From: Comamonas thiooxydans
Lineage (GTDB): Bacteria; Pseudomonadota; Gammaproteobacteria; Burkholderiales; Burkholderiaceae_C
Direction: 5' to 3'
DNA length: 64,000 nucleotides
Assembly: GCF_002157685.2 (NCBI RefSeq)
Contig: NZ_AP026738.1
Location: 2,170,001 to 2,234,000, forward strand
Shown: positions 1 to 64,000 of the stretch, one piece after another
How positions within the stretch are numbered: the first letter of the stretch is position 1
How the letters are laid out: each line of letters opens with the position of its first letter
Made by a program: the position numbers and the translations under genes
The notes under the pieces: generated by a model
The model's database searches: none
Told to the model about the DNA's origin: nothing
What the model saw: only the letters and a program-made list of their open reading frames with translations

Positions 1-1
1 G

Positions 2-103
2 TATCAGAACATGGTTCGCTTCGGCCCCAAGTCCATGATTGATATCCATGTCGACGTGGGAGCGAATCGCGCTCGACGGATTATTGAAAGGCTTATGGCC
101 TAA
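2..103 (+). CDS. C-terminal end of an unidentified protein (5' end outside window)
   Basis: An open frame enters from the left edge and stops at TAA 101-103, giving 33 residues that end in ..RRIIERLMA. Composition looks coding (Arg-rich amphipathic end). Too little is visible to name a family. The same frame stays open after the stop to TAG 278-280, but no start or ribosome site supports a second gene there. The gene lies about 200 bp upstream of, and in the same direction as, the interrupted MFS transporter, so it could belong to the same catabolic cluster. Confidence 0.4.
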   Translation, partial: YQNMVRFGPKSMIDIHVDVGANRARRIIERLMA

Positions 104-301
104 CTGCCAACGCGAAAGGCATGGGCTGCTCTGGCCCAACCCTCTCAAGCGTACCCCTGCATCAACGGTAATCAGCCGGTATCCATCCCGCGTCTGATCA
201 CCACCCAAATCCGCTTCATCAAAACCGAGATGGACTGCTTTAGCGATGAGCAGGCCAAGGCCGAGCTACGCCTGACGTAGCAACTTATAAAGGATACAAC
301 C

Positions 302-390
302 ATGAACCCTTCAGTCGTGGGAAAAATGGATGACAAGCCAATGTCGGCATACCAATGGTTTGTCATCGCCTTGTGTTTTCTCATCAATAT
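302..390 (+). pseudogene. 5' fragment of AAHS-type MFS transporter, interrupted by prophage
   Basis: The ATG at 302 follows an AAGGA ribosome site. It encodes 29 residues ending ..YQWFVIALCFLIN, the start of the first membrane helix, and the frame is then cut by the prophage left end at 391. The continuation lies at 37441 (LDGFDVLVMAF..). The joined gene would be 453 codons. MLDGFDV and the later DRIGRR loop are typical of the aromatic acid:H+ symporter branch of the major facilitator superfamily, which imports benzoate-type acids. The exact substrate cannot be read from sequence. In this lysogen the normal protein cannot be made. Confidence 0.9.
385..390. repeat. Left copy of prophage target-site duplication (CAATAT)
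   Basis: CAATAT here is repeated at 37435-37440, directly outside the two ends of the prophage. Six bases match. If the first C is chance, the duplication is the 5 bp AATAT that is usual for Mu. Removing the phage and one copy restores the transporter frame. Confidence 0.88.
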
Positions 391-432
391 TGAAGCCGCG
401 CGCGATAAATGCCAGCTTCACGGTGCGATAAA
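391..432. other. Left phage end with two GATAAA transposase-site candidates
   Basis: GATAAA occurs at 404-409 and 427-432, that is bases 14-19 and 37-42 from the TGAA terminus, 23 bp apart. The right end has GATAAA at exactly the same two distances in inverted orientation. Matched spacing at both ends is what is expected of transposase binding sites in Mu-type phages. That they bind the transposase is inference. Confidence 0.75.
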
Positions 433-490
433 TGCAAAGGCCTGAACTTTCGCACGACGAAAGAGAATTACAAAATGACCTGCCACGAAA

Positions 491-513
491 GAAAAGCCGG
501 CGTCTGCCGGCTT
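491..513 (-). terminator. Rho-independent terminator after the methylase gene
   Basis: On the minus strand AAGCCGGC-AGAC-GCCGGCTT forms an 8 bp stem followed by TTCTTT. It lies about 30 bp after the methylase stop and would end the leftward late transcript before the phage terminus. Confidence 0.75.
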
Positions 514-544
514 CGTTGTTTCTGCAGGCTTGGGGGCGGAGCGC

Positions 545-1336
545 CTAGAACAGCCCAGCCGGCTCGTCCTCCCGGTTCCAGCTGTAGATCACCAGCTCAC
601 CCCGCTCGACGCGGTTTGCACCGCCTCCGACCGTGTAGTCCAGCTTGAGCGCCTCCATCTCAAAGTCCTTGAAGCACTCCCTGATCGCTGGGTGGTCGTT
701 GATGCTGATAACAGCCTTACCCTTGATCGTCCGCAGCTTGGCGGCCATCAGCTCGTACTGCTCCCAAGGGAACGGCACGCCATAACCCTCTGTCTCCCAA
801 TACGGCGGGTCCATGTAGAAGAGCGTGTGAGCTCGGTCGTAGCGGTCGATGCAGGCCGACCAGTCGAGCTGCTCAATATAAGTGCCCGCCGCCAGCCGCA
901 GGTGCGCGGCCGAGAGGTTCTCCTCGATCCGCAGGAGGTTGATAGCCGGTGCCGTCGTCGCTGTGCCGAAAGTCTGCCCGGAGACTTTCCCGCCGAAGCT
1001 CTGCTGCTGCAAGTAGAAGAAGCGCGCGGCTCGCTGCACGTCCGTCAGGGTCTCGGGCCGTGTCTCCTGTAGCCATTTGAAGACTTGGCGGCTGGTCAAA
1101 GCCCATTTGAACTGGCGGACGAACTCCTCCAGGTGATGGGTGACCACTCTATATAGATTGACCAGGTCGCCGTTGACGTCGTTCAGCACTTCGACGTCGG
1201 CCGGGTGGCGTGCGAAGAACACAGCCGCCCCGCCGGCGAACACCTCGACATAGCAGCTATGCGGCGGGAACCTCTTGAGCAGGAGATCGACCAGGCGGCG
1301 CTTGCCGCCGATCCAGGGGATGATGGGATTTGTCAT
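545..1336 (-). CDS. Phage DNA N6-adenine methyltransferase (Dam/D12 class)
   Basis: This 263-residue protein has the class order of D12 adenine methylases: PWIGGKRRL near the N terminus (motif X), VEVFAGGAAVFF around residue 35 (SAM-binding motif I) and MDPPYWE around residue 175 (catalytic DPPY). It should methylate adenine in phage and host DNA, plausibly protecting phage DNA from restriction. It occupies the position that mom has in Mu, last in the leftward late unit and behind a com-like gene whose 3' end overlaps it by 80 nt. The ribosome site is poor (GAGATAA), which fits translational coupling to com. The target sequence is not predictable by eye. Confidence 0.9.
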   Translation of the reverse strand: MTNPIIPWIGGKRRLVDLLLKRFPPHSCYVEVFAGGAAVFFARHPADVEVLNDVNGDLVNLYRVVTHHLEEFVRQFKWALTSRQVFKWLQETRPETLTDVQRAARFFYLQQQSFGGKVSGQTFGTATTAPAINLLRIEENLSAAHLRLAAGTYIEQLDWSACIDRYDRAHTLFYMDPPYWETEGYGVPFPWEQYELMAAKLRTIKGKAVISINDHPAIRECFKDFEMEALKLDYTVGGGANRVERGELVIYSWNREDEPAGLF

Positions 1337-1490
1337 TTATCTCAGCTGATGGCCCTCGATGGGGCTCGGTTGGGGCGCTCGTGGCGCTCAGCTGATTGAA
1401 GGCCCCACACCTGGGGCACTTGATGGATAGGCGGGAGTACTCCCCCTCGCCCAACTTACGACGGCATGAGCCGCATCGTATTTCCTGCAT
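1257..1490 (-). CDS. com: Com-like zinc-finger translational activator
   Basis: This 77-residue protein starts MQEIRCGSC and continues with IKCPRCGAF, giving the CxxC..CxxC zinc finger and the spacing of Mu Com, followed by the TEPH segment also seen in Mu Com. Mu Com binds the mom mRNA near the start codon and opens it for translation. Here the gene overlaps the start of the adenine methylase by 80 nt, so the same control of the methylase is likely. A GTG at 1613 in the same frame would add 41 residues with another CxxC; the ATG at 1490 is preferred because the Com family starts there. Confidence 0.8.
   Translation of the reverse strand: MQEIRCGSCRRKLGEGEYSRLSIKCPRCGAFNQLSATSAPTEPHRGPSAEINDKSHHPLDRRQAPPGRSPAQEVPAA
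1341..1396 (-). promoter_or_regulatory. Paired CTCAGCTGAT repeats upstream of methylase start
   Basis: CTCAGCTGAT occurs at 1341-1350 and 1387-1396. The inner 8 bases TCAGCTGA are self-complementary, so in the transcript the two copies can pair with each other around a loop of about 38 nt. The copy nearer the gene ends a few bases before the methylase ATG at 1336 and overlaps its weak ribosome site. This is a good candidate for the RNA structure that Com acts on; the function is inferred from Mu. Confidence 0.5.
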
Positions 1491-1646
1491 TGCAAGTCTC
1501 TTTTCTGTGGCGAAACTCTGATAGGCTTCACCGCACTCTGTACAGGGTGGCGGGTCTTGCCAGACTTGCAGGCGTGTTCTGCGGTTTGGGGCTTGGCCAG
1601 GTGTTCGTAGCACCTGACTAGGTCGCCCGTCTTTTTTTCGTTTAGG

Positions 1647-3899
1647 TCATAGGCTGATCTCCATTTGGTCGCCTTCAACGCCTACCGGCGCCCCGGCCGT
1701 CACCGGCAGCAGAGAAACAGCCAGGCGCGTGCCGGCTGGATACGGTGGCAGGAGCAGCTCGCGGCCGAGGACTGTGATGTGGCCAGCCACTGGTACTTGC
1801 TGGCTGGGCCCGCCATTCACCGAGACTCGCACATCGGCGCCATGAGCGGCTTCCAGCTCCCAGGCCAGGCGTGTCCCGCCATCGGGCAGCGGTGCGGCCG
1901 ACAGATTGAAGGCCCTGGCCACACGACGCTCACCGCTGGGCACCTCGGGCACAACACCCAAGCCCCACTCCAGTGGGTAGTACTGCTCATACTCGTCTCT
2001 GACCGTCATACGCACGCGCCTGGAGCTGCTTGGCTCCATGCTGATCACGCGCACGCGCTTACCGGGCGTCTGCTGTGGGCCGCCCAGGAACGTCCAGTCT
2101 TCGGGTGCCGTGTCCTCCCACTCTACGGACGCCTGCGGGTTCGGTGTGCCTGCATCCAGCCAGCCTGGCGCGGCCGAGGCGAGCCAGTTGCCCACCAGGG
2201 CCAGCCGGCGCGTACGGCCTACAGGCTTGGCGCACCGCACGCTGAAAGGGTCGCCACCTGGCGGTGTGACCATCAAATAGAAGTCATTGCCGTCTGGCAG
2301 CTCCACCTCAGCCGACAAATCCACCCAAGCTACGCGGGTGCCCGTCAAGCCCAAGCCGATCAGGCGACCGCTGAAGGCCCAGCGGGTCAGATCGTGGCCG
2401 AGCTGGATGATGTCGCCCGTCGCCACGGTCAGCCCCATGATGGAACTCTCCCAGGTGATCGTGCGGCGGTGGTAGTACTTCGAGGCTGCCAGCAGGTTGA
2501 CCAGGCGCTGGGCCTGGGCCTTTGGCATGCTGTACGTAGCCTGGCTGACCTGCTGATTGACGGGCAGCGTGACGCCTGGAACCTTGGCATAGACCGTGTC
2601 TGCCTCATAGTCGTTATCGGCCTGGCTGTATGAGAGCCCGAACTCGTCGACCGTGTCGTCCGTGATGTAGGCGATCTTGAACGTGCCCGCGATGATGTTG
2701 CTCGCACCGAAGGCCGCCACCCAGGGCTGGCCATCTCTTTCCCACCAAACCGACAGCTTGCCGGGCGCCCAGGTTTTCCTGGCTCGGCCGGCTGCAGCGA
2801 TGTCATCGAGCACAGTGCCAGCGCTGCGCGCGCCGCTCAGCAGCATGCGGCAGGTCAGTTGGGCTGCGGCGCAGTACTGCCCCCAGGCAACCAACGTGCC
2901 GTAGTCGATGCGGGCATTAGGCAGGCCGGCACCGAAAAGCCGCTCGCCATTGCTGGCTGATGGTTCATCCAGCCAGCCTGCCTGGCCCAGGTGGGCCGGT
3001 GCAGCGGTGGGGTTGAGGAACCCGCCGCGCGAGAAATAGAGGAACAGCCAGGCAGGATTCGTGCTGTATGTCCACTGCCAGGCACCGGCACCTACTGCCG
3101 GCATGGAGCCGTCCCATGGAGCCGACGAATTCCAGACCCAGCATTTATGGCGCAGCAGGGCCGAGTAGCGGTCGATTCGGCCATTGAGCTGGCCTGTCGC
3201 CTTGACCATCATCCCCCGACGCAACTGCGCTGGGTACAGAGCATCGGTATCGCGGAAGATCTTGAGGCGTGTCCATTCGATCTCGGCCACATTGCTGGCA
3301 TCGGTGTACTCAGGGGTGACACGCCGCACGCGGAACTTGGCCACAGCCTGAGGGAGCATGGCCGAAAACGTCTCACGCAACGGCCGGGTGCTGCCATTGC
3401 TGAGAGTCATGGGAGAAAACGGCATCGGTTGCCAGGCGTTCGATCCTGGCAGTTGATACTCAGCCACCACCTGGCAGGTCAGATTCTCGAAGCCGCCGCT
3501 TGCTTGCCGCAGCAGACGACCCGAAATATCCATCTGTATGAATCTGCCGGCGACAGAGCCTCGGCGTTCTATCCAGCCGTCATTCTCGACATTTGCCCGC
3601 TGTTCCAAGGCGCCGCCATCGACGGTCTGCACGTTGCCAGGGTAGATATCCGTCGGCCAGCCAGCGCTTGCGTAACCACGCAGCACTGTGCGGTCGGCCT
3701 GGCCAGGCGGAGTTGCACTGCTGTGCAGCTCAATGGCGTTGTACTGGCTGACAGCGTTGGCACCGATGCGTTCGTCGCTGATGGTCAGGTCGCCAAACCC
3801 ATAATTGAAGACACTCGTGACGCGCTCCGTGTTGTAGATGATGGTGTAGCCATAGCGCACCAGGACTGGCATCGGCGTGCCCAAAGGATTCCAAGCCAT
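1647..3899 (-). CDS. Phage tail tip / host specificity protein, J-like C-terminal part
   Basis: This 750-residue protein is the last structural gene before com. The start at 3899 (MAWNPLGTP) is chosen because GGAGGAG lies 7 bases upstream; an in-frame ATG further up overlaps the preceding gene. An early segment (FGDLTISDERIGA) resembles the region of J/TipJ host specificity proteins where tail-tip and receptor-binding domains join. The C terminus is beta-rich and may be a fibronectin-like or carbohydrate-contacting domain. Together with the 287-residue protein just upstream it would make a normal-sized J protein. Confidence 0.75.
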   Translation of the reverse strand: MAWNPLGTPMPVLVRYGYTIIYNTERVTSVFNYGFGDLTISDERIGANAVSQYNAIELHSSATPPGQADRTVLRGYASAGWPTDIYPGNVQTVDGGALEQRANVENDGWIERRGSVAGRFIQMDISGRLLRQASGGFENLTCQVVAEYQLPGSNAWQPMPFSPMTLSNGSTRPLRETFSAMLPQAVAKFRVRRVTPEYTDASNVAEIEWTRLKIFRDTDALYPAQLRRGMMVKATGQLNGRIDRYSALLRHKCWVWNSSAPWDGSMPAVGAGAWQWTYSTNPAWLFLYFSRGGFLNPTAAPAHLGQAGWLDEPSASNGERLFGAGLPNARIDYGTLVAWGQYCAAAQLTCRMLLSGARSAGTVLDDIAAAGRARKTWAPGKLSVWWERDGQPWVAAFGASNIIAGTFKIAYITDDTVDEFGLSYSQADNDYEADTVYAKVPGVTLPVNQQVSQATYSMPKAQAQRLVNLLAASKYYHRRTITWESSIMGLTVATGDIIQLGHDLTRWAFSGRLIGLGLTGTRVAWVDLSAEVELPDGNDFYLMVTPPGGDPFSVRCAKPVGRTRRLALVGNWLASAAPGWLDAGTPNPQASVEWEDTAPEDWTFLGGPQQTPGKRVRVISMEPSSSRRVRMTVRDEYEQYYPLEWGLGVVPEVPSGERRVARAFNLSAAPLPDGGTRLAWELEAAHGADVRVSVNGGPSQQVPVAGHITVLGRELLLPPYPAGTRLAVSLLPVTAGAPVGVEGDQMEISL

Positions 3900-3900
3900 A

Positions 3901-4764
3901 TCAGTCTCCTCCACCACTTTCTGGTGGGGTGATCTGCACCAGGTAGTCCTCATAGGTCGTCACCGAGTCGAACAGCCCTTGGTGACTAATTACAAAGGTA
4001 TGCGGCTGGGTGACCGTTCCGCCGCTGCTGCTGGTATAGGTGCGGCTGGCTTGGTCTCCGTAGTACTCAATCGTTCCGCTTTCCCAGACATCTGTGCGAA
4101 TGAGCACCCATGGTGCAATGACTGCTGTGCCCTCGAAGCCGAATTGCGGATGGGTACGGGTTTCATAGACCGGGGTGTTGTTGATCACCTCGGTGGCCGT
4201 GCTAGGGTCCGGGACGAATTCGCCAAACGGACGGCCAGCGTAGTCTGGGAATACACGGTGTTCGCCCAGTACCAGTTGCAGCGGCTCATAGTTGCGGGCC
4301 GAGTTGGAGCCGCCCTCAATGCTGTACGCCGTGGGCGCATCATCACCCTGGGCAGAGGCAGCGCTCCGGGCGGACAAGCTGCCGGCCAAGGCGGAAATGG
4401 CGAAGGCGATCACGGCATTGGCAGCAAACGCGGCCACAGTTCCCAGAGCGAAGGCAGCAGTCCAGCCAATCTCGCCATACATAACCAGCTTGGCTGCGAT
4501 TGTGCTGCCCTCGACGATACCCTTGGCTACCTGGTGGATGACGATCAGGTCAGATACGGTCACGGGCGTCGCGGCCCAATCCTCGGCCGCCACGGGCAGA
4601 CCATTGAACATGACGGCTAGGGGTGTTTCAGCCAGGCCCAGACGCTGGATGATGCCCTGCAGAGTTTCGGTACCGGCCAGGGCAATGGACAGTACCTTCC
4701 GGTCACTGGCTGGGCGCAACGGGTTTGGACACCAGATGACTGAGAGTGTGGGCATCAGAGCCAT
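3901..4764 (-). CDS. TipJ-like tail tip protein, N-terminal part
   Basis: This 287-residue protein has an N-terminal part (PTLSVIWCPNPL..LSIALAGTETL) and an Ala-rich hydrophobic stretch near residues 95-130, followed by LVLGEHRVFPDYAGRPFGEF, typical of the N-terminal half of phage host-specificity factors. The ATG at 4764 overlaps the end of the NlpC/P60 gene by 10 nt; an ATG three codons later is an alternative. The stop (3901-3903) is one base from the ATG of the larger J-like gene, so the two are co-translated. It probably joins the tail hub and channel. It could also be seen as the first half of a split J gene. Confidence 0.7.
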   Translation of the reverse strand: MALMPTLSVIWCPNPLRPASDRKVLSIALAGTETLQGIIQRLGLAETPLAVMFNGLPVAAEDWAATPVTVSDLIVIHQVAKGIVEGSTIAAKLVMYGEIGWTAAFALGTVAAFAANAVIAFAISALAGSLSARSAASAQGDDAPTAYSIEGGSNSARNYEPLQLVLGEHRVFPDYAGRPFGEFVPDPSTATEVINNTPVYETRTHPQFGFEGTAVIAPWVLIRTDVWESGTIEYYGDQASRTYTSSSGGTVTQPHTFVISHQGLFDSVTTYEDYLVQITPPESGGGD

Positions 4765-5132
4765 TGGTAAAAACCCTCCACACGGTAGCACCGAGGCAAG
4801 CGTGCCAGGGGCTGGCGCATGCTCGACCCGAACAGCGCATCGCTGTGCAGCACATAGGGCACGCCCTGAATCAAGCAATACAGCCCGATGTGGGCCTGGC
4901 GGCCGCGTGCCAGCATCAGCACGCCACATCCATCGACGGGCTCCTCGATCCGCTTGGCGAAATCAGCCTGGTTGGCCGTGATCAAGGCCGAGCGGTGGGC
5001 CAGGTCGTCTGCCTGGCGCCTCGGGAAGTGGATGTCTATGCGGCCGAACTGCTCATGCAAAGCACGTTCGACCAGTTGCGCGCAGTCCAGCACGTCGTGC
5101 GGGATGTCTATATAAGAGTCAGACCAGTGCAT
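4755..5132 (-). CDS. NlpC/P60-like tail hydrolase
   Basis: This 125-residue protein contains DCAQLVERAL near the N terminus (candidate catalytic Cys) and RQAHIGLY around residue 80 (candidate His), the Cys/His pair of NlpC/P60 peptidoglycan hydrolases. In siphophage tails such proteins sit at the tip and cut peptidoglycan during DNA entry. It lies between the DUF1833-like gene and TipJ, the usual position. The start at 5132 overlaps the upstream stop. Confidence 0.75.
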   Translation of the reverse strand: MHWSDSYIDIPHDVLDCAQLVERALHEQFGRIDIHFPRRQADDLAHRSALITANQADFAKRIEEPVDGCGVLMLARGRQAHIGLYCLIQGVPYVLHSDALFGSSMRQPLARLPRCYRVEGFYQWL

Positions 5133-5608
5133 CAGAAAAGCCCCGGAGCGGTTTCTGGCCGGTAGGTGTACGCCACGGCCGCTTTGTTAAGGATGTCGTC
5201 ATAGCCGAGCTGTCCAGTCACGGCCTTGGTGGTGACTTCGACGTTGCGCAGATCCAGCGTCAGCTCGTCTTCGATGAAATCGGGGGCGCTGCGCATGATC
5301 TGCAGAGCCGTGATGACGGCACCACGGCCGCCATGGGTGCGCTCGAAGAAGACGCCCACACCGCCAGATACGTTGCCGATGCTCAGTGCCGCTGCCGGCG
5401 TGCGGCCTTCCTGATCGTCTGGCCAGGTGAACTCGAAAGTCGTGGCCACGTATAGATGAGTGCGAGAGACCACGTCCTGGTTGTCATTGACGAATCGCAT
5501 GGGCTCGGGCAGCAGCGCATGGGCCAGCTCCAGCAGCACCAGGGGTCGCTCGGCTGGGGCCAGTTGCTGGGCAGCACGGCGGTATCGGGAAGACTTGCGC
5601 GTGCTCAT
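5132..5608 (-). CDS. DUF1833-like minor tail protein
   Basis: This 158-residue protein contains LLELAHALLPEPMRFVNDNQDV, matching the start of phage DUF1833 minor tail proteins. It lies between the distal tail protein and the NlpC/P60 gene, as in other transposable siphophages. It probably forms part of the baseplate ring below the tape measure. The start overlaps the end of the gene upstream by 4 bases. Confidence 0.75.
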   Translation of the reverse strand: MSTRKSSRYRRAAQQLAPAERPLVLLELAHALLPEPMRFVNDNQDVVSRTHLYVATTFEFTWPDDQEGRTPAAALSIGNVSGGVGVFFERTHGGRGAVITALQIMRSAPDFIEDELTLDLRNVEVTTKAVTGQLGYDDILNKAAVAYTYRPETAPGLF

Positions 5609-5979
5609 GCCCAGTACTCCAGGGTGAAAGAGACCATGAACTCATCCAGGCGGTCGGTGATCGCCTTGTAATCGACCGCACCACCCACGATCCGTGCCCG
5701 GCGCAGTGTGGCGCCGCTGGGGTCTTCAACATCTGGCCAGGCGAAGAACCTGGCGCCCAGGGCCAGTTCGGTCTTGCGCCAGACCTCGAACTGCTGCTTG
5801 TGCGCCAGGCTATCCAGGCGGTAGGTCAGCGGCACCTCATAGCGGGCCAGAGACTGCACAGGAGCCTGCTCGATAAAGCCGTCCTCCATCTCTGTGCGCT
5901 CCACACCACCCATGGGGCGCAGGGTGTAATCAGTCTCGAAAACGAGCTGGGCGTAATCGGGGAATCGGGTGTATGCCAT
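5605..5979 (-). CDS. Distal minor tail protein
   Basis: This 124-residue protein directly follows the tape measure gene; its ATG overlaps the tape-measure stop as TGATG. It is rich in aromatic residues and ends SFTLEYWA, a style seen in lambda gpM / distal-tail proteins. Position and size support a role at the tail tip, where the tube joins the hub. The family call is by position rather than by a motif. Confidence 0.65.
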   Translation of the reverse strand: MAYTRFPDYAQLVFETDYTLRPMGGVERTEMEDGFIEQAPVQSLARYEVPLTYRLDSLAHKQQFEVWRKTELALGARFFAWPDVEDPSGATLRRARIVGGAVDYKAITDRLDEFMVSFTLEYWA

Positions 5980-8900
5980 CAGTTGCGCCTCCCTGCCGCG
6001 TTGATTGCGCTTGAGGCTTTCCCGCCATTGCTTGCATCTGCGATCATGATTTCGACGACCAGGCGGCCCAATTCCTGTTTGGTTATCGGCTGTCCGACTT
6101 GCTGTTTGGGAGTGCCCTGGTTGTTGAAGCGGACCTCCACAGGCTGAGTCTGGCCTGGCATGGCGCCACCGGCAGACGACACAGAGCCCCCCGTGGCAAA
6201 GCTCACGCGCTGGCTGGCTGACACCAGGCCGCCCAAGGCGAAGCGAGGCTTTGGCAAGCGCAGGGTGCGCACTGCTTCCATGAACGGCAGGCCATAGTGG
6301 TTGACGGCCTTTTCGGGCTGGATGAACTCGTTATTGCTCACGGCAATGGGCCGTTTCCCGTCGACCAATGCGGCGATGCTGTCGCTGGTACCTGTGCCCG
6401 GGCCCACGATGCGGCCGCCGCCCGTCGAGGGAGATCCGCCTTCGGCAAACCCGAAAACCTTGCCGATGCTCCCAAAAATGCCGCCGATGATGGTTCCGCC
6501 GCCGCTCACATCAGGCGTAAACATATTGGTGAGCAGCCGCTTGATATCACTGCGCACGATGTCACCAGCAATCTGGCGCAAGGTCGCGCTGGCGACCTCA
6601 CTCAGGCTCTTGAAGTTGGTCACTGCATTGGCCGCCGCATCTGCCACTCCGTCGATGACTGTATTGCGCAGGCGCGTTCCAAGGTTCACGACTACAGGCG
6701 TAGCGCCGGCCACTTCATTTTTGAGCTGGCCGATGCTGGTGCTCATGTTGTCTATGGCGACCTGGGCCTCTGGCGGCAGGCTGTCGCGCACGCGCTCCAG
6801 CTCCTGGACGATGGATTGCAGCACCGGCACCTGGGCCGCGCGGGCCTGTCTGATGCGTGCCTCGGCCTCGATCTGGCTGATCGTTCCCTGGGTGGCCTGG
6901 GTCTGTACGGCCTGCTCGATGATGCCGAGCTGGCTCTGAAGGCGCTGTGCCTCTGCCAGCTTATTGTTGAACTCGGCCTGAGCCGCGCCGGCATCGATCA
7001 GCAACTGAATGCGCTGGCGGGATGCCTCGGCCTCGGCCGGATCTGCCTGGCGACCAGCAGCACGCAGGTCCTCCGCATATTGCAGCTCCAGCTGCCTACG
7101 GATGGCTTCCCTGTCAAACTGGCCGGTCAGGGCTGCTGTATCCACGCGCAGCCGCACCACGATGTTGGCCAGCTTCAGCTCTTCAGCACGCCGCCATTTA
7201 CCCAGCTCACGCGTCGCATCTTCCTTGGACTGATCCAGCACCTTGAGCGATGCACGCAGTTCGACGGCACGAGCCCTGGTTGTGCCCTTGGCATTAAGCT
7301 CGCGCTCCAAGGCCTCACGCTGCGCGTCAATATCCTGATTAATGCCGGCCAAGCGCTTCTTGTAGGCCTCATCGATGCTGACACGGCCTTCTTCCAACTG
7401 GTTGACCAGGAAGGCATCGCTGCTCTTGATTGATGCTTGCAGAGCGCGCAAATTCGAGCGGATCTGTTGGATGGCCTCTTGCTCTGGGGTGTTGCCCTTG
7501 GGAGTGCGCGGATTTTTCTTGGCTTTCTCGTCGGCCTGCTTGACCAGTTCGTCCAGTTCAGCCTGAGTGATATCCCCAGCATCGCGCCATCCTTGCCATT
7601 TTTTCTTGTTGTCGGCCAGGCGCTTTTCTTCAGTTTCAGTGGCCTTCATGGCCGCCGCATATTCCTCCTGGACGGCCTTTTTGCGGCGGTCCTTGCGAGC
7701 TGCAGCTGCCTTATCGTCGGCTTCTTTTTCTTGCTTATCCCGTTGGGCATAAAGAGTGCTCAGTTCGCCTATAGCGTTGTTGAGCAGTTGCGGCATTTGT
7801 TGATTACCGGCGAGGTTCGTCCCACGGCGTTGCAGATCAGCCGCCATTTGGGTAACACGGCTCTCTTGCTCTTTGATCTGCTCTTCAAGCGTCTTCTGCT
7901 TGTCAATATTGAGAATTGCACCCCAAAACTTGCGCGCGACCTCTGCCGCTGCATTCAGTGCCCGCATGAGAACGCCGAGGTTCTCAGGCACCACGCGGCC
8001 GAAGTGGTCAGCGGCCTGTCGGCTCAGTTCGAGCTGGGCTTCCTCGACCCGGCCTTGCTCTACCAGGTCGGCGATGTGCCGGCGCTGCGTTGCCGAGAGG
8101 AAGTTGAACTGATCATCCAGCTGCTTGGCGGCCTTGGCAGGCTCCGCAAACAGCTTGGCCAGGGAGCTTGCCGCCGCATCGGTGGACTGGCCGGTGGCGG
8201 CCGCATAACCGTTGATGGCCTTGGTCAGGTTGCCGATGACGTCGATGCCAAGGCGACCGGACTGCACCATGGCGACGGCCGCGGACTCGGCTGCGCTCTT
8301 GCTGATGCCGCTGACTTTGTTGGCAGCCTCGGCCAGTGCTTCGATGCGCCCCTGCGTCGCGCCGGCCGCATTCCCGGTGGTCTGCACCGCCACATTGAAG
8401 GCATAGGCCTTTTTCTCGGCCTCAAGGAACAGCAAGGCCAAGGCACCCACACCCAGCGCCAGGCCACCGACGGCAGCCCTCGCAGGTGTGATTGCAGAGG
8501 TGATGGCATTGAAAGCGGGCCCGACACCTCCAAAAGAGTCTTTAATTTGTCCGCCCTGTTGGATGGCCACAAGCCAGATGGGCATGCCGCTGGCAATGCT
8601 GGTGGTGATATCAGTGATCTGCGCAGGCAGCATGCGCATTGCCGCTGCTGTTTGCCCTGCAGAAACACCAAGGCCGGCAAAGCGTTGCTGGGCTAGGCCC
8701 ATGAGACGCGTGTGCTGGTCCTGGGTAATGAGACCACGGGCCAGTGCCGTATTCAGCTCGTTTTGAGCCTGTGCCAAGCGGAAGGCCTCGCTGGCAGCTG
8801 GGTCCAGGCTGGCAATCAGGCGGTCAATGGCCAGCTTTTCACGGTCGGTTGCCTTGGCGGCTTCGTCGGAGCCTTTAGCCTGGCGCTGTTGCTGCTCCTC

Positions 8901-9254
8901 GTTCTTCCTGCTTTGCTGCCCCTGGGATTCGCGCTGCTTGGTCAGCTCCTGCTCAGACTTGGTTGCACGGTCAGAGGTTTCGGCCTGTTCCTTCTGGGCT
9001 GCTGACAGCGCGGCCGTGGCTGTGGCTTGCTCTTGAGTGGCCGTGGCCGCCTGCCTGGCTGTAGCGGCCTGGTCGGAGCTGGGTGCCGACGGAGCCGAGC
9101 CAGACGCGGGCGCCGGCACGGTCGACATTTCTGACGAAGCTTTTTTGCCGGCTGCGCCCAGCTCTTGGACTTCGGCAGTGAACGCGCGGACTTCTTTGCG
9201 CGCTTCGTCCAGTGCAGCCTGGACCCGCAGTCCGATTTCGAGGTTGTTTGCCAT
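5979..9254 (-). CDS. Tape measure protein
   Basis: At 1091 residues this is one of the two longest phage proteins here. Residues 30-150 are Gln/Ala-rich coiled coil, a hydrophobic Gly/Ala stretch follows near residues 250-300 (PARAAVGGLALGVGALALLF), then long charged helices, and the C terminus has a Gly-rich segment (FGFAEGGSPSTGGG). This layout is that of phage tape measures, which set tail length and enter the cell envelope. Two ATGs, 9263 and 9254, both follow GGGAGACC; MANNLEIG at 9254 is preferred. A terminator and a palindromic late box lie just upstream, so the gene heads its own block. Confidence 0.9.
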   Translation of the reverse strand: MANNLEIGLRVQAALDEARKEVRAFTAEVQELGAAGKKASSEMSTVPAPASGSAPSAPSSDQAATARQAATATQEQATATAALSAAQKEQAETSDRATKSEQELTKQRESQGQQSRKNEEQQQRQAKGSDEAAKATDREKLAIDRLIASLDPAASEAFRLAQAQNELNTALARGLITQDQHTRLMGLAQQRFAGLGVSAGQTAAAMRMLPAQITDITTSIASGMPIWLVAIQQGGQIKDSFGGVGPAFNAITSAITPARAAVGGLALGVGALALLFLEAEKKAYAFNVAVQTTGNAAGATQGRIEALAEAANKVSGISKSAAESAAVAMVQSGRLGIDVIGNLTKAINGYAAATGQSTDAAASSLAKLFAEPAKAAKQLDDQFNFLSATQRRHIADLVEQGRVEEAQLELSRQAADHFGRVVPENLGVLMRALNAAAEVARKFWGAILNIDKQKTLEEQIKEQESRVTQMAADLQRRGTNLAGNQQMPQLLNNAIGELSTLYAQRDKQEKEADDKAAAARKDRRKKAVQEEYAAAMKATETEEKRLADNKKKWQGWRDAGDITQAELDELVKQADEKAKKNPRTPKGNTPEQEAIQQIRSNLRALQASIKSSDAFLVNQLEEGRVSIDEAYKKRLAGINQDIDAQREALERELNAKGTTRARAVELRASLKVLDQSKEDATRELGKWRRAEELKLANIVVRLRVDTAALTGQFDREAIRRQLELQYAEDLRAAGRQADPAEAEASRQRIQLLIDAGAAQAEFNNKLAEAQRLQSQLGIIEQAVQTQATQGTISQIEAEARIRQARAAQVPVLQSIVQELERVRDSLPPEAQVAIDNMSTSIGQLKNEVAGATPVVVNLGTRLRNTVIDGVADAAANAVTNFKSLSEVASATLRQIAGDIVRSDIKRLLTNMFTPDVSGGGTIIGGIFGSIGKVFGFAEGGSPSTGGGRIVGPGTGTSDSIAALVDGKRPIAVSNNEFIQPEKAVNHYGLPFMEAVRTLRLPKPRFALGGLVSASQRVSFATGGSVSSAGGAMPGQTQPVEVRFNNQGTPKQQVGQPITKQELGRLVVEIMIADASNGGKASSAINAAGRRN

Positions 9255-9290
9255 GGGCCGCATGGTCTCCCGCCACGGCCATCAGCAATA

Positions 9291-9306
9291 AGTAAAACGC
9301 TTTAGA
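9291..9306. promoter_or_regulatory. Late-box palindrome, copy 1 (imperfect)
   Basis: AGTAAAACGCTTTAGA matches AGTAAAGCGCTTTACT at 13 of 16 positions. On the minus strand the sequence TACTTAT follows the palindrome, and 27 bases separate the palindrome from the first ATG of the tape measure gene. The same arrangement with the same 27-base spacing precedes the protease gene. Probably the site of a late-gene regulator; the Mor/C-like protein is the best candidate. Confidence 0.65.
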
Positions 9307-9316
9307 GTTTGCCCAT

Positions 9317-9340
9317 AAAAAAAGGGCTCAGATTGAGCCC
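9317..9340 (-). terminator. Rho-independent terminator after tail chaperone genes
   Basis: On the minus strand GGGCTCA-ATC-TGAGCCC is followed by TTTTTTT. It separates the capsid/tube/fibre block from the tape measure block, and the stop codon of the frameshifted chaperone (9328-9330) lies inside the stem. Confidence 0.85.
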
Positions 9341-9884
9341 CCTGCAAGTGCGACGGCCGTGTGGGCCGCCTGGTGTTGTGCGTGGCGTTCGGCCTGGTCG
9401 CCGATGGCCTGCAGATAGCCTTTCAGCTCGTCGATGCTGTAGCGCCGAAGCTGCTGTCGGTCGTGGCCTGCGGCGATGAGCTGCTGAGCAACGGCGAACC
9501 AATCGACATCAGCTTCGCCTGGATCACCTTGATCGCCTGCAGGCGCTGGGTAAAAAAACTGAGGTTTTCCTCCAGCACCACATAGACCGCTTCGAGCACC
9601 ATGGCTATCGGCATCGCACGCACGTCAGCCACCGACATGGTCTTGGCTTGGCCATCCTGCACAGGTGCCAGGCAAGCTACCAGCAGCTTCTCCAGCGCCA
9701 GGCGCAAGGTCGATTCGCCTTGCAGCACCTTGAGGCTGGCCAGATCGAACTGGCCACCCTGCATGCTGATCAGCCAGTCGCCGAACTCGAATGCTTCGGT
9801 GAATACCTCGAATGGAACCTGGCTGACCTCGAAGTCATGGCCGGCAATGGTTTTATGAATGGGTGTATTGAAGAGTTTGCTCAT
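9328..9884 (-). CDS. Frameshifted tail assembly chaperone (GT-like product)
   Basis: A -1 slip on the seven T of the minus strand (9552-9558, codons AGT TTT TTT) leaves the 153-residue frame and enters a second frame that stays open to TGA 9328-9330. The added part reads like a real helical protein (DWFAVAQQLIAAGHDRQQL, then RRYSIDELKGYLQAIGDQA). The long product would be about 185 residues. Lambda G/GT and most siphophage tail chaperones use the same device, placed as here just before the tape measure. In those phages the rare long product binds both the tape measure and the tube protein. Confidence 0.8.
9423..9884 (-). CDS. Tail assembly chaperone, unshifted product (G-like)
   Basis: This 153-residue protein starts MSKLFNTPIHKTIAG. 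The ATG at 9884 lies five bases after the tail fibre stop. The fold is predicted helical, with VPFEVFTEAFEFGDWL and LEKLLVACLAPVQDG. Size and place between tail genes and tape measure match lambda gpG-type chaperones, which coat the tape measure during assembly. The C-terminal Ser/Thr-rich tail (SPLLSSSSPQATTD..) is likely translated only because the ribosome has not shifted frame. Confidence 0.8.
   Translation of the reverse strand: MSKLFNTPIHKTIAGHDFEVSQVPFEVFTEAFEFGDWLISMQGGQFDLASLKVLQGESTLRLALEKLLVACLAPVQDGQAKTMSVADVRAMPIAMVLEAVYVVLEENLSFFTQRLQAIKVIQAKLMSIGSPLLSSSSPQATTDSSFGATASTS
9552..9558 (-). promoter_or_regulatory. Slippery heptamer TTTTTTT for programmed -1 frameshift
   Basis: On the minus strand, AGT TTT TTT ACC offers the X XXY YYZ-type heptamer T TTT TTT in the zero frame. 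The -1 frame from here has no stop until 9328. Confidence 0.75.
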
Positions 9885-9889
9885 TGTTC

Positions 9890-12800
9890 TTATCCGTTGA
9901 AGGACCAGCCCAGCGGCCGATGGAAAGCCACACACCAGTTTTGCAGCGGGTAAGGCTTGCCGACCAGTGCAGGAATATTGGCCGATGCATACATGCCGCG
10001 CTCAGGCTCGTACACGTAGTTATCGAGAGCGACCGTAGAGTCGCTGTCTCGCAAGCAGCCGTTGCCGTTATGGACAGTCTTGTCTGCATACCAAACAAAG
10101 GCATCCGCAGCCAGGTCACGCGCCAATGTGATCTTTATCGTTGCCGCGCCCACGATCTGCACGCTAGAGATGCCAGGCGTTCCAGAGCTGTCGGTGACCT
10201 TGAATCCCTTTGCTGCATAGTCGGTAGCAGCATTGACGACGTACGGCAGATCAAACTTCAGAGGTGGAACGGGGACGTGGAACTCGATGAGAATTTCACG
10301 GCCGCTGCCTGAGATCTTTGTTGGCATCAGGGGAAGCCAGCGCCGTCCCTGACGGACAACGCGGTCCCAGACTTTGCCGATCATGTGGCCGAACCAGCGA
10401 CTGCCATTGCTGTCGAGGTGTCCACCTTTGTCTGTGTACGGGTAGATCGGACCGACCATGGCCACGTCGGTGCGCTCCAGGGCTGTCTCCAGCTGGGCCA
10501 TACCGACATGCAGGCCGGGCGTACCCGCGCTGTCGATATCGCGGGTGTACGCCGCGCCCGTCTGATACATGAGAAACGCAGGTTTTGCAGACTGCCCTGT
10601 CGTGGCCATTGCATCAGCTTGCATATCGCTGATGAGCTGGGCAAGCAGGGTCTTGTACGTTGCTTTGTCCCAGCTGCCGCCGTTCGAGTAGTAGTTGTAC
10701 TCGCCTTGCATCCAGCAAATGCCATCGACAACGCAGGTATCTGCTGCGGCTGCCGCCTTGATCTTGGTGATGCCGTCGACAAAGCGTGCATAACGATTCA
10801 CAGCGTCTTGGCTGTTGACCTTGGACAGTTGCTCGATGGTGCGGCCCGACACCGAGGGGTTGAGAGTCACAAAGAGCCGGGTCTCATCATTGCTCACCAG
10901 CACAGCCTGGTTGTGTAGGTGCTTTGCAAAATTCAGCCAGGCGTGATTTGGCGGCTCGCCGAAAGCTGCAGCGCCAGGCGCCAGAGCGGCCTCCTGCTGA
11001 GGCGACAGCAGCGTGGAGCCATCTGCGCTTTGCGCGATCAATGGCTGGAGGGCTGCCGACCCAAATGTAGGGTAGGTATCACCATCGCTCGCCGCTGGCA
11101 GGACATTGCCGCCCAGTTGGAGGTTGCCATATCGGCCAGTGCGGGAAAGAGCTGGCCAGGTCTCTTGGCCCCGGCCCAAAGACTGACCGTATAGCACCTT
11201 GACGTTGTACTTTGCAGTGGGCCGCTGCAGATTGACCACGGGCTGTTGCTGTCGGATTGCGGACATGGCAACGGCTGTGGCATCGGCCGAGGTTCCGTCA
11301 TTGGGAGCCAAGGAAGGCATGCGGGGGTAATCGCTGCGGGCGATGTAAGCGCAATTGGAGCGAGCCACAGCAAACTGAAAGCCTGCAATAGTGGCCGTTT
11401 GTCCTGCGGCTGCGTCCGCTCCAATCAAGAAGCGAGAGGAACTTGCATCATCAGATAGCAAGAATGCGCCTTCATAGACCCGAAGCGTCGGGCTGATGGT
11501 ACTCACCAGCCGCAGCGTGACAGCTTGAATGTAGGTTGATGCGTTCCAAATATAGACCTGAGCTGAAACCCACGTCGATCCTTCAGGCCGCTCCACATAG
11601 ACACGGGCGAAGGCCATGGCGCCTGGCGCATAAAAAGGCAGGTTGCCACCAATGTACGGCCGCGTCCCTCCAACCCCTTTTTTGAACCCCTTCGAGATCA
11701 GATCAGGGTTCGTGAGTGTGACGATGCTTGTTTGGGCTGCTGTACCAAATTTCCACGGGATGTAGTCCGGGTCGTCTCCCATCGCATAGGGAAACATATT
11801 GGAAGCAGTGATGCGGCCGGTGTCTTCAATCACGCAACCGGCATGCGAAACAATGCTGTCACCCCATAGGCTCATCAAGGCAATAAATGGATAGCGACCA
11901 TTCGTCGCCTGGGGAGCGGTGGGGTACTTTGCGACCTTCAGCTCGCCACTAGCCAGGTCAATGTAGGCCGTTTCAATGCTATCGGGCGAGACCGTCATCG
12001 GCAGCTTCACATAGTTGGCTAGCTCAAGACTTTCCGGGTTTGAAACGTTGACGGTTGACGCATTTCGGGCATGGAAAGAACGGTAAAAAAACTGGCGAGG
12101 TGCATACAGAACCCCTCGTCCACCTCCCAAAGCGTTGATTCGGTCATAGATCAGCTTGAAGCGAGGCGAGAAACCGTCCAGATCTCCGTTCAGCGCACGG
12201 TCCATCCATAGCACTTCCTGCCCTGTAAAGGACTGGTACTGGCCCCACCAGCACACGCCCAAAGGCACGATGTTCTCGCTGCGTGGCGGCATGAATCCGC
12301 TCTCGGTGAACTTGAATAGCTCCTCATGGGTCGCCGCGATGCCGTACTGCGACATATCGATGTAGTGGTAAACAGCTTTAGAGCCGCTCACAGCCAACGA
12401 CATCGGTAACTCGAAAAATTCAGAAGCGCCAGCTGCCGGCGTCAATATGCGTGAGGTCTCTCCATTTCGGCATATCGCCAAAATTGGATACCGAACTACA
12501 GCGCGTTCCACATCAATGACCACACGTCCATTGCCCTGAAAGACAGTGAACTGTCTCGCCAGAGCCATAAGGCGGTCTACGTCTGCCCGCATTGCTGGCT
12601 GATACGCGTTGCGCGTCCACTGAGCGCCGGTCCATGTGTAATAGCCGTTGATGGGACTGGCTTCGGTGTGAGCTGGGTCATCGGTCACGATGCCCTGAGT
12701 ACCCGCTGGCTGCGTTGTGTCGGCCACCATGGCCGCGCGAGTGAGATAGGAGCGCTCCAGCTTGTTCGCAACGATCAGCCAGGCAGTGCCGATGTTGAGA

Positions 12801-13093
12801 TACAACGTGCGGGTGGCCATCTCCATGGCGATAAGGCCAACCAGAGCGGGATAGCGCTTCCAGACGCCACCATTGAAAACGGCATAAGAGCCATTGGTGA
12901 AGACCTGCCCAGATCCGGGTGCAGGGTTTGCGGGTAGCGCACTGGTCGACAAGATGGGCCCGGACAGTGTGCTCAGCGCCATGTGATCGTCGATGCGGCG
13001 CAGATTTTCTTCCATGCCGTTGGGGACGGCAAACGGATCTTCCGTTGTGCCGAAACTGGCCCAGATACCCCCTGCCAATTGTTCTTTTGCCAT
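9890..13093 (-). CDS. Tail fibre / receptor-binding protein with SGNH-esterase-like domain
   Basis: This 1067-residue protein has the start at 13093 (MAKEQLAGG) after GGAG. The N-terminal 150 residues resemble an attachment segment (FAVPNGMEENLRRIDDHMAL; FNGGVWKRYP); the centre is beta-rich. Around residue 635 GQSLGRGQ, near 794 CWMQGEYNYY, and near 890 GGHLDSNGSRWFGH follow the order of the Ser, WxQGE and Asp/His blocks of SGNH hydrolases of the sialate O-acetylesterase type. Such domains on phage fibres deacetylate capsule or O-antigen sugars. It lies between tube and chaperone genes, not at the end of the tail module, which suggests a separately acquired receptor-binding gene. Confidence 0.75.
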   Translation of the reverse strand: MAKEQLAGGIWASFGTTEDPFAVPNGMEENLRRIDDHMALSTLSGPILSTSALPANPAPGSGQVFTNGSYAVFNGGVWKRYPALVGLIAMEMATRTLYLNIGTAWLIVANKLERSYLTRAAMVADTTQPAGTQGIVTDDPAHTEASPINGYYTWTGAQWTRNAYQPAMRADVDRLMALARQFTVFQGNGRVVIDVERAVVRYPILAICRNGETSRILTPAAGASEFFELPMSLAVSGSKAVYHYIDMSQYGIAATHEELFKFTESGFMPPRSENIVPLGVCWWGQYQSFTGQEVLWMDRALNGDLDGFSPRFKLIYDRINALGGGRGVLYAPRQFFYRSFHARNASTVNVSNPESLELANYVKLPMTVSPDSIETAYIDLASGELKVAKYPTAPQATNGRYPFIALMSLWGDSIVSHAGCVIEDTGRITASNMFPYAMGDDPDYIPWKFGTAAQTSIVTLTNPDLISKGFKKGVGGTRPYIGGNLPFYAPGAMAFARVYVERPEGSTWVSAQVYIWNASTYIQAVTLRLVSTISPTLRVYEGAFLLSDDASSSRFLIGADAAAGQTATIAGFQFAVARSNCAYIARSDYPRMPSLAPNDGTSADATAVAMSAIRQQQPVVNLQRPTAKYNVKVLYGQSLGRGQETWPALSRTGRYGNLQLGGNVLPAASDGDTYPTFGSAALQPLIAQSADGSTLLSPQQEAALAPGAAAFGEPPNHAWLNFAKHLHNQAVLVSNDETRLFVTLNPSVSGRTIEQLSKVNSQDAVNRYARFVDGITKIKAAAAADTCVVDGICWMQGEYNYYSNGGSWDKATYKTLLAQLISDMQADAMATTGQSAKPAFLMYQTGAAYTRDIDSAGTPGLHVGMAQLETALERTDVAMVGPIYPYTDKGGHLDSNGSRWFGHMIGKVWDRVVRQGRRWLPLMPTKISGSGREILIEFHVPVPPLKFDLPYVVNAATDYAAKGFKVTDSSGTPGISSVQIVGAATIKITLARDLAADAFVWYADKTVHNGNGCLRDSDSTVALDNYVYEPERGMYASANIPALVGKPYPLQNWCVAFHRPLGWSFNG

Positions 13094-13103
13094 GTCTGGC
13101 TCC

Positions 13104-13877
13104 TTACTTCGTGGGATATGCGGCGCGGTCCAGGCTGTACCAAGCTGCCGGCCCATTGGTGCGGGGCACAGGGCGCAACTGCAGGTTCAACCTGATGCTG
13201 CTTGTGGACTGGTCCAACAGCGTCAGACCGCCATCCAGCAATGGCCTGCAGCGATAGCACTGCAGGCGTACGGGCTTGCCGTCGATGAGGTTGGTTCCGG
13301 CGTAGGCCAGGCCCAGTTCGATGTCGCCGCCTGTTGCTGCATCAAGCTGCTCCGACCTCCCCTCGGAGGTGCTAGTAATGCGCACGGTCGCGCCTGGTGG
13401 ACCAGCAATGCCTTGCAGCAGCTCAATGCCCCAGTCGGAGCGGCGCCACTCCACACCCTCGCTCCATGCAGCCCATGACGGCGCCACTTGCACGGCTTGC
13501 TCGCAGTCGACCTTGTGAGGCGTCCACAGCATTGCGCCTGCAGGAAGCAGCAGACCAGAGACATCGACTGTGGTGGTGATCCGGGTACTGGCCGTTGCCA
13601 GGCGCTGAGCGTTGAGGGCCATGGCCAGATTGGCCGCGCCATGGCCGTAGAGCTGGACAGACACGGACACGCCGTCAATCACGGCATTGCTACGTCCGTC
13701 CCAGGGGCTGGTACGAAGCCGGCGCACGTTGGGAGTCACGACCAGGCCGAAGGCATTGCCCAGGCGGCGGCCTGGTGGCAGTCCTGTAGCCCAGTCCCGC
13801 ATGGCCGGGCCGGCATACAACATGCCTCGGCCCAGGTAATGCGGGTTGTGCTCCTGCTCGTACTGACCCAGATACAT
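13104..13877 (-). CDS. Phage tail protein of unknown role
   Basis: This 257-residue protein lies between the tube gene and the fibre gene and is separated from each by about 10 bases. It begins with a Tyr/Gly-rich segment (HNPHYLGRGMLYAG) and is predicted beta-rich, ending WYSLDRAAYPTK. No catalytic motif is visible. By place it may be a second tube-like, decoration or fibre-anchoring protein. Its LGRG start loosely recalls the FKGRGE start of the neighbouring tube protein, so an old duplication is possible. Confidence 0.6.
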   Translation of the reverse strand: MYLGQYEQEHNPHYLGRGMLYAGPAMRDWATGLPPGRRLGNAFGLVVTPNVRRLRTSPWDGRSNAVIDGVSVSVQLYGHGAANLAMALNAQRLATASTRITTTVDVSGLLLPAGAMLWTPHKVDCEQAVQVAPSWAAWSEGVEWRRSDWGIELLQGIAGPPGATVRITSTSEGRSEQLDAATGGDIELGLAYAGTNLIDGKPVRLQCYRCRPLLDGGLTLLDQSTSSIRLNLQLRPVPRTNGPAAWYSLDRAAYPTK

Positions 13878-13889
13878 CGCTCGCGCCCG

Positions 13890-14693
13890 TCAGATCTTCA
13901 GCGTGCCGTACTGGCTGAAGGGGTTGGCCAAGGTGCCCAGGGGACGCGAGGAATCACGCTCGACGGTACCTGTCAGTTCGAGCTGGGCCAGGTTGTCGCT
14001 GATGATGTTCACGGATGCAGCCGGGCCAAAGACCACCTTGAAGAGGTCAAAGTGGATAGGCTGGACGGGGCTTTCGGCCACGTTGTAGCCATCGAAGTGG
14101 AGCGCCACAGGCTTGGGAGGCTGCGAGTACAGCTGAATCAGGCGCTGCTCGCGTCGTGTGTAGCTGACCGTGATGTTGGGCTGACCCTTGCCCTGCGCCA
14201 CTGTCGGTGCGGGGATGGTGGTGCCTTCGACCAGCTTGATAGAGCCTGCCGGCGTGATCTCATAGTCGGTGCCAACGTCATAGGTCGTTTGACCGTCGGC
14301 GCTCTTGACCACGATGGCCACGGTGTCGTCGGCCAGGTGGTCGAGTGGCTCCACGGTGCCAGGCCACAGCACATGCTCCTCGCTGGCGACGGCGGCTGTT
14401 GCCACCTCGACGTCATCGCCGCTACCGCCCGTTGCGATAGACCAGTTGCGCGGCGAGTGGCAGCGCAGCTGCAGGGAGACGTTGACGGCGTCGATTTCAC
14501 GGAACGCGCAAGCAGTTCCACCGCCTGGCGTGGTGAAGTCCTTGATGTTTTCCGTGGTCTCGGTCGCGTTGAGCACAAAGCTGGGCGCGTTGCCGACTGG
14601 AATGAAGCCTGCGGTGCGCGCCAGGCGGGCCAGGTAATCGACCAGGCTGATTTCACCCCGGCCCTTGAAGCAGCAGAATTTGCGTTCAGCCAT
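13890..14693 (-). CDS. Major tail tube protein
   Basis: This 267-residue protein follows the tail terminator gene, as major tube proteins do. It has alternating beta-strand pattern (VNVSLQLRCHSPRNWSIA; TYDVGTDYEI; VALHFDGYNVAE) and a C terminus FSQYGTLKI. The ATG at 14693 follows GGAGA. It should polymerise around the tape measure to form the tail. Confidence 0.75.
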   Translation of the reverse strand: MAERKFCCFKGRGEISLVDYLARLARTAGFIPVGNAPSFVLNATETTENIKDFTTPGGGTACAFREIDAVNVSLQLRCHSPRNWSIATGGSGDDVEVATAAVASEEHVLWPGTVEPLDHLADDTVAIVVKSADGQTTYDVGTDYEITPAGSIKLVEGTTIPAPTVAQGKGQPNITVSYTRREQRLIQLYSQPPKPVALHFDGYNVAESPVQPIHFDLFKVVFGPAASVNIISDNLAQLELTGTVERDSSRPLGTLANPFSQYGTLKI

Positions 14694-14709
14694 TTTTCTC
14701 TCCTAAAAA

Positions 14710-15165
14710 CTAGCAATGGATGCTGCTGACGGTGAACAGCAGCGGGTAATAGGCAAACTTGGCCGGGCTATAGAAAGGCCTCGGCGGCGTGGACATCACC
14801 AGGGGGCTGTTGCATTGCGGTGGTGTGTAGCCATGCAAGGCCTTGATGAGTTCGCCCAGATGCGGGCCTGCTTCCTGGTCGAGGGCAGCAGCCTCGCGTT
14901 GGCTGGCCGCATTGCCGATGGCCAGGACGACCAACCAGCGATGGCTCAGCTGCAGCGAGTACTCGTCCGAGCCAGGCAGGACGGCAAAGCCGTCGTAAAC
15001 GACATAGACAGCAGGCGTGACCTGCATTTCCTCGGCCACGGCCGCCAGCTCCTTGCGGGTGCCCACTAGGCGGGCCCAGCCGCTGCCATCGGCCGGCTGC
15101 GTCTTTGCCTTGAGGCGGTCGACGATGCCGGTCTGAGCGTCGAGAAAATTCCAGGTCGTTTGCAT
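14710..15165 (-). CDS. Tail terminator-like protein (Gp37 type)
   Basis: This 151-residue alpha/beta protein contains RLKAKTQPADG, VTPAVYVVYDGF and SLQLSHRWLVVLAIGNA, in the style of the Gp37/tail-terminator proteins that cap the tube at the neck. Its start overlaps the stop of the connector gene upstream. Position between connector and tube supports the call. Confidence 0.65.
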   Translation of the reverse strand: MQTTWNFLDAQTGIVDRLKAKTQPADGSGWARLVGTRKELAAVAEEMQVTPAVYVVYDGFAVLPGSDEYSLQLSHRWLVVLAIGNAASQREAAALDQEAGPHLGELIKALHGYTPPQCNSPLVMSTPPRPFYSPAKFAYYPLLFTVSSIHC

Positions 15166-15659
15166 CAGCCGAACCCCCGCAGGGTGTCGTCTGTCACAGC
15201 GCGCGGGCTGAAGTCGAAATGGACGTCAGTACCTTGCTGGGCGTCGGCCGCCACCAGCGCGCCAGGCGATCCGCCCCAGGGGCAGGACAGCATGGACTTG
15301 CCCATGGCGATGGCATCCAGCTCGGCAATGACCGCCTTGTAGCGCCGGTACACCTCGTTTTCAGGGGCCAGGTCGTCGTGCAGGTAGTAGCGCGCTACAT
15401 CGCAGGCCATGCGCACCAGGACGGGCGGCATGGCGTATTCCACGGGCTGGCCGGGGATCGGGGGTTTGCGGCAGCCCTGCAGCGGCAGGCGGTAGACCTG
15501 GCCCACATAGCCATCGATGAAAGACGAGGCGTCTTCCAGCTTCAGCCCGACACGGGCTTCGTCGATGGTGCTGGGCGGTATGTTGTCCACATCGGTGAGT
15601 TGGATCAGCTCCAGGGCACCAAAGCGGGCAACCATGTCGGCGACGGTGGCGTAGCTCAT
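15165..15659 (-). CDS. Head-tail connector, DUF1320/Gp36-like
   Basis: This 164-residue protein begins MSYATVADMVARFGALELIQLTD and has DASSFIDGYVGQVYRLPL and the helix ACDVARYYLHDDLA. These features are typical of DUF1320 (Mu gp36) adaptor proteins that bind under the portal. Confidence 0.85.
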   Translation of the reverse strand: MSYATVADMVARFGALELIQLTDVDNIPPSTIDEARVGLKLEDASSFIDGYVGQVYRLPLQGCRKPPIPGQPVEYAMPPVLVRMACDVARYYLHDDLAPENEVYRRYKAVIAELDAIAMGKSMLSCPWGGSPGALVAADAQQGTDVHFDFSPRAVTDDTLRGFG

Positions 15660-15679
15660 GCGATTGGCCTGCCGTCAGA

Positions 15680-16072
15680 TCAAGGCGTTGCGGGGTGAAC
15701 GTGGCGCTGGATCTGGACCTCGATGATGTGGCCTTCGGTACCGGCGCCCAGGGCGCGACCGCAGTTGTCATCGGAGTCACCCAGCGCTGCCTTGCCGCTG
15801 CCGTCGGCCGCAGGTTTGACCGGATCACCGAAGGCGATGGTCTGGCCTGCTGCGACCTCCACCAAGCCGGAATAGCTGGTGATGGCCGAGAAGGCGCCGC
15901 CCACAGCGGCGCCGTACTCGCTGGTGCCTTGAGAGTCATGCACGCCGCCTGCGCTGGTCGCGTGCTGGCCGTTGTAGCCGACAAAGCGGTATTTCTCGAT
16001 GATGGCCGTGGCCACGATGGTGACCGCGTGCTGCTTGTCAAACTGGCGGCCGGGGTTGTTCTGAGATGCCAT
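15680..16072 (-). CDS. Capsid decoration-type protein (DUF2190-like)
   Basis: This 130-residue, Gly/Ala-rich, beta-sheet-like protein contains GLVEVAAGQTIAFGDPV and ALGAGTEGHIIEVQIQ. These segments and its place right after the capsid gene group resemble small decoration or head-stabilising proteins. No enzyme motif is present. Confidence 0.6.
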   Translation of the reverse strand: MASQNNPGRQFDKQHAVTIVATAIIEKYRFVGYNGQHATSAGGVHDSQGTSEYGAAVGGAFSAITSYSGLVEVAAGQTIAFGDPVKPAADGSGKAALGDSDDNCGRALGAGTEGHIIEVQIQRHVHPATP

Positions 16073-16171
16073 GGTTTCGCTCCAGGTCGATGTGAAAGGG
16101 TTTCCTACTGGCCCAACCCGGCCAGGTGCTCATGACCTGGACCGGGGGCAGCTTCTCTCTCGGGGTGGTTG

Positions 16172-16708
16172 TCAGTTGCGCTTCGGGGCGCCCTTGCCCG
16201 TACCCTTGGACTGCTCGGAGGGAGCAGCTGCGGGTGCCGGTGTAGGAGCGGAAGCGGTAGATGCGTCTGGCGCGGGTGCTGCGGACTCGCCAGCGTTGCT
16301 GCTGTCCTGGGCTCCCTGACCATCGCCAGCATTGCTGCTGCCCTGATCACCTTGGCCACCGTCAGCAGCACCATTGCCACCGGCCCCATCAATCAAGGCA
16401 GCGGTCTGGCCCGTGCCATCTGTGCTGGCGACGAGACCGGCTGGGGGCTCGGTGGATCCACGCTTTTGCAGGACAGCCTGGCGCTCGCGCTCAAATTCGC
16501 GTTGCGCGTGCTCAGCACGCATGGCCTCGTACTGGTCGCTGGCTTCTTCACGGTCCGTGTCGAGCAGCGCCTTCATCTTCAGCAGCTCGCGCTCGTCGTG
16601 GTCGCTCAGGCCCGTCACTTCTGCACCGGGCTTGAACTCTTTACGCACCGTTTTGCCGTCAGCACCCACGGTGCTGGCCACGATGAGGATCTTTGCGATC
16701 AAAGTCAT
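16172..16708 (-). CDS. Hypothetical phage head protein with low-complexity tail
   Basis: This protein is 178 residues long. The first 85 are ordered with a charged helix (EAMRAEHAQREFERERQ). The rest is Gly/Ser/Ala/Pro-rich and contains a near repeat, QGSSNAGDGQGAQ / QDSSNAGES, encoded by an imperfect tandem DNA repeat around 16288-16345. It lies directly after the capsid gene. A role as flexible head accessory protein is possible; no family is recognised. Confidence 0.6.
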   Translation of the reverse strand: MTLIAKILIVASTVGADGKTVRKEFKPGAEVTGLSDHDERELLKMKALLDTDREEASDQYEAMRAEHAQREFERERQAVLQKRGSTEPPAGLVASTDGTGQTAALIDGAGGNGAADGGQGDQGSSNAGDGQGAQDSSNAGESAAPAPDASTASAPTPAPAAAPSEQSKGTGKGAPKRN

Positions 16709-16721
16709 GGTGGCTGCTCCC

Positions 16722-17678
16722 TTAGTTCGGGTTCAGGAACAGGAAGCCGGCATCGGGGTAAGCGATGTTGGGCGCGCGCTCGAAGGTGCCGCCATAGATC
16801 CAGCTCTTTTGCGATTCCCGGTATAGGGGCGTCTCGCTGAAGGGGTGGCCTTCGATGACGTTGGTAAAGCCGAAAGCGGGCTCTGCCAGGCTGAATTCGC
16901 CGGAGGCCGGGATGTCGGGCGCGTAAGCCAGAACGGCCGCATTGCCCCACACGTCATGACCTTCGTCGTCTTCATCCGTATAGGAGGCATCGCCCACGAC
17001 GATTTCCTTGACCTTCAGGATCGTCTTGAGCTGCTCCAGTGTCGCCGGGCCCATCTGCGTGGAGGGCAGGTAGCTCTTGACCTCAGCATTGGAGATCAGA
17101 GCGGTCTCTGCATCAGCCGAGAGAATCAGCTTGTTCGGGCGGCGACCGACTTTCTTGCGGATCACATTGGAGGCCGCCAGGATGTCTGTCACAGGCGTGC
17201 CTGTGGGGGCCGACCACTTCTCAGCACCGGCCAGGGCCTTGGAGTGACCGGGCGCAAAGCTGCTGGGGTCGGTAGCAAACTCGGCCGCCTCGATCTCGTA
17301 GTCCAGGTTCAGGACATCGCGCGCTGTGGTCATGGCCACGGTGGAGATGCCGATGTTGGGCGCGAGATTGAGCTTTTTGGCTTCGTCGGATTCGCGGATC
17401 AGCTCACGCGGGATAGGCACTTCCACCGCGTGCTGCTTGACGGTGTAGAGCTTGCCCTCGAAGTTGATGGTGATTTGCTTGGTAGCAGTACCAGGCGCGC
17501 GGCGCAGGTTGTAGCGGCGGCGAGCGGCATCGCCCATCTTGGCAATAGTCACCGTGCTCAGCGATTGAGGCAGGCGGGGGAACAGGCGGTCGGCCACCAT
17601 CGTGCCCTGGCCACGGCCGAGCAGCAGGTTGGTGAGGACCGGATTGGCCTTGAGACGGATTTCGTCGAGCGTCATCAT
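16722..17678 (-). CDS. Major capsid protein
   Basis: This 318-residue protein follows the protease/scaffold gene. Start MMTLDEIRLKANPVL at 17678 is preceded by GGA; a second ATG follows at once. HK97-fold features include FPRLPQSLSTVTIAKMGD (E-loop region), a long helix around AMTTARDVLNLDYEIEAA (spine) and the C-terminal beta region ending AGFLFLNPN. RRPNKLILSADAETAL and VGDASYTDEDDEG match capsid proteins of Mu-related phages. Confidence 0.85.
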   Translation of the reverse strand: MMTLDEIRLKANPVLTNLLLGRGQGTMVADRLFPRLPQSLSTVTIAKMGDAARRRYNLRRAPGTATKQITINFEGKLYTVKQHAVEVPIPRELIRESDEAKKLNLAPNIGISTVAMTTARDVLNLDYEIEAAEFATDPSSFAPGHSKALAGAEKWSAPTGTPVTDILAASNVIRKKVGRRPNKLILSADAETALISNAEVKSYLPSTQMGPATLEQLKTILKVKEIVVGDASYTDEDDEGHDVWGNAAVLAYAPDIPASGEFSLAEPAFGFTNVIEGHPFSETPLYRESQKSWIYGGTFERAPNIAYPDAGFLFLNPN

Positions 17679-17709
17679 GTTGTGGTTTCCTTCTGGGAAG
17701 TTGGGGGAA

Positions 17710-18228
17710 TCAGCCCTCGAACGACACAACCTTGCTCACCGCCTCGGCGTAGCTCACGTTGTGCTTGTTGGCGTAGGCCTTGGCGGCCTTGTCGATCTCG
17801 GAGTCGCTCTTGCCCTTGGCGCTGCCTTGCTCGCCTTCGGGCACTTGGCCACCGCCGTGCTCGCTGAAATCGACCGATGGCTTGCTGCCGGCGATCAGCT
17901 CCTGCAGCCAGGCAGAGGGGCTGACCTTGCGTTTGGTGTCGCCTTCGGAAAACTCCACCGGCTCGACCTCGGCCAGGCGGTCCAACGTGGCCACAGCCAT
18001 GTCTTTGTCCTTGGGCATCAAGCGGCCGGCTTTGACTTGGCTTTCCGCGAACGAGACGTTGGCGGTGTGGCGATCACGCTTTTGCTGCTCTGCAAACTGG
18101 GCCAGCTGGGCGCGCGCCTGGTCGCGTTCAGCGACAGCCGTGGCGGTCTTCTGCGCTTCCTCGGCAGCCTTGCGCTCGGCTTCTTCCTTGGCTTTGCGCT
18201 CGGCTTCGATTCGTTCGGCTTCGGTCAT
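17710..18228 (-). CDS. Nested scaffold protein (Mu gpZ-like, internal start)
   Basis: Inside the protease gene an in-frame ATG at 18228 (MTEAERIEAERKAKE) follows a good GGAG site eight bases upstream. The product would be 172 residues made of the coiled-coil scaffold part only. Mu makes its scaffold Z in exactly this way from an internal start in gene I. Confidence 0.65.
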   Translation of the reverse strand: MTEAERIEAERKAKEEAERKAAEEAQKTATAVAERDQARAQLAQFAEQQKRDRHTANVSFAESQVKAGRLMPKDKDMAVATLDRLAEVEPVEFSEGDTKRKVSPSAWLQELIAGSKPSVDFSEHGGGQVPEGEQGSAKGKSDSEIDKAAKAYANKHNVSYAEAVSKVVSFEG

Positions 18229-18741
18229 GGATGGGTGCTCCTGGTTGGGGGTGGGTTGCTCGGAAAAAAAGATGAGTCCGAATTCGGTGTCGTTTCCGCC
18301 TTCGGCGAATTTGGGATCACGCAGGCCTTTGACGGCTGGGGGCTGGGCGCCCAGGAAGCCAACGTGACGCAGGTAATAGACGCCGGGCTTTGGGTTGGCT
18401 GGGTCTTCGGGGTGGTAGAAGGCTGCGCTGCGCTTCTTGACGCGACCTGCGCCGTAGTACTCGGCGAACGAGGGGTCGATCTGCTGATGGCTGGACTTGA
18501 GCGTCCCGCCTTCGGCCGACAGCTTGGTGACCCAACCCCAGGCGGGGTGGTCGTCTTCGGGATGGCCAATGACCAGGGGCGCTTCGTGGACGGCGGGGTC
18601 GTAGGCAGCGGCCGTGGCCGTGACATCGGCCTCGGTGATCACATAGACCTGGCCGTTGGTGGCCGTGCGGGCCCCGGCTTGGAAGATCTCCAGGCCATCA
18701 GGAAATTGCGAGGGGGTGGTTTTGTTGCCCATGTCCCGCAT
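17710..18741 (-). CDS. Mu gpI-like prohead protease with scaffold domain
   Basis: This 343-residue protein has an N-terminal half (TATAAAYDPAVHEAPLVIGHPE..HPAWGWVTKL) that matches Mu I-type prohead proteases. Residues 172-235 are a long charged coiled coil (many Glu/Lys/Ala) that serves as scaffold; the C terminus is disordered. ATGs at 18741 and 18732 are possible. It heads the capsid/tail block, 27 bases after a perfect late-box palindrome, and precedes the capsid gene. In Mu the protein cleaves itself and the scaffold during head maturation. Confidence 0.85.
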   Translation of the reverse strand: MRDMGNKTTPSQFPDGLEIFQAGARTATNGQVYVITEADVTATAAAYDPAVHEAPLVIGHPEDDHPAWGWVTKLSAEGGTLKSSHQQIDPSFAEYYGAGRVKKRSAAFYHPEDPANPKPGVYYLRHVGFLGAQPPAVKGLRDPKFAEGGNDTEFGLIFFSEQPTPNQEHPSMTEAERIEAERKAKEEAERKAAEEAQKTATAVAERDQARAQLAQFAEQQKRDRHTANVSFAESQVKAGRLMPKDKDMAVATLDRLAEVEPVEFSEGDTKRKVSPSAWLQELIAGSKPSVDFSEHGGGQVPEGEQGSAKGKSDSEIDKAAKAYANKHNVSYAEAVSKVVSFEG

Positions 18742-18768
18742 GGTCTTGCGGACGGGGCTTGCGCTATA

Positions 18769-18784
18769 AGTAAAGCGCTTTACT
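18769..18784. promoter_or_regulatory. Late-box palindrome, copy 2 (perfect)
   Basis: AGTAAAGCGCTTTACT is a perfect 16 bp inverted repeat. It sits in the gap between the Mor/C-like gene and the protease gene, 27 bases before the first ATG at 18741, with TACTTATAG directly downstream on the minus strand. Probably the control site of the capsid/tail operon. Confidence 0.75.
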
Positions 18785-18843
18785 AAATTTCGCCAGGCAT
18801 TGCACCGGGCGATGGGCTAGCGCGTTGCGCGCCGCCCTTGGGG

Positions 18844-19272
18844 TCAGTCCAAACCGGGCAGTTGCTGCTGGCGGCTTAAAAACATCTCTCGCTGGTAGGT
18901 GTCCACGATCTGGCGAACACGCATTGGAGTGAGGTCGTACTCATCGGCCAGCTCGTCGTAGTTGCCTCGAAACTTTGCGCACATCTCTCGGTCGCGGGCG
19001 CTGAGCTGCATTGCCAGGCCGCGCGACAGGTAGATGGTACGGCCACCTTTTTCACGCGCCAAGTGCTGCAGTTGCACCACCGACATATTGGCAAAGGCCT
19101 GCAGCTTCTGCGTCCAGGCCTGGTCTGGCTTGGCCTGACCGACGCGCCCGTCCATCAGTGCGAGCGCCTCAAACAGACAGTGAGCAACATCGCGCATTTC
19201 GTCGGTCATACCAGGCGGCAGGACAGTGGTGAGCACAACGGCCTCGGCGGCGGTCAGAAAAGTGCGAGCCAT
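18844..19272 (-). CDS. Mor/C-family late transcription activator
   Basis: This 142-residue protein starts MARTFLTAAEAV at 19272 after AAAGGGA. GGRTIYLSRGLA near residue 85 and the helix-turn-helix segment ARDREMCAKFRGNYDELADEYDLTPMRVRQ are hallmarks of the Mu Mor/C family. These dimers bind imperfect dyads and recruit RNA polymerase to promoters that lack a good -35. It is the last early gene before the protease operon, whose upstream gap carries the palindrome AGTAAAGCGCTTTACT. It may serve both the middle and late role because no second family member is seen. Confidence 0.88.
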   Translation of the reverse strand: MARTFLTAAEAVVLTTVLPPGMTDEMRDVAHCLFEALALMDGRVGQAKPDQAWTQKLQAFANMSVVQLQHLAREKGGRTIYLSRGLAMQLSARDREMCAKFRGNYDELADEYDLTPMRVRQIVDTYQREMFLSRQQQLPGLD

Positions 19273-19274
19273 GG

Positions 19275-19697
19275 TTATTCCCTTTCTCCCCAGGATTTCA
19301 GACCTTCGATCAACGTGTCGAGCTGGGCGCCATTGGCAAAGCGCAGCGCTGCGGTACCTACCGTGCGCTGCACCCAGGCATTGAGCGATGCAGCGCTGTT
19401 GTCGCGCAGCTTCCCGTCGCGGTACAGCTGGTTCCACAGTGCCCAGACTTTGCGCTCCTTGGGACTGGCGGACTGCTTGGACTGTGCGAACGTGTTGCGG
19501 CGGCTGCGTGTGGGTTTGGCCAGACCGAGCTTGACCGCCAGCTGCTGCATGTGGTCACGCACAGCCTCCTGCTGAACAGGCGTCATGTCTTTGCTGCTGG
19601 ACTTGCCCGTCAGGTTCATCAGTAACGCGCGATAGTCGTCATCCGAGAGCTGCAGCTTGCTCTTGAGTGTGTGGATTGCGGCAATGTTGTTGGTCAT
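19275..19697 (-). CDS. GemA-like regulatory protein (Mu gp16, DUF1018)
   Basis: This 140-residue protein contains IHTLKSKLQLSDDDYRALL, the conserved start of GemA/gp16 proteins, and RKVWALWNQLYRDGKLRD near the C terminus. In Mu GemA modulates host gene expression after induction. It overlaps the preceding zinc-ribbon gene by 59 nt and ends three bases before the Mor/C-like start. Confidence 0.85.
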   Translation of the reverse strand: MTNNIAAIHTLKSKLQLSDDDYRALLMNLTGKSSSKDMTPVQQEAVRDHMQQLAVKLGLAKPTRSRRNTFAQSKQSASPKERKVWALWNQLYRDGKLRDNSAASLNAWVQRTVGTAALRFANGAQLDTLIEGLKSWGERE

Positions 19698-19920
19698 AGG
19701 GAGGATTGAGCAGGAGGTGGGCGAAGGAGTCGGAGGGGCGGACTTGCGGCGGGAGTGGAGTTTTACGGCGGGACGCTGGTGGGCGTATTAGTTCTGCGTA
19801 ACAGGCTTTGCAGTAGCAGGTCAGCCCGTACTTCCCGCGTGAATCGCTGTAGAAAAACTCCAGGTCTGCGGGCCAGTCTTCGTCGCAGTGGTTGCAGTGC
19901 TTTTCCTGTTCTGACGGCAT
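19639..19920 (-). CDS. Small zinc-ribbon protein
   Basis: This 93-residue protein starts at 19920 (MPSEQEKHCNHC). CNHC and CKAC separated by about 24 residues (with YSDSRGKYGLTCYCKACY) form a four-Cys zinc-binding site like that of HNH or phage zinc-ribbon proteins; no nuclease residues are visible. The 3' end overlaps the GemA start. The 103 bp upstream of it, after rdgC, contain a G/C-rich potential hairpin but no other gene. Confidence 0.6.
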   Translation of the reverse strand: MPSEQEKHCNHCDEDWPADLEFFYSDSRGKYGLTCYCKACYAELIRPPASRRKTPLPPQVRPSDSFAHLLLNPPYDQQHCRNPHTQEQAAALG

Positions 19921-20023
19921 GTTTTGATTTCCGGGCTTTTGGGGGGCTCGCAGCCTTTGCTGCGGCATCCCCCTGGATTTTTCTTTTGGAACGTTTTTGA
20001 ACGGGTTTCCGGGCCTCGTGGCG

Positions 20024-21010
20024 CTAAAACGGAGCGGCATCCGGTTCTGTATCTGCAGGAGCAGCGGCGGGGCCGGTTGTCGTCGCCTGTTTGGTCAGTG
20101 AGGCGGGCAGCTCGCCGAGGCCGGTGCGGCCTTCGCCGCCCAGGGCCTCGATCAGGTCCGGGAGCATGCGAGACAACTCGCCCGTGGAGATGGCCACATC
20201 GGTATCGAAGCCCCCGTCGTCTTGGGACTGTCCGTCCATAACCGCATCCAGCAGCGTGACGCCATGCAGCTGCAGGTTGTCGTTGAGCACAAAGCTCACG
20301 CGGTCGTCCCAGGTCATGGCCAACTTGGTCGGCAGCTTGCCGTGCTCGATGTGCTCGCGTACCTCGTCGATATCCAGGGGATGGCGTGCATAGCGCACCA
20401 CGGCCTTGGACTCGTCAGCAGCGACCAGCTCGCACTGGCGGTCAATCGAAAAGCCCGCAGGTGGTTCCTGCGTGACCAGCCAGTGGGCCATGGCTGCCTG
20501 TGGACTGGTTTGCGTGTCCACCAAGGCCAGCGCAAAGCCTGGCAGGCCCTCAACCAGGAGCGACACGACTTCATCGGCACGGCCTTGCGCGCTGGTATCG
20601 AGCAACAGCAAGCGGGCCTGGGGGTCGATCCAGACCCACATCGCGCCCTGTTTGGTGAATGCCATGGGCAGCAGATCCAGCTTGGCCTCGTCCTTGAGTT
20701 CGCGCTTTTCCTTCTTGCCGGGCTTGCGGCCCGCGGTCTTTTCGATGTGCTCGGCCTTCTCGTTGACCTTGCGGTTGAGCACGCTGGCGGGAATCAGCTT
20801 GGCTTCAGTCATGAAGCGCAGCATCCACTGACCAGCGACGGACTCGGCCAGTAGACCATGCTGCTCGCCCCGAGGTGGCACCCAGCCGACCGAGCGCTCC
20901 TGGGTTGCGCCACACTCGGCAAACGGGGTCTTTTGCAGAGCAGCCTCAAGCACCTGCAGATCGGGCACCCAGGTGGGGGAGATGCGGTAAGCGATGGCGT
21001 TTTTGATCAT
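20024..21010 (-). CDS. RdgC-like recombination-associated protein
   Basis: This 328-residue protein begins KNAIAYRISPTW, with FAECGATQERSVGWVPPRG around residues 30-50, LPMAFTKQGAMWVWIDP near 115-130 and ALVDTQTSPQAAMAHWL near 185-200, following host RdgC proteins throughout. RdgC forms a ring dimer on DNA and limits RecA loading. A phage copy in the early operon of a transposable phage may protect replication intermediates or regulate recombination. Its stop is just before the zinc-ribbon region and its start overlaps the DUF2528 gene end by four bases. Confidence 0.85.
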   Translation of the reverse strand: MIKNAIAYRISPTWVPDLQVLEAALQKTPFAECGATQERSVGWVPPRGEQHGLLAESVAGQWMLRFMTEAKLIPASVLNRKVNEKAEHIEKTAGRKPGKKEKRELKDEAKLDLLPMAFTKQGAMWVWIDPQARLLLLDTSAQGRADEVVSLLVEGLPGFALALVDTQTSPQAAMAHWLVTQEPPAGFSIDRQCELVAADESKAVVRYARHPLDIDEVREHIEHGKLPTKLAMTWDDRVSFVLNDNLQLHGVTLLDAVMDGQSQDDGGFDTDVAISTGELSRMLPDLIEALGGEGRTGLGELPASLTKQATTTGPAAAPADTEPDAAPF

Positions 21011-21399
21011 TCCACGGCCTCCAGCTCAACATCGTCAAAGCCGACGCTATCGGCAGCAACCTGGATGACATAGATCCCAAGCTCCTCGGCTTTGGGCCAG
21101 CCTTCGCCATAGCTATCAATGACTTCCTGGGCAGTGCGAAGGCCAGCCACAACGGATTGTTTGGAAAAGTCCCAGCCGCCTTGTTCCATTGCGAGGGAAA
21201 TAGTCCGTGCACCGAACATACGGATGACGACGCGCACCACGTCCTCGTCCTCTTTCCGAAGGCGGTAGCTGGCATCGCTCCAGAAATCATTGATCTCCTT
21301 TGCCAGCTCGGGCGTCAAGAGGTCATGGTCAACCTGCAGGGTGACCTCAGCATCGTTAAACCAGGACGCCTTCACTGTGTACGTTTTGAGATTGCTCAT
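21007..21399 (-). CDS. DUF2528-like phage protein
   Basis: This 130-residue protein starts at 21399 (MSNLKTYTVKASWF) with AAGGAGG five bases upstream. NDAEVTLQVDHDLLTPELAKEINDFW matches DUF2528, common in early regions of Mu-like prophages; function unknown. Overlaps of four bases at both ends show strict operon coupling. Confidence 0.75.
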   Translation of the reverse strand: MSNLKTYTVKASWFNDAEVTLQVDHDLLTPELAKEINDFWSDASYRLRKEDEDVVRVVIRMFGARTISLAMEQGGWDFSKQSVVAGLRTAQEVIDSYGEGWPKAEELGIYVIQVAADSVGFDDVELEAVE

Positions 21400-21830
21400 T
21401 TGACCTCCTTGGAGAACGTCACGCCGTCGCGCGGTTTGCGCTTGTTGATCTGCTTCAGCCAACGGTCAAGAGCCTCAAGTCCCGCGAGCTGATTGGCGGC
21501 TTCTGGCACACCCGGAACCAGCAGCTTTCCTCTGTTTTCGCCGTATCCGTGACGCGCATGCACGCCTACTTCACCTTTGATGGCGTACTGTGGCCCGCGT
21601 GCTATCTCGATGGCGTCTGAGCTGGGCAGCTCATTGCCGATTTCAATGAGGCCTGATGCCCAGCACCAGGCAACTTGCGGCGTCATGTCGTAGAAGCTGC
21701 GAGCGCCACATTTGGGGCAAGTGGACTCAGTGGCATCGGCAAATCGCTTGCTGGGCACATCCACGCGATCAGCCTTCGTGTGCTGATTGCGGCAGCGGCA
21801 GCATTTCATTGGAGTGTTGAGGATGTTCAT
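21396..21830 (-). CDS. Early phage protein with CxxC zinc motifs
   Basis: In this 144-residue protein MKCCRCRNQH near residue 8 and CPKCGARSFYDMTP near residue 38 give paired CxxC sites that should bind one zinc. The middle contains GLIEIGNELPSSDAIEIARGP. No family name is recognised. It overlaps the DUF3164 stop and the DUF2528 start by four bases each. Confidence 0.65.
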   Translation of the reverse strand: MNILNTPMKCCRCRNQHTKADRVDVPSKRFADATESTCPKCGARSFYDMTPQVAWCWASGLIEIGNELPSSDAIEIARGPQYAIKGEVGVHARHGYGENRGKLLVPGVPEAANQLAGLEALDRWLKQINKRKPRDGVTFSKEVK

Positions 21831-22444
21831 AAGGCCGCCATATCCAGGTTGATGGCGTCATAGCTGCCCGAAGCGTTGCGTTTGTAGAAGCGGATATAGG
21901 GCTTGGTGCTGGCCACGGTGATGCTGTCGCTGATGGCCTGCATGGCCAGGAGCCAGTCTTCGTCCTTGATGTCGATCTTGCGCAGGCCCAACACACGGCC
22001 GGTGTTGATTTTTCCTTCCTTGTCGGTCTGAAACGCATGGGTGACCAGAGCCTTGATGTTGTCATCGGAGTTCTTGGCCCAACGGATAACGCAGCGGTCG
22101 ATCAGCTCCTTCGCGGCCTGCAGCTGCTCGCCGAAGGTAAGGTGATCGGCCATTTGGCGCACGATCTTGTATTCGCCGTCATAGGTGGGCAACGTGACGT
22201 TCCCCTTGTCGCCTCCGGTTTTGACGCCGTATTTCTCCATGCTGGTCGTGACCAGTGCAGCCACGTCCTGCATGGAGTCCAGCTTGAACTTGCTCAGGCC
22301 TTGGGAGTGCTCTTCGGCCATCTTGCAGAGATCACGCACGACCTGGTCGCGCAGCTTGTCGATATCGGTCACGCGGGATTCGGGCACGAGGTCGCCGCGG
22401 GCGTTTTTCCAGTAGCCGGGGGGGATGGTGTTTTCAGTGGTCAT
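21827..22444 (-). CDS. DUF3164 family protein
   Basis: This 205-residue protein starts MTTENTIPPGYWKNARGDLVPES, the exact style of DUF3164 proteins of BcepMu/Mu-like phages, with VRDLCKMAEEHSQGLSKFK and a C-terminal SKPYIRFYKRN-like segment (STKPYIRFYKRNASG). The role is unknown but the gene is a marker of transposable phage early operons. The ATG at 22444 is preferred over an upstream GTG at 22453. Confidence 0.85.
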   Translation of the reverse strand: MTTENTIPPGYWKNARGDLVPESRVTDIDKLRDQVVRDLCKMAEEHSQGLSKFKLDSMQDVAALVTTSMEKYGVKTGGDKGNVTLPTYDGEYKIVRQMADHLTFGEQLQAAKELIDRCVIRWAKNSDDNIKALVTHAFQTDKEGKINTGRVLGLRKIDIKDEDWLLAMQAISDSITVASTKPYIRFYKRNASGSYDAINLDMAAL

Positions 22445-22456
22445 GATGGGCACCTG

Positions 22457-22723
22457 TCAGTGGGTGGTTTGAAATTGCGAGGAGCCTGGGATACCTTGCA
22501 GAAGCTCTCCGGCGTATGCGGCCATGCCGATGGAGAGGTCGCCCTGCGCATCCAGGGGCAGCTGCTTGGCCACATAGCGATGCACTTCCATCGCGGCCTG
22601 CAGGACGACACCCGTAGAAACTCGTCGCCCATGAAGGAGCGCCAGGAACTCGCGGGCCAGTGCCAGGGATTCCAGCTCGAATTCCTGGCGTGCCATCTCG
22701 GGTGCTGTGTGTGCTGTGCTCAT
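22457..22723 (-). CDS. Small early phage protein, unknown
   Basis: This 88-residue, mostly helical protein has an acidic N terminus (FELESLALAREFLALLHG) and a predicted second helix (VLQAAMEVHRYVAKQLP). No motif recognised. Tight spacing to neighbours supports it as an operon member. Confidence 0.6.
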   Translation of the reverse strand: MSTAHTAPEMARQEFELESLALAREFLALLHGRRVSTGVVLQAAMEVHRYVAKQLPLDAQGDLSIGMAAYAGELLQGIPGSSQFQTTH

Positions 22724-22737
22724 GTCCGGGTCTCCTA

Positions 22738-22971
22738 TCAGCAGCGCAGGCCACGGCTCTCGACGCTCTGGAAGTCATGTGCGCCAGGGCGTGTGGGTGT
22801 GGATGCGGCGGGCTCCCAAACGGGGGCGCGCATGCGGTCATAGCGGGCGGGCTCCACCACGCCCTCGGCGCGTTGGGGCGCAGTGGCGACCGCACGCTTG
22901 CGAGCCTTGGTGCGGCGGCTATCGCCGGGCATGCCGGGGTACTGGCGAGGGGTGAGGTTGAGCTTTTGCAT
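22738..22971 (-). CDS. Small basic early phage protein
   Basis: This 77-residue protein has a Lys/Arg-rich first half (SRRTKARKRAV) and a C-terminal MRAPVWEP...RPGAHDFQSVESRG segment like that of small proteins found near the B gene of many Mu-like prophages. Function unknown. Confidence 0.6.
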   Translation of the reverse strand: MQKLNLTPRQYPGMPGDSRRTKARKRAVATAPQRAEGVVEPARYDRMRAPVWEPAASTPTRPGAHDFQSVESRGLRC

Positions 22972-22972
22972 C

Positions 22973-23071
22973 TCAGTAGCCCTCCATAGCGGTTATGGCT
23001 CCGACAGTGGCCAGGACGCCACCGATCAGCACGCCCGTCAGAAAAATCAGAATTCCAATTCCGATGCTCAT
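22973..23071 (-). CDS. 32-residue single-pass membrane peptide
   Basis: An ATG at 23071 with GGAG ten bases upstream opens a 32-codon frame encoding MSIGIGILIFLTGVLIGGV and a short tail ending MEGY. Nearly the whole product is one membrane helix. Its ATG overlaps the stop of the next membrane protein as ATGA, so translation is coupled. Possible roles are membrane anchoring or exclusion; none is proven. Confidence 0.6.
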   Translation of the reverse strand: MSIGIGILIFLTGVLIGGVLATVGAITAMEGY

Positions 23072-23235
23072 AGCGGCCAGACTCCAAAGTTGTATTTGAT
23101 GTAGCCCAGGGCCATGGCACCTGCTGCACCGATTCCGAAGATGCAGCAAGCGACCAGCAGTACCAGGGCGAAGCGCTCGAAGCGGCTGGGCGCGCGTTGA
23201 TGGCACTCCATTTCGATGGGGATATGGCGGCGCAT
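23068..23235 (-). CDS. 55-residue membrane protein
   Basis: The start at 23235 (MRRHIPIEMECHQRAP) is preceded by AAGGA. A basic N terminus is followed by a membrane helix (FALVLLVACCIFGIGAAGAM) and a short tail. Both ends overlap neighbouring small genes by a few bases, which supports a real gene. Function unknown. Confidence 0.65.
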   Translation of the reverse strand: MRRHIPIEMECHQRAPSRFERFALVLLVACCIFGIGAAGAMALGYIKYNFGVWPL

Positions 23236-23405
23236 CAGACGGGTTCCTTCTTGCAGGCCTGCATGGGCGTGATGTGGATGCTGCTGGCCGTCGGCCATTT
23301 CTGGTTCGCGTATGCGAAGGCATCCGTCATGTTGAGAAAATCCAGGATCACCACGCTGGGCTTGCGCCCAGCGCATTGGGTGACCGTGATGCAGTAGGTG
23401 TGCAT
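23235..23405 (-). CDS. 56-residue cytoplasmic phage protein
   Basis: The ATG at 23405 follows a strong GGAGG site. The product (MHTYCITVTQCAGRKPS.., NMTDAFAYANQKWP) is soluble, alpha/beta-like, and ends KKEPV with TGATG overlapping the next start. This is the first gene after the MuB-like ATPase gene. No family is recognised. Confidence 0.65.
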   Translation of the reverse strand: MHTYCITVTQCAGRKPSVVILDFLNMTDAFAYANQKWPTASSIHITPMQACKKEPV

Positions 23406-23417
23406 GTCGAACCTCCA

Positions 23418-24608
23418 TCACATTGCGGCAATGACGTCACGATTGACCACGGGGGCGCCGATCTCTGCAGCTGCGTTGAGTGCAGCCACCATCCAGTTGT
23501 TGACGTTGAGCGGGTACAGCAGGCTGACGTGGTCCTTGCCTGCGTTCACCGTGAGGCGGCTGCGCAGCTCGTCGACGCCATCCACGGTGATCAGCTCGTC
23601 CAGCTTGCGGTTGCAGGCCTCGGCGCGAACCTTGAGATAACCAGCCAGGTCGGAGCCCAGGGGGCGCAGGCGAACGATCTCGGTGCGCTGCATCACTTCG
23701 CGCACGTCGTGGCGATTGAGCTTGTCTTCCAGCTCGGGGTGGCCCATGAGCAGGATGCCCAGCATGGGGCGGCGGCCCAGGCGCATCTTTTCGTGCAGGC
23801 GCTTCAGATGGTTGAGCGTGGGGATGGGCAGCGCGTGGGCCTCCTCGATCACCAGCAGATGGCTGCGGCCCGAGGTGGTGGACTCTTCCAGCAATGACTG
23901 CACCTGGCGCGAGCGCTTTTCTTTGCCGCGCGCCACCGTGGCCTTGGCGTTCAGGGTGTAGATGATGGCGGCGTGGATATCCGCCGAGCGCATCGTCTCG
24001 CCCTTGTTGTCGGTGTCCTCCATACCCTCGACGCTGGGCTCGACGAGCACCACAGGCTTGTGCTGGCGGGTGATCTTTTCCTTCAGATCGCCCAGCAGCG
24101 TGGACTTGCCCGCGCCGGATTCGCCAATGACGGCCACCATGCGGCCGCCCAGCGCTGCCTGCCAAGCAGCCTCCTGCACAAAGCGAATCTCGCCGTTGAC
24201 GAACATTTCTTCGTCGCGGGTGACTTCGGAGGCAAAGGGGTCAGTGAACAGGCTAAAGGCCTTGCGGGCGTTTTCAGTCAGGGATTGCTTGGGTAGTAGC
24301 ATTACATCCTCCTCGGGGTTCTTGAGTGGTTTCGGTTCTTCGGGGACGGCCTCGGTCGCTCCAACGACCGGGGCCAACTTTTTGGACAAGGGCGGCAGCG
24401 CCGCCTCGGCCTGGTCTTGTGTGGCGCCACGCCTGACCAGGAATGCCCAAATACGGTTGCGCAGTGCGCGTGCGTCGAACTTGGGCCAGATGCCCTGGTT
24501 CACGATGCGATTCAGGCCGGCCGCGCTGATGCGGCACTCGCGGCTGATGGCCCGCTGGCTCAGACCCAGGGTCTGGGACAGCTCTGCAAAGATGGTTTGA
24601 GTGCTCAT
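23418..24608 (-). CDS. MuB-like AAA+ ATPase, transposition target protein
   Basis: This 396-residue protein has an N-terminal helix-turn-helix (GLSQRAISRECRISAAGLNR), then AAA+ motifs: Walker A GESGAGKST near residue 162 and Walker B LLVIEEAHALP near residue 253. MuB/TnsC-type ATPases polymerise on DNA, choose the target and stimulate the transposase. The start overlaps the transposase stop as ATGA. The family resembles the ExeA/BcepMu-type B proteins more than Mu B itself. Confidence 0.92.
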   Translation of the reverse strand: MSTQTIFAELSQTLGLSQRAISRECRISAAGLNRIVNQGIWPKFDARALRNRIWAFLVRRGATQDQAEAALPPLSKKLAPVVGATEAVPEEPKPLKNPEEDVMLLPKQSLTENARKAFSLFTDPFASEVTRDEEMFVNGEIRFVQEAAWQAALGGRMVAVIGESGAGKSTLLGDLKEKITRQHKPVVLVEPSVEGMEDTDNKGETMRSADIHAAIIYTLNAKATVARGKEKRSRQVQSLLEESTTSGRSHLLVIEEAHALPIPTLNHLKRLHEKMRLGRRPMLGILLMGHPELEDKLNRHDVREVMQRTEIVRLRPLGSDLAGYLKVRAEACNRKLDELITVDGVDELRSRLTVNAGKDHVSLLYPLNVNNWMVAALNAAAEIGAPVVNRDVIAAM

Positions 24609-26410
24609 CGGGTGCCTCCCACAGCACGCAGGCCGGTGGTGCCTGGTGCGGTGTTCTGCTGATCGCGGCGGGCCGAGATCATCTGTTTGACAACGTCTTC
24701 GGGCACGCCTGCAGCGCCATAGCGCTCGGTGAGCCAGGCATAGGTGCCAGCGTCGTACAGCTCGCCCAAGGCCTGCTTGATGCGTTTGCAGGCCTCGGCC
24801 ACGGACAGGCGTGCGGCCTCCACGCTGGGCGCAGCAGCTTCATGGGCAGTGCCAGGGCGCTGCATGTAGGTGGGCAGGCTGGCTGCCTTGGCCTTGATAT
24901 CTGCCAGGGGGTCGAACTGGCCCAGATAGGGAGCAACCTTGTCGCGCTGGGCTGCTTCCACCTCGGCGGCTGTTGCGGCCTTGCCGTCCTTGGCGTAGGC
25001 CTGCGCATCGACCGCCTGGCGCAGCTGCTGCGCCGGGGTCGTAGGCATGGACTTGAACTCCTTGCCAGCCACGGGGGCCGATGCGTCATAGCCCATAAAG
25101 CCCTTGGCTGTGGGCTCCACCTGGTGCCAGACGATCTCGCCGGTTTCGCGGTCTGTCACACCCACGCGCACATTGGGTGCGTCAAAGGGGTTGACCGTCA
25201 CGAACACCTTGTCGCCTGCCGACAGGCCAGGCACATAGCGCAGGTCATAGTCCTGGCTGCCCTGGCCTTTGAGGGCGTATGTGACACGCATGTCACTGGT
25301 GACCGTGCGAGTCTTCGCCATGCTGGCGGGCAGCGCGCGCATGATCTCCATGGATGGAGCCAAGCGCAGATGCTGGGAGCCGATGGTGGCCCAGGCCGCA
25401 TACCGCGTCATACCGTGGCGGCTGTGCTTTCGCGTGCCGTTGTACGCATGCATCCACAGTTCGGCCAGGGCATTCAGCCGTGCCACGGTGATGCTTTCGG
25501 GGTCGAGGAAGCGCAGGCGGGATTCCAGGCCCCGTTCAACCAGGTTCTGCGCGTTCTCAACCAGACCCGTCGCCCGGCTGTTGCGAGGCTTGTGGTGCTG
25601 CAGGTCGATCTCCATGGCGCGGCAGAAGTTGGCGAACGGGCCTGACTTGAACGCGCTGCCCTGGTCGGTATAGAGCATGTAGGGCACGCCGTGGAAAGGC
25701 ATGGGCTGCCCTCCGACATCCTGGCGCTGTGTCATCAGCCACATCAGGAAGTCGAGCGCGTTCTCGGTGGTTTCGCCGCCCAGGTAAAAGCGCGTTCCAA
25801 TAGCGCCGCTCGCGTGCTCAGCGCCCACATAGCGCACCAGCAGGTCGTTCATGACCCGTGTGTAGTTGTGCAGCTTGTTCTTGTAGTGCACGCCGTCCTC
25901 TTCCAGCAGCACCAGCTCGCCCTTGGGCGTCTTGTAGAGCACGCACACCGAGGCGTCGATCTGCCACATCGCATTGATGTGCTCGGTGCGCATGCGGGTG
26001 GACGGCGCCGGGCGGCTGATCTGCTCGGGATGCATGCCGCGCTCACGCAGCAGACGGTTCACATGACTGGCGGTCAGGCGTGTGTCGAGTTTGCCCCCAT
26101 CGAACAGCATGTCGATGGCGTCCTGGCAGGACAGCATCCATTTGCCTGCGCGACGGTCATGCGTCATCGTGCCGCTGATGAGCAGCAGATCGGAGTCGCT
26201 GATCGCAGACTGGCCCGCATCGCTGCGGCGCTTGCGGCTCTCACTCAGGCCCAGATCGCGCGAGGCCTTGGAGATCAAGGTGGTAGTACGCTGCACCGAG
26301 AGGTTCAGCACATTGGCAGCTCGTTGCACGATGGGGCCGGTCTGGCCCCATGGAGCCTCGGCGCATTCGCGCGCTGCCTGGTTGATGACTTCCATGCGGA
26401 TGGCATCCAT
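24605..26410 (-). CDS. DDE transposase/integrase (MuA-like, BcepMu type)
   Basis: This 601-residue protein has an N-terminal helix-turn-helix region, then a DDE core: first Asp in MWQIDASV near residue 150, second in MLYTDQGSAF near 250, Glu in GLVENAQNLVERG near 286. A beta-barrel domain follows (DYDLRYVPGLSAGDKVFV), and the C-terminal helices likely contact the B ATPase. It catalyses strand transfer for integration and for replicative transposition in the lytic cycle. It should bind the GATAAA-containing ends. The order transposase then B with ATGA overlap is standard. Confidence 0.95.
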   Translation of the reverse strand: MDAIRMEVINQAARECAEAPWGQTGPIVQRAANVLNLSVQRTTTLISKASRDLGLSESRKRRSDAGQSAISDSDLLLISGTMTHDRRAGKWMLSCQDAIDMLFDGGKLDTRLTASHVNRLLRERGMHPEQISRPAPSTRMRTEHINAMWQIDASVCVLYKTPKGELVLLEEDGVHYKNKLHNYTRVMNDLLVRYVGAEHASGAIGTRFYLGGETTENALDFLMWLMTQRQDVGGQPMPFHGVPYMLYTDQGSAFKSGPFANFCRAMEIDLQHHKPRNSRATGLVENAQNLVERGLESRLRFLDPESITVARLNALAELWMHAYNGTRKHSRHGMTRYAAWATIGSQHLRLAPSMEIMRALPASMAKTRTVTSDMRVTYALKGQGSQDYDLRYVPGLSAGDKVFVTVNPFDAPNVRVGVTDRETGEIVWHQVEPTAKGFMGYDASAPVAGKEFKSMPTTPAQQLRQAVDAQAYAKDGKAATAAEVEAAQRDKVAPYLGQFDPLADIKAKAASLPTYMQRPGTAHEAAAPSVEAARLSVAEACKRIKQALGELYDAGTYAWLTERYGAAGVPEDVVKQMISARRDQQNTAPGTTGLRAVGGTR

Positions 26411-26419
26411 GGCGTGGCC

Positions 26420-27409
26420 TTATTGCTCTGCCGCGTCACGTTCGGCCTGGCGCTGTTCCATAGCGGCCAAGGCCTCGGGCGACATCCAGGACGGTTGCAG
26501 GCGCTCTTCCAAGTCAACCGAGATGTTGAACTCGGCAGCGATATCGACCAGTTGCTGGCAAAGGTATTCCACGCCCTGACGAGCGGCCAACTGGATGGCA
26601 TCGCGCTCGCTGCCAATGATTGCGGCATCTGCAGCCTTGAAGAGACGGCGCAAACCGTGCTGGGATGCAGCAGTGGCTTCTTGGATTTCATCCAGTAGCA
26701 GTTCTTCGTCAGCTGTGCGCGCCTCGCTGCCTGGGCGTGGCTTGAAAGCCCGGGCGGTCTTCTCTTCGAGGCTGGTGATGCGCTCGCTGTTGCTAGCCAG
26801 GACGCGGTCCTTGGCTTCGATGGTTTCCTGCTGCTCCTGCACCTGGGCGCTCAAGGCTTCTTTTTCCTTGGCATGCTTGGCGATGATTTCCTCGGCCAGC
26901 TCGACAAAGCTCTCCTTGTCGCCGGCCTGGGCCACTTCAATCAGGGCCAGCTTCTGGTCTTCGGGCAGCTTGCGGTACTGGCGCAGCTCGCGGTAGCCGA
27001 TGCCCATGCGCTGCATGGAATCCAGGGCTTCCTCGCCAAACGAATGCAAGTTGGCAATATCTTGGTTGGCCTTTTCGTCGGAGATGCCGAGTAGCCCGCA
27101 GAATTCGACCCAGGTGCCCTTCAACTCCAAACCGTTTGGAGCCACCATTCCGCTAAGTTGTTGATATAGCTTGTTCTCCTTCACATAGGCCAGCTTTGAG
27201 ACTCCAAACGTTTGGAGCAGGTTGCCTGCAGCTTGGAAGGCTTGGGCTTGACCCAAGAGCTGATTGAGCAGGTCCCGGCCCTGTCCGTAGTTCTTCTGCA
27301 GAGCGGCCATCTGGTCGGCCGCCGCCACCGCGCTGCTAATGGCTTCGTGATCGGCGTTTGCAGCCACGGGGGCTGCTGCTGCGAGGGTTTTGCGTCCTGC
27401 TTGTGTCAT
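26420..27409 (-). CDS. Early phage protein with long coiled coil
   Basis: This 329-residue protein has a start at 27409 that follows AAGGAG. The first 110 residues are helical, then KGTWVEFCGLLGISDEKANQDI resembles a small DNA-binding segment, and residues 175-230 form a coiled coil (KEKEALSAQVQEQQETIEAKDR). The C terminus is acidic. It lies just before the transposase, as do similar genes in BcepMu-like phages. A role in transposition or replication is likely but unproven. Confidence 0.65.
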   Translation of the reverse strand: MTQAGRKTLAAAAPVAANADHEAISSAVAAADQMAALQKNYGQGRDLLNQLLGQAQAFQAAGNLLQTFGVSKLAYVKENKLYQQLSGMVAPNGLELKGTWVEFCGLLGISDEKANQDIANLHSFGEEALDSMQRMGIGYRELRQYRKLPEDQKLALIEVAQAGDKESFVELAEEIIAKHAKEKEALSAQVQEQQETIEAKDRVLASNSERITSLEEKTARAFKPRPGSEARTADEELLLDEIQEATAASQHGLRRLFKAADAAIIGSERDAIQLAARQGVEYLCQQLVDIAAEFNISVDLEERLQPSWMSPEALAAMEQRQAERDAAEQ

Positions 27410-27435
27410 TTCGACTCCTTGAGATGGGTTTCGGG

Positions 27436-27744
27436 TCAGGTGCGGCTGAAGCGCTGCACGACGTCATTGATGTTTTGCTGGCCTGCCTGGATGCCTGCCG
27501 CGTGCTTTAGGGAGATCTGCACGACGTGGGGGCTCAGGCGCCAGCGTTCCTGGTCGGGTGTGCGCTCAGCCCAGCCTGCTGTGCGCAGGTTGTCTAGGTC
27601 TCGGGTGATCACCGTCCCCGAACAGTTCAGGGCGCGGGCGATTGCTGTAGGGGCTAGGCCTTGCAGTTCATGCCCAGCAAGCAGGTCAATGAGCTGCAGC
27701 AGGCGCTGCTGGGCAGCGTTTGTGTAATCAGTAGTTCGTGTCAT
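27436..27744 (-). CDS. Winged-helix DNA-binding protein (IclR-type HTH)
   Basis: This 102-residue protein has LLQLIDLLAGHELQGLAPTAIARALNCSGTVITRDLDNLRTAGWAER, a clear winged helix like the N terminus of IclR regulators, and no ligand domain. The ATG at 27744 is chosen over a GTG at 27750. Second gene of the early operon, so probably an early regulator in the role of Ner. Confidence 0.75.
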   Translation of the reverse strand: MTRTTDYTNAAQQRLLQLIDLLAGHELQGLAPTAIARALNCSGTVITRDLDNLRTAGWAERTPDQERWRLSPHVVQISLKHAAGIQAGQQNINDVVQRFSRT

Positions 27745-27771
27745 ATTCACGCGAAATAGTGTGAAAATGCG

Positions 27772-27975
27772 TTAATCGTTTACGGGCAGGCCCAGCTTGA
27801 TGCGGACCTCTCGGCCCTCACCGAAATTGCCGTGGCGCAGGCCTCGCACAACGTCAGAAACAGTGCGGTAGCTGAAACCATGCATGGAGGCGAAGGCCTT
27901 GAGCGTTAAGCCTTGCTCTGTACGCAGACGGTGTTTGATCTGGTTAGCGGTTGGTTGCGTGGTGGATTGAGTCAT
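27772..27975 (-). CDS. BcepMu gp16-family phage DNA-binding protein
   Basis: In this 67-residue protein LRTEQGLTLKAFASMHGFSYRTVSDVVRG is a helix-turn-helix of the BcepMu gp16 family, ending IKLGLPVND. It is the first gene of the leftward early operon, next to the repressor operator and divergent from the repressor. Probably a Ner-like switch protein. Confidence 0.8.
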   Translation of the reverse strand: MTQSTTQPTANQIKHRLRTEQGLTLKAFASMHGFSYRTVSDVVRGLRHGNFGEGREVRIKLGLPVND

Positions 27976-28033
27976 CAGCTCGTCCCTTTCTCATTTCGCA
28001 GTTATTCCGTGTGTGTCGCTGTTGATGTAGGTG

Positions 28034-28062
28034 ATTCTAGTGTCCATTTGGACACCCAGCAA
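28034..28062 (-). promoter_or_regulatory. Leftward early promoter
   Basis: On the minus strand TTGCTG (28062-28057) and TAGAAT (28039-28034) are separated by 17 bases, a good sigma-70 arrangement. The 16 bp operator palindrome fills the spacer. Transcription would start about 50 bases before the gp16-like gene. Confidence 0.7.
28040..28055. promoter_or_regulatory. Repressor operator palindrome
   Basis: GTGTCCATTTGGACAC has 7-base arms that match perfectly around a 2-base centre. A degenerate second copy (TATGGACATTGG, around 28078-28089) overlaps the repressor start codon. The placement suggests that the repressor blocks the early promoter at the first site and tunes its own synthesis at the second. 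Confidence 0.7.
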
Positions 28063-28078
28063 CAAGAAATGTGCTCAT

Positions 28079-28534
28079 ATGGACATTGGAAATAGATTGC
28101 GCGAAGAGCGGGAGCGCCTGGGGATGACCCAGGAGGTATTTGGTGGCGTTGGAGGCGTGCTCAAACGGGCACTGATTCGCTATGAAACAGGGGAGAGAGT
28201 CCCCGATGCGAGCTTCCTGGCTGGGGTAGCTTCAGCAGGTGCTGACGTCCTGTACATCGTCACGGGACAACGCACACCAAAGCCGCCAGAGCAGGACGAC
28301 ACACCAGACCCAGCAGAGCAAGTGCTCTTGAATAGCTATCGCAGCTGCACACCAGAAGCGCGCGTCAATCTCATCCAGACAGCTGCACTGCTATCTGCTG
28401 GCCTGGGCGCGAGCAAGCCAACGAAGGCCTCACACACAGCAAGCAATGTGCGTGTTGGCGATCAAACAAGCACACACGATGGATCGGTTCAAGTGGGCTA
28501 TGCAGGTGGCAATGTCCGCGTAAAAAAATCCTGA
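28079..28534 (+). CDS. Phage repressor, XRE-type HTH with short C-terminal motif
   Basis: This 151-residue protein starts at 28079 (MDIGNRLREERERLGMTQEVFGG). The HTH spans about residues 5-55 (RLGMTQEVFGG..RALIRYETGERVPD). A helical segment follows (EQVLLNSYRSCTPEARVNLIQTAALL), then a Gly/Val-rich end (SVQVGYAGGNVRVKKS) that also occurs in the next gene. It is divergent from the early operon and lies on top of the operators, so it should maintain lysogeny. No LexA-type peptidase domain is present, so induction would not be by self-cleavage. Confidence 0.85.
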   Translation: MDIGNRLREERERLGMTQEVFGGVGGVLKRALIRYETGERVPDASFLAGVASAGADVLYIVTGQRTPKPPEQDDTPDPAEQVLLNSYRSCTPEARVNLIQTAALLSAGLGASKPTKASHTASNVRVGDQTSTHDGSVQVGYAGGNVRVKKS

Positions 28535-28566
28535 ACGAAGCGCGATGAATTGAGGGGACAAGACAG

Positions 28567-29046
28567 ATGTGGAAGGTGATTTTGAGCCTGCTACGCCGTT
28601 GGGGGCTGGTAGGTCGTAAGCCTGACGTTGGGCAGACAACAATTTCGACCAATGACAGCGAATTGGGTCCAGAGGTACCAAATCAGTCCATAGACGCAGG
28701 ATCAGGGAACCTACAAGTAGGCATTGCGCATGGAGATGTGGTGAGCCATGTCAATCACCACACCCAGCACATCAGCCACATCACAATCATCCAGGCCCCT
28801 TCAGGCCCTCCGTCCCCCGTAGATCCAATCAAGCCAACATCGTCAGAGCAATCTGCTGTTCTGCGCCGGATGGATCAACTACGCAGCAGGATTACCGTGC
28901 TCAATTTCATGGAGCGAGAGTTCGGTACAAGAATGGTGATTCACCTTAGGCCGGACCAACTCAATCGAGTTCATCTCTACCTGGATGCCGTCATGCGCAA
29001 TCCAGAGGCAATCAAGAGCGAGCGTCAAACTAAGAAGCGGGCCTAA
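28567..29046 (+). CDS. Repressor-linked protein with shared VQVG-type motif
   Basis: In this 159-residue protein GNLQVGIAHGDVVSHVNHHTQ near residues 47-67 repeats the repressor's VQVGYAGGNV pattern. The C terminus (LRRMDQLRSRITVLNFMEREFGTRMVIHL..QLNRVHLYLDAVM) is helical and resembles C-terminal modules of some phage regulators. It lies 32 bases after the repressor in the same direction. A role in modulating the repressor (partner or anti-repressor) is plausible; nothing enzymatic is seen. Confidence 0.55.
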   Translation: MWKVILSLLRRWGLVGRKPDVGQTTISTNDSELGPEVPNQSIDAGSGNLQVGIAHGDVVSHVNHHTQHISHITIIQAPSGPPSPVDPIKPTSSEQSAVLRRMDQLRSRITVLNFMEREFGTRMVIHLRPDQLNRVHLYLDAVMRNPEAIKSERQTKKRA

Positions 29047-29062
29047 AGGGAGCGGGGAAACA

Positions 29063-29449
29063 ATGACAATTAATTCGATGCAGTCTGCTATTTCTGCTGT
29101 GTTTGCAGCTGTTGCCTTAACTGCTTGCGGGTCTTCCGATGAAAATTTCATCTGGACAGCTGAAAAGAACATCGCACGAAAACTGAAAGACCCAGATTCC
29201 GCAAAGTTCGGGAAGACTTTTATTGTGCGTAAGCCTGCCGATTCCAGTGGCATTTCTGAGGTCGCCGCGTGCGGAACTATCGACGGAAAAAATAGCTTTG
29301 GGGCCTATACAGGCGGCACTCGCTTTGTAGTCAGAGGGCTGCAAGGTAATGGCCTACTCGACATCTCCATCATGGAATTGGATGACCCCACAGAAAGCAA
29401 ACCTACGACTTTTGAGAAGGTCTATTGGAATGCCTATTGCTTGAAGTAG
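29063..29449 (+). CDS. Prophage-encoded lipoprotein (lysogenic conversion candidate)
   Basis: This 128-residue protein starts at 29063 after AGCGGGGAAAC. A signal sequence ends in the lipobox LTAC (SAVFAAVALTACGSS), so it should be a lipoprotein. The mature part has FIWTAEKNIARKLKDPDSAKFGKTF, a pattern common in small secreted proteins of Gram-negative bacteria. It lies downstream of the repressor and is AT-richer than the phage average, which suggests a late-acquired gene active in the lysogen. Superinfection exclusion is one possibility. Confidence 0.65.
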   Translation: MTINSMQSAISAVFAAVALTACGSSDENFIWTAEKNIARKLKDPDSAKFGKTFIVRKPADSSGISEVAACGTIDGKNSFGAYTGGTRFVVRGLQGNGLLDISIMELDDPTESKPTTFEKVYWNAYCLK

Positions 29450-29487
29450 TCGCAAGCCCATATGGATTTATTAGGGAGACAAACTGC

Positions 29488-30018
29488 ATGAGTGATGTTG
29501 TCTGGGTTGCGCTTATCAGTGCTGGCGGCGTGATTGTGGCTTCTCTTATGACACAGCTATTGGTGATGAGAAACGCTGCAAAGCAGGCTGAGCGTGCAAT
29601 GCAGCAGGAGGCACTGCAATGGCAGCGAAATGAGGCCATCAGATTGCAGAAGGAGGCCGAGAAAAACCTCCAGGATTTCTGGCGAGCGATTGTTGAAACT
29701 CAAGATCGCCTACTGGACGGCATAAATTCCAAGCCCAACTTTGACAAGTTTTCTGAGGGGTCAATATCGACTGCTGCGACGCGGGCATATGCAATTGCAC
29801 TCGTGCTGATTCCGAACTTGCGAGAACTCTCCCACGATTACTGCGTGGCCTGCGCAACCGTCGACAACGCAATTCATGATGACCAGAAGCACGCCAGCGA
29901 GAAAGTGGTACTTGAGTGGCGACGAGCCTATGACCTGGTGGAAGCAGCCGTGATCCAGGAGGCAGCTCATATCGCTCGAAAAAGTACTGAGGAATCAGCT
30001 CCAACTCTCAATAAGTAA
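29488..30018 (+). CDS. Membrane-anchored coiled-coil protein, accessory phage gene
   Basis: In this 176-residue protein VVWVALISAGGVIVASLMTQLLV at residues 4-26 is one membrane helix; the cytoplasmic part is helical with a coiled coil (MRNAAKQAERAMQQEALQWQ). Start at 29488 follows AGGGAGAC. The stop codon falls inside late-box copy 3. The gene ends the plus-strand lysogeny cluster and may be an exclusion factor. It is not an obvious holin (one helix, long soluble domain). Confidence 0.6.
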   Translation: MSDVVWVALISAGGVIVASLMTQLLVMRNAAKQAERAMQQEALQWQRNEAIRLQKEAEKNLQDFWRAIVETQDRLLDGINSKPNFDKFSEGSISTAATRAYAIALVLIPNLRELSHDYCVACATVDNAIHDDQKHASEKVVLEWRRAYDLVEAAVIQEAAHIARKSTEESAPTLNK

Positions 30019-30029
30019 AGCGCTTTACT
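30014..30029. promoter_or_regulatory. Late-box palindrome, copy 3 (perfect)
   Basis: AGTAAAGCGCTTTACT, identical to copy 2, lies between the lysogeny cluster and the lysis/packaging operon, 88 bases before the endolysin start. The flanking AATA on its left equals that of copy 1, so on flank sequence alone the best -10-like stretch points left; rightward use toward the endolysin is inferred from gene order. Confidence 0.7.
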
Positions 30030-30117
30030 CAACTCAAAAGCGGCCTGCGCGGCATTCTGCCGTGCATGAAATCCCCAACACCACACACCACAGTCCCTCT
30101 GGCGCAAGGGGGGCTGT

Positions 30118-30660
30118 ATGGCACTTGATATTCGAGTCGGCATTGTTGGCCTTGTGCTTTCAGCGTCCGGCCTGGTCTACATAGCCCAGCGTGAGGGCTA
30201 CCGAGAAGACGCGTATCCAGATCCGGCCCTTGGCACCAAGGTGCCGACCATCGGCTATGGGACAACTGGAGGCGTCAAGATGGGCGACAAGATAACGCCC
30301 GACCGCGCACTGGTTCGGCTTCGTGCTGATGCCAATGAAAAAGAGATAGCTCTTCGGCGCTGCCTCGGCGACATCAAGCTGCTCCAGCGCGAATGGGATG
30401 CTTACGTGGGCCTGGCCTACAACACAGGCGTCACGCCGGTCTGCTTCAACAACGACCGCACGGGCCCCAGCACCATCAAGCAGCGCCTGCAGGCCGAGAA
30501 CTATGCCGGGGCCTGTGAAGCCATCTTGCTTTACGACCGCGCCGGCCCCGTCAACAAGCCGAGCGACCGGTGTAGCCATCCTGACAACCGCACCTGCAGG
30601 GGCGTCTGGACAGACCGCAAGGCGCTGCGTGCGATGTGCCTTGGGGAGCCCATGCCATGA
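30118..30660 (+). CDS. SAR-type endolysin (GH24 lysozyme)
   Basis: This 180-residue protein has a weakly hydrophobic N-terminal helix (VGIVGLVLSASGLVYIAQ), typical of signal-anchor-release endolysins. The catalytic E-D-T triad is visible in REGYREDAYPD...TIGYGTT. GH24 lysozymes cut peptidoglycan glycan strands. No separate holin gene was found nearby. The next gene overlaps as ATGA. Confidence 0.9.
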   Translation: MALDIRVGIVGLVLSASGLVYIAQREGYREDAYPDPALGTKVPTIGYGTTGGVKMGDKITPDRALVRLRADANEKEIALRRCLGDIKLLQREWDAYVGLAYNTGVTPVCFNNDRTGPSTIKQRLQAENYAGACEAILLYDRAGPVNKPSDRCSHPDNRTCRGVWTDRKALRAMCLGEPMP

Positions 30661-31229
30661 AGGGCCGCATTCTGCTCGCCATCCTCATCACGTTGGCTGC
30701 CGTGTTCGGTGCGCGTGCGTGGAACTCCCACCTGGTTGCACAAGGCGACGCCCAAGGCGCCAAGCGTGTGCAGCAGGCCTGGGACCAGGCCGAAGCCAAG
30801 CGCCAAGTCGCTGAGTCGGCGGCCAGCGCAAAGGCTGCACTCCAACGGGCTGCAGACGAAACAGCGGCCCGTGTCGCTGAGCAATCCAAGCAGAAGGAAA
30901 CGGAAAGGATCGCCCATGAACAGGCTCAACGTGAGCAGGCTTCGCGCGCTGCTCTTGACACTGCCACTTCTCGCAATCGCAGCTTGCTCACCACTATCGC
31001 CCAGCTCAACGCAAATGCAGCCGCTGCAAAGCTGTCCGGCCCCGGCTCGCAATCCTGCTCCACCGCCGACGTTGATGGAGCCACCGCCGCCCGCAATGCA
31101 CTCGGGGAGTGCAGCAGCAGATACACAGCGCTGGGAGGCATCGCTGACAAGCTCTCCGGCCAGGTAACTGGCCTGCAGGACTACATCCGTTTCGTGTCCA
31201 CGCAAAAGGAGCTGGCCGATGGTTATTGA
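30657..31229 (+). CDS. i-spanin (Rz-like)
   Basis: In this 190-residue protein an N-terminal membrane helix (RILLAILITLAAVFGARAW) is followed by a long Ala/Gln/Glu-rich periplasmic coiled coil and ends KELADGY. It overlaps the endolysin stop by four bases. The Rz1 gene is nested inside it in another frame, the classical spanin layout. It links inner and outer membrane at the last step of lysis. Confidence 0.85.
   Translation: MKGRILLAILITLAAVFGARAWNSHLVAQGDAQGAKRVQQAWDQAEAKRQVAESAASAKAALQRAADETAARVAEQSKQKETERIAHEQAQREQASRAALDTATSRNRSLLTTIAQLNANAAAAKLSGPGSQSCSTADVDGATAARNALGECSSRYTALGGIADKLSGQVTGLQDYIRFVSTQKELADGY
30916..31167 (+). CDS. o-spanin (Rz1-like lipoprotein), nested
   Basis: This is an 83-residue frame wholly inside the Rz gene. 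MNRLNVSRLRALLLTLPLLAIAACS gives a lipoprotein signal with lipobox (LAIAAC), and the mature part is Pro-rich (APARNPAPPPTLMEPPPP), the usual Rz1 style. A GGAAAGGA sequence precedes the ATG. Confidence 0.85.
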   Translation: MNRLNVSRLRALLLTLPLLAIAACSPLSPSSTQMQPLQSCPAPARNPAPPPTLMEPPPPAMHSGSAAADTQRWEASLTSSPAR

Positions 31230-31569
31230 GATGACGCTGGCCAACGTGATCACAGTTGCGGCCTTGTTTATTGCATCGTTGTGGGCACTGGTGAAGGTGA
31301 TCAGCGGTCAACAGGAGCGCCGGCTTTCGGATCGGTTCGATGAGCTGGGCCGGTCGATGCAAACCATCGTCAAAGCCCAGGAGAACAACGCCAGTGCCAC
31401 GCAGGAGCTGGAGAGAGAGCTGATGAAGTGGAAGGCGGATCTACCGCTGCAGTACGTGCGGCGCGATGACTACATCCGCAACCAGACAGTGATTGAAGCC
31501 AAGCTGGACGCGATGGCATCCATGCTCGGTACCGCGCCAAAGAGAGGAAACCAGAATCATGCAGATTGA
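31219..31569 (+). CDS. DUF2730-like phage membrane protein
   Basis: This 116-residue protein has one N-terminal membrane helix (LANVITVAALFIASLWALV) followed by a charged coiled coil (RRLSDRFDELGRSMQTIVKAQ). Small proteins of this build occur between lysis and terminase genes in Mu-like phages. Start at 31219 follows GGAG; an ATG at 31231 is also possible. Confidence 0.65.
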   Translation: MVIEMTLANVITVAALFIASLWALVKVISGQQERRLSDRFDELGRSMQTIVKAQENNASATQELERELMKWKADLPLQYVRRDDYIRNQTVIEAKLDAMASMLGTAPKRGNQNHAD

Positions 31570-31867
31570 TCACGCAAAGGTACGCCGCGAATCCATGCGC
31601 TGGCTGATTTTGCTCACGCTCAACAATGCCCGGCCGATGGGTGCACAGGAAGGTCCGATCTTGTCGGTGGCCCAGTCCCTGTATCCCGATGCCAGCCCGC
31701 TGGAGCTGCGCCGCGAGTTGGACTACCTGCATGACCGCGAGCTGGTCAAGGTGGACCGTGCGCCCAATGGTGTTTGGCATGCTGAGCTGACCCGGTACGG
31801 TGTCGATGTGGCCGAGTACACCGTGGACTGCGAGCCTGGCATCGCTCGCCCTCAGAAGTACTGGTAA
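31559..31867 (+). CDS. Small winged-helix-like phage protein
   Basis: This 102-residue protein starts at 31559 (MQIDHAKVRRESMRW). The core (LILLTLNNARP..LELRRELDYLHDRELVKVDR..WHAELTRYGVDVAEY) is a winged-helix pattern; such proteins precede the small terminase in Mu-like phages (Mu gp26 position). It overlaps the upstream gene by 11 bases. Confidence 0.65.
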   Translation: MQIDHAKVRRESMRWLILLTLNNARPMGAQEGPILSVAQSLYPDASPLELRRELDYLHDRELVKVDRAPNGVWHAELTRYGVDVAEYTVDCEPGIARPQKYW

Positions 31868-31870
31868 GCC

Positions 31871-32434
31871 ATGGCCCGCAAAAGCAGCATCGACCGGCTA
31901 GACCCGGAGATCAAGGCATACATCACGGCAATGCTGGCAACCGGCAGCATGACGCTGGACGAGCTGATCAAGGATCTGCAGGGGCGCTTCCCAGCTGCAG
32001 CAGGTGCTGGTGAATTGCCCAGCCGCTCGGCTGTTGGTCGCTTCGGCCAGAAGCTGGAGCGCCGTCTGGAAGCCATCCGAGCCAGCACCGAAGCCGCACG
32101 ACTGATTCAAGAGCATGCCGGCGACGATGAAGATGCTCGCAGCGGTGCGCTCACTGCATTGGTTCAAACCGAGCTGTTTGAGTACATCATGCAGTTGCAG
32201 GATGCCAGCGAACAGGATGTGGACCCGGTCAAGCGAGTCGAGCTACTCTCCAAAGCGGCCAAGAACATTGCCACGCTCACGCGCTCCAGTGTGAGCCTGA
32301 AGAAGTTTCAGAGCGAGGTGCGTGATCGTGCCGAAGCAGCTGCAGCCAACGTCGAGAAGATCGCCAAGAAAGGCGGCCTCTCGGCCGAATCGGTGGAGCA
32401 GCTGCGCCGCGAGATCCTGGGGATCGCCGCATGA
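31871..32434 (+). CDS. Small terminase subunit (DUF3486, Mu gp27-like)
   Basis: This 187-residue protein begins MARKSSIDRLDPEIKAYI and has TLDELIKDLQ..LPSRSAVGRFGQKLE, the DUF3486 signature. It should bind phage DNA and start headful packaging with the large subunit, whose start overlaps its stop by four bases. Confidence 0.85.
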   Translation: MARKSSIDRLDPEIKAYITAMLATGSMTLDELIKDLQGRFPAAAGAGELPSRSAVGRFGQKLERRLEAIRASTEAARLIQEHAGDDEDARSGALTALVQTELFEYIMQLQDASEQDVDPVKRVELLSKAAKNIATLTRSSVSLKKFQSEVRDRAEAAAANVEKIAKKGGLSAESVEQLRREILGIAA

Positions 32435-33960
32435 CCTCCGTTCCCTTTGTGACGCCCAACACGGCCACCAGCGCGGTGCCTGCGGCCCTGATGGGCTACC
32501 AGCAGCGATGGGTGGCTGATCCATCGCCCTTGAAGGTGATCGAGAAGTCCCGCCGAACAGGTTTGACCTGGGGTGAGGCTTCGGACAACGTGCTATCGGC
32601 CGCATCAGCGCGCAGCGCGGGCGGCCAGAACGTCTACTACATCGCCTACAACCAGGACATGACCATCGAGTACATCCAGGCCTGCGCGATGTGGGCTCGG
32701 GTGTTCAACTACGCGGCCGGGGAGATTGAGGAAGGCATGTGGGATGGCGAGGACGAAGCCGACCGCAATATCAAGACCTACACCATCAAGTTCCCCGCAT
32801 CCGGCTTTCGCATCGTTGCCTTGTCCAGCCGGCCGTCCAACCTGCGCGGGCGTCAAGGCACCATCGTGATTGACGAGGCAGCGTTCCACGACCAGTTGGC
32901 CGAGTTGCTCAAGGCAGCTCTGGCCATGCTGATCTGGGGCGGCAAGGTTCGCGTGATCAGCACGCACAACGGCACGGACAACCCGTTCAACGAACTGGTG
33001 ACCGATATCCGCGCGGGCCGTCGCAAGGGAACGGTGCATCGCATCACGTTCCAGGAGGCCGTGGCCGAAGGGCTGTACAAGCGCGTGTGCATGCGCTTGG
33101 GCAAGGTCTGGAAGGCCGAGGACGAAGCCGAATGGATGGCGGGGGTCTATGCCTTCTACGGCGATGGCGCCTCGGAAGAGCTGGATTGCATCCCCGCTAA
33201 CAGCAGCGGCTCATGGCTGACGCGCGCTTTGATCGAATCGCGCATGTCCAAGGACACGCAGGTGCTGCGCTGGGAGTGCAAGCCCGGCTTCGAGGTGCTG
33301 CCAGAGCACATTCGCATAGCCGATTGCCGTGATTGGCTGCAGGCGCAGATGGCGCCCATTCTGGAGGCCTTGCCGCAGGATGTGCTCAGCTTCGACGGTG
33401 AGGACTTCGGGCGCACGGGCGACTTGTCGGTGCATGTGCCACTCATCCAATACCCCAACCTGGTGCGTCGCCCGCCATTCACGGTGGAGCTGCGCAACGT
33501 GCCATTCAAGCAGCAGGAGCAGGTGGCTTTCTATCTGCTGGATCGACTGCCACGCTTCAGCGGCGGCTCATTCGATGCCCGAGGCAATGGCCAGTACCTG
33601 GCCGAAGTTGCAATGCAGCGCTACGGCGTGGATCGCATCCACCAGGTCATGCTTTCCGAGACTTGGTACCGGGAGAACATGCCCCCTCTGAAGGCTGCGC
33701 TTGAAGACGGCACGCTCGATGGGCTGCCCATGGATGCAGACACCCTGGCGGACTTGCGCCTGGTCCAGGTGATCCGTGGTGTGCCGCGGATTCCCGATGT
33801 CCGCAGCACCGGCACTGACAAGGGCAAGCGACATGGTGACGTAGCCGTGGCTGCTGCTTTGGCTTGGCACGCATCTCGCAACGCAGGCGCCCCGATGGAG
33901 TTCACCAGCAGTGGACCTATTCAGGATGCCTATGAAATGAATGGATTCCTCTATGGCTAA
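32431..33960 (+). CDS. Large terminase subunit (Mu gp28-like)
   Basis: This 509-residue protein shows an ATPase part with KSRRTGLTWGEA near residue 36 (Walker A-like), VIDEAAFHD near residue 148 (Walker B) and STHNGTDNP (coupling motif); the nuclease part has SFDGEDFGRTGD near residue 322 and GDVAVAAALA near the end. It packages DNA and cuts phage plus flanking host DNA, as in Mu. Confidence 0.92.
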   Translation: MTSVPFVTPNTATSAVPAALMGYQQRWVADPSPLKVIEKSRRTGLTWGEASDNVLSAASARSAGGQNVYYIAYNQDMTIEYIQACAMWARVFNYAAGEIEEGMWDGEDEADRNIKTYTIKFPASGFRIVALSSRPSNLRGRQGTIVIDEAAFHDQLAELLKAALAMLIWGGKVRVISTHNGTDNPFNELVTDIRAGRRKGTVHRITFQEAVAEGLYKRVCMRLGKVWKAEDEAEWMAGVYAFYGDGASEELDCIPANSSGSWLTRALIESRMSKDTQVLRWECKPGFEVLPEHIRIADCRDWLQAQMAPILEALPQDVLSFDGEDFGRTGDLSVHVPLIQYPNLVRRPPFTVELRNVPFKQQEQVAFYLLDRLPRFSGGSFDARGNGQYLAEVAMQRYGVDRIHQVMLSETWYRENMPPLKAALEDGTLDGLPMDADTLADLRLVQVIRGVPRIPDVRSTGTDKGKRHGDVAVAAALAWHASRNAGAPMEFTSSGPIQDAYEMNGFLYG

Positions 33961-35482
33961 AAACCGCCGTACTCAGCCGAGCCGGCCAGCGCCGGACCTG
34001 AGCAACTATGTGACGCGCCAGGAGCTGGAGACAGAAATTGCCAGCCGCCTGGTTGATCCCTTTGAGTCCAGCTACATGGGCGTGCTGCGCACCAATGACC
34101 CGCTGTTGCTGGAGCGTGGCCAGGGCAGTATCGAGATCTACCGCGACCTAAAACGCGACGGCAAGGTGTTCTCTTCGCTGCAAAAGCGGCAGTTGGCCCT
34201 TGTCGGCTATGACTGGACCGTGACGCCCATCACGTCGTCCACAAAGGCGGATGAAGATGCCAAGACGATGCATGACATCCTGGATGGCTGCGGCTTCGAC
34301 AACTTGTGCAAGCAATTGATGGATGCGTTGCTCACCGGTATGGAAGTTGTCGAGATCATCTGGACGGTGTCGGATGGTATGTGGGTACCCAAGCGCTTTG
34401 CCCAGCGGGCCCAGCGGCGCTTTACCTTTATCCAGGACACCGCTGATCGCCCCCCTGAACTGCGCATGCTGACACGCGAGGACATGCTGCGCGGCCGTGC
34501 GCTGCCAGAGCGCAAATTCATCGTGCATCGGGTCAATCCGCAGGACGACAACCCATATGGCATGGGCCTGGGCCTGCAAACCTACTGGCCGGTGTTCTTC
34601 AAGCGCGCCGGCATCGTGGCCTGGAACAAGCGCCTGGCCCGCACTGGCTCACCGATGCCTTGGGGCAAATATCCCAACGGTGCCGGTCCCAAGGAAAAGG
34701 ACACACTGTTTCGGGCGCTGCGTGCCATGAGCAACGACGGCGTGCTGATGACGCCACAGGGCATGGATATCTCGCTGCTGGAAAGCAAGATGGCAGGCAG
34801 TGGCAGCATCAGCTCCGAACGTGAGCTGGCCGAGTACATGGACGACTGGATTGCGGCCGTCTGGACCGGCGAGTCCCCGCGCGGCAAGGCTGGTGGCGCA
34901 GTAGCCGCTGCTGCGAAGGAACGCGAGACAGTGCGCCTGGGCCTGACCAAGGGCGACAGCGATCTGCTGACAGAAACGCTGAAGGAGCAGCTGCTCGACC
35001 ACATCTGCTATTTCAATGGGCTGGAGCCCTGCAAGGTGTATCGCCAGATCAAAGCCGATGAGGACACAAAGGCGCAGTCGGAAACCGATAAGAATGTGGC
35101 GGATCTTGGTTTCGAGCCCTCCGAGGCATACATCAAGGAACGCTATGGCGATGGCTGGACCAAGAAGCAAAGCGTGCCTGCTTCAGGTCCGGCAGCGCCC
35201 AACGTCAGCCCCGTGGGCCCCAGCTTTGCCGAAGCCAGCGGCGTGCAGGGCCAGGACGCCATCGACCAGGCGCTGGCATCCATCGGCGATGCCGAGCTGC
35301 AGGACGCCATGCGCGGCCTGCTGGAGCCGCTTTTTGAGGCCATCGAGGCGACTGATAACTTTGAGGATGCCCTGGCCGTGGTGCAGAAGGCCTTTCCGAA
35401 GATGGACAGCGCCAAGCTGCAATCGCTGGTCGCCTCGGCGATCTTTGGCGGGCAGGCCTACGGCCGCGCCGTCGAGGCATAG
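33953..35482 (+). CDS. Portal protein (DUF935, Mu gp29-like)
   Basis: This protein has 509 residues from the ATG at 33953 (MAKNRRTQPS); 33941 is an alternative. SYMGVLRTNDPLLLERGQGSIEIYRDL.. and QKRQLALVGYDWTV match the DUF935 portal family. It forms the ring at the head vertex. The start overlaps the terminase stop. Confidence 0.9.
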   Translation: MAKNRRTQPSRPAPDLSNYVTRQELETEIASRLVDPFESSYMGVLRTNDPLLLERGQGSIEIYRDLKRDGKVFSSLQKRQLALVGYDWTVTPITSSTKADEDAKTMHDILDGCGFDNLCKQLMDALLTGMEVVEIIWTVSDGMWVPKRFAQRAQRRFTFIQDTADRPPELRMLTREDMLRGRALPERKFIVHRVNPQDDNPYGMGLGLQTYWPVFFKRAGIVAWNKRLARTGSPMPWGKYPNGAGPKEKDTLFRALRAMSNDGVLMTPQGMDISLLESKMAGSGSISSERELAEYMDDWIAAVWTGESPRGKAGGAVAAAAKERETVRLGLTKGDSDLLTETLKEQLLDHICYFNGLEPCKVYRQIKADEDTKAQSETDKNVADLGFEPSEAYIKERYGDGWTKKQSVPASGPAAPNVSPVGPSFAEASGVQGQDAIDQALASIGDAELQDAMRGLLEPLFEAIEATDNFEDALAVVQKAFPKMDSAKLQSLVASAIFGGQAYGRAVEA

Positions 35483-35491
35483 GGAGACGCC

Positions 35492-36685
35492 ATGGCGACC
35501 ATCGCTGCCAATCTGAAGCTGCAGCCGGCCGACGCAACCGAGTACTTCCGCGCCAAGGGGTTGCAGGTGACCTGGTCGTGGACGGATATGACGCGGGAGG
35601 CCCATGCTGCTGCGTTCACCGTGGCCAAGGCCACGACGCTGGATGTGCTGTCCGCGATACGCACCGAGGTGGACAAGGCCATCGGTGAGGGGCAGACCTT
35701 CGAGGCTTTCAAGAAGGCTCTGCGCCCGAAGCTGCAGGACCTGGGCTGGTGGGGACGCCAGGAAGTGCTAGATGGCGAGACTGGCGAGCTGACTACGGCC
35801 CAGCTGGGCAGCAATCGGCGCCTGCGCACCATCTTCCAGACCAACGTGCAGACTGCTTATATGGCTGGGCGCTACAAGCGCTATCTGGCCGACGTGGATA
35901 ACCGGCCGTATTGGCGCTATGTGGCCATCCTGGACGGCCGCACGCGGCCCGCCCATCGCGCCCTGCACGGCAAGGTGTGGCGCTGGGATGACCCGATCTG
36001 GCAGGTGATCTGGCCGCCCAATGGCTGGGGATGCCGGTGCCGCGTTCAGGCGCTCACAGAGGCTGAATTCCAGGCACTTGGCGTGCCTTTGGAAAATGGC
36101 AGCGAGGCCATTAGCACGATCCGAGTGCCGGTCAACAAGGACGGCGACACGATGGATGTGCAAGTCGTGCGCTATATGGACGAACGCGGCCAGCCACGCA
36201 CGTTCCGGCCAGATCCGGGCTGGGACTACAACCCTGGCGTGGCATCTCAGGCCAACCTGGACCGCGTCATGGCCGGCAAGCTGGAACAGGCAGCGCCTGC
36301 CATCAGCCAGGCTGCAGTGCGTGATATGGCGGGCCAGCCGCAGTTTGGTCAATGGTTGCAGGCGCCCACGGGGGCCTGGCCGCTTGTATCGGTCCCACCG
36401 GCAGATGCACAGTCCATTGGCGCCGCCTCACGCATTGGCACTCTAGCCGGCACCGTGGTGCGGGCTGCAGGATCTGCCTCTGTTGACTATGCGGGTGCGC
36501 AGCTGGTGATCGAGCAAGGCATTCTGGTGCGCAGCGCTGGCCAGTTGATCTACGTGCTGCGCCAGGGTGAGACGGTTTCGGTAGTTCGGGCCCAGGCTTC
36601 TGGCGACAGCCTGGCGGTGGTCAGCGTGGAGCGGCTCACCTTGGAGCAGGCCATGGCTGACGCCGATATCGCTGCAGCGCTATGA
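35492..36685 (+). CDS. MuF-type head morphogenesis protein
   Basis: In this 397-residue protein the MuF minihead domain is shown by TNVQTAYMAGRYKRY near residue 120, LDGRTRPAHRALHG near 147 and PPNGWGCRCRV near 172. About 120 residues follow the core (after DMAGQPQFGQW), beta-rich and without a recognised motif. In other phages this position can carry toxin or nuclease domains. It lies between portal and gpG. Confidence 0.85.
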   Translation: MATIAANLKLQPADATEYFRAKGLQVTWSWTDMTREAHAAAFTVAKATTLDVLSAIRTEVDKAIGEGQTFEAFKKALRPKLQDLGWWGRQEVLDGETGELTTAQLGSNRRLRTIFQTNVQTAYMAGRYKRYLADVDNRPYWRYVAILDGRTRPAHRALHGKVWRWDDPIWQVIWPPNGWGCRCRVQALTEAEFQALGVPLENGSEAISTIRVPVNKDGDTMDVQVVRYMDERGQPRTFRPDPGWDYNPGVASQANLDRVMAGKLEQAAPAISQAAVRDMAGQPQFGQWLQAPTGAWPLVSVPPADAQSIGAASRIGTLAGTVVRAAGSASVDYAGAQLVIEQGILVRSAGQLIYVLRQGETVSVVRAQASGDSLAVVSVERLTLEQAMADADIAAAL

Positions 36686-37317
36686 GCGGCCTGATCGACA
36701 TCATCATTGACATCGGCGATGCCGTTCGCCGGTTGGATCGTGCTGCAGCGATCCTCGACAACCCGACGGATCTTTACCGGGGCATTGCGCAGAGCCTGGA
36801 GAGCGTGACAGAGGGCAACTTTGAAGCCCAAGGGCGGCCGCACTGGGCTCCTCTGGCCAAGTCCACTATCCAGGAGCGCACGCGCCGTAACAAAGGCAGC
36901 TCCACGCTGATGATGCTGCAGGACAGCGGTATTTTGGCCGCCAGCGTCACGTCCGACTTTGGCGCCGACTTTGCCTTGATTGCAGCCGGCGGCGCGGCCT
37001 CAGACTATGCGGCCATCCAGCAGTTTGGTGGCGAGATCAAGCGCGCGGCCTACTCGACCAAGGTACGGCTGCGCACGGATGCCAAGGGCAATCTGCTGCG
37101 CCAGGCCGGCAACCCCAACCTGGCTGTGTTTGCCCGCGATAGCCACAAGCGGGCGCGTGAGAGTTGGCATGAGGTCGGCGAGTTCACCATCAAGATCCCG
37201 GCGCGGCCATATTTGCCATTTAGCGGCCCGCCCGAGGCTCCTATACTGCAACCCGAGGCCGAGACCTCCATCATGGATGTGGTGGACCGATTTCTACGAG
37301 GTGCGTTCGGTCAGTAG
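36682..37317 (+). CDS. Virion morphogenesis protein (Mu gpG-like)
   Basis: This 211-residue protein contains EGNFEAQGRPHWAPLAKSTI and IPARPYLPFSG, the two most conserved parts of gpG/virion morphogenesis proteins. In Mu it helps tail joining and maturation. It is the last gene of the plus arm; only 117 bp remain to the phage end. Confidence 0.88.
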   Translation: MSGLIDIIIDIGDAVRRLDRAAAILDNPTDLYRGIAQSLESVTEGNFEAQGRPHWAPLAKSTIQERTRRNKGSSTLMMLQDSGILAASVTSDFGADFALIAAGGAASDYAAIQQFGGEIKRAAYSTKVRLRTDAKGNLLRQAGNPNLAVFARDSHKRARESWHEVGEFTIKIPARPYLPFSGPPEAPILQPEAETSIMDVVDRFLRGAFGQ

Positions 37318-37392
37318 TCGGTGTTTTCTGTGGCGAAAGCTAATTGCAGGTTCTTATCCCACCATGGCCCGGCAAGTCCCACCACATCCCGA

Positions 37393-37434
37393 TTTATCTC
37401 ATCTCTCCCTCTTTCTTTATCTCACTCCCATTCA
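37393..37434. other. Right phage end with two GATAAA transposase-site candidates
   Basis: In inverted orientation GATAAA lies at 37421-37416 and 37398-37393, bases 14-19 and 37-42 from the end, matching the left end. A GATAAG is found further in (37358-37353). Confidence 0.75.
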
Positions 37435-37440
37435 CAATAT
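37435..37440. repeat. Right copy of prophage target-site duplication (CAATAT)
   Basis: Identical to 385-390. The following G completes the ATG codon of the transporter reading ..AAT ATG CTT GAT.. . Confidence 0.88.
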
Positions 37441-38713
37441 GCTTGATGGGTTTGACGTGCTGGTGATGGCGTTCACCGCTGCGTCGGTCGCCAGCCAATG
37501 GAAGTTAAGTGGCGTACAGCTGGGCTATTTGCTCAGTGCAGGCCTTGTTGGTATGGCCCTGGGTTCCCTGGTTATCGCGCCTTGGGCTGACAGGATAGGC
37601 CGACGGCCGCTCATCATGTTATGTATTGCGATCGCTGGCGCTGGCATGCTGGCATCTGCGTATGCACAGTCCGCAGTCCAACTGGGCGCGCTGCGGCTGT
37701 TCACCGGTCTGGGGATCGGAGGCATTCTTGCCAGCAGCTATGTGATCGCTGGTGAGTATGCATCTAGTCGCTGGCGTGGCCTGGCCATCAGTTTGCAAGC
37801 CACGGCTTATGCCTTGGGGGCCACGATTGGGGGACTGATTGCAACTCAACTCATCCCTAGCCTTGGCTGGCGATCGGTATTCCTGTATGGCGGGGTGGCG
37901 ACCCTGGTAACCCTGCCGGTCATGTTCTTGTGGTTGCCTGAATCGTTGGATTTTCTGATTGCGAAGCGTCCCTCCAATGCGCTTGGGAAAATGAACATCA
38001 TTCGATTGAAAGTAGGGCTGGAGCCGCTGGCGCAAATGCCCGCTTTCAATCAGTCGGCAGCAACAGCAGGAACGAGCCGTGTTGCCAGCTTGCTTGCACC
38101 AGGACTTGTCACCTCTACCTTGCTGATCTGGGCCGCCTTTTTTATCGTTATGTTCGGCTTTTACTTTGTAATGAGCTGGACGCCCAAGTTGCTGGTGACA
38201 GCAGGATTGTCCAATCAGCAAGGGATCACTGGTGGTGTTTTGCTCAATGTAGGAGGCATTGTCGGTACCTCGCTAATTGGTTTTCTTGCAGCAAAGTACC
38301 GCCTGTCCCGCGTGCTCATGCTCTACCTCGTCATAAACGCAGCATTGATGTGCGCGTTTGTGAGCTTGCTTGGCAGCTTGGGTATGGCATTCGCTACGGC
38401 CTTGGCCATTGGCGTGTTTGTCAACGGATGCGTGGCTGGCCTCTATGCGTTGACACCAAACATCTACACAGCGACGCAGCGCGTTACAGGGCTCGGGTGG
38501 GCAATCGGCGTTGGACGCATCGGCGCTATTGTCTCGCCGCTGGTAGCGGGCAAGCTCATTGACGCCAGCTGGAAGCCGGACCAGCTCTTTTCGCTCTATG
38601 GTCTTGTCTTCTTGGGTGCAGCATTAGCCGTTTATCAACTACAGCGCAGGAATACGGCTTCAACTGCGCCTCAGCCATTGGTGATGCATGATGCCCCTGA
38701 AACAGTCGATTGA
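37435..38713 (+). pseudogene. 3' fragment of AAHS-type MFS transporter
   Basis: This fragment carries most of the transporter: LDGFDVLVMAF (helix 1 motif), ADRIGRRPL (loop 2-3 signature), then ten further membrane helices to the end. It continues the fragment at 302-390. The frame is open back into the phage; an ATG at 37364 inside the phage end would add 25 residues (MARQVPPHPDLSHLS..) with a partly hydrophobic stretch in place of half of helix 1. Whether that chimera is made or works is unknown. An internal ATG at 37439 is also available. Confidence 0.9.
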
Positions 38714-38938
38714 TATGAATTTCTGACCGACTGCTCCTGGCCGGTAGCACTATTTCGTGGACCTGGCTGAAAAAGAAAGCTAAGCTGTCCGATCTGGCTC
38801 ACCTATCGGTGTGTTTGCTTCCTTGTTCATGCTTGCGCTCACACTATCGGCCAGAAGTAGGCATGTGATTCAGTGAGTACCGTATGCATACTGATGCACA
38901 ACCCTCCGAAATTCTGAATTGAAGGGAGTTCATTGCTC

Positions 38939-39355
38939 ATGCTCGTCTCAGCCAAGGCTATCGGTTTGATCTGCACTGGCGTGGCGGCAGCTTGGCTGAT
39001 ACGCAATCTAAGCAGATTGCCTGAGCCGTTTCAGAGTCGTAGATGCCAGGGCGTTAAGTGGCATTGGGCATTTCCTCATGCAGCGAAGAATGACATACGC
39101 TCATTTCTAAGCATGTTTACTCGTGCATTTGGATTCCCGGAAAAGAAACAACTGTCTTTCGAGCCCGCAGACACTTTTTTGGGGATCTATCGCAGCCTGT
39201 ATCCATACAAGTGGATGCCGGATGCTTTAGAGCTTGAGACTTTTGCATCGATGCTCAAGAAAACGTATGGCATCAGTCTTGCTGATGTTTGGAGTGAAAA
39301 ACTGACACTCGGAAAGCTGTTCTCTCTTACCCAGAATAAAACGGGCCTTGAGTGA
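38939..39355 (+). CDS. Uncharacterised protein with N-terminal membrane helix
   Basis: This protein has 138 residues from the ATG at 38939; a TTG at 38933 five bases after GGGAG is also possible. An N-terminal hydrophobic stretch (AIGLICTGVAAAWLI) is followed by a cytoplasmic-type part with DTFLGIYRSLYPYKWMPDALELETF and KTYGISLADVWSEKLTLGKLF. The C-terminal portion loosely recalls an acyl-carrier-like or DUF1493-type helix bundle but without the phosphopantetheine Ser motif. AT-richer than its surroundings, so possibly acquired. No function assigned. Confidence 0.5.
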   Translation: MLVSAKAIGLICTGVAAAWLIRNLSRLPEPFQSRRCQGVKWHWAFPHAAKNDIRSFLSMFTRAFGFPEKKQLSFEPADTFLGIYRSLYPYKWMPDALELETFASMLKKTYGISLADVWSEKLTLGKLFSLTQNKTGLE

Positions 39356-39603
39356 AACCGCATGCCTGCTTAGGCCGCAAGTTCTTGTTTGAGCGACGTG
39401 ATAGCGGACTTTCGGGAGTGCATAGGGCGTCAACTGATTGCCACAGTGAAACCTGTCAGTGGAGCAACCCCAGTGCGAGGGCTCGGGTGACTGCACTGGA
39501 CCTGTGATCGAGAGGTTGCAATGTAGTCATGAGTAGCAACCATCGCTGCTCAGCGGGTAATGGCATGAAAAGCTCAATCTGCTCCGACAGGGCGACAACC
39601 GAC

Positions 39604-40089
39604 TTAGGGTTTGCAAAGACCCGCGCGAGTACGCTGATTGCAAGGCGCAGCCGGATCAGGATCGCGCCACAGCCCGACTTTGCGTGCTATGGCCTCTTGC
39701 TCGGCAAACTCATACTGTCCACGCGCCTGAGGAGACTGCACGTGGTCACAGGCGCGGTACCACCAGGCCATGCCTTGGGTGATCATGGCCAGGCCAGCAT
39801 CGAGCGTGCGCGGCCCGTTGGGTGCTGATGCGGGCGTTACCCAAACAGAGCAGACCTGTCGCTGGTACCGATCTGTCTTGGTGCAGCGCAGTTCGGCTTC
39901 CTTACGAAATGTCAGCTCAGCCAATGCTTGTCGGGCGCTCTCGCCGAATGGCTGCTTGCGCTCGGGTGCATCGATGCTCTGCAGCCTGACCGTGACCTGC
40001 TCATAAGCGCCAGGCTCACCACAGCGGACGGTCAGGGTGTGGCCGTCGGAGATGCCGATGACGAGGCAGAGAAGGGGAGCGGCAAGCAT
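39604..40089 (-). CDS. Staphylococcal-nuclease-like thermonuclease
   Basis: In this 161-residue protein a short hydrophobic N terminus (MLAAPLLCLVIGIS) is followed by the SNase core: DGHTLTVRC, VRLQSIDAPERKQPFG (catalytic Arg, Asp) and TDRYQRQVCSVWV. It is probably exported and cuts DNA/RNA with calcium. It is separated from the zapA/6S unit by a terminator. Confidence 0.85.
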   Translation of the reverse strand: MLAAPLLCLVIGISDGHTLTVRCGEPGAYEQVTVRLQSIDAPERKQPFGESARQALAELTFRKEAELRCTKTDRYQRQVCSVWVTPASAPNGPRTLDAGLAMITQGMAWWYRACDHVQSPQARGQYEFAEQEAIARKVGLWRDPDPAAPCNQRTRAGLCKP

Positions 40090-40110
40090 GGCTTCAGTCT
40101 ATTGGGCAAG

Positions 40111-40132
40111 AAAAAGGCCCGCAATGCGGGCC
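40111..40132 (-). terminator. Rho-independent terminator between 6S RNA and nuclease gene
   Basis: On the minus strand GGCCCGC-ATT-GCGGGCC is followed by TTTTT. It would end the zapA/6S RNA transcript. Positions 40133-40261 hold no convincing gene. Confidence 0.75.
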
Positions 40133-40261
40133 AATCATCAATCCAGATAGATGCACAAGTTGTTGATTTCAATTGCCTGCGATTGCTCGGCTTTGTTTGA
40201 TTCTTCAGGCCGTCTTCGTGGCTGGAAAGCAAGCAAATCAACAGCTTGTGTGTGTAAAGGT

Positions 40262-40432
40262 GTCTGCAAATGCCACCGGTTCGTCATCCTGAACCGGGGG
40301 TTCAGGTGGGCAAGAGCAACCTATCGTTGGGTTCATCTGACGCGAGACGATCACGCTCAATAGGTGATTTATCAAGCCCATGCTCGTTGAGCATTGGTTC
40401 AAGGAAATATAAAAACCGGCAGATTTGCAGAC
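40262..40432 (-). ncRNA. ssrS: 6S RNA
   Basis: About 171 nt on the minus strand directly downstream of zapA, the usual location. The two ends pair perfectly over ten bases (GTCTGCAAAT with ATTTGCAGAC) and the pairing continues through CCGGTT/AACCGG. The 3' arm contains CCTGAACCCCCGGTTCAGG followed by ATGACG, typical of betaproteobacterial 6S RNA. 6S RNA mimics an open promoter and binds sigma-70 RNA polymerase in stationary phase. End positions are estimates from the closing stem. Confidence 0.88.
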
Positions 40433-40500
40433 GGTTTTATTCTAACGGGTATTGGCAGTCGCGCGGAGGTCATGACTGCTTTGCTGCTGAGGTTACCTGA

Positions 40501-40881
40501 TCAGAGCAGCCTGGCGTCAGCATCCAGTGCCTGATCGAGCTTGAGCACCAGTTGTTCGGCAAGCTCCTGCTGGCGCTGCAGCTCAGCCTGGGCAGCCTCA
40601 TTGACCTCGGGGGGCGTGAACTGTTCCTGAGCAAGCGTCTGCATTTCTGCCTGGGCGTTGGCCATAAGGGCTTGCTGGGCATCGCGGTCAAGCACGTCGA
40701 AAGCCATATTGAGGGCTGCCAGCACTGCCACACGCTCGCGCGAGCGGACTTTGCCGCTGTCACGGATGCGGGTCATGGCGTCGTCCACGCGGCGAACGGC
40801 TTCCTGCACACGTTCTTCTTGACCATCGGGGCAGGTCAGCACATAGCTTTGCTGCATGATTTGCACATCGATCTGCTTCAT
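40501..40881 (-). CDS. zapA: Cell division protein ZapA
   Basis: This 126-residue protein starts MKQIDVQIMQQSYVLTCPDGQEERVQEAVRRVD, the ZapA domain, followed by RSRERVAVLAALNMAFDVL and a C-terminal coiled coil. ZapA cross-links FtsZ filaments at the division site. It lies between the zapB-like gene and 6S RNA. Confidence 0.92.
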   Translation of the reverse strand: MKQIDVQIMQQSYVLTCPDGQEERVQEAVRRVDDAMTRIRDSGKVRSRERVAVLAALNMAFDVLDRDAQQALMANAQAEMQTLAQEQFTPPEVNEAAQAELQRQQELAEQLVLKLDQALDADARLL

Positions 40882-40921
40882 GGGCGTCAGTGGCGGGTCT
40901 GGTGATGGAGGGTGACGGCTG

Positions 40922-41143
40922 TCACTCTCCCTGGTTGGCGGGCAGGCGTTCGATCAATGCATCGACGCGCGCACGTGCGGCCTGCAGGCGCAGACGCAGC
41001 AAATCGCGCTCTTGCGTCAGAGCGATGACCTGATCGGTGAGCAGGGTGTTGGTGCGCTGCAGTTCCTCGTGGCGCACCAGCAGACGCTCTACGCGCTCGG
41101 CAATGAGATCAAGAGAGGGCTGGGTGGTCATAGACTCTGCCAT
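40922..41143 (-). CDS. ZapB-like coiled-coil protein
   Basis: This 73-residue protein is almost entirely coiled coil (DLIAERVERLLVRHEELQRTNTLL..). Small coiled-coil proteins at this place are annotated as ZapB/TIGR02449-like partners of ZapA. An ATG four codons later (41131) has a slightly better ribosome site. Confidence 0.75.
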   Translation of the reverse strand: MAESMTTQPSLDLIAERVERLLVRHEELQRTNTLLTDQVIALTQERDLLRLRLQAARARVDALIERLPANQGE

Positions 41144-41217
41144 TGTAGGTCTTGCAGTCCGTGGGTGAGTATAAATGTGCAGGCAAATTCAGCAGTTTGC
41201 GCCAGAGCACAGGCTGC

Positions 41218-41247
41218 TTGACTATCGCAATCGTAAAACTGCAATAT
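41218..41247 (+). promoter_or_regulatory. Possible promoter of the cobalamin locus
   Basis: TTGACT (41218-41223) and CAATAT (41242-41247) are 18 bases apart, about 130 bases before the riboswitch. Other weak promoters nearer the riboswitch cannot be excluded. Confidence 0.35.
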
Positions 41248-41385
41248 TTCTCTCAAAATCGTAGCGTGCTGCACAAGTTCTGTGTGCCTCAAACGCATGT
41301 TTAAGGTAAAAAATCGTCACCTGAACCGCGCGAGGCTACTTCGAATGAAGGATTCGCGTCGCGTGGCGCTCATTACAATGGGCGC

Positions 41386-41600
41386 CTGTTGGTGCTCGAG
41401 ACTGCTTTTCTGTGGTCTCAGTTCAACGGGAAGCAGGGAGGGGCTGGTCAGACGCACTGGCACTCCGAACCTGCGCTGCCCCCGCAACGGTCGGCGAATG
41501 GAATGCTGTGGCATTCCGCCTTTTTCCCCATGGCCACTGGCGCTGCGCGCTGGGAAGGCCGGCAAGAGGATGATTCGCCTAGCCCGGATACCGGCCAACA
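41386..41600 (+). promoter_or_regulatory. Cobalamin (AdoCbl) riboswitch
   Basis: The conserved blocks appear in order: GGTGCTCGAGAC (41391-), AACGGGAAGCAGG (41424-), CTGCCCCCGCAACGGT (41476-41491), GCCACTGGC..CTGGGAAGGCCGGCAAG (41533-) and the B12 box AGCCCGGATACCGGCC (41581-41596). Binding of adenosylcobalamin lowers expression of the downstream genes. It sits about 80 bases before the btuB start and so controls the locus according to cell B12. Confidence 0.95.
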
Positions 41601-41681
41601 TGGGTTGCCTGCATTCTGTGCAGGTATGTTTGCTCAATGTCGGCGGGTAGGCTGATGTGGGCGTATTCAAGTGTGCTTTCC

Positions 41682-43592
41682 ATGAGTCCGCAATCTTCGT
41701 CCCTGCGCATGGCGCAGGTGGCTTCGCGCGCACGCGCATCGTTTGTTCTCCGTCCCACTCTTCTGGCATCTGCGTTGGCAGTGGCGTTTGCCGCACAGGC
41801 TCAGTCAGCTGCACAGGCCGATGCGGTGCAGATGAAAGAAACCGTGGTCACCGCCAATCGCATCGAGCAGCCTTTGTCCGATCTGGTGGCCGATATGTCG
41901 GTGGTGGGCCGTGAAACGATTGAAACGGCGGGTGCCGTGGGTGTGGCCGATGTGCTTTCGCGTCTGCCGGGTGTGCAAATGGTGCGCAACGGCGGCGCTG
42001 GCTCGACCACCAGCGTCTATCTGCGCGGTGCCGACACGCGCTTCACTGCCGTCTATATCGATGGCGTGCGCGTGGACTCTCAGTCCACGGGCGGGGCCTC
42101 CTGGCAGGATATTCCGCTGGAAGCGATCGACCGAATTGAAGTGTTGCGAGGCCCGGCGGCGGCTGTCTACGGCTCTGACGCCATCGGCGGCGTGGTGCAG
42201 ATTTTCACCAAAAAAGGCGAGGGCAAAGCCAAGCCCTATGTGGGCCTGGGCTGGGGCAGTCGTGGCACGGTGAAGGCTCAGGCCGGCGTCAGCGGCGGCG
42301 TCGCGGGCTGGGACTATAGCCTGGGTGTTTCGCATGCCAGCAGCAACGGCTTCAATGCCAAGACCTCTGCGGGCTTCAATCCCGATGCCGATGGTTATCG
42401 CAACAATGCCTTCAACGGGCGTGTGGGCTACCAGATCAACAACAATCAACGTGTTGAAGCCACGGCTCTGACCAGCTACATGAATGCGGGTTATGACGCC
42501 ACCGTCTCCAAGACCAGCCCCATGGCTGACGACCGCAGCATCTACAAGATGAATGCGGTCGGCCTGAACTGGCTGGCCAAGTGGAGCGATGTGTACAGCA
42601 CGCGCCTTCAGTACACGCAGTCACGCGATTTCTACCAGACCAAGCCCAGCGTCTATGAAACCGACACACGCTTGCACAGCTATCTGTTCCAGAACGAGTG
42701 GCGGTTGGGAGCGCAGACTGTGACGGCCGCGCTGGAACGCCGTGAGGACAAGCTGGTCAACAACGGCCTGGATATCGGCAGCCGCAATCGCTCCCAGAAC
42801 GCACTGGCACTGGGCTATGGCCTGCATGCTGGCAAGCACACGCTGCAGCTCAACGCCCGTCATGACCGTGACAGCGAGTTCGGCGGCCACACCACGGGCA
42901 GCGCTGCGTATGGCTATGAGTTCATGCCCAACTGGCGCGCAACCGCATCGGCCGGCACTGCCTTTCGCGCACCTACGCTCTATCAGCGCTTCAGCCAATA
43001 TGGCGATGCCAGCCTGTCGCCCGAAAAAGGCCGCAATGTGGAACTGGGCCTGAAATGGGGCAAGGGCAGCGACAGCTTCTCGGCCACGCTTTATCGCAAC
43101 AATGTCTCCAATCTCATCAACTATGTGGGTGGGACGGGCACCTGTGCGGGCAATACCGGCCAATACGGCGGCTGCTATGCCAACGTGGCCAAGGCCCGTT
43201 ACGAAGGCATCACCCTGGCCGCCACCACCCGCTTGGGCATGGTGAATCTGCAAGGTTCGGTGGACTTCCAGGATCCGCGCGATACCGATAAGGATCTGCA
43301 ACTGGCTCGCCGCTCCAAGCGTTACGCCAATCTGTCTGCCGACACCACACTGGCCGGCTGGAGGCTGGGCGCCGAAATGCAGGCCGCCGGAAAGCGCTTT
43401 GACGATGCTGCCAACAAGACCGTGCTGGGCGGTTACACGCTCTGGAATCTGAGTGCACAAAAGCAGCTGACACGTGAATGGAGCCTGGTGGCGCGCATCA
43501 ACAATCTGGCTGACAAGCGCTATGAGCTGGCCCGAACCTATGCCACCGAAGGCCGCAGCGGCTATATCGGGGTGAAGTGGGAAGCCAGGTAA
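41682..43592 (+). CDS. btuB: TonB-dependent cobalamin receptor BtuB
   Basis: This protein has 636 residues from the ATG at 41682; earlier in-frame starts at 41637 and 41655 are possible. A signal peptide ends near AAQAQSA, a TonB box-like KETVVTA follows, then the plug (LSRLPGVQMVRNGG; VYLRGADTRFTAVYIDGVRVD; IEVLRGPAAAVYGSDAIGGVVQIFTKKG), and a 22-strand barrel ending in aromatic ..GVKWEAR. Location behind a B12 riboswitch and before cobalamin genes fixes the substrate as corrinoids. Confidence 0.93.
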   Translation: MSPQSSSLRMAQVASRARASFVLRPTLLASALAVAFAAQAQSAAQADAVQMKETVVTANRIEQPLSDLVADMSVVGRETIETAGAVGVADVLSRLPGVQMVRNGGAGSTTSVYLRGADTRFTAVYIDGVRVDSQSTGGASWQDIPLEAIDRIEVLRGPAAAVYGSDAIGGVVQIFTKKGEGKAKPYVGLGWGSRGTVKAQAGVSGGVAGWDYSLGVSHASSNGFNAKTSAGFNPDADGYRNNAFNGRVGYQINNNQRVEATALTSYMNAGYDATVSKTSPMADDRSIYKMNAVGLNWLAKWSDVYSTRLQYTQSRDFYQTKPSVYETDTRLHSYLFQNEWRLGAQTVTAALERREDKLVNNGLDIGSRNRSQNALALGYGLHAGKHTLQLNARHDRDSEFGGHTTGSAAYGYEFMPNWRATASAGTAFRAPTLYQRFSQYGDASLSPEKGRNVELGLKWGKGSDSFSATLYRNNVSNLINYVGGTGTCAGNTGQYGGCYANVAKARYEGITLAATTRLGMVNLQGSVDFQDPRDTDKDLQLARRSKRYANLSADTTLAGWRLGAEMQAAGKRFDDAANKTVLGGYTLWNLSAQKQLTREWSLVARINNLADKRYELARTYATEGRSGYIGVKWEAR

Positions 43593-43598
43593 GAGGCC

Positions 43599-45011
43599 AT
43601 GACAGTCACCGCAATGCATGAAGCAGGGCTGCGCTGTCCTGCGCTCTTGATCAGTGCTCCGGCCTCCGGCCAGGGAAAGACCACCATCACGGCAGCCCTG
43701 GCTCGCCTGCATGCGCGCCAGGGACGCAAGGTGCGCGTGTTCAAGTGCGGGCCGGATTTTCTGGACCCTTACTGGCATGAGCTGGCAAGTGGTTCGCCCG
43801 TGCATTCGGTAGATTTGTGGATGACGGGCGAGGCGGATGTGCGCCAGCGCCTGCATGAGGCGGCCCAGGAGGCCGACCTGATTCTTGTCGAAGGCGTGAT
43901 GGGCCTGTTCGACGGCAACTTCAGCGCGGGCGATCTGGCGCAGTTGCTGGGGCTGCCCGTGCTGGCCGTGGTTGATGCCTCGGCCATGGCGGGCACTTTC
44001 GGGGCGCTGGCCTACGGCTTGCAGCATTACCAGGCCGGCCTGCGCTGGGCCGGCATGCTGGCCAACCGGGTGGCTACGGCTCACCATGCCGATCTGCTCA
44101 GGCAAGGCCTGCGCGACCAGTCACTGTGGCTGGGGGCCATGCCCGGGGTGCAACTGGGCGATGCGGCAGTCAAGGCAAGGTCTGCGGCGCTGCTGCCCGA
44201 GCGCCATCTGGGCCTGATCGCCGCCCACGAGCTTAGCGATGCCCTGCAGCGCCTGGATGCCGCAGCCGATGCCCTGGCCCAGACGCCGCTGGGGCAACGG
44301 GCCTGGAGCTCGGACGACGGTCAGCCCAGCTGGCAGGACTGGTGCGTGGACTTTACCGCGCCCGACACTGACGCGGCTCAGCCTCGGCTGGAGCCCTGGC
44401 TGAGTGGCCGTCACATTGCCATTGCGCGTGATGCGGCGTTTTCGTTTATCTATCCCGCCAATCTGGACTGTCTGCGTGCCATGGGGGCAGAGCTGTGCTT
44501 TTTCTCGCCGCTGGCTGGCGAGGCGCTGCCGCCCTGCGATGCGATCTGGCTGCCCGGCGGTTATCCGGAACTGCATGCGCGGGCCCTGCATGAGAGTCGG
44601 CAGTTGCGCGACGGCATTGCCGAGCATATGGCGCAGGGCAAGCCGGTCTGGGCCGAGTGCGGCGGCATGCTGGCCCTGTGTGACGGAGTGACCGCCCTGG
44701 ACGGCAGTACCCAGCCCATGTGGGGGCTGCTGCCCGGTCAGGTCGTCATGCAAAGCCGGCTTGGCGGTCTGGGCATGCAGCAGCTGGCACTGGATGCGGG
44801 CTTGCTGCGCGGTCATACCTTTCACTACACAAGGCTGGAGACAGCCATGCCGGTGCTCACGCGCAGCAGCCGCCCCGGGGCGGCCGTGCAGGCCGACCGT
44901 GGCGAGGCGCTGTATCAGCATGGCAGTGTGCGGGCCAGTTACTTTCATGCCTGGTTTCCGTCCTGCCCGTCGGCTGTGGCGGCGCTTTTTGGCGCAACAA
45001 TCGAAGGCTGA
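43599..45011 (+). CDS. cobB: Cobyrinate a,c-diamide synthase
   Basis: In this 470-residue protein the N-terminal ATP site SAPASGQGKTT (residues 19-29) and CGPDFLDPYWH are typical of CbiA/CobB; the C-terminal class I glutamine amidotransferase has PGGYPELHA and AECGGML with Cys near residue 353. It amidates the a and c side chains of cobyrinate with ATP and glutamine. The start is 6 bases after btuB. Confidence 0.92.
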   Translation: MTVTAMHEAGLRCPALLISAPASGQGKTTITAALARLHARQGRKVRVFKCGPDFLDPYWHELASGSPVHSVDLWMTGEADVRQRLHEAAQEADLILVEGVMGLFDGNFSAGDLAQLLGLPVLAVVDASAMAGTFGALAYGLQHYQAGLRWAGMLANRVATAHHADLLRQGLRDQSLWLGAMPGVQLGDAAVKARSAALLPERHLGLIAAHELSDALQRLDAAADALAQTPLGQRAWSSDDGQPSWQDWCVDFTAPDTDAAQPRLEPWLSGRHIAIARDAAFSFIYPANLDCLRAMGAELCFFSPLAGEALPPCDAIWLPGGYPELHARALHESRQLRDGIAEHMAQGKPVWAECGGMLALCDGVTALDGSTQPMWGLLPGQVVMQSRLGGLGMQQLALDAGLLRGHTFHYTRLETAMPVLTRSSRPGAAVQADRGEALYQHGSVRASYFHAWFPSCPSAVAALFGATIEG

Positions 45012-45028
45012 GCCTTTAGTCCATCACC

Positions 45029-45640
45029 ATGAGCCCTGCAAGCACAGTCTCCTTCGTCATGCCGCGTACCCAGCTGATTCTCGGCGGGCAGAAAAGTGGC
45101 AAATCCCGTCGCGCAGAGTTGCTGGCGCACCAGTGGCTGCAGGCGGATGCCGGGCATCAGGCAGCGCTGGTGGCCACCGGCCAGGCCTGGGATGCGGAAA
45201 TGAGCGAGCGCATTGCACGCCACCAGCGTGACCGTGCCGAGCGCGTGCCCGGCATGCAGACCATAGAGGAGCCGCGCGAGCTGGCCCAGGTGCTGGCCCT
45301 GCACAGCAGCCCGCAGCGGCTGCTGGTGATTGATTGCCTGACCTTGTGGCTGACGAACTGGTTGATGCCGGTGCAGGCTGAGAATTTGAAAGGAAATCAG
45401 CCTCAATCCATTGACTGGAAAGAGCAGCTAGTTCTCTTTTTGAAAGCGCTGGATGAAGCCGCCGGCCCCGTCATTCTGGTGGGGAACGAGATTGGCTTGG
45501 GCGTGATTCCCATGGGCCGCGAAGTGCGCGCCTTTGTCGATGCGCTGGGCTTGCTCAATCAGCAGGCGGCTGCGCATTGCGAAAGCGTCACGCTGATGTG
45601 CGCCGGCTTGCCGCTGGCGCTGAAAGGGCCGCAGGCATGA
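45029..45640 (+). CDS. cobU: Adenosylcobinamide kinase / guanylyltransferase
   Basis: This 203-residue protein has P-loop LILGGQKSGKSRRAE, substrate region GQAWDAEMSERIARHQRDR and C-terminal VGNEIGLGVIPMGREVRAFVDALG, all diagnostic of CobU/CobP. It phosphorylates adenosylcobinamide and transfers GMP. Residues about 118-138 (ENLKGNQPQSIDWKEQLVLF) look like an insertion derived from a Comamonadaceae intergenic repeat. Start at 45029 or at 45059 (MPRTQLILGG). Confidence 0.9.
   Translation: MSPASTVSFVMPRTQLILGGQKSGKSRRAELLAHQWLQADAGHQAALVATGQAWDAEMSERIARHQRDRAERVPGMQTIEEPRELAQVLALHSSPQRLLVIDCLTLWLTNWLMPVQAENLKGNQPQSIDWKEQLVLFLKALDEAAGPVILVGNEIGLGVIPMGREVRAFVDALGLLNQQAAAHCESVTLMCAGLPLALKGPQA
45382..45445 (+). 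repeat. Degenerate Comamonadaceae-type repeat inside cobU (candidate)
   Basis: AATCAGCCTC followed about 25 bases later by GCAGCTAG and CTCTTTTTGA resembles the A/T-rich, AGCTA-containing intergenic repeat common in this family, here in frame within cobU. The match is from remembered family pattern and is imperfect. Confidence 0.4.
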
Positions 45641-46548
45641 GGGCCACCGTAAAACGGTTTGCCGCTGCTGCGCTGCTTGTTTGCGGCCTGGCCGGGGCTT
45701 TGTCGGTGGCGGCGCAACCCGTGCAGATTTCCGATGCGCGTGGCGTCCAGGTGCAGCTGGCCAAGCCGCCGCAGCGCATCGTCAGCCTGCTGCCCTCGCT
45801 GACCGAGAGCCTGTGCGCGCTGGGCGGCTGCGAGCGTCTGGTGGGGGTGGATCGCTATTCCAACTGGCCAGCCCATGTGAAGACCTTGCCCGTGGTGGGT
45901 GGTGGGCTGGATCCGAACATCGAGAGCATTGTGGCGCTCAAGCCCGATCTGGTGCTGGTTTCCATGGCATCACGGGCCATTGCACGAATGGAGGCGCTGG
46001 GTCTCAAGGTGGTGGCGCTGGAGCCGCGCACCCACGAGGAAGCGCGCACTGTGATGCAGAAGCTGGGCCAGCTGCTGGCCTTGCCGCCAGCCCAGGGCGC
46101 AGACCGCGTCTGGGCCGGAATCGAAGCCGACCTGAACAAGGCCGCAGCCAGCGTGCCCGATGCCATGCGCGGTCAGCGTGTTTACTTTGAAGCCAGCCGT
46201 GGCCCCTACGCCGCCGGTGAAAAGTCCTTTATCGGCCAGACACTGGCGCGGCTGCAGCTGCGCAATGTGATCGATGCCAGGCAAGGACCGTTTCCGCGCC
46301 TGAACCCCGAATATGTGGTCAAGCTGGACCCGGACATTCTGATGGCCGGCGAGCGGTCCTGGAAAACCGGTGTGCCGGAATACCCGGGCTGGGCCCAGAT
46401 GCGGGCGGTGAAGCAGGGCGCGATCTGCGCCTTCACGCCCGAGCAATCCGACATTCTGGTGCGCCCCGGCCCGCGCATGGCGGAGGGGGCGCAGATCATC
46501 GTCCAGTGTCTGCAGCGTCTGGCGGCGAGGCAGGGCAAGAGCCCATGA
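45637..46548 (+). CDS. btuF: Cobalamin ABC transporter, periplasmic binding protein
   Basis: This 303-residue protein starts at 45637 overlapping the cobU stop. The signal peptide (RFAAAALLVCGLAGALSVAAQ) is followed by QRIVSLLPSLTESLCALGGCERLVGVDRYSNWP, the BtuF opening, and by DPNIESIVALKPDLVL. It delivers corrinoids to BtuCD. Confidence 0.92.
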   Translation: MRATVKRFAAAALLVCGLAGALSVAAQPVQISDARGVQVQLAKPPQRIVSLLPSLTESLCALGGCERLVGVDRYSNWPAHVKTLPVVGGGLDPNIESIVALKPDLVLVSMASRAIARMEALGLKVVALEPRTHEEARTVMQKLGQLLALPPAQGADRVWAGIEADLNKAAASVPDAMRGQRVYFEASRGPYAAGEKSFIGQTLARLQLRNVIDARQGPFPRLNPEYVVKLDPDILMAGERSWKTGVPEYPGWAQMRAVKQGAICAFTPEQSDILVRPGPRMAEGAQIIVQCLQRLAARQGKSP

Positions 46549-47588
46549 AAGCCAGCATCTCCAGTCATCACCGCAGGGGGCAGCGCGGGCTGGCCACTGC
46601 CTGGCTGCTGCTGTGGCTGACGCTGGCTGCGGCTTTGCTGGCGCTGCTGGGCGCGGGTATCGGCAGCACCGGGTTCGAGAGCGTGCTGCATGCCCGGCAT
46701 GACCCACTGGCCTGGCAGATCGTGATGGACATTCGTCTGCCGCGCACGGCTGCCGCGTTGCTGGCTGGCGGCCTGCTGGGGTTGGCGGGAGCGATTGCTC
46801 AGGGTGTGTTTCGCAATCCCCTGGCGGACCCTTATCTGTTGGGCAGTGCCTCGGGCGCGTCGCTGGGCGTGGCGCTGGCCATGGCTGCCCTGGGTGTCTC
46901 GCCCTTCGCTCTGGCCGGCCTGGCCCGCTGGGGCGTGACGGGTGCGGCTTTTGCCGGTGCCGTGCTTGCCGTGGTGCTGACCCTGGTGCTGGCCAAGGGC
47001 GTGCAGAACACCATGCGCCTGCTGCTGGCCGGTGTGGTGGTGGGCGTGGTGCTAGGCGCCGCCGCATCGCTGGTATTGTTGATGAACCCCGACATCATGC
47101 AGGCCATGCAATCCTTCATGCTGGGCAGCACGGCCTTTGCGGGCTGGAATGCCTGCGCACTCATGCTGTGGGTGCTGCTGCCCGCGCTGCTGCTGGCCTG
47201 CTGCCTGAGCCGCGTGCTCGACGGGCTGGCACTCGGCGAGGCCACGGCCCATAGTCTGGGCCTGCCGCTGGCGCCGCTGCGTCTGTTGCTGATCGTGCTG
47301 CTGGCTCTGGCCACGGGCACCGCCGTGGCGCAGACCGGCCTGATCGCTTTTGTAGGCCTGGCTGCACCTCATCTGGTGCGTTCCATGGTGCGTGCGCTGT
47401 ACCGCTGGCTGCTGGCACTCAGCAGTCTGATGGGAGCGGTGCTGCTGCTGGCTGCCGACCTGCTGGCGCGCTGGCTGATCGCACCTCAGGAGCTGCCCGT
47501 GGGGGTGCTCACCGCCGTGCTGGGAGGCAGCTATCTGCTCTGGCTGATGCACAAACGTGGCGCCATGCCGTCTGGAGAGGGCGCATGA
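46545..47588 (+). CDS. btuC: Cobalamin ABC transporter, permease
   Basis: This 347-residue FecCD-type permease has about ten membrane helices. DIRLPRTAAALLAGGLLGLAG and GVFRNPLADPYLLGSASGA and the ATPase-contact segment GLIAFVGLAAPHLVR are conserved. It overlaps btuF and btuD by ATGA. Confidence 0.93.
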   Translation: MKASISSHHRRGQRGLATAWLLLWLTLAAALLALLGAGIGSTGFESVLHARHDPLAWQIVMDIRLPRTAAALLAGGLLGLAGAIAQGVFRNPLADPYLLGSASGASLGVALAMAALGVSPFALAGLARWGVTGAAFAGAVLAVVLTLVLAKGVQNTMRLLLAGVVVGVVLGAAASLVLLMNPDIMQAMQSFMLGSTAFAGWNACALMLWVLLPALLLACCLSRVLDGLALGEATAHSLGLPLAPLRLLLIVLLALATGTAVAQTGLIAFVGLAAPHLVRSMVRALYRWLLALSSLMGAVLLLAADLLARWLIAPQELPVGVLTAVLGGSYLLWLMHKRGAMPSGEGA

Positions 47589-48382
47589 GCGGCAATGCCG
47601 AGACCGGAATCGCTTTGGCGACCGAGGCTCTGAGCGTGCAACTGGGCGAGCGCGAGGTGCTGTGTCAGCTCAGTCTGCAGATTCCCAAAGGCCGCTGGAC
47701 GGCCATCGTCGGCCCCAATGGCGCGGGTAAGTCCACGCTGCTGCGCGCCATGGCTGGCATGCGTGCCGCCAACCAGCGGCAAAGCGGTGCCGTGTTTTTG
47801 CAGGGCCGCAAGCTCGGCGACTGGAATGGCAGAGAGCGTGCCAAGGCACTGGCCTGGCTGGGCCAGAATCAGCCCGTTGCGGCCGATATGGCCGTCTATG
47901 ACCTGGTCATGCTGGGGCGCTTGCCCCACCAGGGCTGGCTGGCACCGGCCTCGAACGCCGACCGGCAGGCCGTGGAGCAGGCGCTGCGCCAGACCCATGC
48001 CTGGGACTGGCGCCAGCGCAGTATAGGCCAGCTATCGGGCGGTGAACGCCAGCGCGTGCTGCTGGCGCGGGCCCTGGCCGTGCAGGCCCGGACCCTCCTG
48101 ATGGACGAGCCGCTGGCCAATCTTGACCCGCCGCACCAGACCGACTGGATGCTGACGGCCCGCAGTCTGGTGCAGCAAGGCGTGACCCTGGTCAGCGTGC
48201 TGCACGAGCTGTCCTTTGCCCTGCTGGCCGACGAGATGGTCGTCATGCAGGCCGGCCGTATCACCCACCAGGGCGCTTGCGGCGATCCTGCCACCCATGC
48301 CGCGCTGGAGGCCGTGTTTGACCGGCGCATACAGGTGCGCGAACTCGACGGCCTGTGGCTGGCCCTGCCGCGCCTGAGCTGA
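47585..48382 (+). CDS. btuD: Cobalamin ABC transporter, ATPase
   Basis: This 265-residue protein has Walker A GPNGAGKST near residue 46, signature LSGGERQRVLLARAL near 150 and Walker B LLMDEPLANLD near 172. It powers BtuC. Downstream is a 60-base gap occupied by an intergenic repeat-like sequence. Confidence 0.93.
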   Translation: MSGNAETGIALATEALSVQLGEREVLCQLSLQIPKGRWTAIVGPNGAGKSTLLRAMAGMRAANQRQSGAVFLQGRKLGDWNGRERAKALAWLGQNQPVAADMAVYDLVMLGRLPHQGWLAPASNADRQAVEQALRQTHAWDWRQRSIGQLSGGERQRVLLARALAVQARTLLMDEPLANLDPPHQTDWMLTARSLVQQGVTLVSVLHELSFALLADEMVVMQAGRITHQGACGDPATHAALEAVFDRRIQVRELDGLWLALPRLS

Positions 48383-48390
48383 GCTCGGCC

Positions 48391-48455
48391 GTAATTTTTG
48401 AATTTTTGCCCTTAAGCCCTTGATAGACGAGCGAGAGTAGCTATGAATATTGAAA
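48391..48455 (+). repeat. Comamonadaceae-type repeat overlapping the cobO start (candidate)
   Basis: TTTTTGAATTTTTGCCC, then CTTGATAGAC and GCGAGAGTAGCTATGAA follow the pattern of family intergenic repeats; the ATG of cobO lies within the AGCTATGAA part. The call rests on remembered pattern. Confidence 0.45.
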
Positions 48456-49012
48456 CTCCTCCCACCGAGAAGCCTTACGAAAAGCCCGAGGGCGAGCGCC
48501 GCGGCCTGATCATCGTCAACACCGGCAATGGCAAGGGCAAGAGCACGGCCGCCTTTGGTCTGGCCTTTCGTGCCACGGGCCGAGGCAAGGCCGTCAAGGT
48601 CTACCAGTTCATGAAGGTGCCGACGGCGCGCTTTGGCGAGCATCGCCTGGCCGAGCAGGTCGGTCTGCCCATCGAAGGGCTGGGCGATGGCTTCAGCTGG
48701 AAGAGCAGGGACCTCGATCACTCCGCCCAGCTGGCGCGTGACGGCTGGGAAAAGGCCAAGGCCGATATTCTCTCGGGCGAGCTGTTTCTGGTCGTGCTCG
48801 ACGAGATCACCTATCCGCTGATCTATGGCTGGCTGCCGCTGCAGGAGGTGCTGGACACGCTCAAGGCACGCCCCAAGGATGTGCATGTCTGCCTGACGGG
48901 CCGCCGCTGCCCGCAGGAGATCATCGACATCGCCGACACCGTGACCGAGATGACGCTGATCAAACATGCTTTCCAGGCGGGTATTCCCGCTCAAAGAGGT
49001 ATCGAAGACTGA
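48443..49012 (+). CDS. cobO: Cob(I)yrinic acid a,c-diamide adenosyltransferase
   Basis: In this 189-residue protein IIVNTGNGKGKSTAAFGLAFRATGRG near residue 25 is the P-loop of CobA/CobO/BtuR, and FLVVLDEITYPLIYGWL and VHVCLTGRRCPQEIIDIAD complete the family. It adds the adenosyl group to corrinoids. Nothing recognisable as a ribosome site other than GAGAGTAGCT precedes the start. Confidence 0.93.
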   Translation: MNIETPPTEKPYEKPEGERRGLIIVNTGNGKGKSTAAFGLAFRATGRGKAVKVYQFMKVPTARFGEHRLAEQVGLPIEGLGDGFSWKSRDLDHSAQLARDGWEKAKADILSGELFLVVLDEITYPLIYGWLPLQEVLDTLKARPKDVHVCLTGRRCPQEIIDIADTVTEMTLIKHAFQAGIPAQRGIED

Positions 49013-49048
49013 TGGCTTTTGCCATGTCTGTGGCGCGACAATAGTTCC

Positions 49049-49801
49049 ATGACCGAATCCAAGACCAGCTCCTTCGCGACGATTGCTGCAACGCCTTTTA
49101 CCGAGGCCGAGCGGGATGCCGTCTACCGCGCCATCTATGAGCGCCGCGACATGCGCCATTTTGCGGGCGGGAAGGTGGCCGACGAGGTCTTGCTGCGCCT
49201 GTTGCGTGCAGCGCATCACGCGCCCAGCGTGGGGTTCATGCAGCCCTGGCGCTTTATTCGGGTCAGGAGCGCCGAATTGCGCCTGCAGATCCACGGTCTG
49301 ATCGAGGAGGAGCGCGTGCGCACCGCCCATGCCCTGGGCGAACGTGAAGAAGACTTCATGAAGCTCAAGGTCCAGGGTGTGCTCGATGCGGCCGAGGTGC
49401 TGGTTGTCGCCATGCCGCCGGGACGCGAGGCACATATCTTCGGCCGCCGCACCCTGCCCGAGATGGACATCGCCAGCAGCGCCTGTGCCATCCAGAACCT
49501 CTGGCTGGCCGCGCGTGCCGAAGGTCTGGGCATGGGCTGGGTCTCGATTTTCGATCCGCTGGCGCTGGCCAGATTGCTGCAGATGCCTGAAGGCGCCCAT
49601 CCGCTGGGCGTGCTCTGCCTGGGCCCTGTCGATGCCTACTATGCCGAGCCCATGCTGCAGCAGGAGAAATGGGCCTGCCGGGCACCTCTGGAAGACATGC
49701 TGATGGACGATGTCTGGGATGACTCGCGCGTGGTGGCTGCGGCCACCAAGGGCAAGCAGGGTAGTGGGCCGTGCGCCGCGAAGGGCAAAACAGACGCATG
49801 A
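49049..49801 (+). CDS. bluB: 5,6-dimethylbenzimidazole synthase
   Basis: This 250-residue flavin nitroreductase-fold protein starts at 49049 (MTESKTSSF). YERRDMRHFAGG, APSVGFMQPWRFIRV and the C-terminal GWVSIFDPLALARLL are BluB signatures. It makes the lower ligand dimethylbenzimidazole from FMNH2 with oxygen, so the cell makes true B12 and needs oxygen for this step. The Lys/Gly-rich tail is not conserved. Confidence 0.92.
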   Translation: MTESKTSSFATIAATPFTEAERDAVYRAIYERRDMRHFAGGKVADEVLLRLLRAAHHAPSVGFMQPWRFIRVRSAELRLQIHGLIEEERVRTAHALGEREEDFMKLKVQGVLDAAEVLVVAMPPGREAHIFGRRTLPEMDIASSACAIQNLWLAARAEGLGMGWVSIFDPLALARLLQMPEGAHPLGVLCLGPVDAYYAEPMLQQEKWACRAPLEDMLMDDVWDDSRVVAAATKGKQGSGPCAAKGKTDA

Positions 49802-50880
49802 CGAGTTTTGGCTGGACTGAGCTGATCGGTCTTTCTCTCAGTCCACTGGCATGGCTTTATCAGACATTTACCGCCGGTGATCTGGCAGCGCTCAACTGGG
49901 CTGCCAATGTGCAGGCTGGCTTGCTGGCCGTGTTGGTGGCCCTGCTGCTGGACCGGCTTTGGGGCGAGCCGCCGGTGTGGCTGCACCCCGTGGTGCTGAT
50001 GGGCAAATTGCTGGGCTGGTCGGGGCAGGTACTTGCACCGCGTGCCGAAGTGCAGAGTGACTATCTGCGGTTTTGCCTGGCAGCGCTTGTCTGGTGTGCA
50101 CTGGCAGCTCTGTTTTTCATGGTTTATGGCCTGGCCCAGTTCATGCTGGGTTTTGCCCCCTGGTGGCTCTGGGGTCTGGTGATGGGGGTGCTGCTCAAGC
50201 CGCTGCTGTCCTGGCGCATGCTCAGGGATGAGGTGCTGGCCGTGGAAGCCGCTCTGCAGCAATCGCTGCCCGCCGGGCGGGAGCGCCTGAGCTGGCTGGT
50301 GAGCCGCGACACGACACAGCTGGACGAGGCCACCGTGCGCGAAAGCGCCATCGAGACGCTGGCCGAGAACCTCAGCGACTCCGTGATTGCTCCGCTGTTC
50401 TGGTTTGCCGTGGCCGGTTTGCCCGGGGCGGCCGTCTATCGTTTTGCCAATACGGCCGATGCCATGTGGGGCTACCCCGGCTGGCGAGGCCAGGGCGACC
50501 GCCGCCGCCACTGGCAATGGGCGGGCAAATGGGCGGCCCGCGCCGACGATGTGCTCAACTGGATTCCGGCGCGCATCACCGCAATGTGGCTGGCGCTGCT
50601 GGCTGGCGGCCTGTCCTGGGCCGGTTTGAGGCGCGATGCAGCCGTGACGCCATCGCCCAATGGTGGTTGGCCCATGGGCGCCATGGCGCAGGCAATAGGG
50701 GTTCAGCTTTCCAAACCCGGCGTCTATCGACTCAACCCGCAGGGGCGGGCACCGCAGGCGGTTGATCTGGAGATGTCTGTAAGATTTGCATCAAAAGTGA
50801 TTGCAGTGCATGTCCTGATTGCGTTAGCAGCTATGATTTTGATTGTTGTGTGGAGAGGATGGCTGCTTGCCAATGTTTGA
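49798..50880 (+). CDS. cbiB: Adenosylcobinamide-phosphate synthase (CbiB/CobD)
   Basis: This 360-residue membrane protein starts at 49798 overlapping bluB. LLDRLWGEPPVWLHPVVLMGK and RESAIETLAENLSDSVIAPLFWF and the C-terminal segment AQAIGVQLSKPGVYRLN match CbiB. It attaches aminopropanol (phosphate) to adenosylcobyric acid. The last 25 codons overlap a repeat-like sequence. Confidence 0.92.
   Translation: MTSFGWTELIGLSLSPLAWLYQTFTAGDLAALNWAANVQAGLLAVLVALLLDRLWGEPPVWLHPVVLMGKLLGWSGQVLAPRAEVQSDYLRFCLAALVWCALAALFFMVYGLAQFMLGFAPWWLWGLVMGVLLKPLLSWRMLRDEVLAVEAALQQSLPAGRERLSWLVSRDTTQLDEATVRESAIETLAENLSDSVIAPLFWFAVAGLPGAAVYRFANTADAMWGYPGWRGQGDRRRHWQWAGKWAARADDVLNWIPARITAMWLALLAGGLSWAGLRRDAAVTPSPNGGWPMGAMAQAIGVQLSKPGVYRLNPQGRAPQAVDLEMSVRFASKVIAVHVLIALAAMILIVVWRGWLLANV
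50786..50850 (+). repeat. Repeat-like sequence at the 3' end of cbiB (candidate)
   Basis: ATCAAAAGTGATTGCAGTGC, CCTGATTGCGTTAGCAGCTA and TTTTGATTGTTG follow the family repeat pattern (inverted TTGC/GCAGCTAT arms) yet encode the final membrane helix ending of CbiB. From pattern memory only. Confidence 0.45.
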
Positions 50881-51880
50881 TGTGAATGCGGCAGCCATGC
50901 ATGGCGGTACCGATGCGCTGGGCGTTCCGGCGCATGATTTTTCGACCAATCGCAATGCCTGCGGGCCTTGTCCCATGGCCGTGAAGGCGCTGCAGGCTGC
51001 CCATGTCGCGCAGTACCCCGATCCGCAATACAGGGCATTGCGCGCGCAGCTGGCAGCTTTTCATGGCGTGGCGGTGGAGCGCATCCTGATCGGCGGCAGC
51101 AGCAGCGAGCTGATTCATCGCCTCACGCTGCACGCTGTGCGCAGCGGTGCCAAAAGCGTGCAGTTTCCCCAGCATCACTATGGCGACTATCTGCAGGCCG
51201 CGCGGGTGTGGCGGCTGGCGTTGTGCCGCCGCACAGAAGCGGCCGTGGCGCCGGTGCTCAGCTGGGCCTGCGAGCCATCAAGCCCGCTGGGGGCGGTGGA
51301 AGACGTCTGGCCTGCCTGGCAGCAGCCGCCGGCGCAGAAGGAATGGCGCGTGCTGGACTGCGCCTATCGTCCGCTATGGCTGGAGGAGCAGCCACCCGTG
51401 CGCAATTTCGACACGGTCTGGCAACTGTGGACGCCGAATAAGGCTCTGGGCATGACGGGCGTGCGGGCGGCCTATGCGATTGCTCCCCTGCAGGCCGCAG
51501 CGGCAGAGCTGCAGGCGCTGAACGCGCTGGCGGCATCCTGGGTGGTGGGCTCGCATGGCGTGGCCATGCTGCAGGCCTGGGTGACGGACGAGGTTCAGCA
51601 ATGGCTGGCCCACAGCCTGACGACCTTGCGCCGCTGGAAGGCGCAGCAGCTGGCGCTGTGCGAGAGACTGGGCTGGCAGATCGTTCCCGGTCATCAGGCC
51701 AATTACTTTGTCGCAAGTCTGCCGCTGGCGGAGCTTGCCGCGCCTCTGGCCGGCCTGCGTGCCCAGGGCATCAAGCTGCGCGACTGTGCAAGCTTTGGTC
51801 TGGCCGGCCATGTGCGGCTGGGTGTGCTGCCGCCCGTGTCGCAGGCTGCGCTGGAGCAAGCCTGGAAAAGCATCCAATGA
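50873..51880 (+). CDS. cobC: Threonine-phosphate decarboxylase-like PLP enzyme
   Basis: This 335-residue protein starts at 50873 (MFDVNAAAMHGGTDA) and overlaps cbiB. It is a class I/II aminotransferase fold: YPDPQYRALRAQLAAFHGV, IGGSSSELI, and the PLP lysine in WTPNKALGMTGVRAAY near residue 190. CobC/CobD proteins make aminopropanol phosphate from threonine phosphate, the substrate of CbiB encoded next to it. Confidence 0.88.
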   Translation: MFDVNAAAMHGGTDALGVPAHDFSTNRNACGPCPMAVKALQAAHVAQYPDPQYRALRAQLAAFHGVAVERILIGGSSSELIHRLTLHAVRSGAKSVQFPQHHYGDYLQAARVWRLALCRRTEAAVAPVLSWACEPSSPLGAVEDVWPAWQQPPAQKEWRVLDCAYRPLWLEEQPPVRNFDTVWQLWTPNKALGMTGVRAAYAIAPLQAAAAELQALNALAASWVVGSHGVAMLQAWVTDEVQQWLAHSLTTLRRWKAQQLALCERLGWQIVPGHQANYFVASLPLAELAAPLAGLRAQGIKLRDCASFGLAGHVRLGVLPPVSQAALEQAWKSIQ

Positions 51881-52731
51881 CCTTGTCGATCAGACCTGAT
51901 GGGCGCAAGGCGCTACCATTTCCCATGGACACTGAAACCTTGAAGCTGCGCTCGGTGCTGGTGGAGCGCTATGTCACGCCGCTGCGTGAAGGCGGCTCCA
52001 TGCCGGCAATTGTCGAGACCGACGATCTGGGCACCTATGTGCTCAAGTTCCGGGGAGCCGGGCAGGGCGTGCGCGCGCTGATGGCCGAGATCATCTCGGG
52101 TGGCATGGCTCGCGCGCTGGGCCTGCCGGTGCCCGAGATCGTGCTGCTGCACTTGAACGGCGACCTGTCCCGCACCGAGTCCGACCCCGAGATTCAGGAC
52201 CTGATTCGCGCCAGCGACGGGCTGAACGTGGGGCTGGACTATCTGCCGGGCTCCATCAACTTTGACCCGGCAGTGGACGCGGTGGACGACGACTTTGCCT
52301 CGCGCCTCGTGTGGTTCGACACCCTGGTCAGCAATGTGGACCGCACGGCGCGCAACACCAATATGCTGATGTACCAGAAGCAGCCCTGGCTGATCGATCA
52401 TGGCGCGAGTCTGACGTTTCACCATGCCTGGAATGGAGTGGTTACCGATCCGGCCAAGCCTTTTGCGCCCAGTGCCGAGCATGTGCTGCTGCCGCAGGCC
52501 AGCCAGCTGGCGCAGCTGGATGCGCAGCTGGCCGCCAGGCTGGGGCCCGAGGTGCTGAAGAGCATTCTGGACGAGGTGCCCGACTGCTTTCTGGAGCAGG
52601 CCGCCGCCGACAAAGAGGGCGATGTGCTCAAGAATGTGCAGGCCCATCGCGCGGCCTACGTGAATTATTTCGTGGCCCGGCTCGCCGAGCGTGGCCGCTG
52701 GTTGCAAGGAGTGATCGATGCACGCGCATGA
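51877..52731 (+). CDS. HipA-like kinase family protein
   Basis: This protein has 284 residues from the ATG at 51877, which overlaps the cobC stop; MDTETLKLRS at 51925 is an alternative start. LGTYVLKFRGAGQG near residue 50 (nucleotide-binding Lys), WFDTLVSNVDRTARNTNML near 150 (catalytic loop D..N.DR..N) and WLIDHGASL near 170 (DFG-like metal site) follow HipA-type kinases. It is a compact version without the HipA N-terminal subdomain and has no HipB-like antitoxin next to it. Paired with a DUF3037 gene. The role in a B12 operon is unknown. Confidence 0.8.
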   Translation: MTLSIRPDGRKALPFPMDTETLKLRSVLVERYVTPLREGGSMPAIVETDDLGTYVLKFRGAGQGVRALMAEIISGGMARALGLPVPEIVLLHLNGDLSRTESDPEIQDLIRASDGLNVGLDYLPGSINFDPAVDAVDDDFASRLVWFDTLVSNVDRTARNTNMLMYQKQPWLIDHGASLTFHHAWNGVVTDPAKPFAPSAEHVLLPQASQLAQLDAQLAARLGPEVLKSILDEVPDCFLEQAAADKEGDVLKNVQAHRAAYVNYFVARLAERGRWLQGVIDARA

Positions 52732-53119
52732 GGTCTACGACTACGCCATCGTGCGGGTAGTGCCGCGCGTGGAGCGTGAGGAATTTGTGAACGCGGGTGT
52801 CATCCTCTCCTGCCAGCGCACCGGCCATCTGCAGGCGGCCGTGGCCCTTGACGAACAGCGTCTGCTGGCGCTGGACCCGAATGTGGATCTGGAGGCCGTG
52901 CACCGTCACCTGGGCTCCATCGTGGCCATCTGCGAAGGCCGGGTCGATGGCGGGCCGATTGCGCAGCTGCCCATGCGTGCACGCTATCACTGGCTCACGG
53001 CCAAGCGCAGCAGCATCATCCAGACCTCGCCCTCGCATATGGGCATGTGCACCCATCCCGGCGAGGCGCTGGCCCGAATCCTGCAGCGCGTGGTGCTGCC
53101 GATCCCAACCGAGACCTGA
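52718..53119 (+). CDS. DUF3037 protein, partner of HipA-like kinase
   Basis: In this 133-residue protein DYAIVRVVPRVEREEFVNAGVILSCQ and AICEGRVDGGPIAQLP and SSIIQTSPSHMGMC are the conserved blocks of DUF3037. It overlaps the HipA-like gene by 14 bases. These two families are often found as a pair, so a joint function (for example kinase and regulator or substrate) is likely. No catalytic function is known to me. Confidence 0.85.
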   Translation: MHAHEVYDYAIVRVVPRVEREEFVNAGVILSCQRTGHLQAAVALDEQRLLALDPNVDLEAVHRHLGSIVAICEGRVDGGPIAQLPMRARYHWLTAKRSSIIQTSPSHMGMCTHPGEALARILQRVVLPIPTET

Positions 53120-53122
53120 GAC

Positions 53123-54589
53123 ATGACAGCACGTTGCATCATGGTGCTGGGCACCAGCAGTGGCGCGGGCAAGAGCTGGGTGGCTACGGCACTGTGTGCC
53201 TACTACCGCAGCCAGGGCCTGAAGGTTGCGCCGTTCAAGGCGCAGAACATGAGCAACAACGCGCGCGTTGTGGCCACGCCCGAGGGCCGCTGGGGTGAGA
53301 TCGGCACGGCCCAGTATCTGCAGGCGCTGGCCGCGGGTGCGGTTCCCGATGTACGCATGAACCCGCTGTTGCTCAAGCCCGAGGCCGACACGCGCAGCCA
53401 GGTCGTGCTGTTCGGACAGGTCAATGACGAGCTGAGCGCCATGCCCTGGAGGGGGCGCAGCCTCAAGGTCTGGCCGCAGATCGCGCAGGCGCTGGACGAG
53501 TTGCGTGCCGAAAACGATGTGGTGGTGATCGAAGGCGCCGGCTCCCCGGCCGAAATCAATCTGCATGCGAGCGATGTGGTCAATATGCGCGTGGCCAAAC
53601 ATTGCAACGCACATTGCCTGCTGGTCTCGGACATAGACCGTGGCGGCGCCTTTGCCCATCTCTACGGCACCTGGGCACTGCTGCCCGAGGATGAGCAAAA
53701 GCTCATCAAGGGTTTTGTGCTCAACAAGTTCCGGGGCGATGCAGCACTGCTGGCACCGGCGCCCCAGATGCTGGAAGAGAAGACGGGGGTGCCCACGGTG
53801 GCCTGCATTCCCATGCAGTTCCAGCACGGTCTGCCCGAAGAGGACGGTGTGTTCGATGATCGCGGCAGCACGGGGGCCGGGCGGGCCGTACACACCACGA
53901 TTGCCATCATCGCCTATCCGCGCATCAGCAATCTCGATGAATTTCAGCCCCTGCTGCAAGTGCCGGGCGTGCGCGTGGTCTGGGCTCGCTCTCCCGCGCA
54001 ACTCGCCGAGGCGGACTGGGTCATTTTGCCGGGCAGCAAGGCCACGGCTGCCGACCTGGCCTGGATGCGTGGACAAGGGCTGGATGCAGCCGTCGTTGCT
54101 CATGTCGGACTCGGCAAGCGTGTGCTGGGTATTTGCGGCGGTCTGCAGATGCTGGGCGAGGCGCTGATCGATCTGCATGGAGTGGACGGCAATGCCGCAG
54201 GCCTGGGCCTGCTGCCGCTGGCGACCCTGTTTGCGCAGGACAAGACCGTGCAACCCACGACCCTGCAACTGCCTGCGCTGCAAGCCCCATGGAATGCCCT
54301 GAGCGGCGTGCCGGCACGTGGCTACGAGATCCACCACGGCCAGACCCAGCTGCGAGCCGACATGCAGGCAGCCAGTGTGCGACCGGCTCAGGAGTTGTTG
54401 CCCGGCATGCTATGGCAGGGAGGCAACAGCGCTGTCATCGGTACCTATCTGCACGGCCTGTTTGAAAACGCCGAGGTGATCCATGCGCTGTTCGGCCACG
54501 ATGCACCCAGTCTGGAGCAGGTGTTTGAGCGGCTGGCGCAGGGCGTGGAGCAATGGTTTGAGCCGACCGCGCTCCAAGCGTTGGCCTGA
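53123..54589 (+). CDS. cobQ: Cobyric acid synthase
   Basis: This 488-residue protein has N-terminal IMVLGTSSGAGKSWVATALC and PFKAQNMSNNARV, central DIDRGGAFAHLYGTW, and C-terminal glutamine amidotransferase GICGGLQMLGEAL with Cys near residue 338. It amidates four side chains of adenosylcobyrinic acid a,c-diamide. The start is 3 bases after DUF3037, so the pair and cobQ are co-transcribed. Confidence 0.93.
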   Translation: MTARCIMVLGTSSGAGKSWVATALCAYYRSQGLKVAPFKAQNMSNNARVVATPEGRWGEIGTAQYLQALAAGAVPDVRMNPLLLKPEADTRSQVVLFGQVNDELSAMPWRGRSLKVWPQIAQALDELRAENDVVVIEGAGSPAEINLHASDVVNMRVAKHCNAHCLLVSDIDRGGAFAHLYGTWALLPEDEQKLIKGFVLNKFRGDAALLAPAPQMLEEKTGVPTVACIPMQFQHGLPEEDGVFDDRGSTGAGRAVHTTIAIIAYPRISNLDEFQPLLQVPGVRVVWARSPAQLAEADWVILPGSKATAADLAWMRGQGLDAAVVAHVGLGKRVLGICGGLQMLGEALIDLHGVDGNAAGLGLLPLATLFAQDKTVQPTTLQLPALQAPWNALSGVPARGYEIHHGQTQLRADMQAASVRPAQELLPGMLWQGGNSAVIGTYLHGLFENAEVIHALFGHDAPSLEQVFERLAQGVEQWFEPTALQALA

Positions 54590-54694
54590 TTTGTAGGATT
54601 GTTCCTGCGGACGCATAGCCGCTGAACCGATAAGCCCAGCCTGAGAGTGCGTGCAAGCTGACCGAGCTATTCACTTTTTGGAATGGAGTTGCGT

Positions 54695-55123
54695 ATGGCT
54701 TTTTTAAAGGTTCAGACTCTTCAACTGGCTTTGGGTGCAGCGCTTCTGTCGCTGGCAGGCATGGCCAGCGCACAAGTGGATGCAGCCAAGCCGGCGGCTG
54801 AGGCAGCTGCGATGGATGCGGCCAAGCCTGCGATGAAAAAGCACCACCACCGCCATCATCACAAGGGCCAGCGCCCCATGCGCGAGAGCAATTCGTCTTC
54901 ACGCGAGGCGATGGCGGCAAGTGCCGAAGCCAAGAAGGGCAAGCTCGACGACGGCCAAGGCCTCAGCCAGTACGAGCGCAATGCCTACGCCCGCTGCGCG
55001 GTGTTCAAGACCGAAATCGACCAGCAGGCCTGTATGGCGCGTGTCAAGGACGGCGCTGTCAGCGGCTCGGTCAAGGATGGCGGCATCCTGCGCGAAATCA
55101 CGGTTGAGGAAGTCATTCGCTGA
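54695..55123 (+). CDS. His-rich exported protein of unknown role
   Basis: This 142-residue protein starts at 54695 (MAFLKVQT), GGAG six bases upstream. A signal peptide ends at MASAQ; then an Ala/Lys-rich segment, a His cluster KKHHHRHHHKGQR near residue 50, and a C-terminal conserved part SQYERNAYARCAVFKTEIDQQAC..GSVKDGGILREITVEEV seen in exported proteins of this family. The His cluster could bind Co, Ni or Zn in the periplasm. It lies between cobQ and cobT but ends in its own terminator. Confidence 0.7.
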   Translation: MAFLKVQTLQLALGAALLSLAGMASAQVDAAKPAAEAAAMDAAKPAMKKHHHRHHHKGQRPMRESNSSSREAMAASAEAKKGKLDDGQGLSQYERNAYARCAVFKTEIDQQACMARVKDGAVSGSVKDGGILREITVEEVIR

Positions 55124-55145
55124 GGCTTTTACCGCGTCTTCAGCC

Positions 55146-55167
55146 AAGGCCCTTAGGGGCCTTTTTT
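55146..55167 (+). terminator. Rho-independent terminator after the His-rich gene
   Basis: AAGGCCC-TTA-GGGGCCTT followed by TTTT. It divides the cobalamin locus from cobT, so cobT probably has its own promoter or depends on read-through. Confidence 0.85.
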
Positions 55168-55307
55168 CATGCTGCTCCTGAGCAATCGGCGAACTTGGCG
55201 TTGCGGTGCCGATGAAAGCGCGATACTTGCAGGATCCCAAAAACGTGCCTTCCGCATCCCGGTGGTGGATGGCACTCAGGCCTGATGCACCGGGAATGAC
55301 TGCACGC

Positions 55308-56420
55308 ATGAGTTCCGCTTCCTTTTCCGAATTCCTACCGTCCGCCATCTGGTCCTGCCCGCAGGTGCAGGACATCCATGACGCGGCGCTTCAAGCCCGT
55401 GTCCAGCATCGCCTGGATTTCAAGACCAAGCCCCAGGGATCGCTGGGCGTGCTGGAACAACTGGCCTTGCGCATTGCCAGCATCGTGGGTTGCGAGACTC
55501 CCAATCTGTATGCACCGCAGATGGTGGTATTTGCCGCGGACCACGGATTGGCTGCTCAGGGTGTGTCGGCCTATCCGGTCGATGTGACCTGGCAGATGGT
55601 GGAGAACTTCCTCGCTGGCGGCGCGGCCGTGAGCGTGCTGTCTCTGCAGAATGGAATTGATCTGAATGTGGTCGACTGCGGCGTGGCCCGCGACTTTGAG
55701 GTGCGCGAGCAAGATCCTGCACACAAGCTTCCCAAGGCCCATGAGCCACGCCTGTGGCGGCGCAAGGTGGCCTATGGCACGGCGGACTGCAGCCAGGGCC
55801 CGGCCATGAGCGAAGCGCAATGTGCGATGGCGCTGCGCAATGGCGGGGAATTGGTCAAGAAACTGCCGGGCAATGCACTGTTGCTGGGCGAGATGGGTAT
55901 CGGCAATACGTCCAGCGCGTCATTGCTGCAGGCGCGTCTGTGCGGCGAGCCGATAGAGGAGGTGACCGGGGCGGGTACGGGCTTGAGCAGCGAAGGCCTG
56001 GCGCGCAAGATCGCCGTGCTCCGTCAGGTGCTGGATCTGCATGTCGACGTGCAAGATCCCCTGGCCGTGCTGGCAGCCATGGGCGGACTGGAGATCGCCA
56101 CCATGACGGGAGCCGTTCTGCAGGCCGCTGCCGAACGCCGCCTGATCGTGGTGGACGGCTTTATCACCACGGCCGCCGTGCTGGTGGCCAGCCGCCTGCA
56201 GCCCCATGTGCTGCAGCGCTGCGTGTATGCGCATCGATCGGGTGAACCGGGTCATGCCCGCCTGCTGGCCCACCTTCAGGCCCAACCCATGTTGGACTGG
56301 CAGTTGCGTCTGGGTGAGGGTTCTGGCGCGGCACTGGCCTGGCCGCTGCTGCGCTCGGCCTGCACCATGCTCAACGAAATGGCCAGTTTTGAATCGGCCG
56401 GCGTCAGCGGCAAGAGCTGA
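55308..56420 (+). CDS. cobT: Nicotinate-nucleotide:dimethylbenzimidazole phosphoribosyltransferase
   Basis: This protein has 370 residues from the ATG at 55308 (MSSASFSEF); 55296 and 55206 are alternatives. LDFKTKPQGSLGVLEQLALRIA, FAADHGLAAQGVSAYP, LLGEMGIGNTSSASLL and DGFITTAAVLVA are CobT signatures. It activates dimethylbenzimidazole made by BluB to the ribotide for the nucleotide loop. CobS, the next enzyme, is not in the window. Confidence 0.93.
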   Translation: MSSASFSEFLPSAIWSCPQVQDIHDAALQARVQHRLDFKTKPQGSLGVLEQLALRIASIVGCETPNLYAPQMVVFAADHGLAAQGVSAYPVDVTWQMVENFLAGGAAVSVLSLQNGIDLNVVDCGVARDFEVREQDPAHKLPKAHEPRLWRRKVAYGTADCSQGPAMSEAQCAMALRNGGELVKKLPGNALLLGEMGIGNTSSASLLQARLCGEPIEEVTGAGTGLSSEGLARKIAVLRQVLDLHVDVQDPLAVLAAMGGLEIATMTGAVLQAAAERRLIVVDGFITTAAVLVASRLQPHVLQRCVYAHRSGEPGHARLLAHLQAQPMLDWQLRLGEGSGAALAWPLLRSACTMLNEMASFESAGVSGKS

Positions 56421-56429
56421 GGCACTTGC

Positions 56430-56485
56430 AAAAATATAGCTGCAAGCGCCTTGTGTATATGTGCTTGAGGCGTTTTCAGCTCTTT
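56430..56485. repeat. Comamonadaceae-type intergenic repeat between cobT and nth (candidate)
   Basis: AATATAGCTGCAAGCGCCTT and GTGCTTGAGGCG with a T-rich end fits the family's inverted intergenic repeat. It may act as a terminator for both converging genes. Confidence 0.5.
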
Positions 56486-57132
56486 TTTCCAGTTGCCGGT
56501 GCCGGGGTTTTGGGCGTGAAATCGCAGTATCTAGAAGCCACGCATTCCCAGCAGCGGGGCTTGCGCGCCTGGCAGACATAGCGGCCCAGCAGGATCAGCC
56601 AGTGATGGGAGTCCACTGCGTATTCGTCGGGTACGCGCTTGAGCAGTTGCTTCTCGACTTCCAGCGGATTCTTGCCGGGTGCCAGCCCCGTGCGGTTGCT
56701 GACGCGGAAGATGTGCGTGTCCACGGCCATGGTGGGCTGACCGAAAGCCACGTTGAGCACCACATTGGCGGTCTTGCGGCCTACACCGGGAAGGGCTTCG
56801 AGCTCTTCGCGGGTTCTGGGTACTTGGCCGCCATGCAGCTGAACCAGCATGCGGCAGGTCTCCATCAGATGCTTGGCCTTGCTGCGGTACAGGCCTATGG
56901 TCTTGATATAGCTCTCCAATCCCTCGCCCCCCAGATCCAGAATGGCCTGCGGAGTGTTGGCAACAGGAAAAAGCTTGCGCGTGGCCTTGTTCACCCCTAC
57001 GTCGGTGGCCTGGGCAGACAGCAGCACGGCGGTCAGTAGCTCGAACACCGTGGTGTATTCCAGCTCGGTTTGTGGCGTGGGGTTGGCGGCCTTGAGCGCA
57101 GCAAAAAACGGCGCTATATCGTTTTTCTTCAT
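56476..57132 (-). CDS. nth: Endonuclease III
   Basis: This 218-residue protein starts at 57132 (MKKNDIAPFF). The helix-hairpin-helix LPGVGRKTANVVLN carries the catalytic Lys, VDTHIFRVSNR the catalytic Asp, and C..C..C..C in CQARKPRCWECVASRYC binds 4Fe-4S. It removes oxidised pyrimidines and nicks abasic sites. Confidence 0.95.
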   Translation of the reverse strand: MKKNDIAPFFAALKAANPTPQTELEYTTVFELLTAVLLSAQATDVGVNKATRKLFPVANTPQAILDLGGEGLESYIKTIGLYRSKAKHLMETCRMLVQLHGGQVPRTREELEALPGVGRKTANVVLNVAFGQPTMAVDTHIFRVSNRTGLAPGKNPLEVEKQLLKRVPDEYAVDSHHWLILLGRYVCQARKPRCWECVASRYCDFTPKTPAPATGKKS

Positions 57133-57168
57133 GGGCGATATTGTGGCTTGTGGTTCGTGGGACCGAAC

Positions 57169-57197
57169 AAAAAAAGCCGCTGCGTTGCACAGCGGCT
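57169..57197 (-). terminator. Rho-independent terminator after the TpsB-like gene
   Basis: On the minus strand AGCCGCTG-TGCAACG-CAGCGGCT is followed by TTTTTT. Confidence 0.85.
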
Positions 57198-57219
57198 CGG
57201 ATGCCATGGGCTGGGCGGC

Positions 57220-58929
57220 TCAGGGGTCCAGGTTGTAGCTCAGCACCAGGCTGTAGCGCAGCTCCCGCTCGGGGTTGTTGACGGAGCGGTCGCCCAGCGG
57301 CTTGCTCATGGCAAGGTCGAGTGCGTAATGGCGGCTGTCGGACAGGCGCAGCCCCAGGCTGGCAGAGCGCAGCGTATTGCCGCTGACGCCGTTGGTCTGC
57401 TGATGCGTGCGTGCCCACTCATAGAGCAGATAGGGTTCGGCCGACTTGATCCAGGCCTGGTTGATGAGGAACTGGTAGTTGAGCTCGGCACTGGCGCCTA
57501 CGCCGGAATCGCCTGAGAACTCGCCAGCCTGATAGCCGCGGCCGAAGCGGGTGGAGCCAAAGGAGATTTTCTCCGGGACGGGAAGAATGTCGGCACTGTA
57601 TTGCCCGCCCACGGCAAAAGCGGCGCCCATCTTGTTCGCGAAGCGATGGCGCTGTGCATAGTCGGCGGTGATGCGTGTGAAGTCCAGCTTGGCCGGGTTT
57701 TCATATTTTTGCAGAGTGCCCTGCCGATAGTAGAGGTCCAGATTCTTGTAGGCTCCCAGGCTGTCCAGGCCGTGGGCCAGCAGGACCGAAGCCGAACGGG
57801 TAGTGGTCTTGCCAAAGGACGCCCAGGCCATTTGCGCATAGAGCGTGCGAACCTTTTCCTCACGCAGCAGGGAGGCCTGGCTATCGGCCAGTTCACGGCT
57901 GTAGTTGATGGCATACAGACCCGCCGTGGTGCTGAGCTGGGTGGTATTGCTCAAGATCCATGGGTGGCTGATATTGAAGTCCAGCTTGCGCTGCTGTGTC
58001 AGGTCATCAATGCCGGGAACGCGCGTTGCCGGCGGGTTGAAGCTGCGATAGTCGGAATAGCTGACACGTGCCTGCGTGCCCTCGGGTGTCAGCTGCTGAG
58101 TGAAACCGATGCTGCCGAAACGCTCCTTGTCGGGGTTTTGCAACATCGCCGAAGCCTGAAGCTGGCTGCCTGACCACAGAGGGTCGTTCAGGGTGAGGGA
58201 GGCAATGATGCGCGGTGTGGGCTTGCGCGCTTCGCCCCCGACGGTGACGGCAATGGGCTTGTGCTTGGATTTGATGACCAGGGGCACCGCACCATCGGTG
58301 GTGGTCGGCAGATTGGCCGACGCGGTGATCTGCACTCCTGGAAGGCGTGCCATCAGCTGGGTCTGGTGCTGAAAGGTTTTGGTGGTCAAAGGCCTCTCAT
58401 TGAGCAGCGGCTGGGCAATTTCGCGTATCTGGTCCTCGGAGCGACCGAAATTTCCCTCCAGATTCAAGCTCTGCACATAGCCTTCGACCACGATGACCTG
58501 CACCGCGCCATTGGCAAAGTCCTGCGGAGGAAGGTAGGCAAAAGAAAGGGCGTAGCCATGGCGTTGATACAGCTCGCTGACCTTCTGGGTCGCGGCATTG
58601 AGCTCGCCCACCGTATGCGTGCCGTTGATGAAGGGCGTGAAAAGCGCGCTGACCTCTTCGAAAGGAATCGCCGTGCTTCCCTGCACGTTGACGCCACGTA
58701 CTGCGACCCGGAGGTTGATGAGATCCTGAAGACTTGGCTGGGGCTTGTCTATCTGCACCGGAACCTGCCTGGGCTGCTGTTGCAGATTCCTTGCGGATTC
58801 GGGCGTCTGGGGCAGGCTGTTGAGCGGATTGCCGCCCTGCTGTGACCAGGCCAGAGGAGCCCAGGCCGCAAGTGCCAGTGCCTGAATCCTGTAGCCGATG
58901 CGGCCCTGTGGTTTTGCTTTTGACTGCAA
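57220..58929 (-). CDS. ShlB/FhaC/HecB-type outer-membrane secretion transporter (TpsB)
   Basis: This protein has 569 residues from a TTG at 58929, which has a strong AGGAGGG site; an ATG 11 codons earlier (58962) has none. Signal peptide IQALALAAWAPLAWSQQ, Pro/Gln-rich linker, POTRA domains (VAVRGVNVQGSTAIPFEEVSALF; ALSFAYLPPQDFANGAVQVIVVEGYV), then a 16-strand barrel with the secretion-signature SFGSTRFGRGYQAGEFSGD. TpsB proteins export a specific partner in the same operon; here the upstream gene encodes a Gly-rich lipoprotein, not a filamentous haemagglutinin. Confidence 0.9.
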   Translation of the reverse strand: MQSKAKPQGRIGYRIQALALAAWAPLAWSQQGGNPLNSLPQTPESARNLQQQPRQVPVQIDKPQPSLQDLINLRVAVRGVNVQGSTAIPFEEVSALFTPFINGTHTVGELNAATQKVSELYQRHGYALSFAYLPPQDFANGAVQVIVVEGYVQSLNLEGNFGRSEDQIREIAQPLLNERPLTTKTFQHQTQLMARLPGVQITASANLPTTTDGAVPLVIKSKHKPIAVTVGGEARKPTPRIIASLTLNDPLWSGSQLQASAMLQNPDKERFGSIGFTQQLTPEGTQARVSYSDYRSFNPPATRVPGIDDLTQQRKLDFNISHPWILSNTTQLSTTAGLYAINYSRELADSQASLLREEKVRTLYAQMAWASFGKTTTRSASVLLAHGLDSLGAYKNLDLYYRQGTLQKYENPAKLDFTRITADYAQRHRFANKMGAAFAVGGQYSADILPVPEKISFGSTRFGRGYQAGEFSGDSGVGASAELNYQFLINQAWIKSAEPYLLYEWARTHQQTNGVSGNTLRSASLGLRLSDSRHYALDLAMSKPLGDRSVNNPERELRYSLVLSYNLDP

Positions 58930-59001
58930 AAGTCCCTCCTGTTCTATTTTTATGGCTCTCATTGTTCCCTACATCCCCAGAACTGGGTATGGGGCTGTCG
59001 T

Positions 59002-59025
59002 AAAAAAGCCCGCCTGAAGGCGGGC
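59002..59025 (-). terminator. Terminator/attenuator between lipoprotein and TpsB gene
   Basis: On the minus strand GCCCGCC-TTCA-GGCGGGC is followed by TTTTTT. Read-through would set the ratio of lipoprotein to transporter. Confidence 0.85.
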
Positions 59026-59061
59026 CAGGCTCAAGCGGTGCACTGGCCACCGCTGTTTCCC

Positions 59062-60567
59062 TTATTTGCTGGTGGCTACCGCTCCACCGCCCAGGCCGAG
59101 CGCCAGATTGCCGCCCAGCAGTCCACCCAGCAGGCCACCCGAGGCGCTTGCACCACCTGCAGCGCCTGCACCAGCCGCGACATTGGTCACGCCGCCCAGC
59201 ACGCCGCCCACGAGGCCGGTGACCGTGCCCACGGTATTGCCCACCAGGCCCGTGACTGCGGTGCCGGCATTGCCGCTGCCTCCTGTTGCTCCGCCTGCTG
59301 ATCCTGCGACACCGCCGACCAGCCCGGTCACGCTACCCAGCACGCCACCGACCAGATTGCCTGCTCCTGCAACTGGGCTGCCGGCATTTCCGCCGCCGCT
59401 CACGCCACCGGTCACGCCGCCCACCAGGCCTGTGACCGAGCCCAGCACGCCGCCGACGATATTGCCGGAGCCGCCGGCAGAGCCACCCGCGCCGCCCGTG
59501 ACATTGCCGAGCACGCCGCCGAGCAGGCCGCCGTTAGGCGTGCCGGGACCTGTCACCACGCCACCCAGGCCGGCCACGGTCTGACCGACACCCGAAACCA
59601 CGCCGCCCAGCGGAGCCACAACCGGAACCCCGGTGCTGGTGACGGAAGCTCCCACATGATTGACCACACCGCCCACGGTGCCCAGCAAGCTGTTCACCGG
59701 CTGGCCCAGGCCCGTGGTCTGAACCAGATTCTGGGTCGTGCCCAGGACGGTGCTCAGTACCGGTGTGGCGACCTGGCTGACCTGAGTCGTAAGACCCGAG
59801 ACCAGCGGGTTGCCGGTCAGCTTTGCCACCGTGCCTTCGACACCGGAAACGGTGGTGCCAAGGATTTGCACCGTGCCGCCCGCCAGGCCCGCCACATCGC
59901 CGACCACGCCAAGCTGAGGTTTGTCCAGCGCACTGACCGTCTTGCCTGCCGAAGTGACCGCAGCGCCGAGATAGCCGACAGCAGGAGCCACGCCTTGCAA
60001 GGTGGTGCCGATGGGGTCGGCCGTCTTGCCGATCTGGCCCAGGCCTGCGCTGACGCCGCTACCCACACTGTTGACGGCATTGTTCACATTGCCAAGAATT
60101 CCGCTGGCCGGCTGGGCCACACCGCTCAGAGGCGTGCCGTTGGTGGCCGTGCCCAGAGTGGAGGTCACGATGTTGTTGACGTCGCTGATGACGCCACTTG
60201 TTCCGGAAAGCGTTCCTGTGACATCCGCCACGGTGTCGCGCACCGGCGTGAGCGGAGTGCTTGCCACAGGCGGGTTGCCCGTGCCGCCATCACCCCCGCC
60301 GGTGTTGCCACCACCGGTACCGCCGCCTGTGCCTCCACCAGTGCCACCGCCCGTTCCGCCTCCGGTACCGCCACCAGTGCCACCTCCGGCAACAACATCT
60401 CCGCCGCCGGTGCCGTCGGGTCCGAGGTCGCTGCGCAGAGAGCCGCTGGAGCCACAGGCAGCCAGACTGGCAACCAAGGCTACGGCACACAGGCTGCGCA
60501 GGCTTAACGGGGTCTTGCCGTCAATGGCAACAGACAGTGCCTTGCCGGTAAAAGTAGTAGTACGCAT
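59062..60567 (-). CDS. Glycine-rich repetitive lipoprotein next to TpsB
   Basis: This 501-residue protein starts at 60567 (MRTTTFTGKALSV) with GGAGG upstream. Lipoprotein signal ends in LVASLAACGSS. Then a (GGGT)n-type linker, and about 380 residues of Gly/Val/Leu/Thr repeats, with two near copies of VGGVLGSVTGLVGGV in the C-terminal third, Cys-free after the lipobox. Such sequences are usually named collagen-like or beta-solenoid-like surface proteins. The gene lies just before the TpsB-like transporter, so it may be its partner. No TPS signature domain (NPNG-type) is visible. Confidence 0.75.
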   Translation of the reverse strand: MRTTTFTGKALSVAIDGKTPLSLRSLCAVALVASLAACGSSGSLRSDLGPDGTGGGDVVAGGGTGGGTGGGTGGGTGGGTGGGTGGGNTGGGDGGTGNPPVASTPLTPVRDTVADVTGTLSGTSGVISDVNNIVTSTLGTATNGTPLSGVAQPASGILGNVNNAVNSVGSGVSAGLGQIGKTADPIGTTLQGVAPAVGYLGAAVTSAGKTVSALDKPQLGVVGDVAGLAGGTVQILGTTVSGVEGTVAKLTGNPLVSGLTTQVSQVATPVLSTVLGTTQNLVQTTGLGQPVNSLLGTVGGVVNHVGASVTSTGVPVVAPLGGVVSGVGQTVAGLGGVVTGPGTPNGGLLGGVLGNVTGGAGGSAGGSGNIVGGVLGSVTGLVGGVTGGVSGGGNAGSPVAGAGNLVGGVLGSVTGLVGGVAGSAGGATGGSGNAGTAVTGLVGNTVGTVTGLVGGVLGGVTNVAAGAGAAGGASASGGLLGGLLGGNLALGLGGGAVATSK

Positions 60568-60866
60568 AAATCCTCCATCCCAAAAACAAGTGAAAAAATC
60601 CGTCAAATACGCGGTCCGTTGATCGGTAGGCGTATGTTCTTGTCAGAGGCTTGGCGCTGTCCAATTCAAAGTTTGAGACACGAAGTTATGCGCAATTAAC
60701 AATTGCTATCAACTTTTGTATTTTGGTAGGAGTTTGATTACTTGCGGCATGGAATAGCGCCTACATAAAAGCCACTTCCTGTCTCTGGGGCGATTCGCGC
60801 GCCACAATGGGCATCTGCCGCTCAAGCAGCGACGAGATTCCCGTAGCGCTTTAACCAAGAAAACGT

Positions 60867-62063
60867 ATGCAATTTGCCAAACGACTCGATAACGTAGAAA
60901 CCTCTGCGATCCGCGAACTCTTCAAGCTGCTGGGCAAGCCAGGCATCATCAGCTTTGCGGGCGGCTTTCCGGACAGCGCCATGTTTGACGTAGCGGGCAT
61001 CAGCGCTGCCTCCGCGGCAGCCCTGCAGCAGGAGGCGGGAGCCGCATTGCAGTACGGTGCGACAGAGGGCTACCATCCGCTGCGCGAGCAACTGTCGTCC
61101 TTTATGGCCGGCAAGGGCGTGCCCGATGTGGCGCCCGATCAACTCATCGTCACCACCGGCAGCCAGCAGGCGCTGGACCTGCTGGGCAAGACCATGGTGG
61201 GAGAGGGTGACAAGGTCATCGTCGAAGGCCCGACTTTCCTGGCCACGATTCAGTGTTTTCGCCTCTATGGCGCAGAGGTGATCTCCGCCCCTGTGGATGA
61301 GCATGGTGTGAAGACCGACGAACTGGAGAAGCTGATTGCCGAGCACAAGCCCAAGCTGGTCTATCTGATCCCGACCTTTGGCAACCCCAGTGGTGCCATG
61401 CTGAGTCTGGAACGCCGCAAAAAGGTGCTGGAGCTGGCCGTCAAGTACCAGACTCTGGTGGTGGAAGACGACCCCTACGGCGATCTGTACTTCAATGAAG
61501 CGCCTCCTGCCAGTCTGCTGTCGCTGACACGCGAAGTCCCCGGCAGCCGAGAGTGGCTGGCTCACTGCGGTTCCTTGTCCAAGGTGCTCAGCCCTGGTCT
61601 GCGTATCGGCTGGCTGATCGCACATCCCGAATTGCTTGCTCGCGCCGTGATGTGCAAGCAGTTCAGCGATGCTCATACGAGCACCTTTGCCCAGGCCACT
61701 GCAGCCCAGTATCTGAAGTCCGGCGCCATGCCCAAGACCCTGGCCCATGTACGCGAGGTCTATGCCAAGCGCGCGGAAACCATGGGTGATGCGCTGCGCG
61801 AGCAACTGGGCGATGCCGTCGAGTTCGTGCAGCCTGCCGGCGGCCTGTTCATGTGGGTGCGCCTGACGGGCGCGCGTGGCCAATTGGCGGATGCGGCCGT
61901 GCTGGCCAAGAAGGCCATTGAAGAGGGCGTGGCCTTTGTACCGGGCGCTCCGTTCTATGCACAGAACCCTGATTCGGCGACCTTCCGCCTCTCGTTTGCC
62001 ACGGCTGACGAGGACAAGATTCGCGCAGGCATTGCTCGCCTTGCCAAGGCGCTGAAGTCATGA
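60867..62063 (+). CDS. PLP-dependent aminotransferase (fold type I)
   Basis: This 398-residue protein contains KPGIISFAGGFPDSAMF, ALQYGATEGYHPLREQL, TTGSQQALDLLGK, PTFGNPSGAMLSL, EDDPYGDLYF and the PLP lysine in GSLSKVLSPGLRIGW near residue 235. This is the 2-aminoadipate/aromatic aminotransferase group related to MocR C-terminal domains. The substrate cannot be read. It overlaps slyX by four bases. Confidence 0.88.
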   Translation: MQFAKRLDNVETSAIRELFKLLGKPGIISFAGGFPDSAMFDVAGISAASAAALQQEAGAALQYGATEGYHPLREQLSSFMAGKGVPDVAPDQLIVTTGSQQALDLLGKTMVGEGDKVIVEGPTFLATIQCFRLYGAEVISAPVDEHGVKTDELEKLIAEHKPKLVYLIPTFGNPSGAMLSLERRKKVLELAVKYQTLVVEDDPYGDLYFNEAPPASLLSLTREVPGSREWLAHCGSLSKVLSPGLRIGWLIAHPELLARAVMCKQFSDAHTSTFAQATAAQYLKSGAMPKTLAHVREVYAKRAETMGDALREQLGDAVEFVQPAGGLFMWVRLTGARGQLADAAVLAKKAIEEGVAFVPGAPFYAQNPDSATFRLSFATADEDKIRAGIARLAKALKS

Positions 62064-62281
62064 GCGACAGTCACGAGGCCTTGCAAGAGCGAATCATGGA
62101 GCTGGAGATCAAGGCCAGCTACACCGAGGATTTGCTTGAGCAACTCAATATGACGATCTACCGCCAGCAGCAGCAGATCGATCTGTTGATCAACGAGGTG
62201 AGGGAGCTCAAGCGCCAAGCGCCAGAAGGCGGGGGCGCGATGGTGCGCAATCTGCGCGACGAGCTGCCGCCGCATTACTGA
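62060..62281 (+). CDS. slyX: SlyX family protein
   Basis: In this 73-residue protein LQERIMELEIKASYTEDLLEQLNMTIYRQQQQIDLL and C-terminal LRDELPPHY are the SlyX coiled-coil signature. Function of SlyX remains unknown. Confidence 0.92.
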   Translation: MSDSHEALQERIMELEIKASYTEDLLEQLNMTIYRQQQQIDLLINEVRELKRQAPEGGGAMVRNLRDELPPHY

Positions 62282-62304
62282 GCGCGCTGGGCGATGCGCT
62301 CAAG

Positions 62305-62337
62305 AAAAAGGCCGGAGTGAAAGCTCCGGCCTTTTTT
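62305..62337. terminator. Bidirectional rho-independent terminator
   Basis: AAAAA-GGCCGGAG-TGAAAG-CTCCGGCC-TTTTTT. It ends the slyX transcript and can also end leftward transcription from the DUF3149 gene. Confidence 0.9.
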
Positions 62338-62406
62338 GCACTCAAACCGCGTCATATCGCCAGCAACCCAAGGCAGTGCATGCGCAGTGCGCTATGAAGT
62401 CTGGAT

Positions 62407-62550
62407 TTACTCCAATGGGGTGCTGGCGACGTTCTTCATCTTGCCCAGGAAGAGGCGCGTAAAGAAAGCGGCCATGACGATGATCAGCAAAATCACGGCC
62501 AGGCTCATCAGCCCGTAGTCGGTGGAAAAGAGATCAATCATCAGCTTCAT
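62407..62550 (-). CDS. DUF3149-like small membrane protein
   Basis: This 47-residue protein starts at 62550 (MKLMIDLFSTDYGLMSLAV) with GGGAGG upstream. One membrane helix (LAVILLIIVMAAFFTRLFL) and a short tail. Matches the DUF3149 pattern of betaproteobacterial membrane peptides. Role unknown. Confidence 0.8.
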   Translation of the reverse strand: MKLMIDLFSTDYGLMSLAVILLIIVMAAFFTRLFLGKMKNVASTPLE

Positions 62551-62765
62551 GGTGCCTCCCTGTTGAGTTTCCGCAGTCTTGCGGCATGTCTCACTATGGC
62601 CGCTCGGTCTGGCCGGGGGCTTGTGCTGCATCAAGCTTTGGCTGCTGTCGCTTTGAGGCAGAGCAAGCTGGCGCGCATGGCGAATCCTCAATCCTGGCGG
62701 GCGCTTGCAGGGATTTTTGCTTTGAAGTTGCCGAAATTCCTTTCAGAGGAGGAGCCGCTGCCAAC

Positions 62766-64000
62766 TTACTTTCGCAAAAAGGGCAGGGCTACCTCTTCTG
62801 GAATGGGGCAGACATAGGGCTTGCCCTCGCGGCGTTGCACTAGTTCTTTCTTGGCGCGTTCAAGCAACTCGGGCTGGGCGAACAGTTCCACAGCGGTGGC
62901 GGTCAGAATTTTTGCGGCGTGCACCATGCCGGTGTGAGCCAGGCCGGACTGCCCTTGCGACACCATCTGCCAGGAGTGCAGCGGTGTGCCAAAAGCATAG
63001 CAGGCCACCCAGGCCTGAACCGTGGGCGTGATCCAGCTCACATCGGCCACGTCGGTGGAGCCGAACATGATGTCTTTGGCGTTCGGGTCGTAGGGCGTCA
63101 GACCTTCAAAAATGGCCGGCACCTTGCCGCGCAGCACACTGGCCAAGGGGCGGCTGACGGCATCGACATCGTTTTTGTCCAGCGTGGCCTGGAATTGGCC
63201 GGCAACAGCATGCGCCTGCGCATCGGCTTGCAACTGTCCCAGTGCCTGCATCTGTGCATGCATCACGCTGTTCAGCGTGCTGTTTTGCAGCAGATTGGAG
63301 CAGGCCTTGTCGAAGACGATTTCGAGCTTGCAGTCCGTCATCAGCGCGGCACCACGCGCCACGTTCTGAACGCGCTCATAGAGTTCGCTGGCTTCGTGGT
63401 TGCGTGCTGCCCGCACCAGATACAGCACTTCGGCGCGCGCCTGCACAACATTGGGCGACAGACCACCGCTATCGGTGACGGCGTAGTGCACGCGGGCGTC
63501 CGAGGGCATGTGCTCGCGCAAATAGTTCACCCCCACGTTCATCAGCTCCACTGCATCCAAGGCACTGCGGCCCAGGTGGGGCGAGTGCGCGGCATGCGAT
63601 GCCTTGCCGTGGAAGACAAACTTTGCCTGAATATTGGCCAGCGTGCTTTGGCTGAACAGACCGGTGTAGCTGGCTGGGTGCCAGGTCAGTGCTGCATCCA
63701 CATCATCGAACACGCCGGCGCGGGCCATGAAGGTCTTGCCGGAGCCGCCTTCCTCGGCTGGACAGCCGTAATAGCGCACACGCCCGCTCGTGCCGGTGCT
63801 TTTCAGGTGCTGTTGCAGCGCAATGGCGGCAAAGTGCGCAGAAGTTCCCAGTAGATGGTGGCCGCAGCCGTGGCCGGCCAGACCGGGGCTGTCGGTGGAC
63901 GGGGTGCAAACCAGAGCACCGCTTTGCTGGTTCAGGCCTGACAGGGCGTCGTATTCACCGAGCAAGGCAATGACCGGGCCTGCATCGCCCCATTCGGCCA
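62766..64000 (-). CDS. M20 family amidohydrolase, AbgB-like (5' end outside window)
   Basis: 411 residues are visible. Zn-ligand motifs HGCGHHLLG, CPAEEGGSGK and HPASYTG and FHGKASHAAHSPHLGRSALDA identify the M20D aminoacylase/aminobenzoyl-glutamate hydrolase group; AKDIMFGSTDVADVSW and C-terminal HTGMVHAAKIL agree with AbgB. It should hydrolyse an N-acyl or p-aminobenzoyl amino acid. The frame continues past the right edge, so the N terminus is missing. Confidence 0.88.
   Translation of the reverse strand, partial: AEWGDAGPVIALLGEYDALSGLNQQSGALVCTPSTDSPGLAGHGCGHHLLGTSAHFAAIALQQHLKSTGTSGRVRYYGCPAEEGGSGKTFMARAGVFDDVDAALTWHPASYTGLFSQSTLANIQAKFVFHGKASHAAHSPHLGRSALDAVELMNVGVNYLREHMPSDARVHYAVTDSGGLSPNVVQARAEVLYLVRAARNHEASELYERVQNVARGAALMTDCKLEIVFDKACSNLLQNSTLNSVMHAQMQALGQLQADAQAHAVAGQFQATLDKNDVDAVSRPLASVLRGKVPAIFEGLTPYDPNAKDIMFGSTDVADVSWITPTVQAWVACYAFGTPLHSWQMVSQGQSGLAHTGMVHAAKILTATAVELFAQPELLERAKKELVQRREGKPYVCPIPEEVALPFLRK

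Follow-up and report, generated by a model that had tools for sequence, protein, structure and literature searches.

Why does one 16-bp palindrome stand ahead of three late gene blocks in this prophage, and which protein would read it? PHROG and Pfam matches identify a dormant B3/Mu-like transposable prophage in the window, the whole 64-kb stretch of DNA analysed here. Its rightward genes encode the repressor, endolysin, TerS, TerL, portal and an F-like protein, while protease, head, fibre and tape-measure genes lie leftward, after a Mor-family gene. The first-pass annotation had proposed that the palindrome is the late regulon code of the phage, read by its Mor/C-family activator. Judging from sequence and its conservation, we consider it highly probable that the palindromes are Mor-family activator sites in late promoters, with a predicted transcription start at the ATG and an inverted repeat around the -10. 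The genes concerned are as follows.

5979..9254, minus strand: tail tape-measure gene (phrog_24)
17710..18732, minus strand: head maturation protease gene (phrog_976)
18844..19272, minus strand: Mor/C-family activator gene (PF08765, E = 3.8e-13; phrog_532)
19275-19697, leftward: GemA, early gene
20024-21010, leftward: RdgC-like exonuclease, early gene
23418-24608, leftward: AAA protein B, early gene
24605-26410, leftward: transposase A, early gene
28031-28534, rightward: HTH repressor
30118..30660, plus strand: endolysin gene (phrog_7), first full gene of the lysis/packaging block
31871, 32431 and 33941, plus strand: TerS, TerL and portal, respectively (PHROGs)

The claim that the phage encodes one Mor/C-family activator was confirmed. 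The 18844-19272 product matches PF08765 at 49.8 bits against a curated cut-off of 24.9, in addition to phrog_532, and the Mor family profile matches Mu Mor 1rr7 (E = 3.5e-6) and Mu C 9l0x (9e-5), and also 9vw8 (1.3e-4). Foldseek analysis of the predicted Mor structure (pTM 0.54) ranked Mu C (9l0x) 1-4 and 1rr7 7th, in matches that are weak (best E 0.024, TM <0.4). This protein is the likely reader of the three boxes listed here.

9291..9306, minus strand: predicted Mor box copy 1, TCTAAAGCGTTTTACT on the minus strand, 3 mismatches; ahead of the tape-measure gene
18769..18784, minus strand: predicted Mor box copy 2, AGTAAAGCGCTTTACT, perfect; between the Mor gene and the protease gene
30014..30029, plus strand: predicted Mor box copy 3, AGTAAAGCGCTTTACT, perfect; faces rightward, into the lysis/packaging genes

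The first-pass annotation had placed these copies, the first as a 13/16 match, before tape-measure, protease/capsid and lysis/packaging genes, and had counted 27 bases from copies 1 and 2 to ATG CGG NNN ATG; all of this was borne out, the genes being identified with PHROGs. Three sites at up to three mismatches compare with 0.10 expected from 100 shuffles of the window, none of which gave three. Copies 2 and 3 consist of arms and spacer AGTAA-AGCGCT-TTACT, and copy 1 keeps 4/5 arm pairs; the window palindromes thereby have the 5-bp arms around a G/C-rich 6-nt spacer of Mu Pm. As a genome-wide signal the palindrome alone was discarded as unspecific: at up to two mismatches, AGTAAANCGNTTTACT occurs at five places in the whole 5.9 Mb genome (the three window copies and two elsewhere) and a backwards control at eight, so at this stringency it is not rare. 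Copy 1 is therefore distinguished solely by its context.

The proposal that related phages be scanned for the motif was followed up, and the box proved to be kept at their late block starts. An exact 16-mer scan of viral contigs returned 15 stretches, 13 of which match this prophage's proteins. Where neighbouring genes are visible in relatives, the motif lies between Mor and protease genes or before lysis genes, and the tape-measure copy was found again in L023, L027, L028, L029 and L030; the block starts are the same and the flanks diverge. An alignment search for Mor yielded 27 loci (5 genome and 22 viral), corresponding to 22 distinct Mor fragments, with some loci on the same contig. Within 220 bases after the Mor stop, 24/27 loci contain a 16-mer match at up to four mismatches, compared with 1/210 control windows, and 26/27 at up to five mismatches, compared with 10/210. 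In the 27th locus, L032, the box lies ~520 bases downstream of the Mor stop and is still ahead of the protease.

For quantitative analysis of the downstream sequence, 67 palindromes of the form TAAANCGNTTTA were collected from 63 phage loci. Different flanks distinguish 42 of them, 40 of which were orientable from neighbouring genes; the other two (L012:1119 and L086:9609) were left out and are not at any late-gene start. The 29 sites with non-redundant downstream sequence were oriented by hand from neighbouring genes. A hexamer nAnnnT (A25 and T29) lies at exactly 24-29 bases after the palindrome in 26/29 of these sites. On the opposite strand this is so in 4/29, and each of the other 16 registers (-8 to +8) gives 0-1. 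Three sites miss: in L024 the element is closer by 1 base and in L045 by 2, and the third is L090. Stricter redundancy limits gave 19/22, 15/18 (at 60%) and 14/17. All three window copies have T at 29 and ATG at 37, with the following hexamers.

9262..9267, minus strand: -10-like hexamer GACCAT, copy 1
18740..18745, minus strand: -10-like hexamer GACCAT, copy 2
30053..30058, plus strand: -10-like hexamer CATTCT, copy 3

Only A2 and T6 of the hexamer are constant; the remaining positions are far from TATAAT, and the region is GC-rich. A common TACTTAT flank had also been reported, and this did not survive: in copy 3 it flanks the palindrome on the side opposite the lysis genes, and TAT directly follows the palindrome in 3/29 non-redundant sites (the first T in 21/29), so the flank is no shared promoter element. 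TACTTAT beside the palindrome was accordingly rejected as the -10, the -10-like element lying 24-29 bases downstream.

With the final T of nAnnnT set at -7, the palindrome would occupy -51 to -36 around a centre at -43.5, and the 26/29 sites in register would all have a 16-bp dyad centred there with nAnnnT at -12 to -7. According to PMC4390567 and PMC4287176, the Mu Mor dimer site is 16 bp long, with two 5-bp inverted repeats and a G/C-rich hexanucleotide spacer, centred at -43.5 and spanning -51 to -36, and Mu Pm has a -10 and no -35; the former source also places a Pm UP subsite at -57 to -52. Conserved position and spacing, together with the dyad at -51 to -36, thus suggest a Mor-type promoter. 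An UP-element-like stretch precedes copy 2.

18785..18790, minus strand: AAATTT, AT-rich stretch at -57 to -52, copy 2

Across sites, AT content is 0.83-0.97 at -55 to -52, 0.45 at -57 and 0.28 at -56, and 14-48% at positions further upstream, to -75. The AT-rich positions -55 to -52 would match the Pm UP subsite.

A search of 399 genomes of the family with the composite pattern TAAANCGNTTTAN26ANNNTN5-7ATG gave 28 places in 13/399, compared with two places for the reversed pattern. All three window sites were recovered, and 22/28 places belong to nine of the ten genomes in which Mor has a strong match; in the remaining one, G280, the box is degenerate. G135 contributes three places ~10 kb apart; the prophage they lie in matches TerS, TerL, portal, F and repressor, but the surrounding 34 kb yielded no Mor gene. 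Single places were found in G223 ahead of lysis genes, with a 30% Mor ~15 kb away; in G200 between repressor-side genes, beside transposase genes; and in G218, which has no match to this prophage's proteins. Among 399 genomes of the order, a narrower pattern, too strict and suited to copies 1 and 2 alone, recovered solely two of the window's own sites, a result that weighs neither for nor against the code. The promoter code of box, 23 bases, nAnnnT and ATG is searchable, and it has already found further prophages.

Phages with more diverged Mor proteins carry altered boxes. G066 (Mor with 43% identity in the matched part) has ACTAAAACATTTTAGT before the protease, and G385 (Mor 41%) has TCAAGCGCTTGA at the corresponding intergenic place, followed by GACATT and ATG, an assignment made by eye that the dyad script did not flag. 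The B3 genome has TTTCGN6CGAAA three times, at the holin, protease and tape-measure blocks, with nAnnnT at 23-28 after each. Both box halves change symmetrically, as expected of a dimer site. Boxes that differ by Mor subfamily (TAAANCGNTTTA, TAAACATTTTA-type, TCAAGCGCTTGA, TTTCGN6CGAAA) would constitute a natural specificity set for the Mor/C family. Overall, block-start conservation, Mor geometry and symmetric box changes support a late regulon code read by the Mor/C activator; the first-pass annotation was right in substance, the reading being a predicted binding.

The position of the start codon relative to this putative promoter is also constrained. An ATG begins at base 35-37 after the palindrome in 28/29 sites (37 in 15, 36 in 11, 35 in 2), L010 being the one without. 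The base before it is C in 26 and T in 2, a pyrimidine in 28/28. In the window, 36 bases separate palindrome and ATG in all three copies, the ATG of copy 3 at 30066 corresponding to the second ATG of copies 1 and 2 (9254 and 18732).

9252..9254, minus strand: predicted tape-measure start codon, coinciding with the predicted transcription start; 9263 in the ORF list, 9 bases earlier
18730..18732, minus strand: predicted protease start codon, coinciding with the predicted transcription start; 18741 in the ORF list, 9 bases earlier
30066..30128, plus strand: 20-codon leader ORF (MKSPTPHTTVPLAQGGLYGT), begins at the predicted transcription start and stops inside the endolysin gene start

The 20-codon ORF has identical length and stop in 6/6 lysis loci (the window, L005, L006, L013, L017 and L021), and in L075 the ATG at the predicted start opens the endolysin gene itself. 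ORF lists and the B3 annotation place protease starts upstream of this ATG; the promoter code would correct start codons misplaced by ORF callers.

With an ATG at the predicted transcription start, the late mRNAs look leaderless. SD pairing has a median of about -2.2 kcal/mol at the 28 sites; for 29 other genes of the window, with starts assigned mechanically, it is about -5.6. This weak pairing at the sites and the pyrimidine before the ATG are consistent with a leaderless start. An SD-like stretch lies at some distance from the tape-measure ATG (-7.4), and a strong SD (-11.0) belongs to the window endolysin itself. On the predicted geometry, RNA synthesis would begin at the ATG or no more than one base from it and yield a leaderless mRNA; taken together, we infer Mor binding, this start point and leaderless translation with good confidence. 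Our literature search, with much literature beyond its reach, found no paper on leaderless late mRNA in Mu-like phages. Beyond the first-pass annotation, the new elements are the full predicted promoter code, the probable leaderless start and a promoter-embedded inverted repeat.

This GC-rich inverted repeat surrounds the -10, and its right arm ends at or near the ATG.

9256..9280, minus strand: inverted repeat GGCCGT...GCGGCC, copy 1 (arms 9275-9280 and 9256-9261)
18733..18753, minus strand: imperfect inverted repeat GTCCGC...GCGGGAC, copy 2
30047..30065, plus strand: inverted repeat GCGCGGCA-ttc-TGCCGTGC, overlapping the -10 of copy 3

L030 shows a compensatory change in the copy-1-type repeat (GGCTGT...GCAGCC), and L013 and L021 have a fully paired form of the copy-3 repeat. 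The mean stem is 5.21 compared with 4.18 after arms were re-paired between sites, and 0/3000 re-pairings reached the real value; the same was true within class (0/3000), and at 60% redundancy within class the counts were 0/3000 with Watson-Crick pairs and 2/3000 with G-U included. Single-site folding gave a mean z of -1.30 versus -0.52 in a control window, the hairpins being unremarkable one by one. There is no clear SD here for the hairpin to hide. The arms covary, and because both are upstream of the predicted start, late RNA would be made without the repeat, a structure that late transcripts would not form. We tentatively propose that the repeat gates translation of read-through RNA. In the window the endolysin carries a strong SD of its own, which weakens this proposal: the hairpin by itself would not suffice to silence that gene.

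Such covariation, with both arms absent from late RNA, could also mark a repeat that acts as DNA, through easier melting or as a second protein site, and not in read-through RNA. We regard this as unlikely, yet it is the best placed of the alternatives: arm sequences vary by site, which argues against a sequence-specific protein, and leadered protease genes are preceded by similar repeats.

A second alternative keeps the box as a Mor-dependent promoter element and moves transcription initiation further upstream, leaving the hairpin in an ordinary 5' leader. YPCBV-1 and Mu PI have a leader and an SD with a hairpin just before the protease start, and B3 has leaders at its tape-measure and holin promoters. 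The region between box and -10 offers little for such a start, however, being AT-poor (mean 0.37 in bases 1-6, 0.23 in 7-23) and containing no other conserved hexamer. An upstream start would also break the -43.5 geometry, and the hairpin would then press on an ATG with weak SD pairing (about -2.2 versus -5.6). On balance this arrangement is improbable.

Far less credible is an operator of the prophage repressor, or of another repressor, that silences the late genes. The perfect palindrome and the HTH repressor at 28031-28534 would suit such a site, and the first-pass annotation had entertained one because the palindrome seemed close to a -10-like sequence. A phage repressor acts in the repressor/early intergenic region, but 27751-28030 contains no copy at up to three mismatches. 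The -10-like element is 24-29 bases downstream, which puts the box at an activator position and not over the -10, and relatives' repressors diverge to ~36-58% identity while the box stays. With no copy near the repressor/early promoters, the operator was rejected as the main reading. Finally, a chance or host-type palindrome without phage function, to which one might be drawn by the presumed resemblance of AAAGCGCTTT to operators of LacI-family regulators (a LacI/cre-like look) and by the two of 15 exact-16-mer viral stretches (L015 and L016) that do not match this prophage's proteins, has next to no probability in view of the 13/15 that do, the fixed spacing (26/29), the co-occurrence with Mor and the composite-pattern search.

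Under the favoured reading of Mor-family sites in late promoters, Mor would be made late in the early operon and bind the boxes, whereupon the three late blocks would start. The Mor dimer on its box (-51 to -36) would replace the -35 element, and the AT-rich stretch just upstream would help to bring host RNA polymerase to the weak -10 (nAnnnT). One activator could thereby open the head, tail and, in the opposite direction, lysis/packaging blocks, in the way that Mu C serves PI, PP and Plys. With the -10 within a GC-rich repeat that ends at or near the ATG, RNA begun at a late promoter would start at the ATG as a leaderless mRNA without the hairpin. Read-through RNA that originates in the early or repressor operons would include the hairpin right beside a start codon with no good ribosome site, and its translation would be poor. 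This would amount to a double lock: RNA start needs Mor, and RNA from the repressor or transposase operons folds the start codon away. A wider generalization, that single-Mor transposable phages have leaderless late operons with a self-complementary promoter and such a double lock, and that single palindromes fire both ways in some relatives (L079, L081, L083 and L126), falls only slightly short of evenly balanced. Whether leaderless late messages and promoter-embedded hairpins silence capsid and lysis genes in the lysogen becomes testable with this promoter code.

The closest precedent for the proposed promoter is Mu. According to PMC4390567 and PMC4287176, Pm and the C promoters share with the promoters predicted here a 16-bp dyad with a G/C-rich centre at -51 to -36, the lack of a -35, an AT-rich UP and a Mor/C protein, and one activator, C, serves the lysis, protease and tail blocks at Plys, PI and PP. 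In contrast to Mu (Pm; Plys, PI, PP and Pmom), a single Mor-family protein appears to run the late blocks directly here, without a Mor-then-C step; the box sequence differs, the start codon would lie at +1/+2 and the blocks are on both strands. B3 resembles this prophage in having exactly three dyads, one for each of its holin, protease and tape-measure blocks and all with nAnnnT downstream, but differs in its box, in a spacing one base shorter and in the leaders at its tape-measure and holin promoters. B3, Rashabar and D3112 have the same hairpin-plus-ATG at the protease start, with the ATG directly after GCCGCC..GGCGGC in B3 and Rashabar. In D3112, the protease and lysis blocks share an upstream stretch ending in GGCGGC ATG; considered as a 5-6-5 dyad box, this stretch was rejected by the dyad test. 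YPCBV-1, KP12, PhiKM and Mu PI have a hairpin before the protease start, with the predicted RNA start inside the hairpin, as judged by eye.

For the hairpin, the nearest parallel is T4. According to PMC3014915 and PMC2988022, long early transcripts of gene e form a structure, with lysozyme synthesis ~100-fold lower, and late transcripts lack the 5' portion. Gene e, soc and I-TevI, as described there, resemble the arrangement predicted for this prophage: the late promoter lies inside a hairpin, one that blocks translation in T4, late RNA is without the 5' arm, and read-through RNA would form the hairpin. T4 differs in that the ribosome-binding site is hidden, the late RNA keeps a leader, and activator and polymerase are other than here, whereas in this prophage both arms lie upstream of the predicted start and no leader would be left.

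On the lysis side of four phage loci compared with the window prophage, the palindrome, a 16-bp putative site of the Mor-family activator, is accompanied at 24-29 bases by the -10-like hexamer nAnnnT on both strands (L079:3988, L081:12389, L083:2215 and L126:7628, with positions after the colon). L079, L081 and L083 also possess an ATG at 36 or 37 on the far strand, from which ORFs of 12, 79 and 76 codons extend, respectively. Judged from sequence, these four loci look as if a single box would fire in both directions. Additional palindromes were observed in relatives at L012:1119 and L086:9609, neither at any recognised late-gene start.

Within the window, the endolysin gene is preceded by a 20-codon ORF (30066-30128), the length of which is constant in all six lysis loci examined (window and near relatives). 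The lysis block of two compared loci is adjoined by fragments 36-38% identical to the F-like head protein of the window prophage (L005:2225-2416 and L017:4240-4497), distant from the head genes. The early operon of the window prophage includes an RdgC-like exonuclease gene (20024-21010), which shares 65% identity with a counterpart in Acidovorax phage ACP17. Elsewhere in the host genome, two more weak Mor-family matches (G000:C1:3636816 and G000:C1:3309422) perhaps represent other prophages.

In D3112, GTTGAACCCCTTCC..TAA is common to the lysis and protease blocks (L093:10749 and L093:19793), and both end in GGCGGCATG; the annotation places their starts downstream, at 11041 and 19918. A hairpin directly precedes the protease start in Mu (PI promoter), KP12, YPCBV-1 and PhiKM (L049, L127, L128 and L131), and the predicted RNA start, as read by eye, falls within this hairpin; in YPCBV-1 its right arm contains the SD.
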